Of a DNA stretch of 64,000 nt, positions 1 through 64,000 are shown piece after piece; within the stretch, counting starts at the first letter, position 1; each line of letters starts with the position of its first letter. The notes beneath the pieces were generated by a model that worked only from the letters and a program-made list of their open reading frames with translations, was not told where the DNA came from and ran no database searches. The stretch spans positions 43,780 to 107,779 of the forward strand of contig JAULBX010010214.1 of the NCBI GenBank assembly GCA_032358255.1. The letters are read 5' to 3'. The stretch is from Heterotrichella gracilis. Taxonomy: Eukaryota; Sar; Xanthophyceae; Tribonematales; Xanthonemataceae. Both the position numbers and the translations under genes were made by a program.

Positions 1-3000
1 TGACCCAGCCACTCCTGCAGGCCCCTATGACCCTTACCTGTTGCACCTGTGCTTGTGCACTGTCAGCATGCCGTACCTTGTGTTGTCATCCCTCCCGCCT
101 GCACCATGCACAGGCATCCCCTCCCCAAAAGCCCCATTCTACCTCCCTCATGCCCCGCATACCCTTCCTCCGCAGCCCCCACATCACCTCCCTGCGCGAG
201 CGCATCTGCGTGGACAACACCCCCATCAGCCAGGCGCATTTTGAGGCGCTGGTGGCGGCGCACCAGGACAGCATACGCGCAGTGAACGAGGAGGTTACGG
301 GCAAGCTGTCGCAGTTTGAGATCATGACCGCGCTGGCATACAGGCACTTTGCGGACCAGCAGGTGCGCACATTATGAGCATCAAGGCATACAGGAACGCT
401 TACATGCGCGCGTGTGTCATGCCTGTCATTAGCGTTCCACGCACGCGGAGGTCTGCAAATGCTTGGGTGTTGTGCCTACCAATGTGTTTTTGAGGGTGTT
501 TTCGCACCCACCTTTGGTGCCCCGCCTTGCAGGTTGATGTGGGAGTGATTGAGTGTGGGTTGGGTGGCAGCCGGGACGCCACAAATGTGTTCACCCCAGA
601 CCAGCTCAAACTGGCCATCGTGACAACCATAGGGCTGGAGCACAAGGAAGCCCTAGGTAAGGGTTGGCGGGGCAGTGGGTGCAGCATGGGCCATCAGGAT
701 GCGGATTCAAGCCGATCAATTTCAATTTAGATCCATAGTAGCAAAAGTGGAATAAAATTGAATTGATTGAAATTTAATGGCAGCTACTTACATCCCCGTA
801 TTGTTGGAAGGCGCTTGTGAAGAACCCCAGGGAGTGGAAATAGCCCACACTTGTGCTCGTGGGATGGCTCTGTACTTGCGGCACCAGTGCCTTGCTGTCC
901 AGTGCGTGTGGGGATGATGAGCGGATCTCCGTGCCGCATGCACACATACACACACCTCTGCGTGCACTACACACCCTCCACCCACCGCATGCGCACCGCC
1001 CCCCAGTCCGCCACCCGCTCTCCCATTTTAAACCACACCTCACCGCAGGTGGGGGCATCGACACCATCGCCCTGGCCAAGGCAGGCATCATGAAATCAGG
1101 CCGGCCCGTGGTGCTGGCCCGCCAATCTGAGGCGGTTGCAGATTTCATGCTGCGCCAAAAGGCGTATGACCTGAGCTGCCCCATCGTGGATGCCACCAGT
1201 GAGGTTGCTGCGCACGCCAAGGGGACGCGGGAGTCGGAGGGGAGGTTGTACGAGCTGTGCAAGCTTGACTTCATTGACAAGGCGCATGGCGGGCTGGAGG
1301 GGCCCCAGGTCACCACGTACGGTAAGGGTTTCTGGCTAGGGTTTTGAAACAGGGGTAGTCCATTGGTTTTTACCCCAGTCTCACCGTCTCCAACCGATGG
1401 CATGTCCCCTGTTTGCAAAGTTATCTCGGTTTCCCCTTGTCCGTAACCCCTCTTCTGCAGTTGTCACGCATTTACTGTACTCCCCCTCCCTCCTGCAGAT
1501 GTGAAGCTTCCCCTGGTGGGCATCCACCAGGTTGAGAACGCGGGGGTGGCTGCCGCAGCGGCACTCCAGCTGCAATCCCGGGGATTTGATCGCATCACCC
1601 AGGAGACAATCGTGGCAGGGCTGGAGGCAACGCGCCTGCCGGGCAGGTTCCAGGTGCGTACGGTGTGGAATAAGGGGCAGCACAATAGGAAACCCTTAGG
1701 GATATCCTTCTTTGTCACGCATTTCTGTCCATATTTCCACCTCCCTCGATCCTGTCTCCTCAACCCCTGACATGTCCCCCCGTCCGTAATTATGGTCTCG
1801 TATCCCAAACAAGCATTCTTCCCATCACCAGTCACCATGGCCTCCCCCTCCCCTCACCTGATCATACCCGTGCCACCCCTGATCATCATACCCGCCACCC
1901 CCCCTACCCCACCAAATGTCAATCCCCTCCTTCCTCCCCTGTTCATGCCAGCATATCCCCTTCTCACTCACAACCGACTCACCCTCACCCACCCCCACCC
2001 ACCCCCACCCCCCACCCCCCGCAGACGCACAAGCTCCACGAGGAGGGGCGGGAGGACCCCCACTGGCTGGTGCTGGACGGGGCCCACACACCCCTCTCCG
2101 CCCAGGCACTGGCCACCACCCTGCGCCGCGCCTTCCCCCACCGCCCCCTGGCCCTCATCATCGCCATGGCCAATGACAAGGACCACAAGGGGGTGGTGGA
2201 GGCGCTGCATGGGGTGGGGCCGCAGGTGGTGGTGTTCACCTCGTGCCCCATCGCTGGCAGCACGCACAGGTGGGGGGTGGGGGGGAAACGGGAGGGTTGC
2301 TGGGGAGGGGGAAAGGACATGGGGACAATTGGCTGTGTTTAGAGTGTGGATTCAAGGGTTTAGGGATTGTGTGTTCCCCCGTTGGCTCCTTGCCCAATAG
2401 TCACTGGTGGGGTTACCCTCGTGCCCCTTTTTGCTGGCAGCACGCACAGGTGGGGTGTGGGGGGTGTTTGGCGGGTAGGGGGCATGTGGGTGGGTGTGGG
2501 GGTGTTTTGTTTTGTTACAAAGGGGTACCGTTATGGTTATGGTATATAAAGTGTGCCCTAGGCAGGATGATTCCACCAGCATTGGCCACACGACATGCAC
2601 GCCTGTCCCGCACAGTCACACACAATGAGCCTCCCACACTCTACGCCCTAAACCCAAAACCCTAAACCCCAAACCCTATATCTGCAGGCAAGCCGCCCCA
2701 GGGGTCATCGCAGCGCACTGGCAAGCGGCAGCCATGTCCAAAACCGGACCCGCATCTAGGGTTCGCACAAGGCAGCTCATCCAGGTACTGCAAACCCTAA
2801 ACTTTGACCCCCAAAACCCTAGCCGCTTGCACCCTGTGTACGCCCTGAAATGCAAACCCTTACACCATGTCCAAAACCCTAGAACCCGTGCACCTTGCTG
2901 GCGGCTGCATGAGACACGGCATGTTCACCACACACATACGCACACCATCACCCCACCACCAGCCGCCTCACCCCCACCACACACACACACCTGCGCAGGC

Positions 3001-3205
3001 CTCCCTGACTGCTGCCCTCGACAAGGCGCGCACCGAGCTCAATGCCAGCGGAGGCGATGGTGTCATCTGTGTGTGCGGGTCGATGTACGCGGTTGCCGAG
3101 GCGCTGCGCTGCATGCCGGAGGTGGCGCGGGGTATTGCGGAGGCCGGGGCGGTGGTGGAGGAGGGGGGCCAGGCGGCGGCGGCGGCGGCGGCGGCGGCAC
3201 AGTGA
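1..3205 (+). CDS. folC: Dihydrofolate / folylpolyglutamate synthase, 5' end missing
   Basis: Mur-ligase family enzyme that joins glutamate to dihydropteroate or folate using ATP. Visible exons are about 176-362, 533-656, 1049-1321, 1499-1653, 2025-2269, 2687-2784 and 2999-3205 (TGA at 3203). Diagnostic stretches are IECGLGGSRDATNV (family form EVGLGGRLDATN), GLEHKEALG, ALAKAGIMKSG, the central-to-C-terminal-domain LDGAHT (usual DGAHN) and IAMANDKD. The N-terminal P-loop exon lies upstream of the window, so the gene is truncated by the edge; bases 1-175 could not be assigned. The C-terminus ends in an alanine run coded by a GGC microsatellite. The exon at 2025-2269 has a partial copy of its 3' end in the following intron. 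The family call is firm; whether the protein is mainly DHFS or FPGS cannot be told from this part. Confidence 0.9.
2416..2460 (+). repeat. Exon echo of the folC exon 2025-2269
   Basis: The last ~40 bases of the exon, including its GTGGGG donor (about 2239-2281), are repeated here inside the next intron. GCTGGCAGCACGCACAGG is identical in both copies. A second possible donor is therefore present 180 bases downstream. Confidence 0.8.
2640..2681 (-). repeat. Interstitial telomere-like repeat (CCCTAAA)
   Basis: Degenerate CCCTAAAC units lie just upstream of the acceptor of the exon at 2687. This is one of many such tracts in the window; they lie mostly in introns. Confidence 0.7.
3173..3200 (+). 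repeat. GGC microsatellite in coding sequence
   Basis: A run of GGC/GCG codons makes a C-terminal alanine tract immediately before the folC stop codon. Confidence 0.8.
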
Positions 3206-4825
3206 AAAGGGGGAAATGTGTCCCGGGGGGTAGGGGGTCTAAGTTCTCAGTCCTACAACGTCAGGGCCTAAAATGTGGTACAGGAACCAAGGGGGATACA
3301 GTGCTTGTGGTGAAGCGGTGCATGTAGGGGTGCAGTGCAGCCATGAGGGGGGGGGGAGGACTGGTGGGTGGGTGGTGGTGTGGGGTTGATAGGCCTACAG
3401 GCTTTGCAAAGGCTGTGATGCGGGGGTTGGGGGTGGGGGAGAGGAGATTTTGCTCGTCCAGGGCCGCATTTTTGGCAGCCTCTGCGCCTTGGCGACTCAG
3501 TGTTTGTAGATTAGGTTGACAAGGGGGGGAAGTGCGCTGGGAACCGGATAGGGTTGACAACAAGGGAGGGGTGACAAGGGCCGGGGGGATACATCAGGCG
3601 ATGGATGAGTTGACAACATGTGGGTTACGTGTCCAACACACATGAACGCTTGGGCAGCGTTTCTGGTGCACTGTGCCACAGTGTGCGCTACCCGGGTAGC
3701 CCTGCATGTTTGGTTGGTGTCATTTCCCCTCCTTCAGAATGGGCACCAAAGGAGAGGCCTGTGCGATGTTCCCTGTGATGCAGCTGTGATCCAAGCAGGC
3801 GGGGTGCGAATTCAATCTTTCAATCAATCTTGATCATCTTGACCATACAAACGTGTCCATTATGGCCCATGACCCTGTCGGACAGGATTTGAAAATTGGT
3901 AAAACAGACAAATAATGCACTTGGTGTGTGCAACGGATGTGGATTCCACAATCTCCGCCCATCATATAATTACTGTTCTGTACACATATAAATACACCAG
4001 CATACCCAGCGGTGGGGTATTGCAACTGCAGTGAACTTCAGAATGCTGAGCATGCGCTTTGTCAACGGGCGAGCGCTAGGTACAAGTCTTCTTTGGCCCC
4101 TGCTCCTGCCGTCACTAAATGGCACTGGAGGCTATATTATGTACACAGCGCAGCAGCGATGCATAGCAGTAAAAGTTAAATTGAATCATTATTGGACATG
4201 ATACCACCGTGTATTATACTGGTATACCTGAAGCGCGTTGCATGTATACGAGCCTCAGTTTCCAAGCAATGTTTCATCACGATGAGTTTGCAATATGCTC
4301 AGTTCTATTCGTGGCTGCATGCCCAACTCCTGGACCAGCCATTGGCAGGCTGTATGCATGTATGGCCAAACATCAGGCTGGACTGGGTCATGCGGCATGG
4401 TGTCAAGACTTGCACGTGGTGAGTTTGCAATTGGCAATGTGTTACTCTAGCAATACTGGCAATATAGAATAGTGAGTCAAGGATTGAGTCAGGGTAACCT
4501 AGCAAGTGGATGGTCACCATTGTTGAACGTAACGTGCATAATCTCTTATAGTAAATTTCGAAGCCATGCACATGAAGGCGCAGTGCGCAACCCTGCAGAG
4601 CACTTCACAGCGCAATACCCAGCAGTGGGCTGCAGCACAGAGCGCCATGCCCCATGCATACCTCATGTACCCACAACCAGGCCTAGTAGGCCTGGTAGTA
4701 CCCTCAATACTGAAATCTCGCGATTGAGTTGAAGCGGGTGCGCAAGCGCTTGTTGTCATTCAAACCCAGTGAGTATGTTGGACGATGCTGCAGGCTGCAT
4801 CCAGTGGAGTTGCCAAAAGACGAGT
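3206..4825. other. Intergenic, convergent 3' ends
   Basis: Lies between the ends of the folC gene (+) and the transacylase gene (-). G-rich low-complexity sequence spans 3340-3600. No credible exon, tRNA or element was seen; the rest should hold both 3' UTRs. Confidence 0.6.
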
Positions 4826-7800
4826 CTATGCCGCCACGTTCTTGAATGCCTCCCACACCTTGGGGTCGATGCGCTTCACCATGGCCTTGATCTGCGCGCC
4901 AGGCCCCAGCTCAAACAGCTGAGTCTTGCCGCCCCCCACCAGCTTCTTGATGGTGGTCTCCCACTGCACGGGCTCCACCAGCTGGCGGGCCAGCATGGGG
5001 CGGATCTCCTCTGCGGTGGCAAAGGGCTCGGCGCTGACGTTGGAGTAGACGGGGATGCGAGGCTCATTGACCTGGACTGTCTCCAGCACCTGCAGACATT
5101 GGTTCCCGCATCAGCTGAATGTTTTGCGCCTTGTATGCATGTGCATACATTTGGCTGCTTATCCGGCTGTAATGCTGGAATGCATGGAATTGATGAAGCA
5201 TTGAGCTCAATACATAACTGCAACTGTACATCGATGTCATTTGTTTACACGTTGCGCTGACATTAAGAGAGCAGATCCTAAATACTTTTGTAATGATTGT
5301 GTTGCTGGTATGCGTAGTTGAGATTTTATCACTTTCTTATTGTTGCTGATTCCAGCAGAAAGCGACGCCAAGCTTGCAGATTGCAAATGCGCACTCATAC
5401 CTTCTTCAGTGCATCCCGGGCTGGGTTCATCAGGCTGGTGTGGAACGCCCCACTGACTGCCACTGGGGCGGCCTTGAGGGCACCCTTCTCCACCGCCAGC
5501 TTCTGCACGGCATCCAGGGCATCCTTGTGGCCCGAGCACACCCTGCCCTGAGGGAACAGGTAGTTGGCGATCTGGCACACGCAGTCGCCGCCCTGCTTTT
5601 GCCTCACCTGCAAGAACAATCAGTCATTCATAGGGTCATCAAGTGCACTTTGAGGAGGCAAAAATAAACAATTAAATATGTACGCAGCCTGTCCTTGAAC
5701 AGGCGCATTGGTTAAGGAGCACGATTAGGAGGGAATGAAGAAACATGGGAAGCTGCTGTACCTTTAAAAGTTTCCACGGCCGCTAAATTGTTAAGAGCAG
5801 TGACGGCTTTAGATTCCTCCATGCGTGGCACAATTACACTCATTACTTATTTACCTGCTTGCAGATGGAGTCGAGGTCGGCATCTGACAGCCCCACAACA
5901 GAGAGCATGCCGTGTGGCTTGCCAGCAGCACCAGCCGCTGACATGCTCTCAGAGCGCACTTTCACGATCTTCAGCCCGTCCTCAAAGCTGATAGCCCCAG
6001 AAAACGCCAGAGCGCAGTACTCACCTAGCACACACAGCGTGAGTCAGAATCAATCCAGGCCAGAAGCAGATTTGCTACTGTTGTGCAGGTTTTTCGAAGG
6101 TATTCAGTGGTTTTTAAGGTAAGGGTTGTAGGGTTGCTAATTTCAAAATTGCAATAAATACGATTATTTCAAACCTTTAAGTACGAACAACAAATTGTGC
6201 TGGTGGATCCCTTTTGCACTCACCCAGCGACAGCCCAGCGACAGCACTGCAGTTCTCCACTGCCAGTGGGTCGTCCTGGCGCAACCGCTCCACGGCAGCA
6301 AGCCCAGCAACGTACAGGGCAGGCTGTGAGTACACAGTGGCATCCAGCTTGCTCTTGGGCCCATCCATGCACAGATGCAGCAGGTCGTACCCCAGGATGT
6401 CCTTTGCCTGCGCCAGCATGGCCTTCACAGCTGGGATGTCCTTCGACTCCTGCAGGCACAGGTTCAATACCTCGCGTCAGTCACTGCAGCTCCTAAAAAG
6501 GGAGGGAAAATACAACCGGCGCCAAGGGCATGCATTCACTGCGGCATAGCAACATGCCAGAGCCCTGGTATTGCATTGTAAACCATGTTCCCTTGAAACC
6601 CTGCGTTAACACCAACCTTGAGCATCCCCACTGCCTGAGAGCCCTGGCCAGGGAACAGGAATGCAATGGGGCTGCTGGCGGTCAGCGCCCCTGTGACCCC
6701 CCCTCCCTCTGCGCGCTTCTTGCGCCTGTCCTCCTTCATCTTCTTCTTCAAATCCGCCTCCTTCTGGCGCTTCACGGCCTCTGCAGTGCACCAGGTTGTA
6801 CGCGTTAGGCAAGTACGTAAATGAATACATAAGAAACAAATATATATTTGCAGCCTCTGCAAAGCACAAGGTTAGACACCCTCAACTGTGTAGGGTTTAG
6901 GGTTGAGGGTTTAGCAGGTACATGGTAAAACACTTGGACAGGTTTCCCCCTGACTCAGCGTTGCAGTTTCCCTTCCTTTCTTTCTCTACGCAGCAAATCC
7001 ACGTGGCTGACTCTGCACAAGCGGTGCCACACAGCGCAGCAACCACTTGCCTGGGTATGGGTGGACGTAGTCCGCCTTCCACTTCTTGATGGCATCCAGG
7101 CCATAGTCATACAGGGCCCACCAGTCACCAATGTCTGGATGGGGCACCCGGACCTTGGGCACGTCCCTGTACTTCTCCTCCAGGAAGGTGATCTTGCTCC
7201 TGATGATGGGGTCGTCCACTGCCACCTCCACTGGGATCTTCTTGCCTGGGTTGAGGTAGGGGTCCCAATCCTCGGACTGGATGGATGGATCAGCACCACG
7301 ACTCTACAAGTACAGCAAGGAACTGTCAGGGGTTGCCTTGGAGGCTCCTGTGTATGGCCCCAACCCAAACAAACCCTTTCACTGCAGGATCAGGACCACC
7401 CACATAACGCCCCCCACTGGTCACTGGCAACACATGCATTTGAGCGGTTTAAACTCAGGAACCCTACTTGCAGCTCATATGAGAGTTTGAAGCATTTGAC
7501 AGCAGCAAAGTTGCGGTGCGGGTGCCGGTTTGTGCGGTGCGGGTTCGCATGTGTGCTGATTCCGCAGACATTCCGCTTGTTTCCGCCTCACCAGCAGGTA
7601 CTCGTAGATCTCGATGTACCCGTCATAGTGAGCGAGATACGCAGCCCTGTGCAGAACAGTGAATCCCTTGTCGTCCCTCTGGTTTATCTCAGCTCCGTTG
7701 TTGAGCAGGTGGTGAATCTGCAAGCAGCATTGTGTAGCGTCACATCTGGGCCCCAACCAGTGAACCGTTGCCGATTGCAATGCGCCATAAACTTCTCAAT

Positions 7801-8005
7801 AACGCACCATATCCAGCTGCTTGTAGGTGGTGGCGAAGTGGAGGGGCCCTCCAGCGCCGTTGTCCTGCGTGATGTAGTATGGGTCCACTTCCATGACGTG
7901 CGCGAGGTGTTCCGGGTCGCCCTGCCTCACTGAGGTGTAGAAGACGATGGGCGGGTACTTGGGCTGGGGCGGGTACCGCCCCGTGCCTGTCATGTCGCGC
8001 GGCAT
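4826..8005 (-). CDS. Ankyrin repeat - malonyl-CoA:ACP transacylase fusion
   Basis: Eight exons: 8005-7808, 7717-7592, 7303-7051, 6780-6617, 6449-6224, 6024-5855, 5607-5401 and 5089-4826 (TAG). They total 1608 nt (535 residues) in frame. The start ATG at 8005 sits in GCCAAGATGCC. Residues ~20-110 are ankyrin repeats (DNGAGGPLHFATTY, DDKGFTVLHRAAYL), followed by a conserved-looking block (DWWALYDYGLDAIKKW) and a Lys/Arg/Glu-rich linker. The FabD domain follows: FLFPGQGSQAVGM, the nucleophile elbow GLSLGEYCALAF across an intron, the histidine motif SGAFHTSLM, and the C-terminal ELGPG. FabD moves malonyl from CoA to acyl carrier protein in type II fatty acid synthesis, normally in the plastid, yet no transit peptide is seen before the ankyrin part. 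The junction uses a GC-AG intron (7050-6781). The alternative is two genes, with ankyrin reading on to a stop at 6986 and the transacylase start unseen. Domains are firm; the fusion is likely but unproven. Confidence 0.8.
6781..7050 (-). other. GC-AG intron joining ankyrin and transacylase parts
   Basis: The donor reads CAG|GCAAGT, the classic GC-donor context, and the acceptor is CTGCAG. Splicing keeps frame from YVHPYP into the Lys-rich linker. A TTTAGGG-like tract lies inside, near 6890-6915. Confidence 0.65.
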
Positions 8006-9337
8006 CTTGGCGAGATTTGCTGTGCACCTTCAGACGACGCGGGGTGGTGGTAGAACTGGCATTGCAAAGGCTGGTTTGCCTGTTATTGTTCGTGAGAGGT
8101 GATGGGCATTGCCTGAGCGCCCAAATTTGGCCTCGAAAAACCCCTAACAGAACCCTAAAAGGGGGGCCAAAAAATCACCAGAGTGCCGGAGCAGAATCGC
8201 CCACATGGTCACGCTGAAAAGGCTGCTCGCCACGATGGGTGGGCGTGGCACATCCCCTCACATAAGCTGCGTGAAACAAGGAAGCAGAGTAACGTTGTAT
8301 ATTGCGATTGATGCATCTAGGAGACTCCATTTGTGAGGTTGTCAACTCAGTGAGCTGTTCTTGCTGTATGGGCCAGCGTTGAACGCCGTCCAAGGTTGTC
8401 TGCAAGCTGTGAAAGCAACGTGGGTTTGAACTTCACGACTTCAAGGAAGGTTGCAAGCAGAGCGTACCCACTGACAAGACACAGGCCAGATAGTCGCAGA
8501 GCGGGCCACCACGTTGTAGCCCAAACTTGTGGCATACAAAGGGTTTCACAGGCAATATCGATTTTCGCTGTTTCCTTGACCACCAGGCAACCACTTAGAC
8601 ACCCAGGCCTCTTGTCTATACAGTACTTCTGGGCCTTACAATGACTGATGCTGTCATTTAGCTAAATGGCAGTCCTATAGGACTGCCCCTTGGAGTTGTC
8701 ACACCGCTAGCGCCTGTCCTAGGCCTTGAACAATACAAGGTGAGGGAGTGTAAATAATATTGTGGTTTCCAATACCCCCTCTGCAAGCTGCGCCAGTAAA
8801 CCCCATGCATGAAGCTACCCTCCATGGTGGACCAAGCTAGGGGTTAATCATGACCTGAAAGCATCAGAACATGCCCCACTCCATGGAGGGGGGTCCACAG
8901 CGCACCATGGGAGGCCTTGGGGGCGCACAGCGCATCATGGGAGGTCTTGGAAAACCCTGGCAGGCTTGCGAGGTTGTGTCCAATCCGAGATCCACCTGCT
9001 AGTAGCTGACACATGGTGAATCAGCTTGTCACTTGTACGTTCCCATGATGCCAGGCTAGGCGCTGGTGAATGCTTCTTCCAGAGAGCAGGCTTCAGCTCA
9101 CGCGTGGAGTACAATCCTGTGTCACAAGGACAGAGCGATTGGTGTCTTGTGAAGGCATCAGCCAGGGGCCGTCAGCTCGGCATGTGTGAAGACAGTGCTT
9201 CTGATCAGATGCACCACTGAAGCAGCTGTGGGCAGATTATGAATAATCATGAGGTGCCTGTGAGGGGAAACATAATCCACATGCCTCAGAAGCCAAGTAT
9301 TTCCAGTGCCAAGGCCATGCCTGCCCACCATCGCCCC
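8006..9337. other. Divergent promoter region
   Basis: Lies between the starts of the ankyrin-transacylase gene (-) and the carboxypeptidase gene (+), so it should hold both promoters. A two-copy direct repeat (CACAGCGCACCATGGGAGG and a near copy) is at about 8896-8950. No coding exon or RNA gene was seen. Confidence 0.55.
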
Positions 9338-12300
9338 ATGCGCATCTTTTTCTCCAGCCTCTTGATACCTCTCGCAGCTGCTGTCCGCTCGCAATTCCCA
9401 ATCGCCCCAGCGCCAGCTGGCACACAAGCCCTAGAAGGGCCTCTCCATAACGCATGGGGTTATCCACAATGGCCAGAATACAACGCAGATGTTCTGCCCC
9501 AGCCAGCCCCATCACTGCAGCACATCCCTGCGCTCAGTCAGGACAAATTAGCCAATGGATCCACACCAGCACCAGCACCGGAGCCAACAGGGGAGGAACA
9601 ATCATTTAACGGGGAAGGGACAATCAATATACCCAATTTGGCTGGTGGGGTGACATACGGTGCTGGACCAGCACCTGCAGCAGGCCCCAGCATCCCAGCA
9701 GATGGTGTGCAGCCGCCCAACGTGACTTACTCAGGTAGGATCATAGTGGATTGCGCAATGCCATTTTTTCCGATAACTCCTCGTATTAAATTAATGCGCC
9801 TGTTAAAGCCTTTGATTGGGTCCCTCACGCAACCTTTACGCTTTGCCTATGGTGTCAACTTATTTGGCTTGTTTCTGTGGTGTGTGTGTAATGTGAATTC
9901 ATGGGTGCAGGCTACGTTGAGGTTGCCTCTCGGCCGGGCTCCCAGCTGTTTTACGTGTACTATGAGGCCAGCGAGGTTCAGCCCAACGATGACAAACCCA
10001 TCATCATGTGGGTCTCGGTACGTAGCTAAGTCCAAAGCCACCTGTTAGTGGCAGCTGGTATCACGGATGTATACTGCACATCCCATTCCTATTAGGGACA
10101 ATGTATCGTCTTCATTTATCTGTTTCATTGTGTCCCGCATGTGTGGCTCACCATGATATGATATGTAGTGAAGTGGGTTCTTGCTGAAGATTTTTCCTTG
10201 CAAAGCCAATCAGTACAGTACAGATGTTGAAGGTCACGACATACCATGCGTGACTGCAGGGTGGTCCAGGATGCGCCGCCATGTTCAGCAGCTTGTACAT
10301 GCTGGGTCCTCAGTGGGTGGCGCCTGATGGGCAGACGCTCATGGGCAACCCTGGCACATGGGCGGGCACAATGGGGCTGCTCATGTTTGACCAGCCGGTT
10401 GGGACGGGGTACAGCATACCAGGTGCGTGCGTGTATGCATGCTCACATGATATATTATAACTGAGACCAGCACCAACCAATACCTGGCTAGCCGTGCTTA
10501 CTTTGGATGGCATTCAATGTTCTCACGTATTCCTACTGTAAGGATTCCTCAGCCATCCCCTCCTCTCTTCCTTCCGCTGTTTCCAGCGCAACTGGTAGTG
10601 CTCAAGAATTGGCCGCAAAAAGCTTCCCCGGGGAGTTTACCTATACATATTTCCACCTTGGCAGGTTCCTTTGGCATCCCCACCACCGAGGCTGAGTCCA
10701 CCATCGACCACTACCTGGCCATGCTGGCTGTGTTTGACCTCCACCCGCAGCTGCAGCAGCGGCCGCTGGTGATTGCCGGGGAGAGCTACGCAGGGAAGTA
10801 CATCCCGCAGCTAGGTAGGGGTTTTGGGGTTTGGGGATACAATTCAGGACGCAGGGTTTAGGGTTTAGGGTTTTTCTCCACCGGCAGCTGCAGCAGCGGC
10901 CGCTGGTGATTGCCGGGGAGAGTTACGCAGGGAAGTACATCTCGCAGCTAGGTAGGGATTTTGGGATTTGGGGATACAATTCAGTGCTCGGAATGGGCTC
11001 AGGGTTTAGGGTTACAGGTTTACCTACACGCGCAGCTGCGGCAGCGGCCACTGGTGATATTATCCGATTAGAAATTTAGCGGGGAGAGCTACGCAGGGAG
11101 GTACATCCCGCAGCTAGGTAAGGCATGCAGGGATGTACTGCACCACCAAGTTCAACACGCTTACGTTGCACAAAGTTAGATGGTGTAAAGTATAGAACAG
11201 ATGTCACCACTTTCTAATTCAAGCAGAGTTAAGTAATGGATATACATATTCACTTGTGGCGCAATACAACCATTCCTCCATACATCTGCATGCTTTTACC
11301 GAAAACACCTTCAAACCATATACAACTGCTTTACCCTGATGAAGGGTCCAGCCTAATGAAAGTTTGAAAGCAGCCCTTGGCACGGTGATCTGCAGGTCAC
11401 CTCGTCCTGGAGCTGATGCTCGCCAACAACCCCTCCTCGCCCCTGGCCACCAGCTTGGCAAACTCCACAGCCGCGCCCTACCCCTCCTTTTCACCGTCAC
11501 CCCCCCCCACCTCCTGGTCTCCCCTCCAACAACCGCTTCCCGGCATTTACGTGTCTGGGATAAAGGCAACACCTCCGCCCCAGCCACCGCAGCAGACAAG
11601 GGGTGCTGTGGTGAACCCCATAGGCAGTCCCACCAGGCGCATCAACAGTACCAGCGGTGTTGATCCGGGAGGGTCGTTGGGCATTGGGTGGGCGCAAGGC
11701 AGGTTGAGTGGGGCCAATGGCGCAACATCGCAGGTATGCACATCAGCGTGGGTAGTCACATGATGTGGTACGCCAATACAACTTCATGAAGCATTATTGC
11801 TGCTTCGTGTATCACCCATTTATTCAATCCTGGCTCTGGTGGATGGGCTGCCTTAGCAAGCTCACATTCATTGATCACAACCACCCATCAGGGCCTGCTT
11901 GAACCACTGAAGGAATGAAAGGACATTTTATACACAGTGTCTACCATGACGACCAGGAATGTAAAGGTGTTGACGGGTCCACACAGAGCTAAGATTCTTG
12001 TGCTGACAGGTGTTCTCTCCCACCCCTGCGGGCACATCTGCTCTGCAGCACCTCACCTGGCAACTGGATCTGCCCAGCTGGGCCCCTCCCCTCCTGCGCC
12101 CACCAAATTTTCAATTGGCGGGGCTCATCATTGGCAGCAGCTATGTCGATCCCTACACCCAGGTAAGTTTAGGGCTGAAGCTAGGGTTTTTGGTAAGGGT
12201 TCAGGGCTTGGGGTATAACTTGGACCTGGGTAGAGAATTACGGTTGGAGTTGGGATTTGCAGGGTAGGGTTTACGGCGATAATTCTTGTGTTGTATTGTA

Positions 12301-15300
12301 AAACATCATTTTGGGACAGCTTTGATGGTCAACAATTCAAGGACACCACCCGTTACGTTTAAATATGGCGGGCGGGCAATCAATTGCGTTTTGGTTCAAG
12401 CTTGACGGTGGCAATGTTGGTGTGGGTACCCATACCCATACCACTGCCGCAGTGCGAGGTATACCCACGCCAGTACTGCAACGGGCAAGGAAGTTTGAAC
12501 CAAAACGCAAATGATTTGTGTGCCGTCAATGGTGGAAACACGTCTGAACTGCCAAAATGCAGAAACACATTTGCTGGATGAAACGCAAACGTCACCTTCG
12601 AGGTTTGGCTTGGGCAGGGTTTTGTGGACCTTAAATTCAACCCTGCACAAGCACATGCCAGCACCTGCAAATCGATTCTAGGAGCACTGTCAGAAGCTGC
12701 ATTCCTTGATGGACCACCATGTATATTGGGCGATCATCCAGGGTTATGGCCAGGCACCCCTCTGGCCCAGGTGAAGTGGCATATGATCATGAGGGCTGCA
12801 GCGCCTCTGTGAATGCTTACGGAGGGATTGTGAAAGCTTGCATGTCTTCACTGCGCCAGGCATCAGACAGGTGAATGTAGCTCTTCTGTGCTTTCAACTG
12901 CATTCGACACTGTCAGTATGCAGGCTCACCATTCACCTATGCAATGCCTGGCGTAGTGAAGGCATGCACGCTTTCACTTTCACTACCTGAGAGTCACAGG
13001 GAGTCTGCAGCCCTCATGATCATATGCCACTGCGCATTGTGTCTTGCTGCATTGCACAGCACGAATGATGACATAGGCTGCTTCCTCTTGGTGACTCCTC
13101 GAGATGTACTCCCTGAGGGATCACAGTGAGGCTGCAGCCCTTGCAATCATGCAAGCTGTGGGCTGCAGTAGGACACAGTGTTTGCAGCTTGCCAGTTTTG
13201 GCGACAAATTAGCAATTTAGCAAAGTTTAGGCCACTTTAACACATCCCCGTTCCCTCCTTACCCTTCTTTGTGTTGCAGAGCCATTCCTGCTGGCTCTTT
13301 CAGGCAATGTACCTTCCGCGGATGAGTCCACTGCTGGACAACACAAGGCAGTACAGTTTACTAAAATTGAATAGTAAAGGGGATCTGTCACTTGAAGTGT
13401 TCGCTCGAGGCTTCGCTAGCTGCTAATGGACCTTTATTCTAGTCCAGTACATGCGCCAGATTTCTGCCCAATCTAGGCCCATAAGGTGGCAATGTTCTAG
13501 ATCACTGCTCAGAAGCTGCCAACAGCAGGGCTTAAAACCCTAGGGCTTCTACCAATATATTCTACCTATAGGCAGTAAAAAGTCACCCTTCCCGCGCGCA
13601 TGACACCACCATTCCCCACATGGCCTCAAGTTTTGGCCTGTGGACCCCATTCAGACCCAAGTTGTGGCCACACTTGAGGCCACGATTGCCCAGCTGCTAC
13701 CATCAGAAATTTGATGGTAGCAGATGTGCTCGTCTGATAAGTGTTCTCTGAATAAAAGAATTTGCGCCAAGCTGATATTTCATGAGAGCCCCTTTTCTGC
13801 ACAATGCCATCCTCCCTGCACGCAGGACACCACGATCTCCCGCATCGCCTCCAGTTTTGGCCTGCTGGACCCCGCTCAGACCCAAATTGTTGCCACACTT
13901 GAGACCACCATCGCCCAGCTGCTGGTGGCAGGCCAGGATGCAGCCGCCTTCTCGCTGCGCAACCAGATGTACATGTATATGCGCAACCAGGCGGGGGTGG
14001 TCACGCTGCTTGATGTGCGGCGCACCTCGCCGTATGATGGGGACGGGGCGGTCCAGGGGTACATGAACCGCAGGGAGGTGCAGGTGGGTTGTGAGGTGCT
14101 GCGTGGGTGTGGGTGGGTTAAGCAGTGCAGGGGTACATCAGAGAGATGGTGGGGGGGGTGGATGATGGGGCGGTGCAGGGTACATGCACAGAGGGAGGGG
14201 TGGTGCAGGGAGGTGTGGATGGGTGGATCGTGTCTGCGTTGAACGCTAGAAGACTTACTTTGTTTTCTAATAGCTACACTCTTGATACCCTATTGGTGCC
14301 CTACTGCAGGATGCGCTGGGAGTGTCTGCCCAGTACAGCACCAGTATAATTTACCACTTTCTCTTGTATTGGTTACCCTATTAAAACCCTGGTGAACCCT
14401 ACTGCAGGACGCGCTGGGAGTGTCTGCCCAATTCAATGCCAGCGGCAGCCCCGTCCAGGACTGCTCCTCACAGGTGGTGGCCACACTTACTGCTGACACC
14501 ATGAGGAGCACAAAGGGGCTGGTGGCGGACCTGGTCAGGGCAATGCCAGTGATGCTGTATCAAGGTGAGAAATTGAAAATATTAGGTCAAAATAAATAGT
14601 AAAATAATGAATCTTAAATTGAACGTCACTGGCACCGCTGACACCATGAGCTTTATATGTTGTTTCAGGGCAGATGGACCTCCAGCTTGGTGTTGCCAGC
14701 AATGAGAAGTGGGTGGACAGCATGGGGTGGGAGGGGCTGGATGCCTTCCTAGCGTCCCCCAGAAACATTTGGACCCTGGATGCGGGCACCCTCCAGAGCG
14801 CCCTCATTCCGCCGCCATACCCAATCTTGGTGGGTGCCAGTTTTTTTAAACACCTTAATTGTCATAGTTGTGAGGGGCACAATGATGGTATTAACATTAG
14901 TTACACAAACGCCCAGCCTGGAGGAGCCAATGCCGAGAAATTGAGACCGTGCTGCCACATCTGCGTGTCATTTGCGTTGTGAGTCCTAGAGTGTGGATCC
15001 ATGCCTGGCGTCCTTTGCAATTGCATTTGGAATTTGCACTCGTGTGTATAGTCAAAGGTGCATTTGCTGCTTGCCATTGTGCAATGCCATTTACCATCCG
15101 TCTGTGATTTAAATATGCAACTGCTTTTTGTCCCCTGCAGGTTTGGAACCCAGGTCAGGCATATGATGCACCTGTGGTAGGCACTTGGAGGGAGGCAGGC
15201 AACCTGGCACAGGTAGTCCGCTAGTTGAGATGAAATGAGAATCGTGTCAATATTGTAATAATTAAAATGAGGTAAAAATATTGGAGTATCAAGCTTGTTT

Positions 15301-16484
15301 CATTGACAAACCTGGGATCTTCCTGGTGGAATCCACAATCCACAATGTAGCCAGCGAATCTAGTGCCATGGTATACACCAGAACTACATTAGTAGGGATG
15401 GGGGGAGGGGAGGGAACCATTGTCAACCATCATCAACTGGTGTGCATGGGCAGGGGCAGCTAAACTTGCCATCTTTTGACCCTTTGCATCTCTTGGAGCT
15501 CGTATATGTCGGCATCATACTTGCAAACACAAAGAGATCCCATAAGCTTGAGTAAATCCACCACTCTTATTTCCCTCCCGGATGTGACCAACTGCAGCGG
15601 GAGGGCAATCAGAGTCGTGGGACTTTTCAAGCTTAAGGATCTCTGTGTGTTTGCAAGGACAGCAGACACATACGTGCTGCAACAGATGCAAAGGAGCACC
15701 AAGTATTTGGTTTTGGTGCCTTAATAGCTACACTTCTTTTCTTGGCTTTATAACTTGTATTAGGTGTTTTGTACCATTTATAGTGTGCCAAATTCTATTA
15801 AAGTATCATTTCTATACGTTCTATTATTGCTTTTCTTTGTTTGGCACGATGGGTTGTGGGCAATGTTGGGGCAATCTATGTTCAATATTTTAAAAAAATG
15901 TACAGGAAAAAAGTTCATGTTTTGATCATTTTCCATGCACGAGATTGATCCTTGCTGCAGGTGGTGGTGTGCAATGCGGGGCATTTTGTGACCCGCAACC
16001 AGCCCTTGGTGTCCCGAGCCATGGTGCAAGACTGGGAACCATCATGTACATACAAAGGATAATCCAGATATGAGATATATAAATTCATACTAGATTTGAT
16101 CCTTGGCGCAGGTGGTGGTGCGCAATGCGGGGCATTTTGTGACCCACGACCAGTCCCTGGTGTCCCGAGCCATGGTGCAAGACTGGGAACCATCATGTAC
16201 ATACAAAGGATAATCCAGATATGAGATATATAAANNNNNNNNNNNNNNNNNNNNNNNNNNNNNNNNNNNNNNNNNNNNNNNNNNNNNNNNNNNNNNNNNN
16301 NNNNNNNNNNNNNNNNNNNNNNNNNNNNNNNNNNTTGGCGCAGGTGGTGGTGCGCAATGCGGGGCATTTTGTGACCCACGACCAGTCCCTGGTGTCCCGA
16401 GCCATGGTGCAGGCCTGGGTCAACAGGACGCTGCTGCCTGCCTTTGCGCGGGGCATGCCTGGCAGCATGGCGGCGCAGGGGTGA
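9338..16484 (+). CDS. Serine carboxypeptidase-like protein (peptidase S10)
   Basis: Secretory alpha/beta-hydrolase that removes C-terminal residues, or acts as an acyltransferase in plants. Exons: 9338-9734, 9911-10017, 10260-10422, 10665-10814, 11396-11733, 12010-12162, 13826-14083, 14408-14564, 14669-14829, 15141-15212 and 16344-16484 (TGA); 2097 nt, 698 residues. The ATG at 9338 gives a signal peptide (MRIFFSSLLIPLAAAV); an in-frame upstream ATG would bury it. Family motifs in order: VSGGPGCAAM (oxyanion region), MFDQPVGTGYS, catalytic serine in GESYAGKY, GLIIGSSYVDP, catalytic aspartate in YQGQMDL, catalytic histidine in NAGHFVTHDQ. All three catalytic residues are present. Pro/Ala-rich stretches after the signal peptide and a Pro/Ser-rich insert (~290-330) are longer than usual. 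At least five of its exons have partial copies in the flanking introns, and its last intron contains an assembly gap, so the 3' structure is less certain. Confidence 0.92.
10885..11117 (+). repeat. Two extra copies of the catalytic-serine exon end
   Basis: The segment from CAGCTGCAGCAG to the donor after CAGCTAG (10748-10814) is repeated at 10885-10951 and again, degraded and interrupted, at 11033-11117. The unit is about 145 bases, including intron sequence with TTTAGGG repeats. Copy 2 still encodes GESYAGKY with one change nearby (IPQL to ISQL). Confidence 0.85.
12385..12510 (+). repeat. Foldback hairpin 1 in a carboxypeptidase intron
   Basis: Inverted repeat: TTGCGTTTTGGTTCAAGCTT on the left pairs with a near-perfect reverse complement at 12488-12510. 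Pairing continues imperfectly inward through TGTGGGTACCC / GGTATACCCACG, making arms of roughly 55 bases. Confidence 0.7.
12774..13028 (+). repeat. Foldback hairpin 2 in the same intron
   Basis: The outer 27 bases of each arm are perfect reverse complements (left arm starts AGTGGCATATGATCATGAGG). Inner parts (for example CTTCACTGCGCCAGGCAT versus ATGCCTGGCGTAGTGAAG) pair at roughly 80%. Arms are about 105 bases with a loop near 12885-12925. It could be a miniature foldback element or a small-RNA precursor; no protein is encoded. Confidence 0.8.
13630..13703 (+). repeat. Exon echo upstream of carboxypeptidase exon 13826
   Basis: TTTTGGCCTG through CAGCTGCT repeats the coding sequence at about 13855-13926 with several substitutions. 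It lies in the preceding intron and lacks a clean acceptor and frame. Confidence 0.7.
14304..14345 (+). repeat. Exon echo with acceptor, before exon 14408
   Basis: CTACTGCAGGATGCGCTGGG repeats the acceptor and first ~40 bases of the real exon (CTACTGCAGGACGCGCTGGG), about 100 bases upstream. A second fragment, CCGCTGACACCATGAG (about 14636-14651), echoes the middle of the same exon in the next intron. Confidence 0.8.
15948..16343 (+). repeat. Tandem copies of the catalytic-histidine exon start
   Basis: The acceptor plus the first ~70 bases of the last exon occur at 15961, 16112 and 16344. The first two copies are 151 bases apart and share the same intron-like tail (ACCATCATGTACATACAAAG). The N gap falls inside this array, so the true copy number is unknown. 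Only the third copy continues into the full exon and stop codon. Confidence 0.85.
16235..16334. other. Assembly gap, exactly 100 N
   Basis: Exactly 100 undetermined bases, a conventional placeholder length. Its position in a tandem array suggests a collapsed or unresolved repeat. Confidence 0.98.
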
Positions 16485-18037
16485 GCTTGCACCACCTCGC
16501 CGAGCGCAGCGTCTACGAAGTAGTCAAGGTAGCTGCACAGGAGAGTGGCAAAACCCTAGGATAGGGTAATGCACTCAAGTGGGTGCCCAGGGGTGTGAGC
16601 TTCACTCCCTCGCCAGGGAGCGCTTGTAGGCATGGCGCTGAGGAAGGAGCGAGTTTAATTGCATTGGAGTGGCTGCCATGCTCCGGGGCTATGACAGCCA
16701 GATAGGGGAACGCATTTGAGTGGTTTACACCCTGGCCATAGTGGAGGGCTGGGTCAACACAACGCTGGATGTGTATGAGGCATTGTATGCAAGAGAGCAT
16801 GGCGGCAGGGGGATGGGTTGCACGCCCTCGCTAGGCAGTACAGCTTAAAGCCTAGTGGGTTGGAGCAATGGTAGTTGATTGGGATGTTATGCCAGGAATT
16901 GCCCATTTTGGGATTGATCTATGTACCAGTATAGTCTTGTGAGCTGAAAGCAGGGCAGGGTATGGAATTGCGTTGCTAATATGAAATCTGATGGGGTGCA
17001 CTGACGCATTGCCATGTACCACACGCGTATATGCATATGGCGTTGGCAGGTGTTAGTTGAACAGGTGGGGCTATGGGTTGTTTTGTTTGGCAGGTAAACA
17101 GCCTCTGTTGCTGTGTTGCAGCGATCAGCATGTAATATAGGGCATTCTGTACCTTACAATCACCTAGATACAAATTAGGTATTTCACTTCGGGTCGAGTC
17201 CAAGATGTATCATTTGCACATCACTGCAATGCTGCACTGATGCTTAGCACTACCAATAATCATTAATCTTCACGTGCGCATGCACTGCCATGGGTCCCAT
17301 GTACAGTTACATGGTGCCGGTGCCCATGTTTGTTATCTTGGCACCATCAATTTTATGTGACATATTCATAAGCAGTGCTCCCTGATGGTCTTTATTGTGT
17401 CCCTGTACTCTGTAGTCATAGGTACAGTGATTAGCGGTTTCTATACAGTCTTGACGTTCATCGCCATGTCACCGCATTATAAGATTACATATCATGTACC
17501 GTAATATCCTTATTAGGGATTTCCCAGCATCCAGCTCCGTCCTTCGTCCCCTGGTCTGTATGCATGTGTCACGAATTCGGAGCTTCATTGCTGTACACTG
17601 CTCAGCTGCATGCCTGCCAGGCTGGGACCATGGGCAGATGTGCACACCGCTCGAGCGCGTTCCTGCATGTTGAGAAGAGAATATCCACCAATTGAGCAAA
17701 CTTTTGTTGTTGAAAGTTGCTGCGGATTATCCTTCCTTGCAGAGCACTTGAAGGTGGGGGCTTAGGGGTCGTTGTCGATGCCCTGGGTTTAGGTTTTTAG
17801 GGTTGTTCCACTGTGGCACATGGGTGCATCAGGGGCGAGTAAGATTTGATGTGGAGAACCATGTTGCTGGTGTTTCCTGGCTTGGGAAAATCTTCGAGGA
17901 TATAGCTGGATACAACTGTCGTGGGCACCTTCTTAGAACGGCACACACAAAGGAACACTCAACTTGGGGTTTGGATTACTTCACTTCTCTCGGAAGGCCC
18001 TTTTTTACTCGTGAGGTTGCTGCCAAATGCGGAACGC
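16485..18037. other. Intergenic with decayed copies of the carboxypeptidase 3' end
   Basis: Around 16590-16640 and 16740-16850 there are degenerate copies of the last exon and its 3' flank (GGGCTGGGTCAACACAACGC compared with the exon's GCCTGGGTCAACAGGACGC; later GCATGGCGGC followed by a CACGCCCTCGC block). The remainder, to the nocturnin start, shows no gene. Confidence 0.6.
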
Positions 18038-21000
18038 ATGCTCAGCAGAGGCTCAGTAGGTTTGCAGCAGCTCAGACTAGGGAGAGCTTACTTGTCTAGA
18101 GCTTTCAGCAGGGGCAGCAGCCTACAAGTCGCACGTTGTGCGATGCCAGCCAACGTCACGAAACTCCGGCGACGGTTTGTGGACCTAAAACCGTTCGACA
18201 CGGGCGACATCGGGACATGCCTCACGGTGCTCCAATGGAACATGCTAGCGGACGGGTTGGCCCAAAACGGAGACTATGTCAAGGTGGGTTTCTTTCCTAT
18301 TGTGTAGGGCTTGGAGCGGAATACCAGGGTCCACAAGGCTGTATGCATGCATATGAGGAGTGAACGAACTGGCCAAGTCCCAAACTTTTAACTAAAAGTA
18401 AGCAACAGCTGCAATTTATATACGATTTGCTATATCACGATTATGTTGCAAAGAAAAACGTCTTTGAAACAGGCTGCGCCAGAGGTGTTGTCATGGGAGA
18501 ACAGAGAGGGTGCGCTGCTGCACGAGCTGCTGGAGTCCCATGCGGACCTCATATGCGTGCAAGAGGCGTGCCATTTCGGTGAGGGGGTGGTGTTGATACA
18601 GCTGGTGTCCGAATACTGCAACTGAGGATCTTTTGTAGCTGCTGCATCGGCATGGTGCATGCCGCACTGAGTGACCGCAAGAACGAGCCTGTACTGAACA
18701 GGCGCGTTTTTGTTTAGGAAATTGGGTGCATAAAATGAATGCACTGCCTTCCTGTCCGTTAAAGCATGGAACAAATGTTGACGCCGCCACACCTTGTGCA
18801 GATGACTTTTTGCAACCCGAGCTGCGGCAAGCAGGCTACAAGGGCTTTTTCTTTGCCAAGCCATGCTCTGCTGCTCTGCGCTTCAACTGCCCCTCTGACG
18901 GCTCGGCCATCTTCTACCGCGCGTCGCGCTTTGACATGCTGACGGACTTTGTGGGTGCGTGGGCAACACACAATTGTAGGGTTTAGGGTTTAGGGTTTAG
19001 TCCAATGCGTCCCGCTTGGACTTGTTGAGGCATTTGGGGGGTGGTTGGTCAATGGATTGTTAAGGAGTTACGAGTCTAGGGGTTTGACAAGCATGGTCTT
19101 TTTGTTGGTCAGCGCCGCGCCACACGCCACTTATGGTTGCAGTATCTGCACCACTCTTTGCCCTCATGCATATCAGTGCACATAGAGAAAACCGTACAAT
19201 ACCAGGGGCTCCTGGCTTGTTTCACCCACCGGCATTGCTTCCTGCATTTGAGACCTTACTTCCATTACTCCCTTCCACAGCCTGTTGCGCTGCACACAAA
19301 GCTGCATGGGCTAAAAATGCCCAGAACCCTCTATCCCAAACCCTTGACAGCACTGTGCTGCCCCAGTTGAGCCCTTCCTCAGCACCACCAGCCAGCCTGA
19401 GAACCCCGCACCTTACACTCTAAACCCTACATCCTACACTTTAAACCCTGCACACTCTAAACAGCACTGTGCTGTCCCCAGTTGAGCCCTTTTTGAGCAC
19501 CACCAGCCAGCCCGAGAACCAGGCTGCCTCCTACGTGGGCCTGAAGGACAAGCTGACGGGGTCGACCATACTCCTGGCCAACACGCACCTCAAGGCAAAG
19601 GCGTCGCAAGCCAACGAGATCACGCGGATCCTTCAGGTAGGAGGCAGGCAGCACAACGGGGATTAGGGTTTGCAATCTAGGGTGTAGGGTCTATAAGGTT
19701 GAGGGGATCCTCCAGGTAGGAGGCAGGCAAGGGTGCAGCGCAACCCAGGGATTAGGGTTGACAAGTTACGGTGTAGGGTCCATACGGGTTAGAGTACTCT
19801 CCAGGTAGGCTATGCTTGGGGAGGAAGTGCGGTGCAGAGTTGAATGGAAGCATATATTTGGGCAGGTTGTATAGCCTTGGGGCATATGTATGCTACTGGG
19901 CTGTTGGGGCTAGGGTTGCTCACCCTTATAGGGCCTTGTCAGGCAAACCCATGCGCAGTACTTACCACACTGTGCATGGTTTGGCTGTGCGCGCACGTGC
20001 TGGTCCTTAGGCGGGGGTGTTGGCATGGCGTGGCACTTGCTCAACACCATACCCTAACCATACCCTAACCTGGTGCCAACCTGCTCCTCAGGCCTCCCAA
20101 CTGATGGACAAGCTGGATAAGGGCGCTTCCATCACACGCAGTGAAGCAGGCAACGGGTGAGGAGACACTAGCTCTGGGAGGGGGTAGGGTTGGTGCTGTG
20201 TGGGGTGCGGAGCTACTAGCTGACGGGGAGGGTGGGTGCGGCCATGCGGCAAGGATGCACATGTACTGATTGTAAAGTAAGCACCAACACCCGGGTCTGT
20301 GGCGGTGTGGCGGGTGGCTAGGCAATTCCGTATGGGTCTAAGTGCGGGATCACCGGGCAGAGCACACGTAGCAGCGGTTGGATCTACTAAGATACTGCCT
20401 TTTATTGTACTTCAGCTTAGGCTGCACACAGACTCAATGTGGGTCCCTGTTGTGCCTTTGCTTGCACCCTAGTCCAAAAACACCCCACTTGGCACCACGT
20501 TCTTCAGGTGCTGTTGCTACCACAAAAGCTTCTCAGCTGGCCCCGTGCACCAGCATACCCCTTGGACATATGCACTGGACCCGTACTGTAGCGCCCCTGA
20601 GGTGTGCCTGGTTTGCAGGTTGTCACCCGAGCCCTTCACCATCCTGTGTGGGGACTTCAACACGACACCAGACTCGCCAGCTCTGCAGGTGGGTGCTTTG
20701 GCATGCACGTAAGAGTTGTAGTATACTTGCCACCGACAACCTGGTGCTTGGACAGTGGTGGTGCATGTATGCGACGAGGGCCTCGTGCACGGCTAATTGT
20801 GTTTGTGGGCGAGGGTCGTCGTGTCTCGGCGTCTGCTCATAAACGTTAGAAACGCCTCCCCTGTCAGATATCTGCAACTATAGCTCAGTTGGTTAGAGCA
20901 CCCGTTTAGTAAGCGGGAGGTCTTGAGTTCAACTCTCAATAGTTGCATACGATTTTTGGTTTTTTTTTTGCGTTTTTCCTTTGTACTTCCCTTGGGTCCA

Positions 21001-21657
21001 TTAAAGTTGCTGCCAGGTGTTTGCAACTCACAAATGCTTTTTTGCAGTGATAAAGTTTGCAAGCAGGTTTCAGGAAGCAAACAAGGGTGTCAACCAGCAA
21101 CTTGAAAACCCATTGCTGGTTTGTGACTCTGCAACCGCCTTGTGCAGGTCGTGCGCAATCACGAGCTAGGGTTGACAAGTTTATGGGACCTGAAAACCAG
21201 TGAAGACAACATATTCACAACCTGGAAGTTCCGGTCGGATGGCGAAGTAAAACGAATCATCGACTACATCTGGTAAGCAACAAGACTGCACTGCACTGCA
21301 CCTATGCACCAAGACACCAGTGTACTGGATAGTGCACACAGCTGCACAAGCCTTCAGCAGCTGTTGCATATGCTGTACAGGCAACATGACAGCAGCCAGC
21401 AGTGTGGCGCCCACTTTGCAAGAGTCTGTCAGTATGGGCTCATTATGAGTGGCGCTTTGTTGATATGAATAAACCGGGTTTGTGTTCCACCTGTGGTCCC
21501 TGGATGGTGCAGGTACAGTAAGAATGGCAACTGGGAGCCCATCAAGCGGTGGCACATGCCCACTGAGATGGAGGTGGGTCCAGGAGCGCTGCCCTCCGCC
21601 GCCTACCCCTCGGACCACATGGCGGTGTGCGCAGTGTTTGGCTTCAAGCAGCAGTGA
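18038..21657 (+). CDS. Nocturnin-like NADP(H) 2'-phosphatase (EEP family)
   Basis: Endonuclease/exonuclease/phosphatase-fold enzyme. Nocturnin was first called a CCR4-type deadenylase and is now known to remove the 2'-phosphate of NADP(H). Exons: 18038-18283, 18473-18578, 18802-18954, 19482-19636, 20092-20156, 20619-20688, 21148-21272 and 21513-21657 (TGA); 1065 nt, 354 residues. Motifs in order: VLQWNMLADGL (Asn site), DLICVQEACHF (metal Glu), DGSAIFYR, ANTHLKAK, ILCGDFNTTPDSPA, TTWKFRSDGEVKR, IDYIWYSK and the catalytic YPSDHMAVC. The THLKA, TTWKxRxxGE and IDYIWYSK blocks match nocturnin better than the CCR4 or angel families. Starting at 18038 gives an Arg/Ser/Leu-rich, acid-free leader (MLSRGSVGLQQLRLGRAYL) like a mitochondrial presequence; a later ATG at 18143 would remove it. 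A tRNA gene sits in the intron after 20688. Confidence 0.9.
19361..19407 (+). repeat. Exon echo before nocturnin exon 19482
   Basis: CCCCAGTTGAGCCCTTCCTC and following bases repeat the acceptor and first ~40 bases of the exon starting at 19482 (TTGAGCCCTTTTTGAGCACC). The two copies are separated by ACCCTACA / CTAAACCC telomere-like sequence. Confidence 0.75.
19698..19740 (+). repeat. Exon echo after nocturnin exon 19482-19636
   Basis: GGATCCTCCAGGTAGGAGGC repeats the exon's last bases and donor (GGATCCTTCAGGTAGGAGGC at about 19626). Each copy is followed by AGGGATTAGGGTTG-like sequence. A third, shorter trace (CTCCAGGTAGG) is near 19799. Confidence 0.75.
20874..20946 (+). tRNA. tRNA-Thr (anticodon AGU)
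   Basis: A 73-base cloverleaf with a perfect 7-bp acceptor stem (GCAACTA/TAGTTGC), D arm GCTC-AGTTGGTTA-GAGC, a 5-bp anticodon stem with loop TTAGTAA (anticodon AGT) and T arm TTGAG-TTCAACT-CTCAA. A-box and B-box sequences are intact. It lies on the same strand inside a nocturnin intron. No CCA is encoded, as expected for a nuclear gene. Confidence 0.93.
20952..20969 (+). terminator. Pol III terminator of the tRNA gene
   Basis: TTTTTGG followed by a run of ten T begins a few bases after the tRNA 3' end, typical of RNA polymerase III termination. Confidence 0.8.
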
Positions 21658-22340
21658 TGCAGTTGCAACAGCCCAGAGGCGCTTGGCGATGTGCTAATGT
21701 TGTCCTTAATCCCATAAGAGTACGCCGGTGCTGTGAAAGCTGCTCTGACAATTTCACAAATTTTGAGTGGCCTGTTGTGAACTGCTCAGCTGAGCTGGGA
21801 TGGTACAGCTGGCGGGGGCACAGCGCAGGCATGCACACGCAGCAGGTGACGCAGCGGGGGTTGCCAACCACGGCTGTAGCGGCAGGAGAGATTTAGTGGC
21901 AGATTTGATGGCTGTCATGCAACAGCCACGTATATATGCGGGGTTATTACACATAAAGAGGTGCCAGGTGTGTTGACGCATGGCCCTGCTGCATACCTGG
22001 GCAACAATAACGGTGGCCACATGCTCGATTGAAAAATTTAGTCCAACGCAACTTCAAATATCTCAGAGAAAAGGTGTGCACAAAGGGACACTTTTTTTAT
22101 TACGCTATAATTTATGCCAGTGTGTGCCACAATGGTGCAAAAGTATGTGCCACACGCTAAGGGTAGTGCAGCCACACGGGATAGGGGTAACGCTTCAGCA
22201 TCCAACGAGAATAACACAGCAGCAGCGCAGGCTGCCATGTAACCATATCCTGCTCCCCGTTTCACAACTATCACTGCAGCACCACTTGCTGCAGCGCCCG
22301 CGCCGCACCCTGAGGCCACAAAATGTAGCAAAAAGCATGC
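21658..22340. other. Intergenic, convergent 3' ends
   Basis: Lies between the 3' ends of the nocturnin gene (+) and VPS60 (-). No feature could be supported. Confidence 0.6.
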
Positions 22341-23579
22341 TCAGTTGCGCTGCGCCAGTGGCGCGCTGGGCAGGCCAAACTCGTCCGCCGATTGGGCCTG
22401 TGCGGTGGGCACTGTGGGGAGGTCGGGCTCCATGAGGTAGGCTGGCATGGCGTTACTTTCCATGCCCATCTCGTCCTCCAGTGCGTCCAGCTCACCCATG
22501 AGCTCGTCCTCGTCGATGGCGTCAGGCAGGTTGTAGCTAGCTGCCATGATGTCCTGCACCTCGTTGTGGTAGTCCTACAAAGGGGGAAGCAGCACGCACT
22601 CAGGGCCTTGTTGATGTGGGTTGCAAAAGGGTGGAATTTGGCGGAGGCTTGTGAGGGATAGGAGTGGCATGTGGCTGCAGCTGGTGGATGCATCCCACTT
22701 GGTGGTTGCAACTGCAAAAAAGGGCGTGCACAAAGTTCGTCAAACCTGGTGACTAGGTGACCAGCACTGCTGGTAGCCTACTCACCGCCAAGTCAGCCAT
22801 CTCGTCCTGTAGCTTGTCCAGGTTCTCGATCCTCAGGTCCTTGTTCACTTTCATGACCTGCCTCATCTCCTTGCTGGCAGCCTTCATGGCAGAAACCGTG
22901 TGCACAGTGTCCTGGATGTTTTGCATCACAAACGCGCTCGACTCCACGTTGAACTGCTGGCCATACAGCTGGTCCCGCTGGCCTTCGTACATCTTTTTTT
23001 GCTTGAGCACCTGCAGAAACCAGGCAGTTGTTGACATCACAACCCTGCTGCAGAATACGGACCACCAACCATGGCACTGGAACCAACCCGGGGTTTTCTG
23101 CACAGGCTACATCGGCCATAGAGACTCACGTTGCAGTAGCCAGAATAGGCATATATGGAAGTGGGTGTTGCTGTCCATGCATATAACAGCTGCAGAGTTA
23201 CAACCAAGAGTGGAGATAGTAACTTCCAACAGGGGTTTCCCACCTGCAGTGCCCGTTTCTTTGCTGCTTCTTGTGCAGGCCCAGGCCGCGTCTTCTTGAT
23301 GGCCTCCCGATGCTTGACAAGCTGCTCATCAAGTTTCCTAATCTTCTCGTCGATCCTGTATACACAATACAAGGCATCGCACCCCACAACAGCGAGCACA
23401 AGGCTGTATGCATGCATACATGCGTGGGGGCACATGCCACCCACAATAACACTCAAGCTTGCAGGTAAAGGAGTGTGAGCGGGACTTACGTCTCTCCCCG
23501 GGTCTGCAGTTTCTCTGTGGCTTGATCAAGCGTTGGTGGTGCGACCTTCTCCTTCGGTTGCCCAAAAATACGCTTCATG
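22341..23579 (-). CDS. VPS60: ESCRT-III subunit VPS60 / CHMP5
   Basis: Snf7-family protein of the ESCRT-III membrane-remodelling complex; it binds LIP5/VTA1 and regulates VPS4 in multivesicular body sorting. Exons: 23579-23490, 23355-23244, 23010-22796 and 22574-22341; 651 nt, 216 residues, the normal family length. Near-diagnostic stretches are MKRIFGQPKEKVAPPTLDQA, TRPGPAQEAAKKRA, VLKQKKMYEGQRDQLYGQQF, NLDKLQDEMADLA and the acidic IDEDELMGELDALEDEM. The N-terminal helices are basic and the C-terminus acidic, as usual for ESCRT-III. Intron phases all agree. The upstream region to 24202 is shared with a plus-strand gene. High confidence. Confidence 0.95.
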
Positions 23580-24049
23580 GCTCCCCCCCCCGCGTTACCA
23601 GCTGGTCCACACAAGTCAATAAGCACAACCTCTTTTGGGTAGATGCAAGACAGAGGGTATATGTGACGCCCTAGAGAGCCAACCGCGTTTGTTCTCTTGA
23701 AGGCCTTCTATATGGCTGGACTAGGGCTCGGCAACTACTGAAAGCTGGCAAACAACCTTGGCGTTCACGAGTCTAGCTCACGATATGTAACTGCAGTCAC
23801 CCACTCGAGCACAGTTGAAGTGGCAACAGAGAATACTCCCTAACCAACGCAATCCTCGAGGCTTTGTGCACACGGTATGGGCACCCTCCCTGCACCTGAC
23901 CGCCCTCGAAACGTTTTGGCGCCAACTTGGAAGCCACGGGAAAACCCTGACCTAGGGTTTTTGAAGATACGGGGATCCCCAGAGATGGCTACCACCTTTT
24001 TGGGCGACCTTTTTGGGCGACTTTTTCCGACACACTCCGAAAGCCTTGC

Positions 24050-24062
24050 TTTCCCATATAAA
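24050..24062 (+). promoter_or_regulatory. Possible TATA box
   Basis: CCCATATAAACC lies about 150 bases upstream of the ATG at 24203. It follows a small repeat of TTTTTGGGCGAC (about 23996-24025) in a GC-rich divergent promoter shared with VPS60. Confidence 0.4.
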
Positions 24063-24202
24063 CCCGCAAGCGCATCCTTTCCTGCGCCACCCTAGACTTG
24101 CGTTAGTGCTTCCTTCGTGCTAGTACTGTGCAGGCCGTCGGTGTCCCTCGCTCACTGCTCTAGAAACCCCCTCTTTGAACGCCAAGGTCACCAAGGTCCA
24201 CC

Positions 24203-24693
24203 ATGGGTCTCTCACGCCTCCTTGTGAACCAACACTACAAGCTGGCGACGGTGGCGTTCACAGGAGGCATCGCGTTGGGCTTCATGTACACCTTCACGTT
24301 CGAGTCGAGCCCCATCAACGACGCCAAGCAAGCCGTTATGGGTAAGGCTACTTTCCGACACGTCAGCATCTGGCGACCATGTGTGCCCAGAACGTACGAA
24401 ACCTGTAAGGCACAGCCGTCGAAGTCGGTGTTATGCCTTGTCATGTTGTTAGCTGTGGTAATCAGCAGTTTTCGCGGGCATTGGGTCCGTGTGTTGGCTG
24501 CTACAGGCTCCTTATCCGCCATGCTGACCTGTCATGTCAGTCTGTTTTGAGTACGTCAGCTCCCAGCAAAGCTCTCTGAGCACCTGCCTGTCGACGTTTC
24601 CTGCCAGCACAGAGGTTGCACGATACGCGAAACGTGCAAGACATCAGGTGTTCGAACTGCCTGCTTCCTTAGTTGGGCCAGACTGCCGTTAGT
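24203..24693 (+). CDS. Small predicted membrane protein, unrecognised
   Basis: The first exon, 24203-24341, is well supported: the ATG lies in CCACCATGGG, a hydrophobic segment (ATVAFTGGIALGFMYTF) follows a short basic start, and the exon ends at a GGTAAGG donor. A possible second exon starts after the acceptor near 24612 and would read about 27 more codons to a TAG at 24691-24693, giving a protein of about 74 residues. The second exon is weak. The single membrane span and small size resemble accessory subunits of mitochondrial or plastid complexes, but no family was recognised. Confidence 0.45.
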
Positions 24694-24699
24694 GGGGGC

Positions 24700-25719
24700 G
24701 TGCGGGTGCGGCCTCAACTGCCTCTTGAGCGCACTGGTTGCTCAGCTTTGTTGCGACGTTAGCCGGCGGCGAGGCGTGATCGCGCTGTTTTCGCCTATTG
24801 TCACCAGTGCTCCGGTCGACCGAGCGTTCTGTGCCTTGAGCGAGTAGATCAGGCCACTCTCAGAGCCCACTCTAGGCGACTGAGCCAACGGGTCCACTTT
24901 GCTAACACAGCTGTTCTGCCTACAGGGGACGACAAAGGCCAGGTTTTTGTCTATAACTTGAAGCTGGGAAGGTCGTGATGGGTATCTGAAGGCACCAGTT
25001 CCTGCCAGCACGTACACCTGCTGCTGTGAGCTGCCCAAATGGGTTCTTGCTCAGTGCCATGACAGCTTGACCCCCTTACCAGTCTCCACACCAGAGCGTG
25101 CTTTTTTATACCAAATGTTGTGATGTTGCAAGATAGCTTATACTACAGCCCTTGCAAATCTTGTATCTGAGCTCAAATTTTGTGTCTGAGCTGTATGTGT
25201 ATGAATATTGTCGAGTTTTGGAGAAACATTCTCAAGGAAGCAGCTGCACACTTCACCTGCGCCTTTGCGCAGTTCAGGCTATGTCCCTGTGCCAGATAAT
25301 GAACGGATGAAACCTTGCTGATTTTGCTCGAACTGTTGCATTTTTACATTGTTTGTAACAATACCCACACTACGGCATGCAGCCAATTCCCCAAAGACTT
25401 CCCCCCACGTTAGAAGGGAGGCCATCACTGGGCCCACCTGCTGCCAGGGGCCCACCGGCTGCTGCGCAGCATTGTCATAAAAGCAACCTCCCTTCAAGGT
25501 TGCTTGAAGGACTAGAAGTCAAGAGTTTGCAGTGCAGCAGTAATCAACACACAAGGAAAACTACTTCGTTGCCAGAACCCCAATATAACGCCAAAGCCAG
25601 CAAGTTGCAGCAAGTTGAACATAAATTAGACAATGTTGAATTCTCAGTGCCCACACCCCGTCGCAGGAGCTGGGGACCACAGCCCAGCAAGGTCTCCCAC
25701 TGGCTAGGCCATTGCTGCC
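24700..25719. other. No supported feature
   Basis: No conserved reading frame, RNA gene or element was seen. It should include the 3' flanks of the small plus-strand gene and of the minus-strand gene ending at 25720. Confidence 0.5.
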
Positions 25720-28700
25720 CTACAGCAGTGATGAAACCATTCCCGTGTCCAACTGGGTGCCAATGCCTGGCACCAGCTCTGGTGGACGCGGCACCACTGA
25801 CTCCAGTGGCATCGTCATGTCAACAGGAACCTCCTCCGCCTCCTCCCAATGCACACCCCACTGCTCTGCATTGTGTGCAGCCAACCTGTGGCAGGTGTCA
25901 TCAAGCAGCGCCTCCAGTTGCTGCCGCCCCGCACGCCGCATCCCCAGCACCGGGCTCCCCACTGTGCTGTGGACCTGTCCCGGGGTTTGACCTGGCATAC
26001 CTATAGAGGTTGGCACCTCAGGTTGCAGCTGGTGGCTTTGCAGCGCCTCATATTCCAGTTGCATAGCCAGCAGCCAATGTGCCCTGCAGAGTAGGGTTTG
26101 GGGCGTAACCAGGAGGAAGGGTTAAGGGTTTAGCTGCATAGCCAGCAGCCAATGGCCAATGCCCCTGCCCATGCAAGAATAGCCCACGCCAACACGCTGC
26201 GGCCCAAATCAAGGTCAACATACGAGTTGGGCAGGTTGTCTCCTGTTGCTCTGATGCCAGTCCAGGTATGCGTGTGCGGGGTTAAGAAAAGGAGTGCATG
26301 GGACCATGCGTTGCCATTGCTGGTGAATGAGTCCAAATGGGGCACACAAGTACGGTAAGTGTAACTGTGCATATACCAGGGCCATGCAGCGGCAGGACAT
26401 GGACCACAGAAACCAGCGTGTGTGGCACAACAGCATGCGCAAGCAGATGCCGCCATTGCACCTGCCCACAGCCTACCCACCCACCTCAACACCTCGGGCC
26501 TGGCGCCCAGCATGGCATCAGTACCCATAGTCTGCGCACGGCCAATCGCGTCCCGCAGGTCCGGCGGTGCGCGCATGTAGGCCTCCAGCAGCCTGGGGCT
26601 GGACCAGATGGCCATCAGGTTGCCCATGCAAAGCATGTGGTCAGGCAGCCAGCTGTCGCTCGCCAGCAGCTCCACAGCGCTGCCTGTATTTCAAAGGCAC
26701 TGTCAGGAGCTGTGCAGCGCACTGTATTGTAACCAGCAGTGCCAACACACATGCCAATAATATACTCATATTTGGTGGAATGCTTATAACAATTACTACG
26801 CATGTGAGTGGCGGGTTACCCACTCGCCATTTACCAGCCATGCGCTTACTGCAACAAATGCAGGTTCTTCACCAGCAATAATCCATATCCAAGGTAGCAG
26901 GTACCAAGCAGTTTGAAAGATTCTCACCCACAAAGGATCAACTCACAGTACACAAAACCCTATCCCAAACCCTTAGCCACTCACCAGAGTCTGCGGCCGG
27001 CAGCGCATGCTCCACATCAGCCAGCACCAGCTGCATATACTGGCGGGAGAAGCTGACATCAGCAGCAGCCAGCGCCTCCCCTGGCTGCTGACCTGGCATG
27101 AGGTCATCCTCGCTCACCGCCCTGTTGCTGATGTCATACAGAGCTGGCAGCAGCCGCACCAGCGCCTGCGTCACACAGTTAGTTATTGCAAGGGTTTTAG
27201 CAGTCTCCCCCACCCAGCTTGCACCACCCAGCTTTGCGGTAAGGCAGGCCGTATACCATTTATGAATGAGGACCATACAATGCCACCACCTCAGCAATGC
27301 AGCCACACATATTTGCTTTGCGATTGAAGCCGTCTGCGGAAAGACACCATCCAGTGCCTCAATGCCTGCTGGTGGTGCGCACTCATGCAGGTTGCTATGC
27401 ATACAGCTACCACCGCCATCCACTGCCACCAGCGCAGTTTGGCATGTGCCCCACTGAAATGACAAATAGCCAGATCAAATTTAACCCCCCAACCCCTAAA
27501 TACACGCTTCCCCACCACAAGCCCCAACCATCGACTACACCAAACCCCACCTGTTGAGCTTGCTCGGGTGTGGGCACCTCCCCATACAGCCGAAAATACC
27601 CTTCCGAGGGTCTGATCCTGCCCTCGCAGACGTCCACCAGCTTCTCAGCTGTGCGCACCACCAGGGTGTCGATGCGGGTGGTGCGCTCCCTCCCCGCCTG
27701 CAGCTTCTTGCGCTTTGCCCCTTGGGAGGGGCCTGGCTGCTGGCCGCTGGTGGACGCCTCCTGCAACGCATACATATACATATAGGACCAAACAGCAGTA
27801 GGAGCAATCGCAAATCCCCGATTGCAGGTCCATCTCTTCACTAGAATACTCATAAGAATAAGAACAAGAGTGAGTACTTGGCACCTCCCGACCTCCTCTC
27901 AACCGCCTTATATCCACCCAGCAACCTCCCAAATCCCCACATAATCCTCACATGCATCCCCACCTGCATGTCGGTCTCCTCCTGCCATGGCCGCACCCAG
28001 CCGGGCTGCCTCTCCGCTGCCAGCTGCGGCTTGACAGAAAAGTAGGTGGACTCGGTCCAGGTGTCGGCGTCTCCTTGCATCCTGCCCTGCGCTGCCGCCA
28101 GCTTCTCCAGTAGGTACGCGCTGCACACCTGGCTGCGGGTGGACCAGTCGTTGCACGACACCTGGCGTGATGGGGCAAGGTGGCGGATGAGCAATGGGAG
28201 GAACGGTGCTGCAGCAGGGTGAGTGTCATTGCAAAAATCGTAAACAGGTGGTGGATAGACGGGTCCACTATTTATCCTTTTTTTTGAATTACTTTCATCC
28301 ATCGAGTAAATCGAGTCCCCACAAGATGTTCACAAATTTTATTGTCATTTTCGCTGAATAATTTAACCAATTTCCGTCTTACTACTTTATCTTGACACAT
28401 ATTTTCTAATAGGTATTCTCCACCCCCTCAGATTCCTTAGGCAGGGCGGAGGCAAGGCCACTGCCCTTGAAAGATACCAAGGCATGGCATTAAAAAACCA
28501 TTTCCTGTTGTTAGCTCATTCATTCAAAATGGATCCATTTCCCACACCGCACCTTGAGGCAGGGCAGCTGCGAGGCCACCGTCCTGAAAGACACAAACGC
28601 ATGGCAGCTCATCTCAGGCAGCTCCACCAGCTGAGGGTAGTCCGCATCCCGCAGGTACACCACCAGCGCCACACCAGCCTGCAGGTACAGCTCAAGGGGC

Positions 28701-31260
28701 AGCAGCTGGCCGTGGCGGGTGTGGCGGCCCACCGCGGCGCGGTGCACGTCCTCCAGGGCACTGCAAGGAGTAAATTTGTCATTCACAATCTAACAAGCAG
28801 ATGATTGAAAATTAAAGACATATATATTTTGTGTTTTTTGCTGGGTCAGTCAGGGTAACATCGCGGTGAACAAATGCTCAACCATGCAGGGGGCGCGGAC
28901 CCATGCACTAACAGAACTGTATTCTGCTGCGCAAGCAGCGTCACGCATTGTAATTCTGCCGCCTGAATGCTCGTAGCTACCCTGCTCTCTGCCCGACCCG
29001 CACGTACCGTACAGCGCTGTCTTGCGCCAGCGCCTGTACGATGAAGTCGCCACTGCCCAGGTTGTAGGAGGTCCGGCACTTGGTCTCCAGGTGGAAAGCG
29101 GTGTGGTTGGGCGCCTCAAGCACCGCAAACTCGGTTTGGGAGGCTGTGCCGGTGGACTCCACCCGCATGAGGTGGAACAGGGAGTCTGCTCGAGAGGAGC
29201 GGGCGGCATGCGGTACCATTTTGTTGGCTGCGTTGGCAACAGCACAGCACAGGCCTGCAAGGAATTGAGGTGGGATTGAGAGATAGTCATTTTGTTAATT
29301 AGTTACATGCATTCCAGCAGTGCAGCCAGGGTCGCAGTCAGGCGTGCACATGCGGCGCCAATCAATTAAGGATTGCATGTGTTCAGGGATTAGGGTTTCG
29401 GCCCACCTGGCGAGGTGGCTGGCACCCCACACTCCTCGTATGCGGGCATGGTGCCATCTGTGAAGTACAGCCGCCCCCCCCTGCGCCCCTCCACTGCCGC
29501 AGCCATCTCTGTCCCCACCCGTGCACCGGGCTTAAGGTCGGCCTTGCGGAGCTCCCCGTTGCGGTAGGTGGTGTCCTGTGGGGGGGAGGGGAGCAGGGTG
29601 GGGTATGTGGCTGCGTGTCGGCATAACATAGTATAATGATAATAAAACAGCAAGAGGGAGAGGGAGGAGGAGGATCAAAGCTGAAAGTTTTTGTTGCAGG
29701 ATTTGACTTGAAGGGAGGCCAAGGCCAATACAACCAGTTGTGGAATGGCTGAGTGCACGATGTGTGCATGGCCTGCTACAACCCGGTGTCTTTTGTGGCC
29801 AAATGGAAGCCGATGAAGCTGAAACCCTTTGACAATGTGACGACCCCCCCGTAGCAACAACCATGCAGCCCCACCATCCACCCACCTTGAGGATGCAAGA
29901 CATCTTGCAGCACAAACAACAAATACAAATTTAGACAGCGAACTGCCTGGATGCACTGTGTGCAATGACCTACTCCAACCCAAACCTCAAACAGCATCCA
30001 CCTTGAGGTTGCACGACATCTTGCGGGGGTTGTTTGAGTGCCGCACATCCCAGTACAGCCTCCCCCCCTGCCCCTCCTCCTCCTCACTCCCCTTGAGCTC
30101 CTTGAGAGTGCGATCCCAGAGGGCACCCAGGCCCTGTCCCCAGCTGCAGCCTGTCCCCAGGTGGCTGTCCCGGGGATTGTACACCACGAATCGCCGCTCC
30201 AGGGTGCGGAAGGTGTGCAGGTCGGGGCCAGAGGTGCCTGGGGTACATCCACATGCGACTTTGAAAACCGTTATCATTTTTCAAAAGGAAGATATTGTTT
30301 TCTAGTTTGAAACAATGGCCTTGTCAATTTAATTGCTTTATTGCCTTGTTATTTACAAAATATGTTATAAACCATTAGACTTACCGTCTCCAACAGTCCT
30401 GTGAGCCGGAGTAGGGTTTTAAGGTTTCCTCACCTGGTTGGTCGTCCAGGTCCAGTGCAACCTCGCTCATGGCATGGGTTTAAGGGTTGAAGGAGTAGAG
30501 TTTCAGGTTTAGGGTTTAGGGTTACTTACCTGGTTGGTCTTCCAGGTCCAGCGCCTCCTCACTCATGACATGGGGTGCCAGCACCAAGTGGGGATACACA
30601 GCCTGCAGCATGTGATGGTACGCGCAGATGATCTGCAAGGGGGGAGGAACATGTCGACTCAACATAGGGAAGTGTAGTGTAAAGTGTGCTGCAACATGTG
30701 CATAAGCACACTTTCTTCACGCAATCGCCATTCCCTATGTAGGCACCCCCCTTTAGGATTGCTTATTCCCCTTGCAAATATGGACAATGGACACACCGTG
30801 CCACCTCCCAGGGACGCTCAGCAACTCCACCAACCTCGCCATGCTCAGGTTTACCCTACGCACACTGCAAATTCTGTCTCAAACCCTACACCCTACACCT
30901 CCACCCGCCTGGGTGCAGGCCAAAAACCCTGTCCACACACCCTCAGGCACCTCCCCCCGCAGCACCACCCGCTCAAAACCCTAAACCCTAAACCCTAGGC
31001 CCCACCTTTTGCAGGCACGCATCCCTGTCCACCCCCTCAGGCACCTCCCCATTCAGCACCACGATCTCAAAACCATATACCCTAATATCCTAAAACCCAA
31101 ACCCTAATCCCTGAAACCCCAGTCCCCACCTTCAGCAGGTACTCATCCCTGTCCACCCCCTCAGGCACCTCCCCATTCAGCACCACCCTCTCAAAGGCCA
31201 CACTGGCAGCCACAGCAACCTCGGCAGCCTCCTCAGCCTCCTCAGCACTCTCTGCCATGC
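25720..31260 (-). CDS. Large intron-rich protein, unrecognised; may be the C-terminal part of the B3 gene
   Basis: Twelve exons fit in one frame: 31260-31130, 30632-30530, 30237-30002, 29575-29407, 29254-29008, 28760-28553, 28161-27964, 27760-27551, 27165-26985, 26683-26485, 26250-26224 and 26083-25720. From the ATG at 31258 they give 2271 nt, 756 residues. The start is acidic and Ala-rich (MAESAEEAEEAAEVAVAAS); a KRKK-containing basic, likely nuclear-localisation stretch lies about two-thirds along; the C-terminus is Pro/Glu-rich. I recognise no domain. The first exon has an acceptor exactly two bases before the ATG, and its phase matches the end of the B3 gene upstream, so the two may be one gene of about 1151 residues. 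At least four of its exons have echoes in introns. If the intron after 26224 is retained, the frame instead ends at 26130 with a hydrophobic tail. Confidence 0.6.
26084..26160 (-). repeat. Exon echo before the last exon of the large minus-strand gene
   Basis: ATTGGCTGCTGGCTATGCA occurs both at the start of the last exon (below 26083) and upstream in the preceding intron (about 26132-26155). The copies are separated by CTAAACCCTTAACCC-type telomere-like sequence. Confidence 0.7.
28435..28490 (-). repeat. Exon echo after exon 28553-28760
   Basis: The plus-strand sequence GGCAAGGCCACTGCCCTTGA and flanks resembles the exon's 3' part near 28556-28605 (GAGGCCACCGTCCTGAAAGA), with about 75-80% identity by eye. 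It lies in the following intron. Confidence 0.5.
29876..29908 (-). repeat. Exon echo after exon 30002-30237
   Basis: On the plus strand, CACCTTGAGGATGCAAGACA here matches CACCTTGAGGTTGCACGACA at the exon's 3' end and donor (from about 29999). The copy lies about 120 bases further into the intron. Confidence 0.7.
30426..30480 (-). repeat. Exon echo after exon 30530-30632
   Basis: On the plus strand, ACCTGGTTGGTCGTCCAGGT and the next ~30 bases repeat the exon end and donor at 30527-30570 (ACCTGGTTGGTCTTCCAGGT). TTTAGGGTTTAGGG lies between the copies. Confidence 0.8.
30907..31195 (-). repeat. Triple copy of an exon end with CCCTAAA spacers
   Basis: Three copies of a ~65-base segment lie at about 30915-30975, 31010-31072 and 31130-31195. 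All share CCTCAGGCACCTCCCC, and two share CCTGTCCACCCCCTCAGGCA. Only the last is the coding exon in the model (residues VVLNGEVPEGVDRDEY). The spacers contain (CCCTAAA)n, clearest at 30975-30998. Confidence 0.8.
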
Positions 31261-31497
31261 CTGTGAAAGGGAGAATTCATGCTAAGAGCATTTTTCGTGT
31301 AGATCTCGAAAATTGGCAAAGCAACATTCCCCGATAATGGAAGGGGGTCCAAAAGACACTTAGATGCAGAAGGGGCACAACGGAAACAAGCAAGAAGCAG
31401 TCGAGCCAGGGAGCAAGAGCCAGGTAACAGTCACTTGGCCAGGGGCAGGAAAGGAAACAAAGTGCAGAGGTCAGCACCCTGAACCCTGAACCCCTAC

Positions 31498-32782
31498 CAG
31501 CCATGCTACAGCGCTGCAGGGCGTCCCGGCGGAGGGTGCTCCGCATGGCAGTCATGGTGGCAGCCCATGCACGCGCGCTCACAGCGTGGTGGGTTGCCGC
31601 TCGGGGCCGCTTGGCCGCGCCTTGGCGGGGCGCCGCGGGTGCCGTGTGGGGGCTTTCCGCCGTGTCTGTGGCTGCATGGGGGCGCTTGTTGCTGCTCCTG
31701 CTGGTGGTGGTGGTGGCGGCGTGTGGTGGGGGGTGGCCTAAGGGCGTGGCGGTGGCGCTTGTGTCATCCGTTAACACCTGTGAGGCAGCTGCCAGGGGGA
31801 TGCTGGTCAGGCGGGGGTGCCTCCCCGCCACATTGGGCCCGACCGCTGAGCACTGCACAGGTGGCCTCTGTGTCCCTGCTTTCTGCCCCTTGGCTTTAAT
31901 GCCCTGCACTGGCGCCATCGCAGGAAGCGTGTGTGCACCTGCCTGCTTCCTGTTGAGTGGCTTGCGCTGCACTGGCGCCCTCCCAGGTGCGCCTGCCTTC
32001 CCCGCCCCTTGGACCCTGCCCCGCGCCTTTGCAGCTGCTACCCCGCTCCCCTTGGGCCTGCCTGGCTTTCTGGGAGCTGACTCTGCTGCTGGGGATGGCA
32101 CCTGTCCCTGGGAGCTGGCACGCTCCTTGGGGGCTGTGGGTGGTGCCAATTTCCGCTGTGCAGCGAGCTGTAGGGAGTGCATGGGCACCTTGGGTGGCTG
32201 CGCTTTGAACCGAGCTGCTTGCATGATGTGCGTGGATGCGCCGCTGCCAAGTGTCGCCGGTGTGGCTGCACCACGCGGGGGAACATGCCTTCCCTTGGGG
32301 CGAGGTGTGGGCTTTGGCGCTCTCCGCTGCCTGCCAGTGGCTGCCTGTGCACAACCCTTGGTCCTTTCTATCCGGAACTGGTAGGTTTGTGGCTGGTCAG
32401 TGGTGTATAGAGTGATTGTGTTGCCCGTTATGGCGTCTTCAGCTTTGAACAGAGCCCCTGCAAGTCCAGTAGAGATTTGTGGGAAGTTGCCTGGCAATCG
32501 GTTTGTCTGTATTGTCGCTCAAAAAGAAAGGAGTGGCGGTAACTGAAGAACACACTCACCAACACCCGTAAGGTACGCATCGTTCCTGTCCTGGTATGCG
32601 TTGGCCTTGATCTGGTAGCTTTTTCCAGTTACGCTGGTCAGGGTCAAGGATAGGTGCTTTGTTGTCAGCGATGGTCCAAAGATGGCGTGCGAGTTCTTGC
32701 GCCTGAGAACTATGCGCCCTGTCTCAACCTCGCTATCTGACAACTGCTTTGCCACCACTGCAGCTGGCACCTTGGGCTCCAT
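31498..32782 (-). CDS. B3-domain DNA-binding protein with AT-hook-like tail
   Basis: Two exons, 32782-32560 and 32457-31498, phase-consistent. Residues ~1-110 read as a B3 domain, the plant-type DNA-binding barrel: KQLSDSEVETGRIVLRRKN at the start (B3 form KxLxxSDVGxxGRIVLPKK), then YLTGVGALFKAED, and GNTITLYTTDQPQTYQFRIE at the end. The rest is a low-complexity basic Ala/Pro/Arg/Lys region with an AT-hook core (KPGRPKGSG) and several RPHAAT/RPRAAT repeats, fitting a nuclear DNA-binding protein. The second exon ends at a GTAGGG donor at 31497; reading on past it reaches a stop at 31277 through unlikely sequence. The phase matches the exon at 31260, so this may be the N-terminal third of one long protein. 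The B3 call is by residue pattern only. Confidence 0.7.
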
Positions 32783-33750
32783 GTTGACAAAGTATATGCA
32801 AACCCTGGTGCTATGTTGGTGTCATGCTGCAGGCTGAGTCACCCCTTATTGCTGGCTTACGTAGGTGCTGCTAGTTCTGTAGTGATACTGTCATGCTATC
32901 TCCTCAATCAACCATCCTCTTGCTCAGCACCTGCCAATACCAGTAGTACACCTTACTGCCCGCTTGCTCCAGTGAACGTGGTCAACAAGTTTATCCACGG
33001 ACACGCATGCAAAACAGATCTACAGCAACAACCCAGCAAACAGGTTTGCAGCAACCACAGTCGCAGTAACCTTGTGTCCACAAGTTGCTATGTTGGTCAA
33101 ACACAGCGTTGCATCCAGCCAGTCTTCACAGGCACAGGATACGCTATATGCCCTAAAAGAAGCTGCTGCAAAACGGTTATGACCTCATAGCTAGATTGCC
33201 CACACCATCTACACCCCCAGGGACTTGCCTGCAGATGCATCCAAGAACCGTCGAGTGGGTGGTCCATATCACCAAACCCATATCAGGAGATCCATCAATC
33301 AGAGTCAGTATTCTGGAAGGATAGTTCAGTTCGACTATGAAATTCACAACTTGTCTGGTTTCTGTGCGCAACCTGATATCTGAGGCGACAAGTATATGGG
33401 CAGAGGGCCTCTACCAGAGGTCCCAGGGAGGTCCCGCCAAGGAGACAGTCTGACTTCGTTTCGTGGCTTTGGAACTGCAGCATAGTAAGGTGTTTACTGT
33501 TATCCACTCTTGGTTTGGTTGCACGTTTAAGTACTCCAATTTGCTGCAATAAATTGAAGATGGCAAGTGTGCAATGCATGCATGCATTTGCTAATTACTT
33601 GTTTTAGCTAGTGCCGGCACTGCTTTGCTATCACTTGCTTATTCCTGGATATAAACGCCTTGATCTTGCCCATTTTGCACAAAGCTTAGTGCATACTTAG
33701 CCTATTAATTAAGCTTAGCAAAGGATCAAGGTTTTCGGTAGGGGTTGGCC
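32783..33750. other. Divergent promoter region
   Basis: Lies between the starts of the B3 gene (-) and the FkbM-like gene (+). No exon or RNA gene could be supported. A CATGCATGCATG run is at about 33576. Confidence 0.55.
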
Positions 33751-34933
33751 ATGCATGCCAAGTTTCCAGCGTTGTACGCTCGTTGTCGAGCCTCGGGCAG
33801 CATATCGGCAGTAATCCTAGCATTCCTACTGCATACTGCTGTTTCACAAGTGATAGATGGGGTTGAGCACCCAGAACAGCCTGGAGACGCAGCCACAGAT
33901 CCCCATTTGGCCAGGGGCCTGAGGGACAGGTTCAAAACGGAGGGACCAACCCAGGACTGCTTGAAAGAACACACTTCTCTCAACCACAGAACCCACAGTT
34001 TCCGGGAGGAGCTGGAAGCTTTCCAATCCAGCACAGACTGGGTCAGGCACTTGGGTGAGGCAGAGCGGGTTGTGTACTCCCAGTATGGGCAAGATGGGGT
34101 GCTGGAGGCCATCTTCAGCAACATCAAGGACGACCAGAAGTTCTATGTGGAATTTGGCACCGAAAGCGGGCAGCAGCGCACCACCAGGAACCTAGAAGAG
34201 AACCACGGGTGGACAGGCGTTCTGATGGACGGCAACCACCAAAACCCAGAGCACAACCTGCACAAGGAGTTCATCACCGCCTCGGCGATCTGTGGCCTCT
34301 TTGAAAAGTACTCGGTGCCCAAGCCTCAGTTCAGCTTGCTGGTGGTGGACATCGACTTCAACACCTACTGGGTAAGCTGGTACCTTAACCCGGGCATCGT
34401 TTTTGCACAGTAGTCAATCTGCACATTCAGTCCAAACTTCCCAGGTCAGCAGGTCCTGTGCCCCAGGCCCGTAGTCACTGCCTGAGGCAGCTAGAACACC
34501 ATGCTGCAAACTGACACACAGGATGTCCATGCAGGTGCTGGAGCAGGTGCTGAAGTGTGGGTACCAGCCCAAGGTGATTGTGGCTGAGATCAATGCGCAC
34601 CTCAGCCCATTCAAGTCCGAGGTGGTGCCACCAGGGCTGGAGCAGACCCAATGGGATGGGACCTGGTGGTTTGGTGCCAGTGGGCTCGCATTTATTCGGA
34701 TGCTGCACTCGTTCGGGTACTCCTTGGTCCATTCTGAGACGTACGGGGTGGATATGTTCTTTGTGCGGCATGACGTGCTGGGGTATGACCTGGCGCTGCA
34801 GAGCTGGCTGTTGCAGCATTACAAGCCAGTTGGTTATGACCCGCACCGCCCTGATTCGAAGGGGAGGGCTTTTGCCACCGTGTCATTGAGATCTGCTGCA
34901 GCAGCTAATACGGTGTCTGAGAGAACTTCATAA
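33751..34933 (+). CDS. FkbM-like / Star-like methyltransferase-fold protein, secretory
   Basis: Two exons, 33751-34371 and 34535-34933 (TAA); 1020 nt, 339 residues. The ATG at 33751 gives a basic start and a hydrophobic segment (SISAVILAFLLHTAVS), a signal peptide or type II anchor. The core matches a widespread eukaryotic group related to FkbM methyltransferases: VYSQYGQDGVLEAIFSNI, YVEFGTESG, GWTGVLMDG, LHKEFITASAI, LFEKYSVP, LLVVDIDFNTYW and VIVAEINAHL. EFGTESG and VVDIDFN fit S-adenosylmethionine-binding loops. The substrate is unknown; enzymes of this fold usually methylate sugars or small molecules. It ends convergent to the radial spoke gene. A partial copy of its 3' end follows at 34981. 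Confidence 0.75.
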
Positions 34934-34980
34934 CATGGTATAATATTTATTGATTTATAACTGTAAATCATTATGCATTG

Positions 34981-35056
34981 CTGTGATTCGGATGGGAGGG
35001 CTTCTGCCACCGTGCCAATTGAGTGCAGCTGATACAGTCTCTGAAAGGACAGCATG
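34981..35056 (+). repeat. Tail echo of the FkbM-like gene
   Basis: CTGTGATTCGGATGGGAGGG through GACAGCATGA repeats the last ~75 coding bases and stop region (from about 34849) with substitutions and small deletions. It lies about 50 bases past the stop codon, outside any intron. Confidence 0.7.
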
Positions 35057-35475
35057 ATTATTTGCTTATTTTTGTAACCTGTAAGAACATTTACACGGTG
35101 CCTCGTGACAACCCCAAGCCAGAGCCGGCTCTGGTATTTAAAATATGCGGCAGTGGCTGGCAGGGACAGTAGCAGTGTGGAGACATGCACTAATAGACAA
35201 AAAATAAAGCGCGCACAGGTGGCGCCCATGTGAAACACCCAGGGGTGCATGTTCGGTGATGTGGGCAATTTCAAAAATGAATTGCAAACTTTAAGGTATA
35301 ACAGTCGCCTTCACCGTGAGCTGAGCTGTCACCATCTGGCCACGTACATGTACATGTGTCACCATGTACTTGCAGCAAGTGCATGCCCTTGCCCAGGACT
35401 CACATGAGTCATTTTTAGCACCACCACAATTTCAAAATGTTGAACTCAAATTGCTGCTGAATTCATCGTCCTGCC

Positions 35476-38278
35476 TCAAGACTCGTTGTTGCCTTCATCT
35501 TCCCCGTCAACCTTCACCACTGGATCTGGGATTCCAGTGGGCTTGACATCTGGCACAGTGCTCAACGTGAAGGGTGCATTCTTGACACCCCAGCCGATGT
35601 AGATGTTGGCAAACCTGCTTCCAGTTGCGACAGCTACTGCCCCCGGCCACACGTTGCTCCTGATGCCGGCAACCTGTAGCCAGTCCATATGTTTCAGTAT
35701 TCTGAGCACCTGACTTTTGAATTGGAACCCCCACTTTGCAATGCGCTGCTGCGCTGCGCTGGCGCCAGCCATGGGCAAACCCTAAACCCTAACTGTCCCT
35801 GGCAAATTGGTGCACATCATTGCATATGATGCACTGCTGCGCAGGAATAGCCGATGCGCGCTGCTCCTTGAAGATCCTTGAGCACTTTGCCAAGCAACTC
35901 TCACCTGTCCTTGGATGGATACCTCCATACTGCTGAAAACAGGGGTCCATGCGGGGGTCCCAGTATTTGGGTGCACATCATTTGCGGCGCTGGCCAGCAG
36001 CGCCACAGGCTCAGCTACATCTGCCAATGCGGGAGGGTTGGCTTCTTCCTCAGTTTCTTCCCCTTCAACTTGGGCAGACGGGACATATGCCTTGCACCGT
36101 CCTGTTAGCAGGCCAGGGGGCAGTAAGCGTCATGCTCATGGTAAACCCTGGCTCATGGTTGAGATATAAATTGAGCACCGTATATAGTTCATGTAAGCAA
36201 AGCCCCATCCACTCAACCCAAATTTTAAACAGGCGCTGATGAAGGAAATGGGGTTTGCGCTGAGACGAAACCATTTAATGGGGGGTAATTTACCCACCTG
36301 CAACCTTATCTTCCCTGTTGCAACGCCATGCAGTGTCAACAAGAGCATTCAAATCTGCAACTGTGCAGGCAATTGCATTTGATTGTTCTCCAGTGCACAA
36401 ATTGTGAATGCACTTTGACATTGACTGGCAGGGCGCCATGCCAAACGGCCAGCGGGGGAATTTCACTCGGTATGACTGCACAGCTGTCCAACACCGTACC
36501 TTGTGCCAGCAGGTATTGGCTGCGGTGCACCCATTGGCTGGGCCTGCTGTAGGACCTGCCATGTGCTGGGTGCTCAGCAGCTTCTTTGGTCTGGACGACA
36601 TTGTCATCATCCACATACATGAGGCCCTGCGCCGACAAAATAAATGTGGATAATTATTAAACAATTGTCAAGAATGGTTGGGTAGTTGTCACTTAACTGA
36701 TTGCTTGCAATCAGGATCACCCAATCTGGTTTTAAAACAATGAATTGTGTACAGTCGTGGAGAGTGATGTATAGCCAGCATGGTTACCTGAGGACACAAG
36801 TCGGTCAATGCTGAGATGCGCGCGATCTGAGCCCTCAATAAATTGGCCTCGTTTCCTGGAAAAGGAGGATAGCAGTCCACCGGTGCGTCCAACTGGCCTG
36901 TCAGAAACTTCTTGATCTTCCTGGCTGCCTGGATCTGCTGTGGCGTGACATCCGGGAGCTGGCGCAGTGGCTCCCCAAAACCGCAACATGCATAGTAGAC
37001 GTGCTTGTTGATCCCTGAGCCCCGGGGCTCCGCTGGCACTGGGCCCTCCTGCTGTGGTTGCAAATTAAATAATTAAGCAAATAATGGAAAGTTAAAGCCC
37101 ATAGTAAAGTTCACTTGTTTCTACACCAGATCACTACACTCCTTATCACAAGTATGCATGTAAATCGTTGGTTGAAAAAGAGACAAAATGAGAGAGACCA
37201 GCCTCGGAGGCTGACCATTCCCTCGCATGTCCCTACCAGTTGTGATTGCAGAGTTCCTACTGCGGGCTGTTCGCTGCTTGCCACTTCATCCGACCGTGAT
37301 TCAGCAGCGACTGCTTCAAACACGTAGTAGTCTCCTGCTGTCCCCAGAAACTTGCCAAAGAAACGAATGCTGGTTAGTCTGCGCTTTGGGTCTGCTGCAA
37401 GCCTCTCCATCGACAAAAGCACAAGGTGTGCGTCAGTCGTGGTTATGCCCACACCCGCGGCAGAAAACAGGGCAGCATTTCCAATGGTGTCTTCCACTGC
37501 GCACTGCATGCCAAATGATGGCCGCGCGTTAGAAAGGGACAGCTTTGCCCTGCATTGTGGATCTGCTAGGGTGCTGTGTCAATCTGCCAACACTAAGAAT
37601 GGAATGGCAGTATACCTGTGAGGTCTCATACTCGTCTGGTTCCTCAATCATGTCTGACAGTGTCTTCTGTACCCTGTAAGAGCATGGCAAAGTGGCTTGA
37701 ATCTTCTGTGGCTTCGCCCGACAGTGGGAATATTGCCTGTATTACGCACTACAACGCGCTGGGTCATGGCTGGGTTTTACCTGAACAATTTTATTGGGTC
37801 CGATCCACCGTTGTTAACCACCAGCTTCTGCATGCAGGCACGCAAGATTAAATATGGCAATAGAGGCTTTATAAATCGAGGATAAATAAACACACCCTGC
37901 AAGCCAAAGTTTGAGGCTTACCTTTCGCCCCTTCAAAACGGGTTTGACGCCCTGTGCAGCTTTCTGTTTGGTCAGGTAAGATACCTCAAGAAGGTCCAAG
38001 GCGTTTGTGGGCCTCTCTTGCAATAGCTGCATTGCAAATCCCAAGTGTGAGTGATAGCCGTTGGACTTGTACAAGCAGCACTGCACCCCCGCCATTGACC
38101 ATGGAGTGCCCACAAGAAGTTGGCTCCCATTACGCAATTCAACTGGTACCTCTTGTATGACTTTGACGAGATGCTCATAAACAGAAGATCCGTTAGAGCT
38201 GCTGGTCTGCTTTAGATAGGCAAAGGCCTCGTCCACCTGCTCTTGAGACATCTGGAACTGGTCCAGTTGTTGCTGCAT
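35476..38278 (-). CDS. Radial spoke head protein RSP4/RSP6 family
   Basis: Structural subunit of the radial spoke head in motile 9+2 axonemes (RSPH4A/RSPH6A in animals). Exons: 38278-38150, 38026-37922, 37666-37616, 37503-37237, 37051-36788, 36626-36500, 36101-35905 and 35673-35476 (TGA); 1338 nt, 445 residues. Family marks: [122 protein letters not shown] and [20 protein letters not shown]. The acidic insert usual near the C-terminus is short. The intron 38149-38027 is 123 bases with no stop in frame. The gene implies flagellated cells. High confidence in family; RSP4 versus RSP6 is unresolved. Confidence 0.95.
38027..38149 (-). other. Stop-free 123-base intron in the radial spoke gene
   Basis: GTACCA...TGCAG borders and family alignment support splicing (VIQE joins LLQERP). 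The length is a multiple of three and the frame stays open, so retention would add 41 residues without a stop. Confidence 0.75.
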
Positions 38279-38981
38279 CGTGTTATGTGCATTGATCGCC
38301 AAGAAAAGTGCAGAAACCGACAAGAGACAGGAGATGTAGTGGCAGCAGGGTAACTGTATGAATTTCAGCAGGTAACAGGGTCCCAATGTCACAAAAAGCA
38401 ATTGGATATGCGAGTGGGTGGTCACGGAATGTGTTGCATGCCACCGGTTGCAAACGCGAGTAGTACGGAAAGTCACACGCCGCCTTTGAATCACATTGCC
38501 AGCAGAAAGACTTAACCAAACCAGTGTTGCACTGCACAGGTTATCCTTCGTGTTGCCCAATGTGGGGAGAGCGGGAGGTGCCCAGCTTGGTGGCGTCCAA
38601 GACACTCCCGCTGCGCTCCTTTAATATGCATGCATTTACTACCCCTTGTTGCAGGTGGCATGCGAGTTTTGGCATGGCGGTGCACTTCTGCTTTGTGCTT
38701 CCCCCGAGTTGGCAGCAATACGCTTGGCCAGCACGCTTGCAAACCCAAGTCACGCTGTCGAAGCTAACCTATCTGCCAGAAGGTGAAGCGGATTGCCGTT
38801 GGGTTGTGCCACTGCTCAACACGCGGGAAGGCGGCTCGTGTTTTGCACTAGAGAAAACGATTCCCTGCTGCCAAGTGCTGTAGTGTCTAGTGCTGCGGTA
38901 CAAGACACCTTGTAACCGCTGTGTTGTTTGTGGGACGGTGAACCCACTCCTTGGCTTGCCACACCCTCGTAGAGTGTCGCT
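38279..38981. promoter_or_regulatory. Short bidirectional promoter
   Basis: About 700 bases separate the ATG of the radial spoke gene (-) from that of NOP53 (+). No separate gene was seen. No clear TATA box was found for either direction. Confidence 0.6.
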
Positions 38982-41900
38982 ATGGGGAAGCCTCCGGCAC
39001 GCAAGGGCAAGGCAAAAAAGGGCAAGAAGGCCTGGAGGAAGAACATCGACACCCAAGATGTACGCTGCACGTGTGCTAGAATAAGAGTTTACTCACATAT
39101 TTATCCAGCCAGCCAGCCCCAAACCATGCGCATGGCTGCTCTCCCACCTGGGGTGCAAGTGTTTTGGCAAGTAGCTGTGCACTGCACCCACCTTGGCTAC
39201 TGAACGCTGTGAACATGAAAGGACAAAGTGTTGGTTATTGCGCCTGCGTATATAGCTATCCAGGGTGCTGCCGCACACTAGGGTATGCAGTGCCCACTAC
39301 ATTGCTCTGACTGCGCTGGTGGTGGGTGCACCCGAGGGTACCTCAAGTGGCTTGCCCACCAGTCACCATGGTTGAGACTGGTCTTCACTACCTGCTGCCA
39401 TTGCAGGTCGAGGATGCGGTTGCAGAGTATGCACAGCAGGAGCGCCTGCCAACCGCGGCTGCCCTGCTTGCAGACGCGGAGCTGTTCTTTGTAGACAAGG
39501 TAAGCCTGGCACTGGAGACCTATGCTCAACGCGTTTTGAAGGCTGTTTGAACAGCCAACCACTGTGGCTTAACAAGTATATTTGTTGCTTGTTTAAACAG
39601 GGACATTTGTCACTTGGTTGGGGCCATTAAAGGGGGGAATTTGGCCTGCTGTATGGGACTGGGGTGGGGCATATAGAGCTGGGTGTATGCACCGGTACAG
39701 GGTCTGGGCAGTGTGCTCACAAGCTGCAACCAAATATTTGATTAAAAATTAATAACTAATGTCGCACGCCCTCTCAAATTGCCTGTAGGGCCCCGATGAC
39801 TCAGCAGCCGCAGCAGCGCTGCAAGGGGTTACGAAGAAGAAAAAGCGCGAGAAGAAGGCGCTGCGCAGCCAGCTGATCCTGCAAGCAGCGCACCTGGCCA
39901 AGCCCATCATGGTTGCAACGGTCCACAAGCCCAAGGGGAAGCTAACACAGAAACCAGGGTCTGGGAGCCAAGCTGTGGTGGTTGCTAAGACTCAGCCTGC
40001 AAGACAGAAACCTGCCGGTGCCCCAGCAGACATTTGGGAGGAGGGCGAGGGCTCACAGCCCAAGCGGCAACGGGTATGTGGCTCACCTGTCTCGCATGGC
40101 TGCATTTGCGGATTACAAGATGTGCATGCCTCTTGAGTCTGGCGTGTGGACACATGACGTGTTGGGAGCGGCGGTTCAGCGTGCCACATGGCCTCACCCA
40201 GTGTGGTTGTGCGTACAGCACCATGACAGCAAGTATTGCACAGGCACACTGCATTGTCCTTCCATTGCCCTCCACCTGGCACCAACATTGCTGCACTGCG
40301 CCTCAGACACCGTCAACATGGCGTCACCTGTACTGCACCGCCCTCAACCCTGCCATCACCAGATGCTGCACCACCCTTCCACACACACCCACCTAGCGCC
40401 ACCACTGCCACAGGTGGCCCACAGGCACGCGCAGCAGCTGCTCATCCCAGCAGTGGAGGTGGACGCCCCTGGGTGCTCCTACAACCCCGACCAGGAGCAG
40501 CACCAGGATGCGCTGGCGGTGGCGGTGGCAGCGGAAATGGGCAAGATTTACGACAGGGATTTGCAGCCCAAGGCACCCCCCAGGCGGGTGGATTACGACC
40601 CGGAGACGGATGAGCTGGCCCTGCTCCAGGTGGCGGAGGAGGAGGACGATGAAGGGGAGGGGCTGGGGATTGGGAACGGTACGTAGCAATTTTGGGGATA
40701 GATGATCATCACTGAATACCCTAGCAGTCTGTCCTTACACAGGCGTGTTGGTTACAGAAGAGGAGGGCAGGAAGAGCAGGGCGTTGCACATTTGATCATT
40801 ACCATAAGTGCGCCATTATCAACGGGATGGTGCATGTTAGTCTACGGACACGTCTGCATGGACATGCATGGCATTGATGACCCTACGTGTGCAGCAACAT
40901 GAGGTACTGCATGGAGCTTCAAGGAGGGAATCATGCACATTTACGGTCCATCTCACGGGTTTTGGAAGGATTGACCCGCATGCGATGCCGGATCAGCTGC
41001 ACTAAGTAAGGCATTTCTTACTCCTGCATCGGTCTGTCCTCCATTGCCCACCTCCCCACCCCACCCTTCCCCCCACCCACAGAGGACGGGACAAACCCCG
41101 ACGCACTGACCAAAGCCAAGGGGGCCGTGGCAAAAAAGACAAAAACGCAGCGCAACCGGGAGCAGCGGCGGCGCGAGGAGGGGCTGCGCCTGGCTGCCAA
41201 GCAGGGGCTCAAGGAGCAGAGGCGCCAGCTGGCGCAGGTGGATGCCATGCAGGCTGAACTCAAGGCGCAGGCAGAGGCGCGGGAGGCGCTGCGCATGCGG
41301 CGGGAGGTGCGTGGGTGGGGATGGGGGATACATGGGGAGGTGCATTGTTGGGCTTGGGGAAGGGTCATGTGGAGAAAGGTGCTTGGGTGGGGATGGGTGT
41401 GGTGCATGGGTGGGAATGGGGAAGGGTCATGTGGAGGGCATGGAAGTGCATGGGGAGGTGCCTGGGCTGAGCTGTTGGAACAGGGGGATGCACGGGATGC
41501 TCTGCGCATGCGGAGGGGGGTAGTGGGAACTGGGACATGGCCATGGACTCCAATTCTAAACCCCAAACCTCAACCTTGACACCCCTAACTCCTAACCCTG
41601 GCCTTAATTTTTGCTTGCCTTCTTAGGTCAAGCGCTTGGATACGCTAAAACCTGAACCCTTATCCAAACCCTACATGTTTGCAGGCCATCAAGGCAGAGA
41701 AGCTGGCCACCCAGCCGCCCAAGCTGGGCAAGGTGCGCTTCCAGCCGGAGCCGGTGCACGTGATGTTGAGTGAGAACGTGACGGGCAGCCTGCGCACCAT
41801 CCAGGCGGCGCCCATGCTGACCCGTGAGAGGTTCAAGAGCATGCAGAAACGGGGGGTGATCGAGCCCAGGGTGAAGGCGCGGCAGCGGGTGGGCCGCAGG

Positions 41901-42014
41901 GTGAGCTACGTGCGCGGGGAGCGGGCGGAGCGGGCCAAGGAGGGGCATGATGAGATTGAGGAGATGCGCAGGCACAACAAGGCGGTGCAGCGGGCGGAGA
42001 GGCAGGCGAAGTGA
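38982..42014 (+). CDS. NOP53: Ribosome biogenesis factor NOP53
   Basis: Nucleolar protein needed for late 60S maturation; it recruits the Mtr4-exosome to trim 7S pre-rRNA (yeast Nop53, human NOP53/GLTSCR2, plant SMO4). Exons: 38982-39059, 39407-39499, 39789-40073, 40414-40678, 41083-41306 and 41685-42014 (TGA); 1275 nt, 424 residues. The N-terminus is basic (MGKPPARKGKAKKGKKAWRK), as in the family start where 'SRK.RKAWRKN' is typical. Next come a KKKKREKKALRSQLI cluster and the conserved VDAPGCSYNPDQEQHQDALA block. An acidic stretch (EEEDDEGEGL) is followed by a long Arg/Lys/Gln coiled-coil (KTKTQRNREQRRREEGLRLA). The C-terminal block includes LSENVTGSLRTIQ, RFKSMQKRGVIEPR and VKARQRVGRRVSYV. 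High confidence. Its fifth intron holds an echo of the preceding exon end. Confidence 0.95.
41307..41525 (+). repeat. Intron repeats and exon echo in NOP53
   Basis: GGGGAAGGGTCATGTGGAG occurs twice about 60 bases apart (near 41357 and 41418), and CATGGGGAGGTGC twice. At about 41487-41516, GGATGCTCTGCGCATGCGGA echoes the exon end AGGCGCTGCGCATGCGGC (near 41284), followed by a TTTAGGG-poor G-rich tract. Confidence 0.6.
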
Positions 42015-42695
42015 GCTTGATGGAGGGAGGGGTTAGTTGAGTGACAGCAGTTTACAGTGGCATACTAGAGGCATATTAGAGGCAGGGTGCAGTGCATGCA
42101 CCCGGTGTAGTAGGGTGGGGAGTGGTGGGGAGGTGGGAAAGGTGTGTAGGGTCACATCACGTTATAGGAAATGAACGTTTGCTGCTCGGTTGCTGTGTGC
42201 ACTGAGCTTTTCTGGACATATTGGGACTAAAGCAACACGTGAGTTTTTTTTTAACTCTTCTAGTATCCCTCATGTTAGGTGAGGTATACGTCCAGTGTGC
42301 TTTTGTGGGCTTAGTAATGTGGTTCACTAATGCATGCATGCATGTGGGCAATGCCTGTGCAGTCACTTTCACGCATCATAAATGCGAGGAACTTGGTGAA
42401 TGTTCAATAGCAGCTGTATATGTGAATAGCGCTCACTTCGACTACATTCCAAGCACTTGATAAAGCAAGCATGTCCCCCGAGACATCTATCTGTTCTCGA
42501 GTTCGGGACCCTGGCCGTGTGTACACGAGTCTACACACGGCCATATATGTTGCACACTATACTCTGCCTCGGCCTTATAAGCTTGTCCTCCACTTAGGCA
42601 AACCTGTGCCAGTTGAAAACAAGACCTACCAGCGATAAGAACTCTACGTGGTCAGCAACAGAGCTAGCGGGAATAGTACTAGCATCTCATCGACC
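42015..42695. promoter_or_regulatory. Intergenic region and KH-gene promoter
   Basis: Lies between NOP53 and the KH-domain gene, both on plus. It contains GCATGCATGCATG near 42333, the hairpin at 42513-42542 and a TATA-like CTTATAAG near 42573. No coding sequence was seen. Confidence 0.5.
42513..42542 (+). promoter_or_regulatory. Perfect 11-bp hairpin upstream of the KH gene
   Basis: GGCCGTGTGTA and its exact reverse complement TACACACGGCC flank an 8-base loop (CACGAGTC). It lies about 155 bases before the ATG, so it is in the promoter or 5' UTR. It could be a protein-binding palindrome or an RNA stem-loop. Confidence 0.5.
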
Positions 42696-45600
42696 ATGGA
42701 ATGGCGGAGGTCAGCAGAGGTGCAGGCGCCTGTCCCTCAGGATTACAAACTCGGGGTACTTATCGGGGAGAAGGGTGCCAACCTCAAGTGCATACAAAGA
42801 CTGACCAGCGCTCGCCTGTATGTCGACACCAACGAGTTGGTTGTGGTCATCAAGGGCAGCCCTGAGGCTTGCCAAGAGGCGAGGGGCATCCTGCTGCAGC
42901 AGTTTGAAGCGCGCAGTGGTGAAGGTATTGTACCACTGCCCAGGGCCTCAATACTTTGCCTCTGACTTAGATTCTAGAACTCTCTTAACAGCCCACTGAA
43001 TTCAAAAATACTATCAGAGCCTAGCTTGGTACTGATTTGCCTGCCTGTGGCAACGCTGGCAGTTTACTCTGGCAAGAAAGTGGAGTAGCGCATGCATGTA
43101 CTGAACACATGTGTTCAGCTACACCGCAGTATTACTTCCTCACCGCACCATCCTGCCAGTTATTGCAGCAATAACCAGCCACATGTTCACCTGGAAAGCA
43201 TTGCTTATTTTGCACCCTTCACGTGCTTCCTCCGCTGCCCAGGTGAGGTGTACCCTATGTAGTCCTACATTGTACTGGGCGACACTTTCAAGAGGGATAG
43301 CTATGTCAAGTTTCAGGCAGTTCCATATGAAGGTGAGCTCTTAAGCTTATTGCCATGCATGGCCATGGCCATGGACTTGTGTGTGCTTATGTAGCACACT
43401 GGGTGTGTTGGCAGCTTGACATGCTAGCCGCAGTTGACAAACTACGGTACACTTGACCCCTGTTGGCGTTGGTGATACCTGAAAGCAAGTGCTTGAGTTG
43501 GGTGATTACTGCCGCCTGTGGTTTTTAAGAAAGAGCCACGTCAACTCATGCCATAGTATTCAGCTTTCAACTCATGGCGTGGCATTACATGCATGCAGAT
43601 CAACAGTCAAATGGCAAATGCACCCTACCGTACATGTACCAATCCTTGATGCAAATTAACCGTTCCAATCACTGACTTTGCGGCATTGGTTTCAGATGAG
43701 GTGGCAGAGGCAACTGGACGCAATGAGAAGCTCTATGTGCTCGCACCAGAGGCAAATGACAGCCCTAGGGTACCACTCAATGATGTAGACGAGATTGCAG
43801 GCCGGATTGCAGCAGCACCGTTCCTTCAGGTAGCCATTGCTGGCCATTGATTAAAGTTCCAAGGCAATGCCTTTAGATTATGAGTGCTCACAAAGCAAAG
43901 CTGTTGTAGTGCAATCACCCAGCAGAATTGCACGTGCACCGCTCCTTCCCCCCAGCGTCGATCGACGCTGACAGATTCAGCCAGCTGTAGTGCTTTTGAC
44001 CATTATGGCAATGCATGCTGTATTTGGTATGTTGCATGCACTTTTTTGCTGGGCATATGATGGTTGCTCTGTGACCACACATTATCATCATCCATATTCC
44101 CTGCCAGTAGCTGCATTTGGTATGTTGCATGCACTTTTTTCAGAGGCACATGCTTGGGGCAGCAATGTGGACCATCGCCGTTTAAAAATGTTTCTTTGAA
44201 TTGCATCGCTGCCTTTAAATTTGCAGGAAGACGACAGGCACATCTTCTTCCTGGGTGAAAACAAAGACCGCCTCATTGACGAACTGCTGCAGTCCTGGAG
44301 GGAGGCAAAAGAGGCTGCACAGAGTGCTCCAAACGGCAAGCTGTCAGACGCCAACCTGAAAGCTAACCTGGGTATGTCCATGAGTGTAGATGCCTGATGC
44401 ATGGAACCCTAACCCTAAACCCTAAACCCAGTAGCTTGCGCTCCTTAATCATGGGTGGGTGTACGTGAACAGTTTAAATCCTGAGGTTGTTTTTCACATT
44501 AGTGATGGTTCACAGCTAAAGGATTGTTTCACCCTGGTTCACGATACCATTGTAATAATTACTGCACAATAGCTTCCATGGTCATTATTGAGTTGCATAA
44601 CAACACTTTTTTTTTTTTTTTTTTTCGTTGCGCCAAAGTTGCATAACAACACTGTGAAAGGCAGGTCATCCATGGTCTCTCTAGAGTACGGTTCAACAAA
44701 ACAACTTTCAATCAGATTATTTTCCAGTTCAAACTCCACAATTTATTACAATTTTTAGCAATTATATCATATTGTTTATGATGAAATTGTCATTTGGAGC
44801 AAATTTGCCTGCAGGCAAATAATTCTTCGGTGCAACCAGAGATGGCATCCCTCTTGGACAACGTGGTGTGCTGGCAATGGGCGCTTTGCAGGTAATGCAT
44901 GTAAGCCAAAAAATAAACATTATGTAGTCACCCTTGTACTGAACTGACTGAAGCTTGAAAGTTTCCAAGATTACATGTATTGTGTAGGATTAATTTTTGC
45001 ATACACGTACATGCATGGAACACACTGTCATTGATTTTTATGGCGTTTCTCACCCCAAGCTTGACAACCCAAGTGAGGTACATTGCCATGCCATGTGAGG
45101 TACTCAATTGCCCTAAGGGGTGTGTGCTTGTACGACTACATTACGTAGCATTCTTAATACGCTGAAAACAATTGCAGTGTGTTTGAATTCAGTGGCCGTT
45201 TGCAGGAGTTTGAAGAAGGTCAGGAGTTCAGATCAATTTACAGCAATGGCATACCGTCATCAGCGGTGCCAGACCTTGAGGCCTGGCTGCCTGCACATGG
45301 TTATCACATGGTTGCCACCAAGCGCAGGGCATCACTGCACATCCGCAATATCATCAAGAACACAACTACTGTGGTGTCGTTCTCGTTCAATGAAAGGTGT
45401 GCTGGCTGGAGGATGTGATGGGTTGGAGTAGTCAGAACTTGGATCCTCACATGCGTGCATATAGACATATTTGGGTTTTGCCTCAGTGTTTTGGGTTTGC
45501 CATTATCGTAATGGCTGTACTTCGTATTGCGCAACTGGCGCCACCAGTTCTTCATTTTCATTGTCATGCGCTGCTAGCTATCATAATCACTGACAGTCTT

Positions 45601-46632
45601 TGGCTTGCAGGGGAGAGATGATCCTCTGCAAGGTGAAAAGCGGCCGCAAGAAAATGTTTTTTATCAGCTTTGCCAATGGTGACAAGCACCCAGACCTCCG
45701 AATCAAGCTGATTGCCAAGCAATTCTTTAAGAAGGTGCTAAGCAATGCAGTTGTTAGCGTCAGCCATTGGCTGTCCTGCATTACCATGCACCTGACGTTC
45801 CCCTGTGGGTAATACTATTGAATGGTTGCCTTCTATATTGAGATAAAGTGCACCTTGCATTATGGTGGCTGAAAAGTACAGTGTGACTTATCATGAGGTG
45901 TGGCATTTCATGATTATACCAATGATTTGCAATGCGTCTCTAGGTTGAATGTGAACATGTTGTAGGATGAAAGTGAGGAAGACAGCAAGAGGTGGGAGCT
46001 TGCTGAAAGCTGCACCTACCATGAAGCGGAGGGCCGGTATGGCAGGATCCACAGGGTCATTCGCATTGGTGCCGAGTACCGCAAAGAGCAGGAGATCTCG
46101 GTACTGCGGTTCAAAAACGAGGAGATATACGAGCGCAAGGTACCTCACTTATCGGGGGAAATTCTGTGCATGGCGAGTGCATGGTCATTGGCTTTTGCAC
46201 TGCAACCAATGCCTCGCAGAAACGACTCAACCCTCAAGTTGAACTGGTAAAATGAGGCGTGATCATTACAAGTAATAATTCTTTTTGATGAGGTTCATAT
46301 GATATTAGAATTTTATCATTTTTTCTTCAAATGTTACATCATCCTGGCCAGCACTCAGCAGCACTACGGCGAGGATCATCCTTGGGGGGCAATATACCCC
46401 GTGGCACTGTTTGCGGTTGCAACCGAATGTTGCGTTCCTGCAGGAGGGCAAGCACACGCTGCGCCTCACCATCAGCAGGGTTACCAGCCCTGAGAGCGTC
46501 GACCATGTGGAAGCCATTGCGGGCTGTATGGAGCTCAATGATCCTAGCCTCAGGGACCCGGCGCAGTGCAAGGAGCACCTGGAGGCACTCCTGGACATGT
46601 GTGCAGGCCTCAGGAGCAACATCATTGCGTGA
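42696..46632 (+). CDS. KH-domain RNA-binding protein, family unknown
   Basis: Exons: 42696-42924, 43696-43829, 44227-44371, 44840-44891, 45178-45396, 45611-45734, 45966-46139 and 46444-46632 (TGA); 1266 nt, 421 residues. The ATG lies in GACCATGGAA. Residues ~14-65 form a KH domain: LGVLIGEKGANLKCIQ contains the GxxG loop (GEKG), and ELVVVIKGSPEACQEARGIL is the following strand and helix. The rest (for example FEFSGRLQEFEEGQEFRSIY, KKMFFISFANGDKHPDLRIK, EGRYGRIHRVIRIGAEYRKE) looks like well-folded conserved sequence, but I do not recognise it. A KH domain suggests binding of single-stranded RNA or DNA; the target is unknown. A candidate 90-base cassette exon at 43243 carries an in-frame stop. 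Introns hold direct repeats and a small retroposon. Confidence 0.75.
43243..43332 (+). other. Candidate cassette (poison) exon of the KH gene
   Basis: It has an acceptor (GCTGCCCAG) and donor (GAAGGTGAGC), is exactly 90 bases long, and its phase matches both neighbouring exons. After an in-frame TAG at 43260 it reads coding-like sequence (SYIVLGDTFKRDSYVKFQAV). Inclusion would end translation early; skipping keeps frame. A base error at the TAG is equally possible. Confidence 0.4.
44020..44141 (+). repeat. Direct repeat in a KH-gene intron
   Basis: ATTTGGTATGTTGCATGCAC plus a T run occurs at about 44020 and again about 95 bases on, near 44115. No other structure was seen. Confidence 0.65.
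44591..44652 (-). mobile_element. Very short poly(A) retroposon with 16-bp target duplication
   Basis: The 16-base direct repeat AGTTGCATAACAACAC lies at 44591-44606 and 44637-44652. Between them are 19 T and about 11 other bases (CGTTGCGCCAA). This is the footprint of a severely 5'-truncated, minus-strand LINE-mediated insertion. Confidence 0.65.
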
Positions 46633-47024
46633 GAGTGCAAGCCAATGTGGGCATTGCCTGCAGTCGGTACGCAGCAGTGTTCTGTATGTTTTGTTGTCAC
46701 GCAATCAAGCAGTGCTATGGCACGGGCAAACATGGCCATGCCGCAGCGGCGTTTTCAGGCATGTGTGCTATCACAATGAGCACCATCAGTACTGTAGGTT
46801 GGCACGATAACTGTCATTGTTACAATACAAATGCCATTTGTGGCTCGTGGTGTGCCAGCATATATGGGGCTGTATAATACATTATCTTCTTTCTCCAAGC
46901 GTTGTGAAATATGCACACAACATACATTCTAGCAGGCGCATGCTTAAGACCGTGGGTCACCCATCCATTTCACCTACACCACTGATGTCACACGTGCATT
47001 CAGCCGATTTGCTCTACGACTAAA
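46633..47024. other. Intergenic, convergent 3' ends
   Basis: Short region between the ends of the KH gene and the acetyltransferase gene; no feature was seen. Confidence 0.6.
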
Positions 47025-48760
47025 TTAAGTGATGTTAATCCCCAGCACATCTTCAGATTGCACAGGCAAGACCCTGGGATACTCAGCAAAAACAAACGCG
47101 AAGAACTCTTTCCCCTCTTCCAGTGGGCCCAACTTCCGGTCCGCCAGTTTTGACAAAACCATGTCAGGCTGGGTGTGGTCCACAAAAAAGCCGCTGTCTA
47201 TCAGGCAGCGTCCCTCTGCAAAGCAAAGTTGCTTCCCCGTCGCGTATGGGACACCACTGCACAACACATTTTTCAATACATCATTACAAATTAGAATATT
47301 ATTACAGATACGTGGGGGCTTGAGGACAACAATGATACAACATAACATTCATACCACCGCCGATGCACAGATGGTATGAGCAGTGCCAGAATAGGCCTGG
47401 TTGGTGCAAGGTATTGTACTGCGGCTGTACCACTGTCCCGCAAAAAGATACAATAAAATAATTTGTACAATTCAACCAGCTAACTGCCAGCAGTGGTGCC
47501 AGAAAATGGATGTGGTTATGTTGTGCGCAAAAACAATTAACCCGTTGGAATGAAGCTGTGACAAACGCAGTGCATCTCGCCATGCCCACTATGCTTCCAC
47601 GACCAAGATCGGGGGTGACAGTGCAATGCTGTGTAGGCAGTCCACACATGGCACTGTGTCACTCCCTGTTTGAATTTGGCATTGCTGAATTGGCATTGCT
47701 GCAGTCAGCCATGCATGTGCATGACTATGCTTTGACCCCCTGGCCCGTTACAGAGCCGCTTTAAAGTGTGTCCATATGCAGCCATACCTCTGTCGCAGCA
47801 GCTCTGCAGCGTTCTCTGCTATGGCTTTCCTGTCGTATGCCCTCTCAGCCCCACGCTCCATTGCCCGCACGGAGTACGGGTGGGAAGTCAAAAGCCCCGC
47901 TGCAAAATATCGGTCCGTTGCGCAAGCCAATCTGCAGAGCGCCGTGGCAATGCCACGATTTTGGTGCTCAGAGTAAACCACCAGGTGCGTGACCCATGAC
48001 ACCATGCCCTGTGAAGTGAACAGGAAACGTTACTGAAAATGGAGAGGCTGGGGAGGGATGAAGGGGAGGGGTAGGAGTGTACTAGGGGATGTGTGTTAAG
48101 TTATCAAGATAACGGTGCCTACAGACAGTCCAGGTACAACAGTCCAGTGCAGCTGGGCAGGGCCAAGAAATTTGAACGCATGGCATAGCATAGCCTCAAC
48201 AAACTTGAAGTCAACCAGTCAAATTGTTTGGGTATCTAGAGGGGCAACAGGTGACAGTTCAAACAGGTACACCTTGGCAAGCCTCAGGCACTGCACTGCA
48301 CTGTGTCACTGTGTGGGTGAGAAGTCAGGGTTTGAAGTACGAGGTTGAAGTGAGGGTTTAGGGTTGGCATAAGGTGGCACCTGCACAGTATGGTGAGCTG
48401 CAGGCACTGCCTGTCCTTGTGAGGCATGGCAAGGCAGGATTCACAGCTTGTGTTTCTAGGGAGCACAGAGCAGGGGTTTGTCACCTGTCCTTCAGGGGTA
48501 TTGACGGTGAACCTGCGCACGCAGGCGTGGCCCACCACTGCATCACCCTGTGCGGCCGTGAGCAGCAGGCACTGGTCGTCAAACAAAAAACCACTCCTCA
48601 GACGTTTGGCTGAGAACGACACTGGCTTTCCCGGCTGCAAGGGCGGGGTTGCACCTTGCGCCCAGACGCCATAGTGGGCGCTGAACAGGGCAGCATACTG
48701 TTGAAGTTCGAGGTCAGTGACATCGGAAGCTGGGATCGTCCTGTAAGTCAACCCGTCCAT
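47025..48760 (-). CDS. GNAT-like N-acetyltransferase
   Basis: Exons 48760-48485, 48008-47788 and 47256-47025; 729 nt, 242 residues. The GNAT core is visible: strands with ALFSAHYGVW and AVVGHACVRRFTV, then WVTHLVVYSEHQNRGIATAL, which contains strand beta-4 and the acetyl-CoA pyrophosphate loop (Q-N-R-G-I-A, usual Q/RxxGxG/A). This is followed by CRLACATDRYFAAGLLTSHP and a C-terminal part (GRCLIDSGFFVDHTQPD) that may bind substrate. The ATG at 48758-48760 gives MDGLTYRTIPASDV, a typical GNAT first strand, with no targeting signal. The substrate is unknown. A moderate-confidence family call resting mainly on the loop motif and order of elements. Confidence 0.7.
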
Positions 48761-49531
48761 GGTGAGAATACTACAGGAACCGGAACTGCAAGTTCCAACT
48801 CCTAGTCAATAAGGTGTCCTTGAGATTCTGCTTCCGAAAGGAACGGTTTACTTGCTGTGAGTTGCGGCCAGGTTAACTAAACCAACAACCCAAAGTGCCC
48901 AGCAAACCACAGCCTACAACACTCATACTGTGTCATGGCGTGAGGAATAGGCTATCGTATAAAAGAGTTGGGCTATATCACCCAAGTAAAAGGAACGGAG
49001 GAGAGCTCGGAAACAGCGGGTACCTGAGTCAACTCAATTCACCTGCAATGCATGCATTCTGCACTTGTATCAACACTAGTGGCACCAGCTCACAACCACC
49101 TTCGTGACAAAGGGTACGGTAAAACAAAAGCTTACGTCAATTCGACATTTGAAGCCAGAAGCTTACGTCAATTCGACATTTGAAGCCAGAGCTTGCCACT
49201 GGAGTGGTACAAACCTTATTCCAAGCTTAAAGCTATATAGCGGACTCAGAAGCCTGCCAGCCAAATGGTTGCAAACGCCCATGTGGCAAAGCGGGAGGCT
49301 TGCTGCTTCTACTTTGCCTACAAGAAAAGGTCTACAGTCCTGTCGTGGACCGCTCTTTGACCCCGGGAGGGTAGCACAGGGACACTTTGCCCAATATTGC
49401 ACATGCATGCATGCATCCCAAATGTGCGTCTGCCAAGGCCCAGCAGCATATCCCAGGCGTCTGAAACCGAGGCTGGTTTTTTCCTACGCGTGGATTGATC
49501 CGTGATAAAAAATCTTGTAGTTCTAAACGCA
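48761..49531. promoter_or_regulatory. Divergent promoter region with 31-bp tandem duplication
   Basis: Lies between the acetyltransferase (-) and oxidase (+) starts. AGCTTACGTCAATTCGACAT and the next ~11 bases occur twice in tandem at about 49129-49190. TACGTCA resembles an ACGT-core element, so the duplication may double a binding site (inference). Confidence 0.55.
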
Positions 49532-52500
49532 ATGGCAAAGTTCCACACCATTGTTGTGGGACTTGGAGCCATGGGCAGTGCAGCGCTGTTCCACCTCGCC
49601 AAACGGGGCCTGACGGTGAGCACACGGTCAAGGGGGCCGGGACGTCTGGTATTGAATTTCTAAGGTTCCACGTCAAGCTGCGTGTGTTGCATGCATATGT
49701 CATGTGTGTGTTGTAATGGGTGTCAGTACAAACACGGGGGAAAACATAGCAGCCACCCCCTCCCGTGCTGTGGAGCTGTACAGTGCAATCCTATGCAGAC
49801 TGCACGGCCAACTGAGTTAAATGAGGCACGCTGAATGACTTCCGCTTGGCCCCCGTCTCCCCTCCCCTCCCCCCCACAAGCAGCCCCACATGTCCCACAC
49901 CCCACCTCACAACCCTCCCAGGTTCTGGGCCTGGAGGCGCAGCCCGTCACCCCCCATGCCCACGGCTCCTCCCACGGTCTGTCACGCATCATCCGCCTGG
50001 CCTACTTGGAGGGGGCAGGCTATGTGCCCCTGCTGCGCTCTGCCTATGCACTGTGGAGGGAGCTGGAGGAGCGATCGGGCCAGGTGGGTGGTGGCGGCCG
50101 GTAGGGAGTCGGGTCAGGTCAATGGCAGTGGTGGGCGGTGGGAGACGGGGAGTTGTGTAGAGAGCCAGAGGAGTAATATGGCTAGGTGGGCGGGTGGGGG
50201 GCGGTGGATGGCCATGCCCTGCCTGGCATTCAGTTGGCCCACTGAGGGGCACGATTGTGGTAACACCACCCCAACATCCACTGTGCACATGCAACCCATG
50301 TGGCTGCTCCTACCCCCCTCCCCTATTCAACCAACCTCCGACAATCTCCTCCACCCTAAGCTCGCGATCTCACCCACCACCACCCTCTGCCCACCACATC
50401 TCAATCCCCACCAACCTCCACCGCCTGTTGCCATCCCACAACCCCACCCATGGCCCAGCGCATCAACACCCATTACACCCACCACCGGTGGACAATCATC
50501 GGGTCCATTCATACCATACCACCACACTGCGCACCCCCACACCAACACCCACCACACCCCGCGTAGAGCCTGCTGCACATCACCGGCAACCTAGACATTT
50601 CCCCTGCTGCGGGGCCCTCAGCCAAGCCGGTGTTTGAAGGCAGCCTGGCAGCAGTGAAGGAACATGGCCTGAGCCACCAGGTGCTGACTGGGGAAGAAGT
50701 GAATGCGCGCTTCCCAGGGTACAGCCTGCCATCCGATTACAGGGTGAGTTGATAGAAAGGCGGCGATTCATGGGACGGGGATTGGTGTTTGCATCGGCGG
50801 GAGGATGGCGGTTGTAGTGGATGGGGATCCTGTGGATTGGGACAGCCTGGCGGTGGTGAGGGCACATGACCTGACCCACCAGGTGCCGGCTTGAGACGAC
50901 GTGCATGCGGGTTTCCAGGGGTACAGCCTGCCACGCGATTACAGGGTGGGTGCCACTTGGTGGTATGATAGGGGCTGGACCTTCTAGGTGTTCATTCCAC
51001 AGCTGCGTTGCCAGGCTGTGTGATCAGCGCACCATCTTTGCCCTTGAGACCTGCATTCCATCACACAAATCTACAAGGTAATACTGTTCACCCGTGCGAC
51101 ATTAACTCATAAAATGCTGTAATTTTGAACATTTTTATTTCATTCCAGGCTGTGTTCCAAGACCAGGGCGGCATCTTGGCACCCGAGCGCTGCATAGCCG
51201 CTCACATTGGGGCCGCAAGGGAGGAGGGCGCGCAGGTGCATAAGGGGGAGGCGGTGGTGCGGTGGCGGGTGCTGAATTCAGGGGATGTGGAAGTGATCAC
51301 TGACAAGGGGAGGTATCTTGCCGACAGGCTGATACTCACCACTGGGGCATGGGTGGCTGATTTGCTACCAGGTCTGAAGGTGAGGGGCAAGCAGCATACA
51401 ACCTATGAGTGCTGTACACACGTGAGCCGCAACCAAGTCCTAGTGCCCACAAACGTGCATTACGCCTGCTCGCTGCAGGAAAATCCATGCTCCATGTGCC
51501 CCCAACCCTGTAAACATACCATGTTTATTCTATCCGCAGAAACATGCAATTGCTTTCACAGCAAACAAGAGCACTTGCTGGCACAGAAAATGCACTTTAA
51601 CCATATATCACTGCAACAAAATTCAGTTGCCTTTTCCCATTCTAACAGTGGGTATTATCCATTATGTTAAACATCCAAATTATTCATATGGAATTAATTG
51701 GATCTATAAAGCCTGCCACTTGCTGCCTGCTGCAGAGCGTTTCCACTGTGGAGCGCCAGGTGGTTGGCTGGTTTGAAACCTCGGCACCTCACAGCTTCAC
51801 CCCCGACAACTGCCCAGTCAGCATCCTGGAGGACGAGACAGGGTTCTACTACACATTCCCCGCCTTTGACCACACGGGGTTCAAGATTGGAAAGTACAAC
51901 CATCTAAAGGAGGTGGTGGAGCACCCCGATGGTCTCGCCAGGGGGGTGACGGGGGAGGATGAAGAGGTGAGTGGGAACGAAACATGAGGTATTCCAGGGA
52001 GACTCGAATAGGACTATTCTAGTCTACCTGGTTTACTTTTGTGCTAGTTTTGGAAGCAAAGAAAAGTTGAGGGTCTGCTCCTGCCTGTGCTGGCATTGTA
52101 TGTCTGTTTAGGGCTTTGGGTGTGTGCCTGCCTGTGCAGGTCCTGGGTGTTTGTACAGGGTTTCAGTTGCGCCCTCTTGTGCAGACCTTGCATGTGTGTT
52201 TCAGGTTTTAGGATTTGTGCCCTCCTCTGCAGGCCCTGCGTGTGGCTGTGCAACCTTACTTCCCACAGCGAATGCCGCTTCATAGACGCTGCGATTATGG
52301 TCCAGAGAGTAGGGTTTGCAATATAGGGTTAAGGGTTTGTGCACTCCCATGCAGGCCCTGCGCGTGGCTGTGCGGCGCTACTTCCCTGCAGCCAATGGCC
52401 GCCTCCTGGATGCCGCTGTGTGCATGTTCACCAACACCCGGGATGAGGCCTTCATCCTGGACCTGCACCCACGACACCCGCAGGTGGGCCAGTAAGCCTT

Positions 52501-52872
52501 CATACTACAGAAACGTAAATTACTTTCATTTTCAATTTTAAAATCGACTCAATCGCATTTGTTAATTATTTTATGTGCTAATTTGTTCACTTATGGTGTG
52601 CAAGTTGTGGTGTGCAGCGCGCGCTCTGGCATTGGCTTCAAGGTTCCTGATTTTACGTATCAGTTTATTCTTTTTGTTTATTTTAATAGTAAAATCTTGT
52701 TACGCAGGTGGTGGTGTGCAGCGCGTGCTCCGGCCACGGCTTCAAGTTCAGCAGCGTGATTGGGCAGGTGCTCGCTGACCTGGCGCAAAAGGGGGACACG
52801 ACACACGACGTACGCATGCACAGGCTGAGGCGGGACAGGCCGGGGTTTGCACAGGCAATGGATGCGCTGTAG
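49532..52872 (+). CDS. Sarcosine oxidase / N-methyl amino acid oxidase-like flavoenzyme
   Basis: FAD enzyme of the MSOX/PIPOX/SolA group, which oxidises N-methyl amino acids or pipecolate and releases H2O2. Exons: 49532-49615, 49922-50083, 50567-50743, 51149-51379, 51736-51966, 52355-52483 and 52708-52872 (TAG); 1179 nt, 392 residues, matching the usual ~390. Motifs: N-terminal Rossmann HTIVVGLGAMGSAALFHLAK, the family signature SSHGLSRIIRLAY, GGILAPERCIAAHIGAA, ILTTGAWVADLLPGL, and CMFTNTRDEAFILDLHP, whose Cys matches the covalent flavin site of monomeric sarcosine oxidase. The C-terminus has ACSGHGFKFSSVIGQVLADL. No SKL-type peroxisome signal is present (it ends in MDAL), unlike animal PIPOX. 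The substrate is not predictable. Several of its exons have echo copies, including one beyond the stop. High confidence in family. Confidence 0.93.
50843..50950 (+). repeat. Exon echo of oxidase exon 50567-50743, with donor
   Basis: GACAGCCTGGCGGTGGTGAG through GATTACAGGGTGGGTG repeats the last ~108 bases of the exon plus donor. The copy keeps GGTACAGCCTGCCA but has gained a stop in frame (TGA in GGCTTGAGACG), so it is a decayed copy about 207 bases downstream. Confidence 0.8.
52093..52320 (+). repeat. Serial echoes of the start of oxidase exon 52355
   Basis: Segments of the form TGTGCAGGYCCTGNGTGTG recur about every 65-110 bases (near 52132, 52182 and 52227). The last keeps the most: CAGGCCCTGCGTGTGGCTGT then a TACTTCCC block, against CAGGCCCTGCGCGTGGCTGT in the exon. 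Each copy includes an acceptor-like CAG. Confidence 0.7.
52600..52650 (+). repeat. Exon echo before oxidase exon 52708
   Basis: TGGTGTGCAGCGCGCGCTCT through GGCTTCAAG repeats the first ~45 bases of the last exon (GTGGTGTGCAGCGCGTGCTC), about 105 bases upstream. Confidence 0.8.
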
Positions 52873-54481
52873 CACCAAGTGCGCAGACCATACGGGGGCT
52901 TGTCAGATGTATACCAAATGCCACATGTGGGCTTGTCAGATGGGTATCCACGACAATATTTCAATAAGTGACTATGCCTCACTGCTATTGCTGTTTTCTA
53001 CATAAAGTGCGTTCATTTTCTTTGCTTAGCGTTTCAGCTTAAAAGCACTAGCCCATTAGCTGGTGTCTCAGTTTGGCAGGCGCTCACGCATAAGGGCGGA
53101 TACTGCCACGTGACATACATGTGCGCAGGGTGCGGCGGGACAGACTCGGGTTTGCCCAGGCACTGGATGCGCTGTAGTCGCAAGGTAGGCCTCAGAAACC
53201 ATTTATGTAGCCGGGTTGAACAACAAATGTATATTGTAGCTGGTTTGTCAGCAGTGGGCGTTCCCTTTCTTCTTTTCTTTGTTCTCATTCTGGATTATTT
53301 TTCCTTGGTATCCCTACCAATGTGCCTAATTTCATCCCGTTTTGAGAACCACCCTTTTGCCCAGGGTGTCACAAGGTTGTGTGTTGTCCACCATCCTGTA
53401 TGACTTCCCTTTTCAAAGTGGGAATACTGAAAAAGCAAGTTGTTTCTACTGTACTGTGTAACACGCATGGTGGAATGCACCTGATGCACTAGCGATAGAA
53501 AAGGCAGTCCGTGTTGCTGGCCGCAAAAAGCAGCAAAAGCAAAACGGAGACACAGACTGTATTTTGGGCCATAGTGGGTGAAAGGATGATGCTGCACATC
53601 ATGGCCATGGCAAAGCCATCCCCGCCCATGTAGGGTTTAGGGTCTAGGGTTACTTGCCACACATTTGGTGTATCATTGTGAAAAAAAGGTCCGAAAGGGT
53701 GTACACATACCTCCAGGTTGGTTGGCAGAGCTTGTCAGGAGCCTGTTTCGTATCACTTGCTTCAGCACAAAAACGCTATCTTCTTGAAACTGGCGTATAG
53801 CAAGAAGGCTTTGCTGCTCAAGGTTCAAGGAGTGGTACAACACACTGCGCGCGATCTCAGGTAAAATAAAACGGACAGAACGATCGACAAAAGCTTCATC
53901 GTTGTCTTTGTACCTGATGCGGCAGTTATTTGAAGAGCAACCTCCGCCTTTCGGAACCCATTATGCATGCATGCATCTGTTGGTTGGCATCTACAAACTT
54001 CACCCAGTTAATCAACAGCCACAAATCACGTTAGTGATCAGATTTCAAACGTGTTTTCTTGTTAAACGCCGACAAACGGTGACCAGATGTGCCTGGTCTA
54101 GGCCTTCACCAGCTGACAGCTGTACGATGCACCGTCGCATGTTTCTCAAAAGCCTTGTGGTGGGCTGCATAACCCGTGCTTTAGTATGACAGAACGATCC
54201 GTCGGTGAGTAATTCCTGCCCAAGACTGATATTGACACCTTACAACTTCCGTAAACATGTGCATGCATGCGGCAAGCCACACTATATACAAAGCTGCACT
54301 GCACCCAGACACACCTAAGCATGGACTCCACAACCAGATAGATACAAGTGCGTGTGCCCACCTGAGGAACACACGAGACTACAAGAGCATTGACTACTTT
54401 CTCACCGGTTTAGCAACTGTAGCATGTCTAATACAAGGCCTGTGGTATTGCAACCTTGAGTGCAGGCCTCCTTCCCACACC
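52873..54481. other. Intergenic with a tail echo of the oxidase gene
   Basis: At about 53126-53185, GGGACAGACTCGGGTTTGCC followed by CAGGCACTGGATGCGCTGTAG repeats the end of the last oxidase exon, including its stop. The remainder to the SIMPL gene shows only a TTTAGGG trace near 53630-53650 and a CATGCATGCATC run near 53964. Confidence 0.6.
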
Positions 54482-56673
54482 ATGGCCAGTGCAAGCAAGC
54501 AAGGGGAGCTGACTGTGAAGGGGGCGGGGGTGGTGAAGGTGGACTGCGACGTAGCACAGGTACCAACCTCAACACCTAGCTGCCTCAACACCTGGTGCAC
54601 CTAGTCGTGCTGGCCTCTGGGCTGTGCTTAAGCACCTAGGCTGTAGCAACCTGGCACGTTTGCTTTGTGACCAGCCCATGATCCGGCACACACCAGCCTT
54701 CCACGTGTCTGCACAGCAACGCTCATGCCCACCCATCCCTCACCCCCCCCACTCACAATTGGGTGAAAAGCACGTACAATTTTACGCACGTTTGAACTAA
54801 ACCTCCCCGCCCTACCCTTCGCCCCCTGTGTTTCCAGATAAGCGCCGCCATCTCAGTGACCCGCACCTCGGTGTCTACCGCCGCAGCTGTAGCAGCAGAG
54901 GCTTCGGCAGCGGTGTTTGGGACCCTGCGCAGCGTGAGTACACCGCATACATCGCCGGGCTCCTTGCTGGGGTTTTAGGGTTTGGAATTGGGGTTAGGAC
55001 CGCGTTGTGACAACCAGTGGCTAAATCATACTCTGACCTAAATCATACTCTGCAGCTGGGTAGCCTGGATGACAAGCACCTGACCACCTCCTGCGTCTGC
55101 ATCATGACATCACCACAGGAGCTGAACCGAATTAGGGTTTAAGATTCATTTTCAGTCCCAATCCAAACCCTTGAGCCTGCAGCTGAATTTCCAGGACCTT
55201 GCACAACTCCCAAACCCTACATGATCAACCATAAACCCTAATCCCTACACTATCCACCTTGCAGCTGGATGGATTGGACGAAAAAGACCTCACCACCTCC
55301 AGCATCTCCATCATGCCATCGCACAGGATCCTGCTTTTAGGGTTTGAGGTTTAAGGTATAGGGTCAGTTATCACTCCAAACCCTTGACCTGGAATACGAG
55401 GACGTCTACACAAGATCAAAAGCCTACATGATCAACCCTAAACCCTGATCCTAAAACCTAAATCATGAACCCTAAACCCTAAACCTCCACCTTGCAGCTG
55501 GATGGGTTGGACGAAAAGGACCTCACCACCTCCAGCATCTCCATCATGCCATCGCACAAGTATGACCAAACCACCGGCAAGTCAAGCGTGGATGGCTACA
55601 CTGTGAGCAACCAGCTGAGTGCGGTGGTGCGGGAGGCAAGCAGCAAGAAGGTTGGCGAGGTGATAGACGCGCTTATTGAGGCGGGGCAGGACCACCTACA
55701 GATTCACAACGTACAGGTAAGGCGCAAAACAGGGGAGGGAGGTCATGCAGTGCGAATGTAGGGTTTAGGGTTTAGGGTACACTGTGAGTAACCAGCTGCG
55801 TGCGGTGGTGCGGGATGCAAGCAGCAAGAAGGTGGGCGAGGTGTGTGCGGTGAAGCGCAAGGGGTTTTCTCAGTGCAGCCCTAGTCCCTGAACTCTCCAC
55901 CCAGCACGCACCTGTCACTGACCCCAGCATCCCCTCGTTGCTGATGTTGGCCAGCACAAAACCCTACACCCTAACCCCGCACTGTGCGCCGCAGTTTGAG
56001 GTTGCCCCCGAGGTGTATGCAGAGAAGCGCAAGGAGGCGCAGGTGCTGGCGGTGGCCAGCGCAAGAGAGTCGGCAGATCTGTATGCACAGGTGGGAAAGG
56101 TGGTAAGGGTGTGTTCAAGAGTTTCAGGGTCTACGGTTAGGGAGTCAGCAGATCTGTTTGCACATGTGGAAAAGGTGGTAGGGGTGTGTTTTAGGGTTTT
56201 AGGGTGGTGACTGGAGCACGTAGAGAGTTGGCAGACCTGTACATGAAGGGAATCCAACTTACTACTGAGACTGTTCGTCTATTCAACTTGTACTGGTGTC
56301 CCACTGGATTTTCAGCAAGGGAAACAACCACAGCGCATATTAATCATGCATCTGGGTAGGAGTCTGAGTACTCCTAGTATTTATGATGCATATATAATGG
56401 GGTCCTTTTCACCCCGTCAAGTCCCGGGGAATAACCCTTGCAGATGTCTCAATCCGTTATTTCCAATCCCCGCAGGCGCTTGGGGTAACCATTGGGGATG
56501 TGCTGGAGCTGCGGGAGGCAGACATTGGAGGCACCCCCCAGCCGGAGATGCGCATGATGAAGTTCGGAGGTCCCCAGGCCGCAGCCTCGCACATGCCCAT
56601 GCCTGTGTCCATGGGGGCTTCGGATGTGTCTACTGCAGTGGTGGTCACCTATGCGCTCAAGAACCCAGTCTAG
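54482..56673 (+). CDS. SIMPL-domain (DUF541) protein
   Basis: Exons 54482-54559, 54838-54933, 55498-55716, 55995-56090 and 56476-56673 (TAG); 687 nt, 228 residues. The pattern follows the SIMPL/YggE family: start ELTVKGAGVVKVDCDVAQIS (usual 'GxGxVxxxPDxA'), an Ala-rich helix, LDEKDLTTSSISIMPSHKYD (usual 'GIxxxDIxTxxxxvxPxYxY'), GYTVSNQLSAVVREASS, VGEVIDALIEAGQDHLQIHN, ARESADLYAQALGVTIGDVL and VSTAVVVTYAL at the end. In bacteria SIMPL proteins are secreted or periplasmic and linked to oxidative stress; the human relative SIMPL/IRAK1BP1 is in NF-kB signalling. No signal peptide is seen, so the algal protein is probably cytosolic. The molecular function is unknown. Exon 55498-55716 has several extra partial copies. 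Confidence 0.88.
55056..55330 (+). repeat. Two upstream echoes of SIMPL exon 55498
   Basis: About 65 bases of exon start plus acceptor (GCAGCTGGGTAGCCTGGATG at 55053; GCAGCTGGATGGATTGGACG at 55262) precede the real exon (GCAGCTGGATGGGTTGGACG). The second copy is nearly identical over CCTCACCACCTCCAGCATCT. The spacers are rich in CCCTAAA/TTTAGGG (55130-55145, 55225-55240, 55440-55490). Confidence 0.85.
55756..55862 (+). repeat. Downstream echo of the same SIMPL exon
   Basis: After GTAGGGTTTAGGGTTTAGGG, the middle of the exon (TACACTGTGAGTAACCAGCT to GTGGGCGAGGTG) is repeated with few changes relative to about 55597-55662. Two short echoes of the next exon follow near 56130-56165 (GAGTCAGCAGATCTGT) and 56220-56245. 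Confidence 0.8.
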
Positions 56674-57935
56674 AGGGCTGCATGCAGCTTGGGGAGGGGT
56701 GGGATCAGGCATCATTGGGTTGGTGCCACGGATGGAGCCTATGCGCTGGCGTTAATATGCGCTTGGTGATGTCCCATGGGGGCTGCCGGTGTGTCCACTG
56801 CAGTGATGGTCACATATATGCGCTGCTGAATCTGGGACATACCAAAGTACATACAGCTTTGGGAGCATGGTGGTGCTCAGCCGGTGGGACTGCTAGTACC
56901 GTACTGTTTGGATCAATCCAAGTTATGTCATTACATTTATATATCAAAATCTTGCTTATTTTGCCAAAATTTGAGAAGCTCACCATGCCTGTCAGAGGCT
57001 AGCTTGTGAGACCTGTTCACTCACTCTGGGATCTTAACCTTAGTTGACTCATGCATGGTCGTGGACCTAATTTAATGTTTCACTCGCTGTAACATTTACC
57101 ACAAGGTACACTATCTACATAAAATTGTATGCCGCATGCGCCATACCAGGTCCTGTCATGTATGGCGCCATGTCCTGCACAGGACAGCTTCAAGTTTCTG
57201 CACTCGCTGACCTTAAAATGTGAAGGAATGCACCTCGGAAACACTAACCCAATGTTCTGAGAACCCCATCACAGGGGTTCCTGACCTGAGGCCAAATCCA
57301 GAGAAAATTGCTCATGAGCGACTTCACTAGGATAGTGAGTGATTGCTGTGAGTACATGCGCATGAGAATGTTCCTGTGGGAGACACCACTATACCAGGGA
57401 AAACCAATGATAAGGTGCAAAATCAGCCATATGCAGCTAACCAAAGAAAGAAAGAAACAAAACACGGCAGCACACCACAACCAGCAAGGTTGAAAAACAC
57501 AGACAAGCCGGGCAGCAACCAGCAGCTAATTAACCATCATGATGGTATGCTGTCAGAATAGGCGTACTACAAAAGTCATAGAAGAGCTGCGTACTACCCG
57601 GAAGTACTGCCACAGTCGCAACTTCAGAGCACCCTACTTCCCAGCTATGATCTGTTGGCGGCTGGCCAGCCACCCCCTTGCTGCGCCACTGCCTGAGCCT
57701 ACACAAGGCTGTTGCCATCACAACATGCAACGCTGCTCCGCCCCCTGTGCCGTGTGCACCATTGGTGCATCCCAATTTCTACTCCCGAACAGGTTCTGCA
57801 CCACACTTGTCCACCCAGCGCGCCTCCGCTGCCCGTACCATGTGGCGCATGAACGTCCACCCACCCACACCCACCCTGTTGCCGCCCCAGATGTTGGCGG
57901 CACTGCGACCAGCTGCCCGCCACTGCACCCGCAGG
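56674..57935. other. Intergenic with a tail echo of the SIMPL gene
   Basis: Around 56768-56830, TCCCATGGGGGCTGCCGGTG through ATATGCGCTGCTGAA repeats the SIMPL 3' end (TCCATGGGGGCTTCGGATG at about 56608) with added bases. GTCCTGCACAGGAC near 57172 is a small palindrome. No gene was seen up to the kinase-like 3' end. Confidence 0.6.
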
Positions 57936-59990
57936 CTAGGGTGCCTGGTCAGCGCTGTCAGCCAGGCTCGCTGCCTGCTCCAGGATGTCGCCATGCCTCT
58001 TGCAGATGCTTGCAAACTCCCCTGCCAGGCTGACACCCTCCTCCTTGCTTGGCATAGCCCTGTAGCACCTGCACTGCCTGGCGCCCTCGGGCTGCCAGAA
58101 CAGCGCTGCAAGCTCCTTCACCAGCGGGCGCAGCTGCTCATGGCACAGCCCCAGCTGCTCTGAATCACAAGGAAATAGAAACGTTTAGTGCAGATGAATG
58201 ATGGACACGGGGAATGAAATGGAAGACATAGGATGAAAGAAATGTAATGTAGATGAATAAAGTCGTAAAGGAAACAAATATTCATAAATATGTAAAGAAA
58301 ATGGACAATAATTGTAACATTTGACCACGCCCCTCATCTCCACATACGAGGGCTCTGTTGAGGAACAGATGCTGCTCATGCTGCGCACCGAACATGACCT
58401 CCTGCTGCATGGTCTTGTACTTGACGGCCTGCATGGCGGACCAGGGCCTGTAGTTGCGCCACAGCAGGTAATCATCTGAGGCCACATCCATCAGGCAGTA
58501 AAGCGCGGCCTCCACCTCAGTGGCGAGGCTGAGTGGCTCTTGGAATTCCTCCTTATCCTCCCTGGCGAGGGCAGCCCAGCATGGATTGGCGACGCTGCCT
58601 GCCGGTGCGTGGACATCCATAAATACTTAATACATAATAACCACCAATCACGGTATGCAAGAAATAAATGAGCGGGGAAGGCAAACAAAGCAAATTTACA
58701 TAGGTACACGGATATATCCGTGCCTGCCCCCAAATGATGTCCATTATTTAATTAACCATAATCAACAATAAATGCGATTGTGTCAGCATGCTCCTCATGT
58801 TGAGACAGGTGCGAGAGGGCGCCACCCTCCGAGCCTGCCCATTCCCACACCTTAAATCCCAAACCCTAACCCCTAACCCCTAAGCAGTCCATACCTGCCG
58901 GCGCGTGGAAGTCGATCAGGACCAGCTGGCCCTCGTGCTGCATCAGATTGCCGGCTTCAGGGCCCCGTGCAGCATCCCCAGCTCTGACATGGCACCCAGG
59001 GTCTCCGCCAGCTGGCCAAACACGCGCGCAATGGTTGCGGCGCCCTGCTCCTCGACGTTCAGGTGGCGGGCCAGGGGCTCCATCACCAGAAAGGGCTCCC
59101 TGGTCTCAGGCAGGAAGCCGCAGGCCGTGCACTTGACCACATAGGGCAGGTGCTCCAGCTCCCGCAGCCTGTCGGCCTGCAGGGTTTAGGGTTTAGGGTT
59201 TAGGGTAGATGCAAACCCTAAATAGGTCGTGCATTTGACCACATGGGGCAGGTGCTCCAGCTGGCGCAGCCTGTCGGCCTGCAGGGCACACCACAGGCTC
59301 ACGTGGCGTGGTAGCAGCCAGTGTATATGTCATATATGCATGGATATTATAGGTGTTATTAACATTGTTACAGTACAAGCTTACATATCAGTTATATTTA
59401 CAAGTAGTAATAGCCCATGTCACAACACGCCCACAACCTTGGTGAAAGCATGGTTCACGCTACAGTCCACGCTGCCGCTACCAACACAGTGCCACTAGGC
59501 TAGGATGAATGCATGCCCATGGGATGACGACCCTGGTTCGGCACCAACGCTAAACCCTAAACCCGTCAACACACACCCTACACTCATTGCCAACCCAGGC
59601 CCAAATGGTCCTCACCTCCTCAAAAGCTGTGGGGGAGATCTTGAGGGCCACGGGGCAGCTGGCCAGCCCTTTGCCCTCCCGCAGGGCAGAGTACACCATG
59701 TTGTCTCTGCCCGCATAGCGGCTTCCTCCCTCCCCAGCTGCAGACCCACAGACCGGGGTCACTGGGGATGGCTGCCTGGGCTTCCTGTCCCCACTCTGTT
59801 TCCACACAGCCATACGGGGGCCCCTCCGCATGCTCAGTGCTGGCGCGGGCTTTGACGCAAAGCTGTGCTGCTGAGTGCTGGTGCTGAAAGGTGACGTTGC
59901 AGCCCTGCCATTGAAGGCTGCCCTGCATACTGGCCTGGAGGAGGACAGGGCAGCTGGCAGCAGCTGGGCACTCTGCTTGATGCTATTCAT
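57936..59990 (-). CDS. Plastid-targeted kinase-like protein, catalytic Asp missing
   Basis: Exons 59990-59616, 59176-58895, 58598-58348 and 58154-57936 (TAG). The N-terminus is a Ser/Ala/Arg-rich plastid-type transit peptide (MNSIKQSAQLLPAALSSSR). A reduced protein-kinase domain follows: PVALKISPTAFEEADRLREL holds the VALK lysine and start of helix C; PFLVMEPLA is the hinge; the catalytic loop reads MLHGALKP where HRDLKP is expected; and VLIDFHAPA sits where DFG is expected. With the HRD aspartate replaced by Ala, it is probably a pseudokinase. The C-terminal region is helical and unrecognised. The four exons sum to one base less than a multiple of three. The missing base maps to the catalytic loop near 58951, where the frame must shift from HGALKP to NLMQHEGQLVL. 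This is a sequence error or a real frameshift. The family call is moderate. Confidence 0.6.
58592..58618 (-). repeat. Short exon-end echo before exon 58598
   Basis: On the minus strand, GATGTCCACGCACCGGCAG just upstream of exon 58598-58348 echoes the end of the previous exon (GACTTCCACGCGCCGGCAG), 16 of 19 bases identical. Confidence 0.5.
59177..59290 (-). repeat. Exon echo with telomere-repeat spacer in the kinase-like gene
   Basis: The acceptor and first ~55 bases of exon 59176-58895 recur at 59226-59281 (plus strand: GGCAGGTGCTCCAGCT then GCAGCCTGTCGGCCTGCAGG in both). The spacer is TTTAGGG repeated three times plus an inverted CCCTAAA unit. Confidence 0.8.
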
Positions 59991-60897
59991 TGTAGCACCC
60001 TGCATCAAGCACAGGCCAATGCTTGGTCAGGGCGAGAGCTGGGCAGAGGCACTGTCCGCCCATGCATTGCGGTGGGACTTTAGCGGCAGTCTCCCTGAGC
60101 AAGAATTGGCGTATTACCTTAAAGCCCATCATCGAAGAGCATTTAGGAAACGTCGAGCTACTGAGTGTTGCAAAGCAGTGCAACAGCATGGCCATATATA
60201 TGGGGCCAGGGCTCAAAACGTCTAACAACTCCGATACTATCGAATAGCATAAGATCACGTTTTTAAAACACCACGAAAGGCGCTATGCTCGTGAGTGCAC
60301 CTTGCAAGGGGCATGCATGCACCATTAGTCATATGCATGCATTGCATGTGCGCATGCCGTTGCGGGCATGTCGTACACACGGCGCGGTTGCGTAAAACCC
60401 TGGCCCACCATTTCTTAGCATACAGTGTGGTAGGTTGCTTGTGGATGCAGCTTTGTAAGGGACATACCATACTCACCACTGTGTGTGCGGTGGATGTCGT
60501 AATGGTGCCAGATGACTCGTGGTTTCTATTGCAAGCACTGTAGCACTCGACAAGCGTGTGAGCGAGTGAAGGGGCGGTGAAGCGATATTGCTTACAAGCG
60601 CTGAAGCATCAAACTGTTTCTATTACAGTGTGGGAATGCTTCCGTACTGCACTTATAACCAGCACACAAACTTCATCACCACCTATCTATTATATCTAAC
60701 CAGCCTGAGGCTAGAACACACCTATATCAGCATTCGTTTGCGAGCGCTGCATATCACTGAACTTGCCTCATGATTTATTAACTAAAATATGTGGGTATCG
60801 AGGCGACTAGACACTGAAACTAGAAGAAGAGCCACTAAGAAACAATTTGCACTCATGCGCCTGGGTGGCCATGCCAGCTGGACCCCTCATGTGGCCC
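59991..60897. other. Intergenic, no supported feature
   Basis: Lies between the start of the kinase-like gene and the 3' end of the MYND gene (both minus). CATGCATGCAC and related runs occur near 60312-60345. No exon or RNA gene was seen. Confidence 0.55.
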
Positions 60898-63635
60898 TCA
60901 CCTATGCTGCTTTGCTTGCGCGCGTATCGCCTTGCACGCCCCCTTGTGCTGCGGCCAGTGCAGGTCCTGGCAGGCGGCGCTGCAGTAGCGGGTGGTGCCA
61001 CAGGGGCACCCCCGCAGCTTGATGGCCTTGCCCTCGCCTTTGCTCCCCTCCACACCGCACTGGCTGCACTGCCTGGCCTTTTTGGCCTTGACCGGGGGTG
61101 TGCTGGGACGCTGGGAGGCGGTGGCGCTTGCACTTGCGCCGCCATTGTCTCCACCACTGGCGCCGCTCCTGTCCCCACCGCTGCCAGCAACACCATCCTC
61201 ACCACTCACACCGCCCCCGTCCCCACTGCTGGCAGCACCAACTCCGCAAGGCTCCCCACCGCTGACGCCTCCCCCGCCCCCACCACCAGACCCTCCCCAC
61301 TCCCAGCCACCGCTTGCATCCCCCCTAGCACCTCCTTCCCCCCCTGGGGGCTGGGGTTGGACCCCCCCTGGTGTGGCCTCAGAAGCTGCGGTGCCAATGT
61401 GCTCTACGGCGGTGGCGAGCTTGCAGCGGATGATCCCCGCTTGTAGCCGACTCACCTGCAGGGCAGCACCTTCAGGGTTTAGGGTTCAAGGCTGACCTGC
61501 GGCAGCTTTAGGGTTTAGGGCTAACGACGGACTGACCAACAACAGCAGGGGCAGGAGCAATAGGGTTTAGGGTTTTAGGGTTTCACGGTAGCAGCAGGAT
61601 CCTCTGGGCCAGCCCACATGGAATGCTTCCAGTCAGTGGCACACATGGGTGTAAGACTGGGGTAGGTCTAGTGCAACCAGCGCATACACTCTCACTCCCA
61701 ACCAACCCCTACTTTTGCCTTTACTGAAATAAAAGGCTGGACAGTGTGCATCAAATAATCCTACCACTACCACTACCACTGCCACTACCACTGCCTTCAC
61801 ACTACCAGCACCACCGTCTTAAAACACCCATTATTCACCACAGTACACTACATTGCAGCATCAGGACATTCGCACTCCACACGTTGCCCAAAACCCTAAA
61901 CCCTGATCCATTACTTGCGCAGTACCTTGTCTTTGAGGTCGTACGACACTTGGAACATGCCATTCTCGGGTGACCATTTGACGGTGTTGGGGTGTGCGCT
62001 CCTCACAATCCGGATGCTTGGCTTCCAGGTACTGCGCTCGCCTGACCCGGCATATCCCACCACATTGACAACAGTCAAAGCATGATTGGAGCATGATCAG
62101 AACATGACCTTGACTTGTTCCAGCGTTCACCGTAGAATCAATTACAGCGTTCAGCGTAGAATATGCTTGCAACCATGGTCCTCAGAGTCACAGATTAAAG
62201 CTTGATCAGAATTTCCATGAACTTTGCGACGGGATAAAATGGGTAGCACGAAAGTGCGGTAAGCGGCACGACTGGTTTGCCACCATCTGCCACACTGGAA
62301 AAGTGTCAGTTAAGCCTTGGCTCTAGGACTGGGGTGAGGCATACCCAAACATGCTAACCTGGCTTCGAAGCTGGAAAGCCAAATACTTACTTACAGAGCA
62401 TGATCAAGGCATCCCGTCCACCGCCACCTCACCTTGAGCATGGAATGCTTGACCCACTCCATGCAGAAGTGGCCACAGGCAAAGCACAGCCCCCTGGGCG
62501 TTGTTGGTACTCAACTGTTGCAGCAGGTACCTGCAGAAGAATATAGAGACATAAGGTATATGACAAAATTCTGGTTGTAAATTCCTCGCACAGGAAATGT
62601 ATATATATAAGGAAAGTTGGAAGAAAAAGTATACATGTTCTCCCTGGGCAGCAGCATGTACCTGCGGAAAGAAATCAGATACATGAGGTCAGTGATACGC
62701 TTTTGTGTGATTAGGAGAAGTAGGACCTTGGACGTGAATGATGGAATAATTCACCATTGCACTCCCTTGGACATAGCAGCACGCAGGTACTTATGAAAAG
62801 CTTTACAGCGTTTGAATTAGATTCAACGGGGTAATTGGTGAACACCTTTCTGTGTATGTTCTGGGTTCCAACAGCAGCAGATACATTTACCAATTTACAT
62901 CAAAGCCGACTTATGGTAGTGGGAATACCCAGTGCATGGCATTGATGTTTGGTTTGATTGTTACACAAACGCCACCCTTACCTGTATATCCCCTCCATGT
63001 ATTGCTTGTCCATGTACACCTGGCTCAAAACACTGGGATCCGCATCCGCTGCCCATGCCACAGGCATGATGGAACACAGCGCCCGTGCTGCTTGGAAGCC
63101 CAGTCGGGCATGTGACAGCAGGCGCACCAGCTGGTGGTGGTACTTGCTTTGCACCACTGCTGCTAGCAGGGATGCACGATGCGCCTGCAGGCAGGCAAGC
63201 CTAGAATTAGAATTAGGGTGTTAGGGTTTATAGGGCTGCACTTGCAGGCATCCACATTGGGTAGGCTGCTACTTGATCGATGTAAGTTTTCACCCACACC
63301 CAGCAGAGGGTCATACCTCATGCAACACTGCGTAACCGCAATAATACCGTACCTTGACAAGAGGGTACCTGGGGCGGAACTGCATTAATACCGTTTCTCA
63401 TAAGAGGATACCTAGGGCGGAACTGCAATTCTACCGTACCTTCACAAGGTAGAGAGGGACTACAATTATACCGTACCTTCACAAGAGGGAAGGGCGCAGC
63501 CACCTGCTCCAATGTCTCATCAGAGGCCAGGACAAAGGTCCCCAGATAGTTTTCTCCCAGTTCTAGAGTTTGTGCAGAGCAGTCCCCTAGCCCTATTCCA
63601 GACAGCAGCTCCGTGATTGGCGTCATCACCAGGCT
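60898..63635 (-). CDS. MYND zinc-finger protein, gene model incomplete
   Basis: The clear exons are 63635-63477, 63184-62982, 62530-62433, 62031-61926 and about 61457-60898. The last carries a C-terminal MYND finger: CSQCGVEG, LRGCPCGTTRYCSAACQDLH and WPQHKGACK give the Cys-Cys-Cys-Cys-Cys-Cys-His-Cys pattern. MYND fingers bind proline-rich protein motifs. Before it is a Gly/Ser/Ala-rich linker. The exon at 62530 reads CFACGHFCMEWVKHSMLK and runs in frame into YLEAKHPDCEERTPQHRQM, but joining it to the exon before needs a one-base shift at a GGGG run near 62492. The last junction also needs an alternative acceptor. Upstream exons read ELLSGIGLGDCSAQTLELGE and LVRLLSHARLGFQAARALCS, armadillo-like helices at best. 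The 5' end lies right of 63635 or is interrupted by the LINE. Function is unknown. Confidence 0.7.
61466..61585 (+). repeat. Interstitial telomere-like tract
   Basis: Several AGGGTTTAGGGTT units are spread over this part of the MYND-gene intron. A (CCACTA)n/(CCACTG)n microsatellite follows at about 61759-61795. Confidence 0.7.
63345..63490 (-). repeat. Tandem copies of an exon end and donor in the MYND gene
   Basis: On the plus strand, TACCGTACCTTCACAAG (exon end plus donor, reversed) recurs with variants at about 63345, 63393, 63432 and 63469, spaced roughly 40-50 bases. Only the copy at 63471 ends the coding exon; the others are alternative donors. The acceptor side (CTCTGCAACACATTGAGAGG) is also duplicated once, at 63634-63690. 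Confidence 0.7.
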
Positions 63636-63904
63636 CTGCAACACATTGAGAGGAGTTGATTCTGCAACACACTGAGAGGAGTTGATTCAAATATCCACTG
63701 GAAAATAGCATAGGGAGTGCGTGAACCAGAGGGACCAGTCCTCAGGTGTGTGTGATAGGGGTCTGCTCTGATGTCAAAGGTTTGCGATGGTGGGCCACAA
63801 ACTAACATGCAATCACATGCATAACATGACCACCATGCCGACCATCGGCTAATCCCATGGTACTGCTTGTGTTACTACCATCTGCCTACTGACCAAGGAA
63901 TTAT

Positions 63905-64000
63905 CCTTGTCAACCTGGTGGAGGTTCAAGAAAAAGGACCGCTCAGTGTGTGATAATTACAGGGGAATTAGTCTCCTTAGTGTTGTAGGAAAAGCCTTTG
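63905..64000 (+). mobile_element. LINE-type reverse transcriptase fragment, cut by the window edge
   Basis: The frame from about 63926 reads FKKKDRSVCDNYRGISLLSV then VGKAF, the N-terminal motif of non-LTR retrotransposon reverse transcriptases (usual F-KKGDRS-CDNYRGISLLSVxGKxF). The preceding expected residues (GIILVNL) are in a different frame, so the copy is damaged or the boundary is near 63930. The element continues beyond 64000. Confidence 0.9.

Follow-up and report, generated by a model that had tools for sequence, protein, structure and literature searches.

In plants, filler-DNA and patch-mediated tandem duplications, in which local duplications are accompanied by templated filler, follow paired nicks or breaks; we know of neither telomeric filler nor a splice-border preference among them. 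Interstitial telomeric sequences inserted in double-strand-break repair have been described in primates, rodents and horse (PMC2246262, PMC7215372). In the accessible parts of these papers, to which, as for the other sources cited, our comparisons refer, the target was duplicated at 6 of 130 rodent and 4 of 25 primate telomeric insertion loci, one horse case was head-to-head, and none of the human insertions lay in exons. New introns of Daphnia carry direct repeats within the intron or of exon ends, ascribed to the repair of staggered breaks, and such duplications were proposed to lengthen introns (PMC4202315; the word stem "telomer" is absent from its main text). Local duplication likewise supplies extra splice sites in intron gain by AGGT tandem duplication (PMC3443670), and short sequences that match the plant telomere repeat exactly, the telo boxes, are scattered in plant genes, a model of telomerase and recombination having been proposed for their spread (PMC3022908). 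For copies of exon borders ("echoes") with telomeric spacers, a literature search conducted mostly outside subscription journals found no description in the texts within its reach. An earlier note on this DNA went too far in stating that no named mechanism is available, as published mechanisms include the repair of staggered breaks and the insertion of repeats by telomerase at break sites (PMC4202315, PMC2246262, PMC7215372, in their accessible parts).

The window analysed here is a 64-kb stretch of one genome, and all counts are confined to it. An ungapped finder working offset by offset (20 to 700; cut-off score at least 18) returned 49 repeat pairs, against none in each of three block-shuffled control sequences, and blastn tiling (score at least 20) returned 32 pairs, against none in five shuffles. 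The 49 pairs merge into 35 local direct-repeat loci. Sixteen gene models, with 85 introns and 170 splice borders, were curated by hand, because a second-order gene finder fused adjacent genes and took some echoes for exons (for example 10894–10951, 31006–31065 and 55265–55348, the splice sites being good enough); a self-trained fourth-order finder was discarded as overfitted, with 362 exons. All models passed the splice-dinucleotide and open-frame checks save for one NOP53 donor, then moved by one base; the outer limits of their first and last exons are approximate.

The curated list (Table 1) comprises 27 echo copies, grouped by hand into 24 loci. Left out of it are the weak exon/intron pairs 10461/10692 and 55837/56009, which are among the 35 loci, and the weak blastn pairs 51011/51145 and 62520/62651. 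The copies of exon ends are real: 20 of the 21 sites named in the earlier note lie in pairs scoring at least 18 or no more than 3 nt away from one (29876, 55756). The other, 28435, is marginal, with an ungapped score of 17 (reached by one pair in one of the three shuffles) and an identity of 74% when gaps are allowed. We aligned 26 copies, excluding the gap locus at 15945–16419, and their identities do fall gradually, from near identical to decayed (93% to 68%). The same note placed echoes in almost every gene, which is not the case, since only nine of the 16 curated models have an exon echo and the ankyrin-MCAT, Snf7, 24.2–24.9 kb, methyltransferase-like, radial-spoke, KH and 46-kb models have none. 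Nor do all copies span a splice site, the exceptions being one exon-interior copy and two copies of gene 3′ ends. Without these three, 21 splice-border loci are left among the 24, and at all 21 the echoes lie inside the intron of the model, apart from the splice sites in use.

Table 1. Positions and properties of the echoes and associated elements in the window.
Feature	Position	Strand	Details
folC donor echo	2405–2464	+	copy of 2227–2284, exon end and donor 2269/2270; blastn 87% over 60; TTTAGGG-type heptamers in spacer
Carboxypeptidase donor echo 2	10870–11010	+	copy of 10730–10862, donor 10814/10815; 85% over 144; tract AGGGTTTAGGGTTTAGGG immediately upstream
Carboxypeptidase donor echo 3	11018–11123	+	76% over 107, 18 extra bases inserted; preceded by TTTAGGG tract, none seen after
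Carboxypeptidase acceptor echo	13579–13698	+	copy of 13803–13923; blastn 83% over 121; spacer without telomeric heptamer
Carboxypeptidase acceptor echo	14275–14344	+	copy of 14374–14442; 79% over 72; spacer with two CCCTAAA-type heptamers
Last carboxypeptidase exon, start triplicated	15945–16419	+	89–98%; broken by 100-N gap 16235–16334; possible assembly error
Nocturnin acceptor echo	19337–19405	+	copy of 19451–19520; blastn 87% over 70; then CCCTAAA-like spacer 19406–19450
Nocturnin donor echo	19705–19787	+	copy of 19626–19698; 77% over 83; donor and echo separated by G-type heptamers
Acceptor echo of exon 25721–26083	26132–26168	-	81% over 37; CCCTAAA spacer; breakpoint-to-tract distance 0 nt
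Decayed donor echo of exon 28553–28760, marginal	28415–28489	-	74% gapped; best ungapped score 17
Donor echo of exon 30002–30237	29879–29908	-	90% over 30; spacer without heptamer
Donor echo of exon 30530–30632	30412–30478	-	84% over 67; spacer tract CCCTAAA, opposite to usual polarity
Two donor echoes of exon 31130–31260	30880–31071	-	90% and 74%; TTTAGGG tracts separate copies
NOP53 donor echo	41465–41540	+	68–75%; spacer without heptamer
Oxidase donor echo, exon ending 50083	50154–50205	+	75% over 52; spacer without heptamer
Oxidase donor echo, exon ending 50743	50843–50951	+	81% over 109; spacer without heptamer
Oxidase acceptor echo, exon 52355	52203–52292	+	78% over 92; spacer tract TTTAGGG, opposite to usual polarity
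Oxidase acceptor echo, exon 52708	52600–52646	+	83% over 47; spacer without heptamer
Oxidase 3′-end copy (52784–52879, stop codon included), downstream of gene	53087–53184	+	78% over 98; no splice site
SIMPL acceptor echo 1, exon 55498–55716	55021–55117	+	75% over 102
SIMPL acceptor echo 2	55208–55325	+	86% over 118; TTTAGGG...CCCTAAA spacer before real exon
TTTAGGG tract joined to SIMPL exon-interior copy	55757–55843	+	55594–55662 copied to 55775–55843, 93% over 69; no splice site
SIMPL donor echo	56139–56205	+	copy of 56064–56130; 85% over 67; array
SIMPL 3′-end copy (56593–56708), downstream of gene	56757–56880	+	69% over 127; no splice site
39-bp spacer between two 63-bp copies	59185–59223	-	head-to-head TTTAGGG...CCCTAAACCCTAAACCCTAAA; spacer copy absent from both flanks
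Kinase-like gene acceptor echo	59224–59286	-	copy of 59122–59184; 92% over 63
MYND gene donor array	63330–63488	-	about four (3.8) copies of 43-bp unit; spacer without telomeric heptamer

These repeats share with the new introns of Daphnia their place in introns and at exon ends; the Daphnia repeats, however, measure 4–12 bp and mark new introns, whereas all 26 curated alignments here extend over 30 to 144 columns, none of them in the Daphnia range, and concern introns that need not be new (PMC4202315). In the AGGT case it is the tandem duplication itself that forms the intron (PMC3443670), while here the extra copy sits in an existing intron and the real sites are elsewhere; at none of the 21 splice-border loci does an intron end at the duplicated AG of the exon copy. 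Copying from spliced mRNA was rejected because 23 of the 26 alignments continue past the splice border into the intron, in some cases for a few bases only. Introners were rejected as well: blastn (E 1e-3) of the window against itself linked remote positions in just two hits, each of them within sequence that contains telomeric units. Pattern searches with the radial-spoke protein in genome contigs and with folC in viral contigs yielded 55 and 16 matches, respectively, and no relative. The 22 viral contigs from telomeric-pattern scans, screened for composition and repeats, were dropped; five checked by reading frames or predictions look phage-like rather than algal.

In accordance with the preference for exon ends that the earlier note had described, a copy spans a curated splice border at 19 of the 35 loci, where 2000 random rotations averaged 10.7 (standard deviation 2.4) and never exceeded 18. 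The excess is less marked when single pairs are the unit, with 23 of 49 at a border against a rotation average of 13.5 (standard deviation 3.2, highest value 26; P 0.0035). Part of this enrichment must be due to ascertainment and tolerance.

The window contains 390 TTTAGGG heptamers, whereas none of 19 control necklaces of the same composition exceeds 86, and there are 23 two-unit matches (up to one mismatch), where 0.01 are expected; internal perfect or near-perfect telomeric units, the hallmark of interstitial telomeric sequences, thus occur far above chance. Heptamer density is 12.3 per kb in introns, 3.1 per kb outside the gene models and 0.1 per kb in exons (UTRs unmapped), so that the promoter enrichment of telo boxes is not seen here; telo boxes concentrate in 5′ UTRs and 5′ flanks rather than in introns, with no tie to duplications reported in the accessible text (PMC3022908). 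An intron is counted as having a repeat locus, here and in the G-run counts below, if it overlaps any of the 35 loci. Of 19 such introns that bear tracts, 17 have the TTTAGGG strand leading away from the exon (P 0.0007), whereas the 16 tract-bearing introns without a locus divide into seven outward, eight inward and one tie. Tract by tract, 45 or 46 of 55 are outward, depending on one tract at the intron midline, and the heterogeneity of orientation has a P of 0.0016. This outward orientation is new here. Horse and human insertions, which resemble our tracts in placing short telomeric repeats at break sites, were judged random with regard to introns, and target duplication is the less common outcome of such insertions, in contrast to the long splice-border duplications with tracts pointing outward from the exon (PMC2246262, PMC7215372).

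The earlier estimate that telomeric units lie between exon and copy in about half of the cases was accurate: an exact heptamer rotation is present for 15 of the 27 copies and at 12 of the 24 loci. Spacer tracts are TTTAGGG by 7:1 in donor-side echoes and CCCTAAA by 6:1 in acceptor echoes (P 0.01), an association that, grouped by locus (5:1 versus 5:1), was judged not significant; the polarity exceptions are two loci, 30530 and 52355, with reversed tracts. Ten of 27 echo breakpoints fall within 15 nt of a tract, the background being 7.3% of intron points, or 12.8% in introns with a repeat locus. After three spacers shorter than 20 nt were left out, 19 of the 24 tested have no second copy and five match a flank (z > 4, a cut-off of our choice), the young pair 55594/55775 (93%) among the latter. 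Spacers without a second copy are unlike plain tandem duplication, and direct repeats bracketing a unique insert are what staggered-break repair leaves, although decay may erase second copies in old pairs, so that uniqueness is strong only for young ones. Two spacers are head-to-head (TTTAGGG...CCCTAAA). GGG runs in 49 other introns amount per kb to 36.7 outward versus 6.6 inward at donors and 35.2 versus 4.6 at acceptors, and this polarity is found in introns with and without a repeat locus alike.

On the sequence evidence, we incline to the view that the echoes are local segmental duplications from break repair near splice sites, repair that would often have added telomeric repeats. The duplicated segment in most cases includes the splice site together with exonic and intronic sequence on its two sides, and its copies enclose a spacer for which a second copy is usually not detectable. 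This duplication could result from a long-stagger break once its two overhangs had been filled in, or from re-invasion of the exon by a 3′ end that derives from it. Telomerase may extend the 3′ end leaving the exon, which at both intron ends would be in the strand rich in G-runs, and the extended end would subsequently be joined or re-templated. The copy would land in the intron and decay as neutral DNA while the original splice site remains in use, and the intron would lengthen and acquire spare splice-like sites. Telomerase is dispensable for an echo, since the spacers of 12 of the 24 loci are free of exact telomeric heptamers. The arrays at 31130, SIMPL 55021–55558 and the gap locus resemble ordinary tandem duplications, and tracts also occur in 16 introns that have no repeat locus. 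The explanation tentatively offered in the earlier note, break repair with telomerase-added repeats and local re-copying, gains from the contrast in orientation (17:2 against 7:8), the 19 unique spacers and the two head-to-head ones; taken as a whole, the interpretation given there is partly supported.

An assembly artefact is extremely improbable as the source of the copies: those at 15945–16419 do flank the sole 100-N gap of the window, but the 26 aligned copies diverge from the exon by 7–32%, with indels in many, which one misassembled locus would not yield. It is also very unlikely that the echoes are functional alternative exons. Many have kept a splice-site-like border, but their differences are distributed over the codon positions as 55/52/89 (about 506 sites each), the rates at positions 1 and 2 (0.109 and 0.102) fit neutral decay, and 20 of the 22 indels in the exon parts of echoes break the frame; coding alternative exons were rejected on this neutral pattern. 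Non-exon match counts were not used because of self-overlap in short-period arrays, which leaves the codon-position counts unaffected. Echoes decay like non-coding DNA, with no coding constraint on the copy, while the exonic copy is constrained. This constraint would also serve an explanation with no border targeting at all, to which we give a minor but real chance: duplications would arise anywhere, exonic ones would be purged and intronic ones would fade faster, so that the survivors appear at exon ends. Some such filter must act, as exon-only loci are just two of the 35, both in coding repeats of low complexity by eye. Random placement plus coding tolerance predicts, nevertheless, a border share of 28%, as against the 19 of 23 observed (P 7e-8) in a binomial test of 19 border and four intron-only loci, large deletions being outside the model, so that the filter may retain some effect; the other 12 of the 35 loci (five exon-interior, one gene-end, two exon-only and four intergenic) are outside the test. 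With the detectability of intron-only pairs set at one third, the P is 0.004, and at one quarter 0.02; a simulation puts this detectability at about 0.73. When the gap locus and the MYND locus are left out (17 of 21), these values become 0.009 and 0.04, respectively. Among the four intron-only loci, 19402 and 61463 consist mainly of telomeric tracts matching one another, so that scoring them as intron-only works against a border excess; one variant of the test omits both. The border excess is above what random duplication with coding tolerance gives, and border targeting is a candidate for the cause.

The order of events could also be the reverse, though we think this rather unlikely: intronic telomere-like tracts, fragile or slippery through G-quadruplexes and fork stalling, would have come first, and ordinary tandem duplications by template switching would have one of their ends in them. 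Introns with a repeat locus are richer in tracts even outside spacers and copies (13.3 heptamers per kb versus 3.6 in other introns), tract and exon are repeated jointly in the 31130 and SIMPL arrays, and short microhomologies (TTTGAG, ACCC) are seen by eye at some junctions. Against tracts as the starting point stand the 19 spacers of 24 that have no second copy outside the pair, though decay could mask old ones, the carboxypeptidase array, where tracts follow copies 1 and 2 and none is seen following copy 3, and the lack of polarity in the tracts of other introns. That same lack makes it improbable that the tracts are splicing signals (G-runs after donors and C-rich, branch-like tracts before acceptors), which would predict polarity everywhere, and on this account a general splicing role was rejected, the number of introns without a repeat locus being small. 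The G-run polarity common to both groups of introns is in its favour. A variant, included in the same low estimate, is that polarity was selected against exonisation of echoes: a CCCTAAA tract offers no GT or AG and TTTAGGG no long pyrimidine run, so that the orientations observed would least favour exonisation.

Break repair near splice sites, the reading we prefer, can be carried further, if tentatively: splice borders may be recurrent break sites, at which the G-rich strands leaving the exon would be cut, primed for telomerase and rejoined with a duplication of some 30–140 bp of the border. If this is true, telomerase-assisted repair would continually and directionally drive the growth of introns and the supply of spare splice sites. 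The echoes give the impression of fossilised traces of DNA breaks repaired close to splice sites, with about two dozen events in a 64-kb stretch, a graded decay and a strand-specific mark that separates hypotheses. They warn gene annotators that echoes with good splice sites can be miscalled as exons. If echoes occur genome-wide, events could be dated, breakpoints mapped against splice sites and the part of telomerase tested by genetics in an alga. Echo formation could be a route of intron growth, and it bears on how introns gain sequence and on whether break repair sculpts them.

In the 64-kb window, 49 repeat pairs scoring at least 18 were found with our first finder, against none in three shuffles, and 32 scoring at least 20 with blastn, against none in five; the two finders are concordant. 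The pairs merge into 35 loci, 19 of which hold a splice border inside a copy (10.7 ± 2.4, maximum 18, in 2000 rotations of the whole set); by pairs, the count is 23 of 49 versus 13.5 ± 3.2 in rotations (P = 0.0035). We have termed such copies of exon ends in the adjacent intron, or just past the gene, echoes. They occur in 9 of 16 gene models (85 introns, 170 splice borders), obtained with a small gene finder trained on the window and then curated by hand; one locus lies at an assembly gap. An earlier note, made from the sequence alone, had named 21 echo positions: 20 could be confirmed, and the donor echo at 28435 in the minus-strand gene is marginal.

The window contains 390 exact TTTAGGG/CCCTAAA rotations, against at most 86 for any of 19 compositionally matched control necklaces, with densities of 12.3/kb in introns, 0.1/kb in exons and 3.1/kb outside gene models. 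Defining an echo intron as any intron overlapping a repeat locus, we obtained 23.8 heptamers/kb in the 24 echo introns versus 3.6/kb in the other 61, and 36.8/kb in the spacers between copies (roll test, P = 0.012). The spacer includes a tract in 15 of 27 curated copies or, after manual grouping, in 12 of 24 loci. Ten of the 27 exon-internal breakpoints have a tract no more than 15 nt away; this holds for 7.3% of intron points overall and 12.8% in echo introns. Unrelated to the window, public viral contigs (L002-L006, L014, L017-L019, L022), selected by the presence of three CCCTAAA units, oddly carry ~60-130 telomeric heptamers in 4-14 kb; those inspected look phage-like.

A finding new to this analysis is that the tracts of echo introns are oriented outward. 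TTTAGGG-type heptamers of the sense strand concentrate after donors (91/46/16/10/8 per intron fifth) and CCCTAAA-type ahead of acceptors (24/3/22/17/96), such that the G-rich strand exits the exon in both clusters. Between 5′ and 3′ halves, the tracts of echo introns divide 23 vs. 5 (G) and 4 vs. 23 (C) (P = 6e-7), while those of other introns have no polarity (G 7 vs. 4, C 8 vs. 2; P = 0.64); the heterogeneity between the two groups is significant at the tract level (P = 0.0016). Counted per intron, 17 with a repeat locus are outward, one of which (61456-61925) qualifies solely via a tract-rich pair, versus 2 inward (P = 0.0007); tract-bearing introns without a repeat locus comprise 7 outward, 8 inward and one tie. 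Spacer tracts are G-major 7:1 in donor-side echoes, including one exon-interior copy, and C-major 6:1 in acceptor echoes (P = 0.01), these per-copy figures being inflated by multi-copy arrays; per locus, both ratios are 5:1.

Coordinates of individual features in the window
Position	Gene or region	Feature
2785-2998	folC intron	four CCCTAAA-type tracts, all in the donor half; no repeat locus; polarity opposite to echo introns
4826-8005	minus strand	one model uniting ankyrin-repeat-like sequence and a malonyl-CoA:ACP transacylase domain; no exon echo
12378-12516, 12775-13031, 15481-15694	carboxypeptidase introns	near-palindromic inverted repeats, 71-75% self-complementary
15945-16419	carboxypeptidase	exon start in triplicate around a 100-N gap
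20873-20948	nocturnin-like gene intron	tRNA-Thr (AGT) gene, same strand
30530	minus-strand gene	donor echo; exception to tract polarity by echo type
52355	oxidase	acceptor echo; exception to tract polarity by echo type
55326-55497	SIMPL	head-to-head spacer, part of an array with recurring spacer
55757-55843	SIMPL	exon-interior copy fused to a TTTAGGG tract
59122-59286	kinase-like gene	39-bp head-to-head insert, TTTAGGG...CCCTAAACCCTAAACCCTAAA, without second copy, bracketed by two 63-bp copies (92%)

Spacers of at least 20 nt separate 24 of the 27 copies; a second copy of the spacer in the flanks is absent in 19 of these cases and present in 5, and in old pairs it could be hidden by decay. The kinase-like insert, the SIMPL spacer and the fused exon-interior copy look like ends that telomerase extended and that were joined or re-templated afterwards. 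Tracts follow copies 1 and 2 of the carboxypeptidase array, and none was seen after copy 3; at the gap, the assembly may have been broken by repeats or heterozygosity.

The echoes are not coding: indels in the exon parts of the alignments break the frame in 20 of 22 cases. Mismatches to the exon number 55/52/89 at codon positions 1/2/3 (of 506/508/505), the pattern expected if the echo decays freely at ~10% and the real exon tolerates only silent changes, at ~7% of third positions, a presumed split of the changes. Since 23 of 26 alignments run across the splice border into the intron, in some by a few bases only, echoes derive from DNA or unspliced RNA rather than from mRNA.

Random placement of segments of the observed lengths puts 35.1% wholly within introns, with a further 13.4% spanning one border. 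Border-spanning loci should therefore make up 28% of these two classes; they are 19 of 23 (P = 7e-8). Such an excess could stem from a filter, in-exon duplications being purged and intron-only ones fading faster. However, in a simulation with estimated decay, and with large deletions outside the model, 0.73 of pairs remain detectable when the exon copy is made neutral, and the excess persists at one-third (P = 0.004) and one-quarter detectability (P = 0.02), or P = 0.009 and 0.04, respectively, with the gap and MYND loci removed. A real border preference is therefore likely, yet not secured.

On the exon-leaving strand, the 73 curated introns of at least 140 nt show a strong polarity of G-runs towards both splice sites. 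This includes the 49 without a repeat locus, where GGG amounts to 36.7/kb outward vs. 6.6 inward after donors and 35.2 vs. 4.6 before acceptors. G-runs can promote R-loops and breaks, and telomerase primes on G-rich 3′ ends; tract position and orientation may thus be joined in one inference, in which a break near a splice site would expose a G-rich 3′ end that telomerase would extend. For orientation alone, selection against splicing-in of the echo is a live alternative.

The window carries intron-rich eukaryotic genes; of 10 joined proteins searched against Pfam, 8 were recognised. Among solved structures, a radial-spoke protein scores best against flagellar radial spoke proteins 6 (210 bits) and 4 (204 bits) of 7jr9, a Chlamydomonas structure, and the next kind of match reaches 155 bits. 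GC content (exon 0.615, intron 0.499, whole window 0.533) is near the values given for Coccomyxa (genome 53, exon 59, intron 49%; PMC3446292), and a preprint considers TTTAGGG likely ancestral in green algae (PMC12633428). By these three features, a green alga would be the likely source. The carboxypeptidase inverted repeats are possibly decayed hairpin or MITE-like elements, and the ankyrin/transacylase model is possibly a fusion protein or two merged genes.

Earlier work documents telomerase insertion at breaks in mammals, sometimes with target duplication or head-to-head arrays (PMC2246262, PMC7215372), new Daphnia introns marked by 4-12 bp exon-end repeats from staggered breaks (PMC4202315), intron origin by tandem duplication (review, PMC3443670) and plant telo boxes in 5′ regions (PMC3022908). 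Unlike the cases described there, the echoes join lengthy duplications of splice borders to telomeric filler that points outward, a conjunction for which our literature search, among the papers it listed, found no report. We have classified the echoes as break-repair duplications with telomeric insertion, in an apparently new form.
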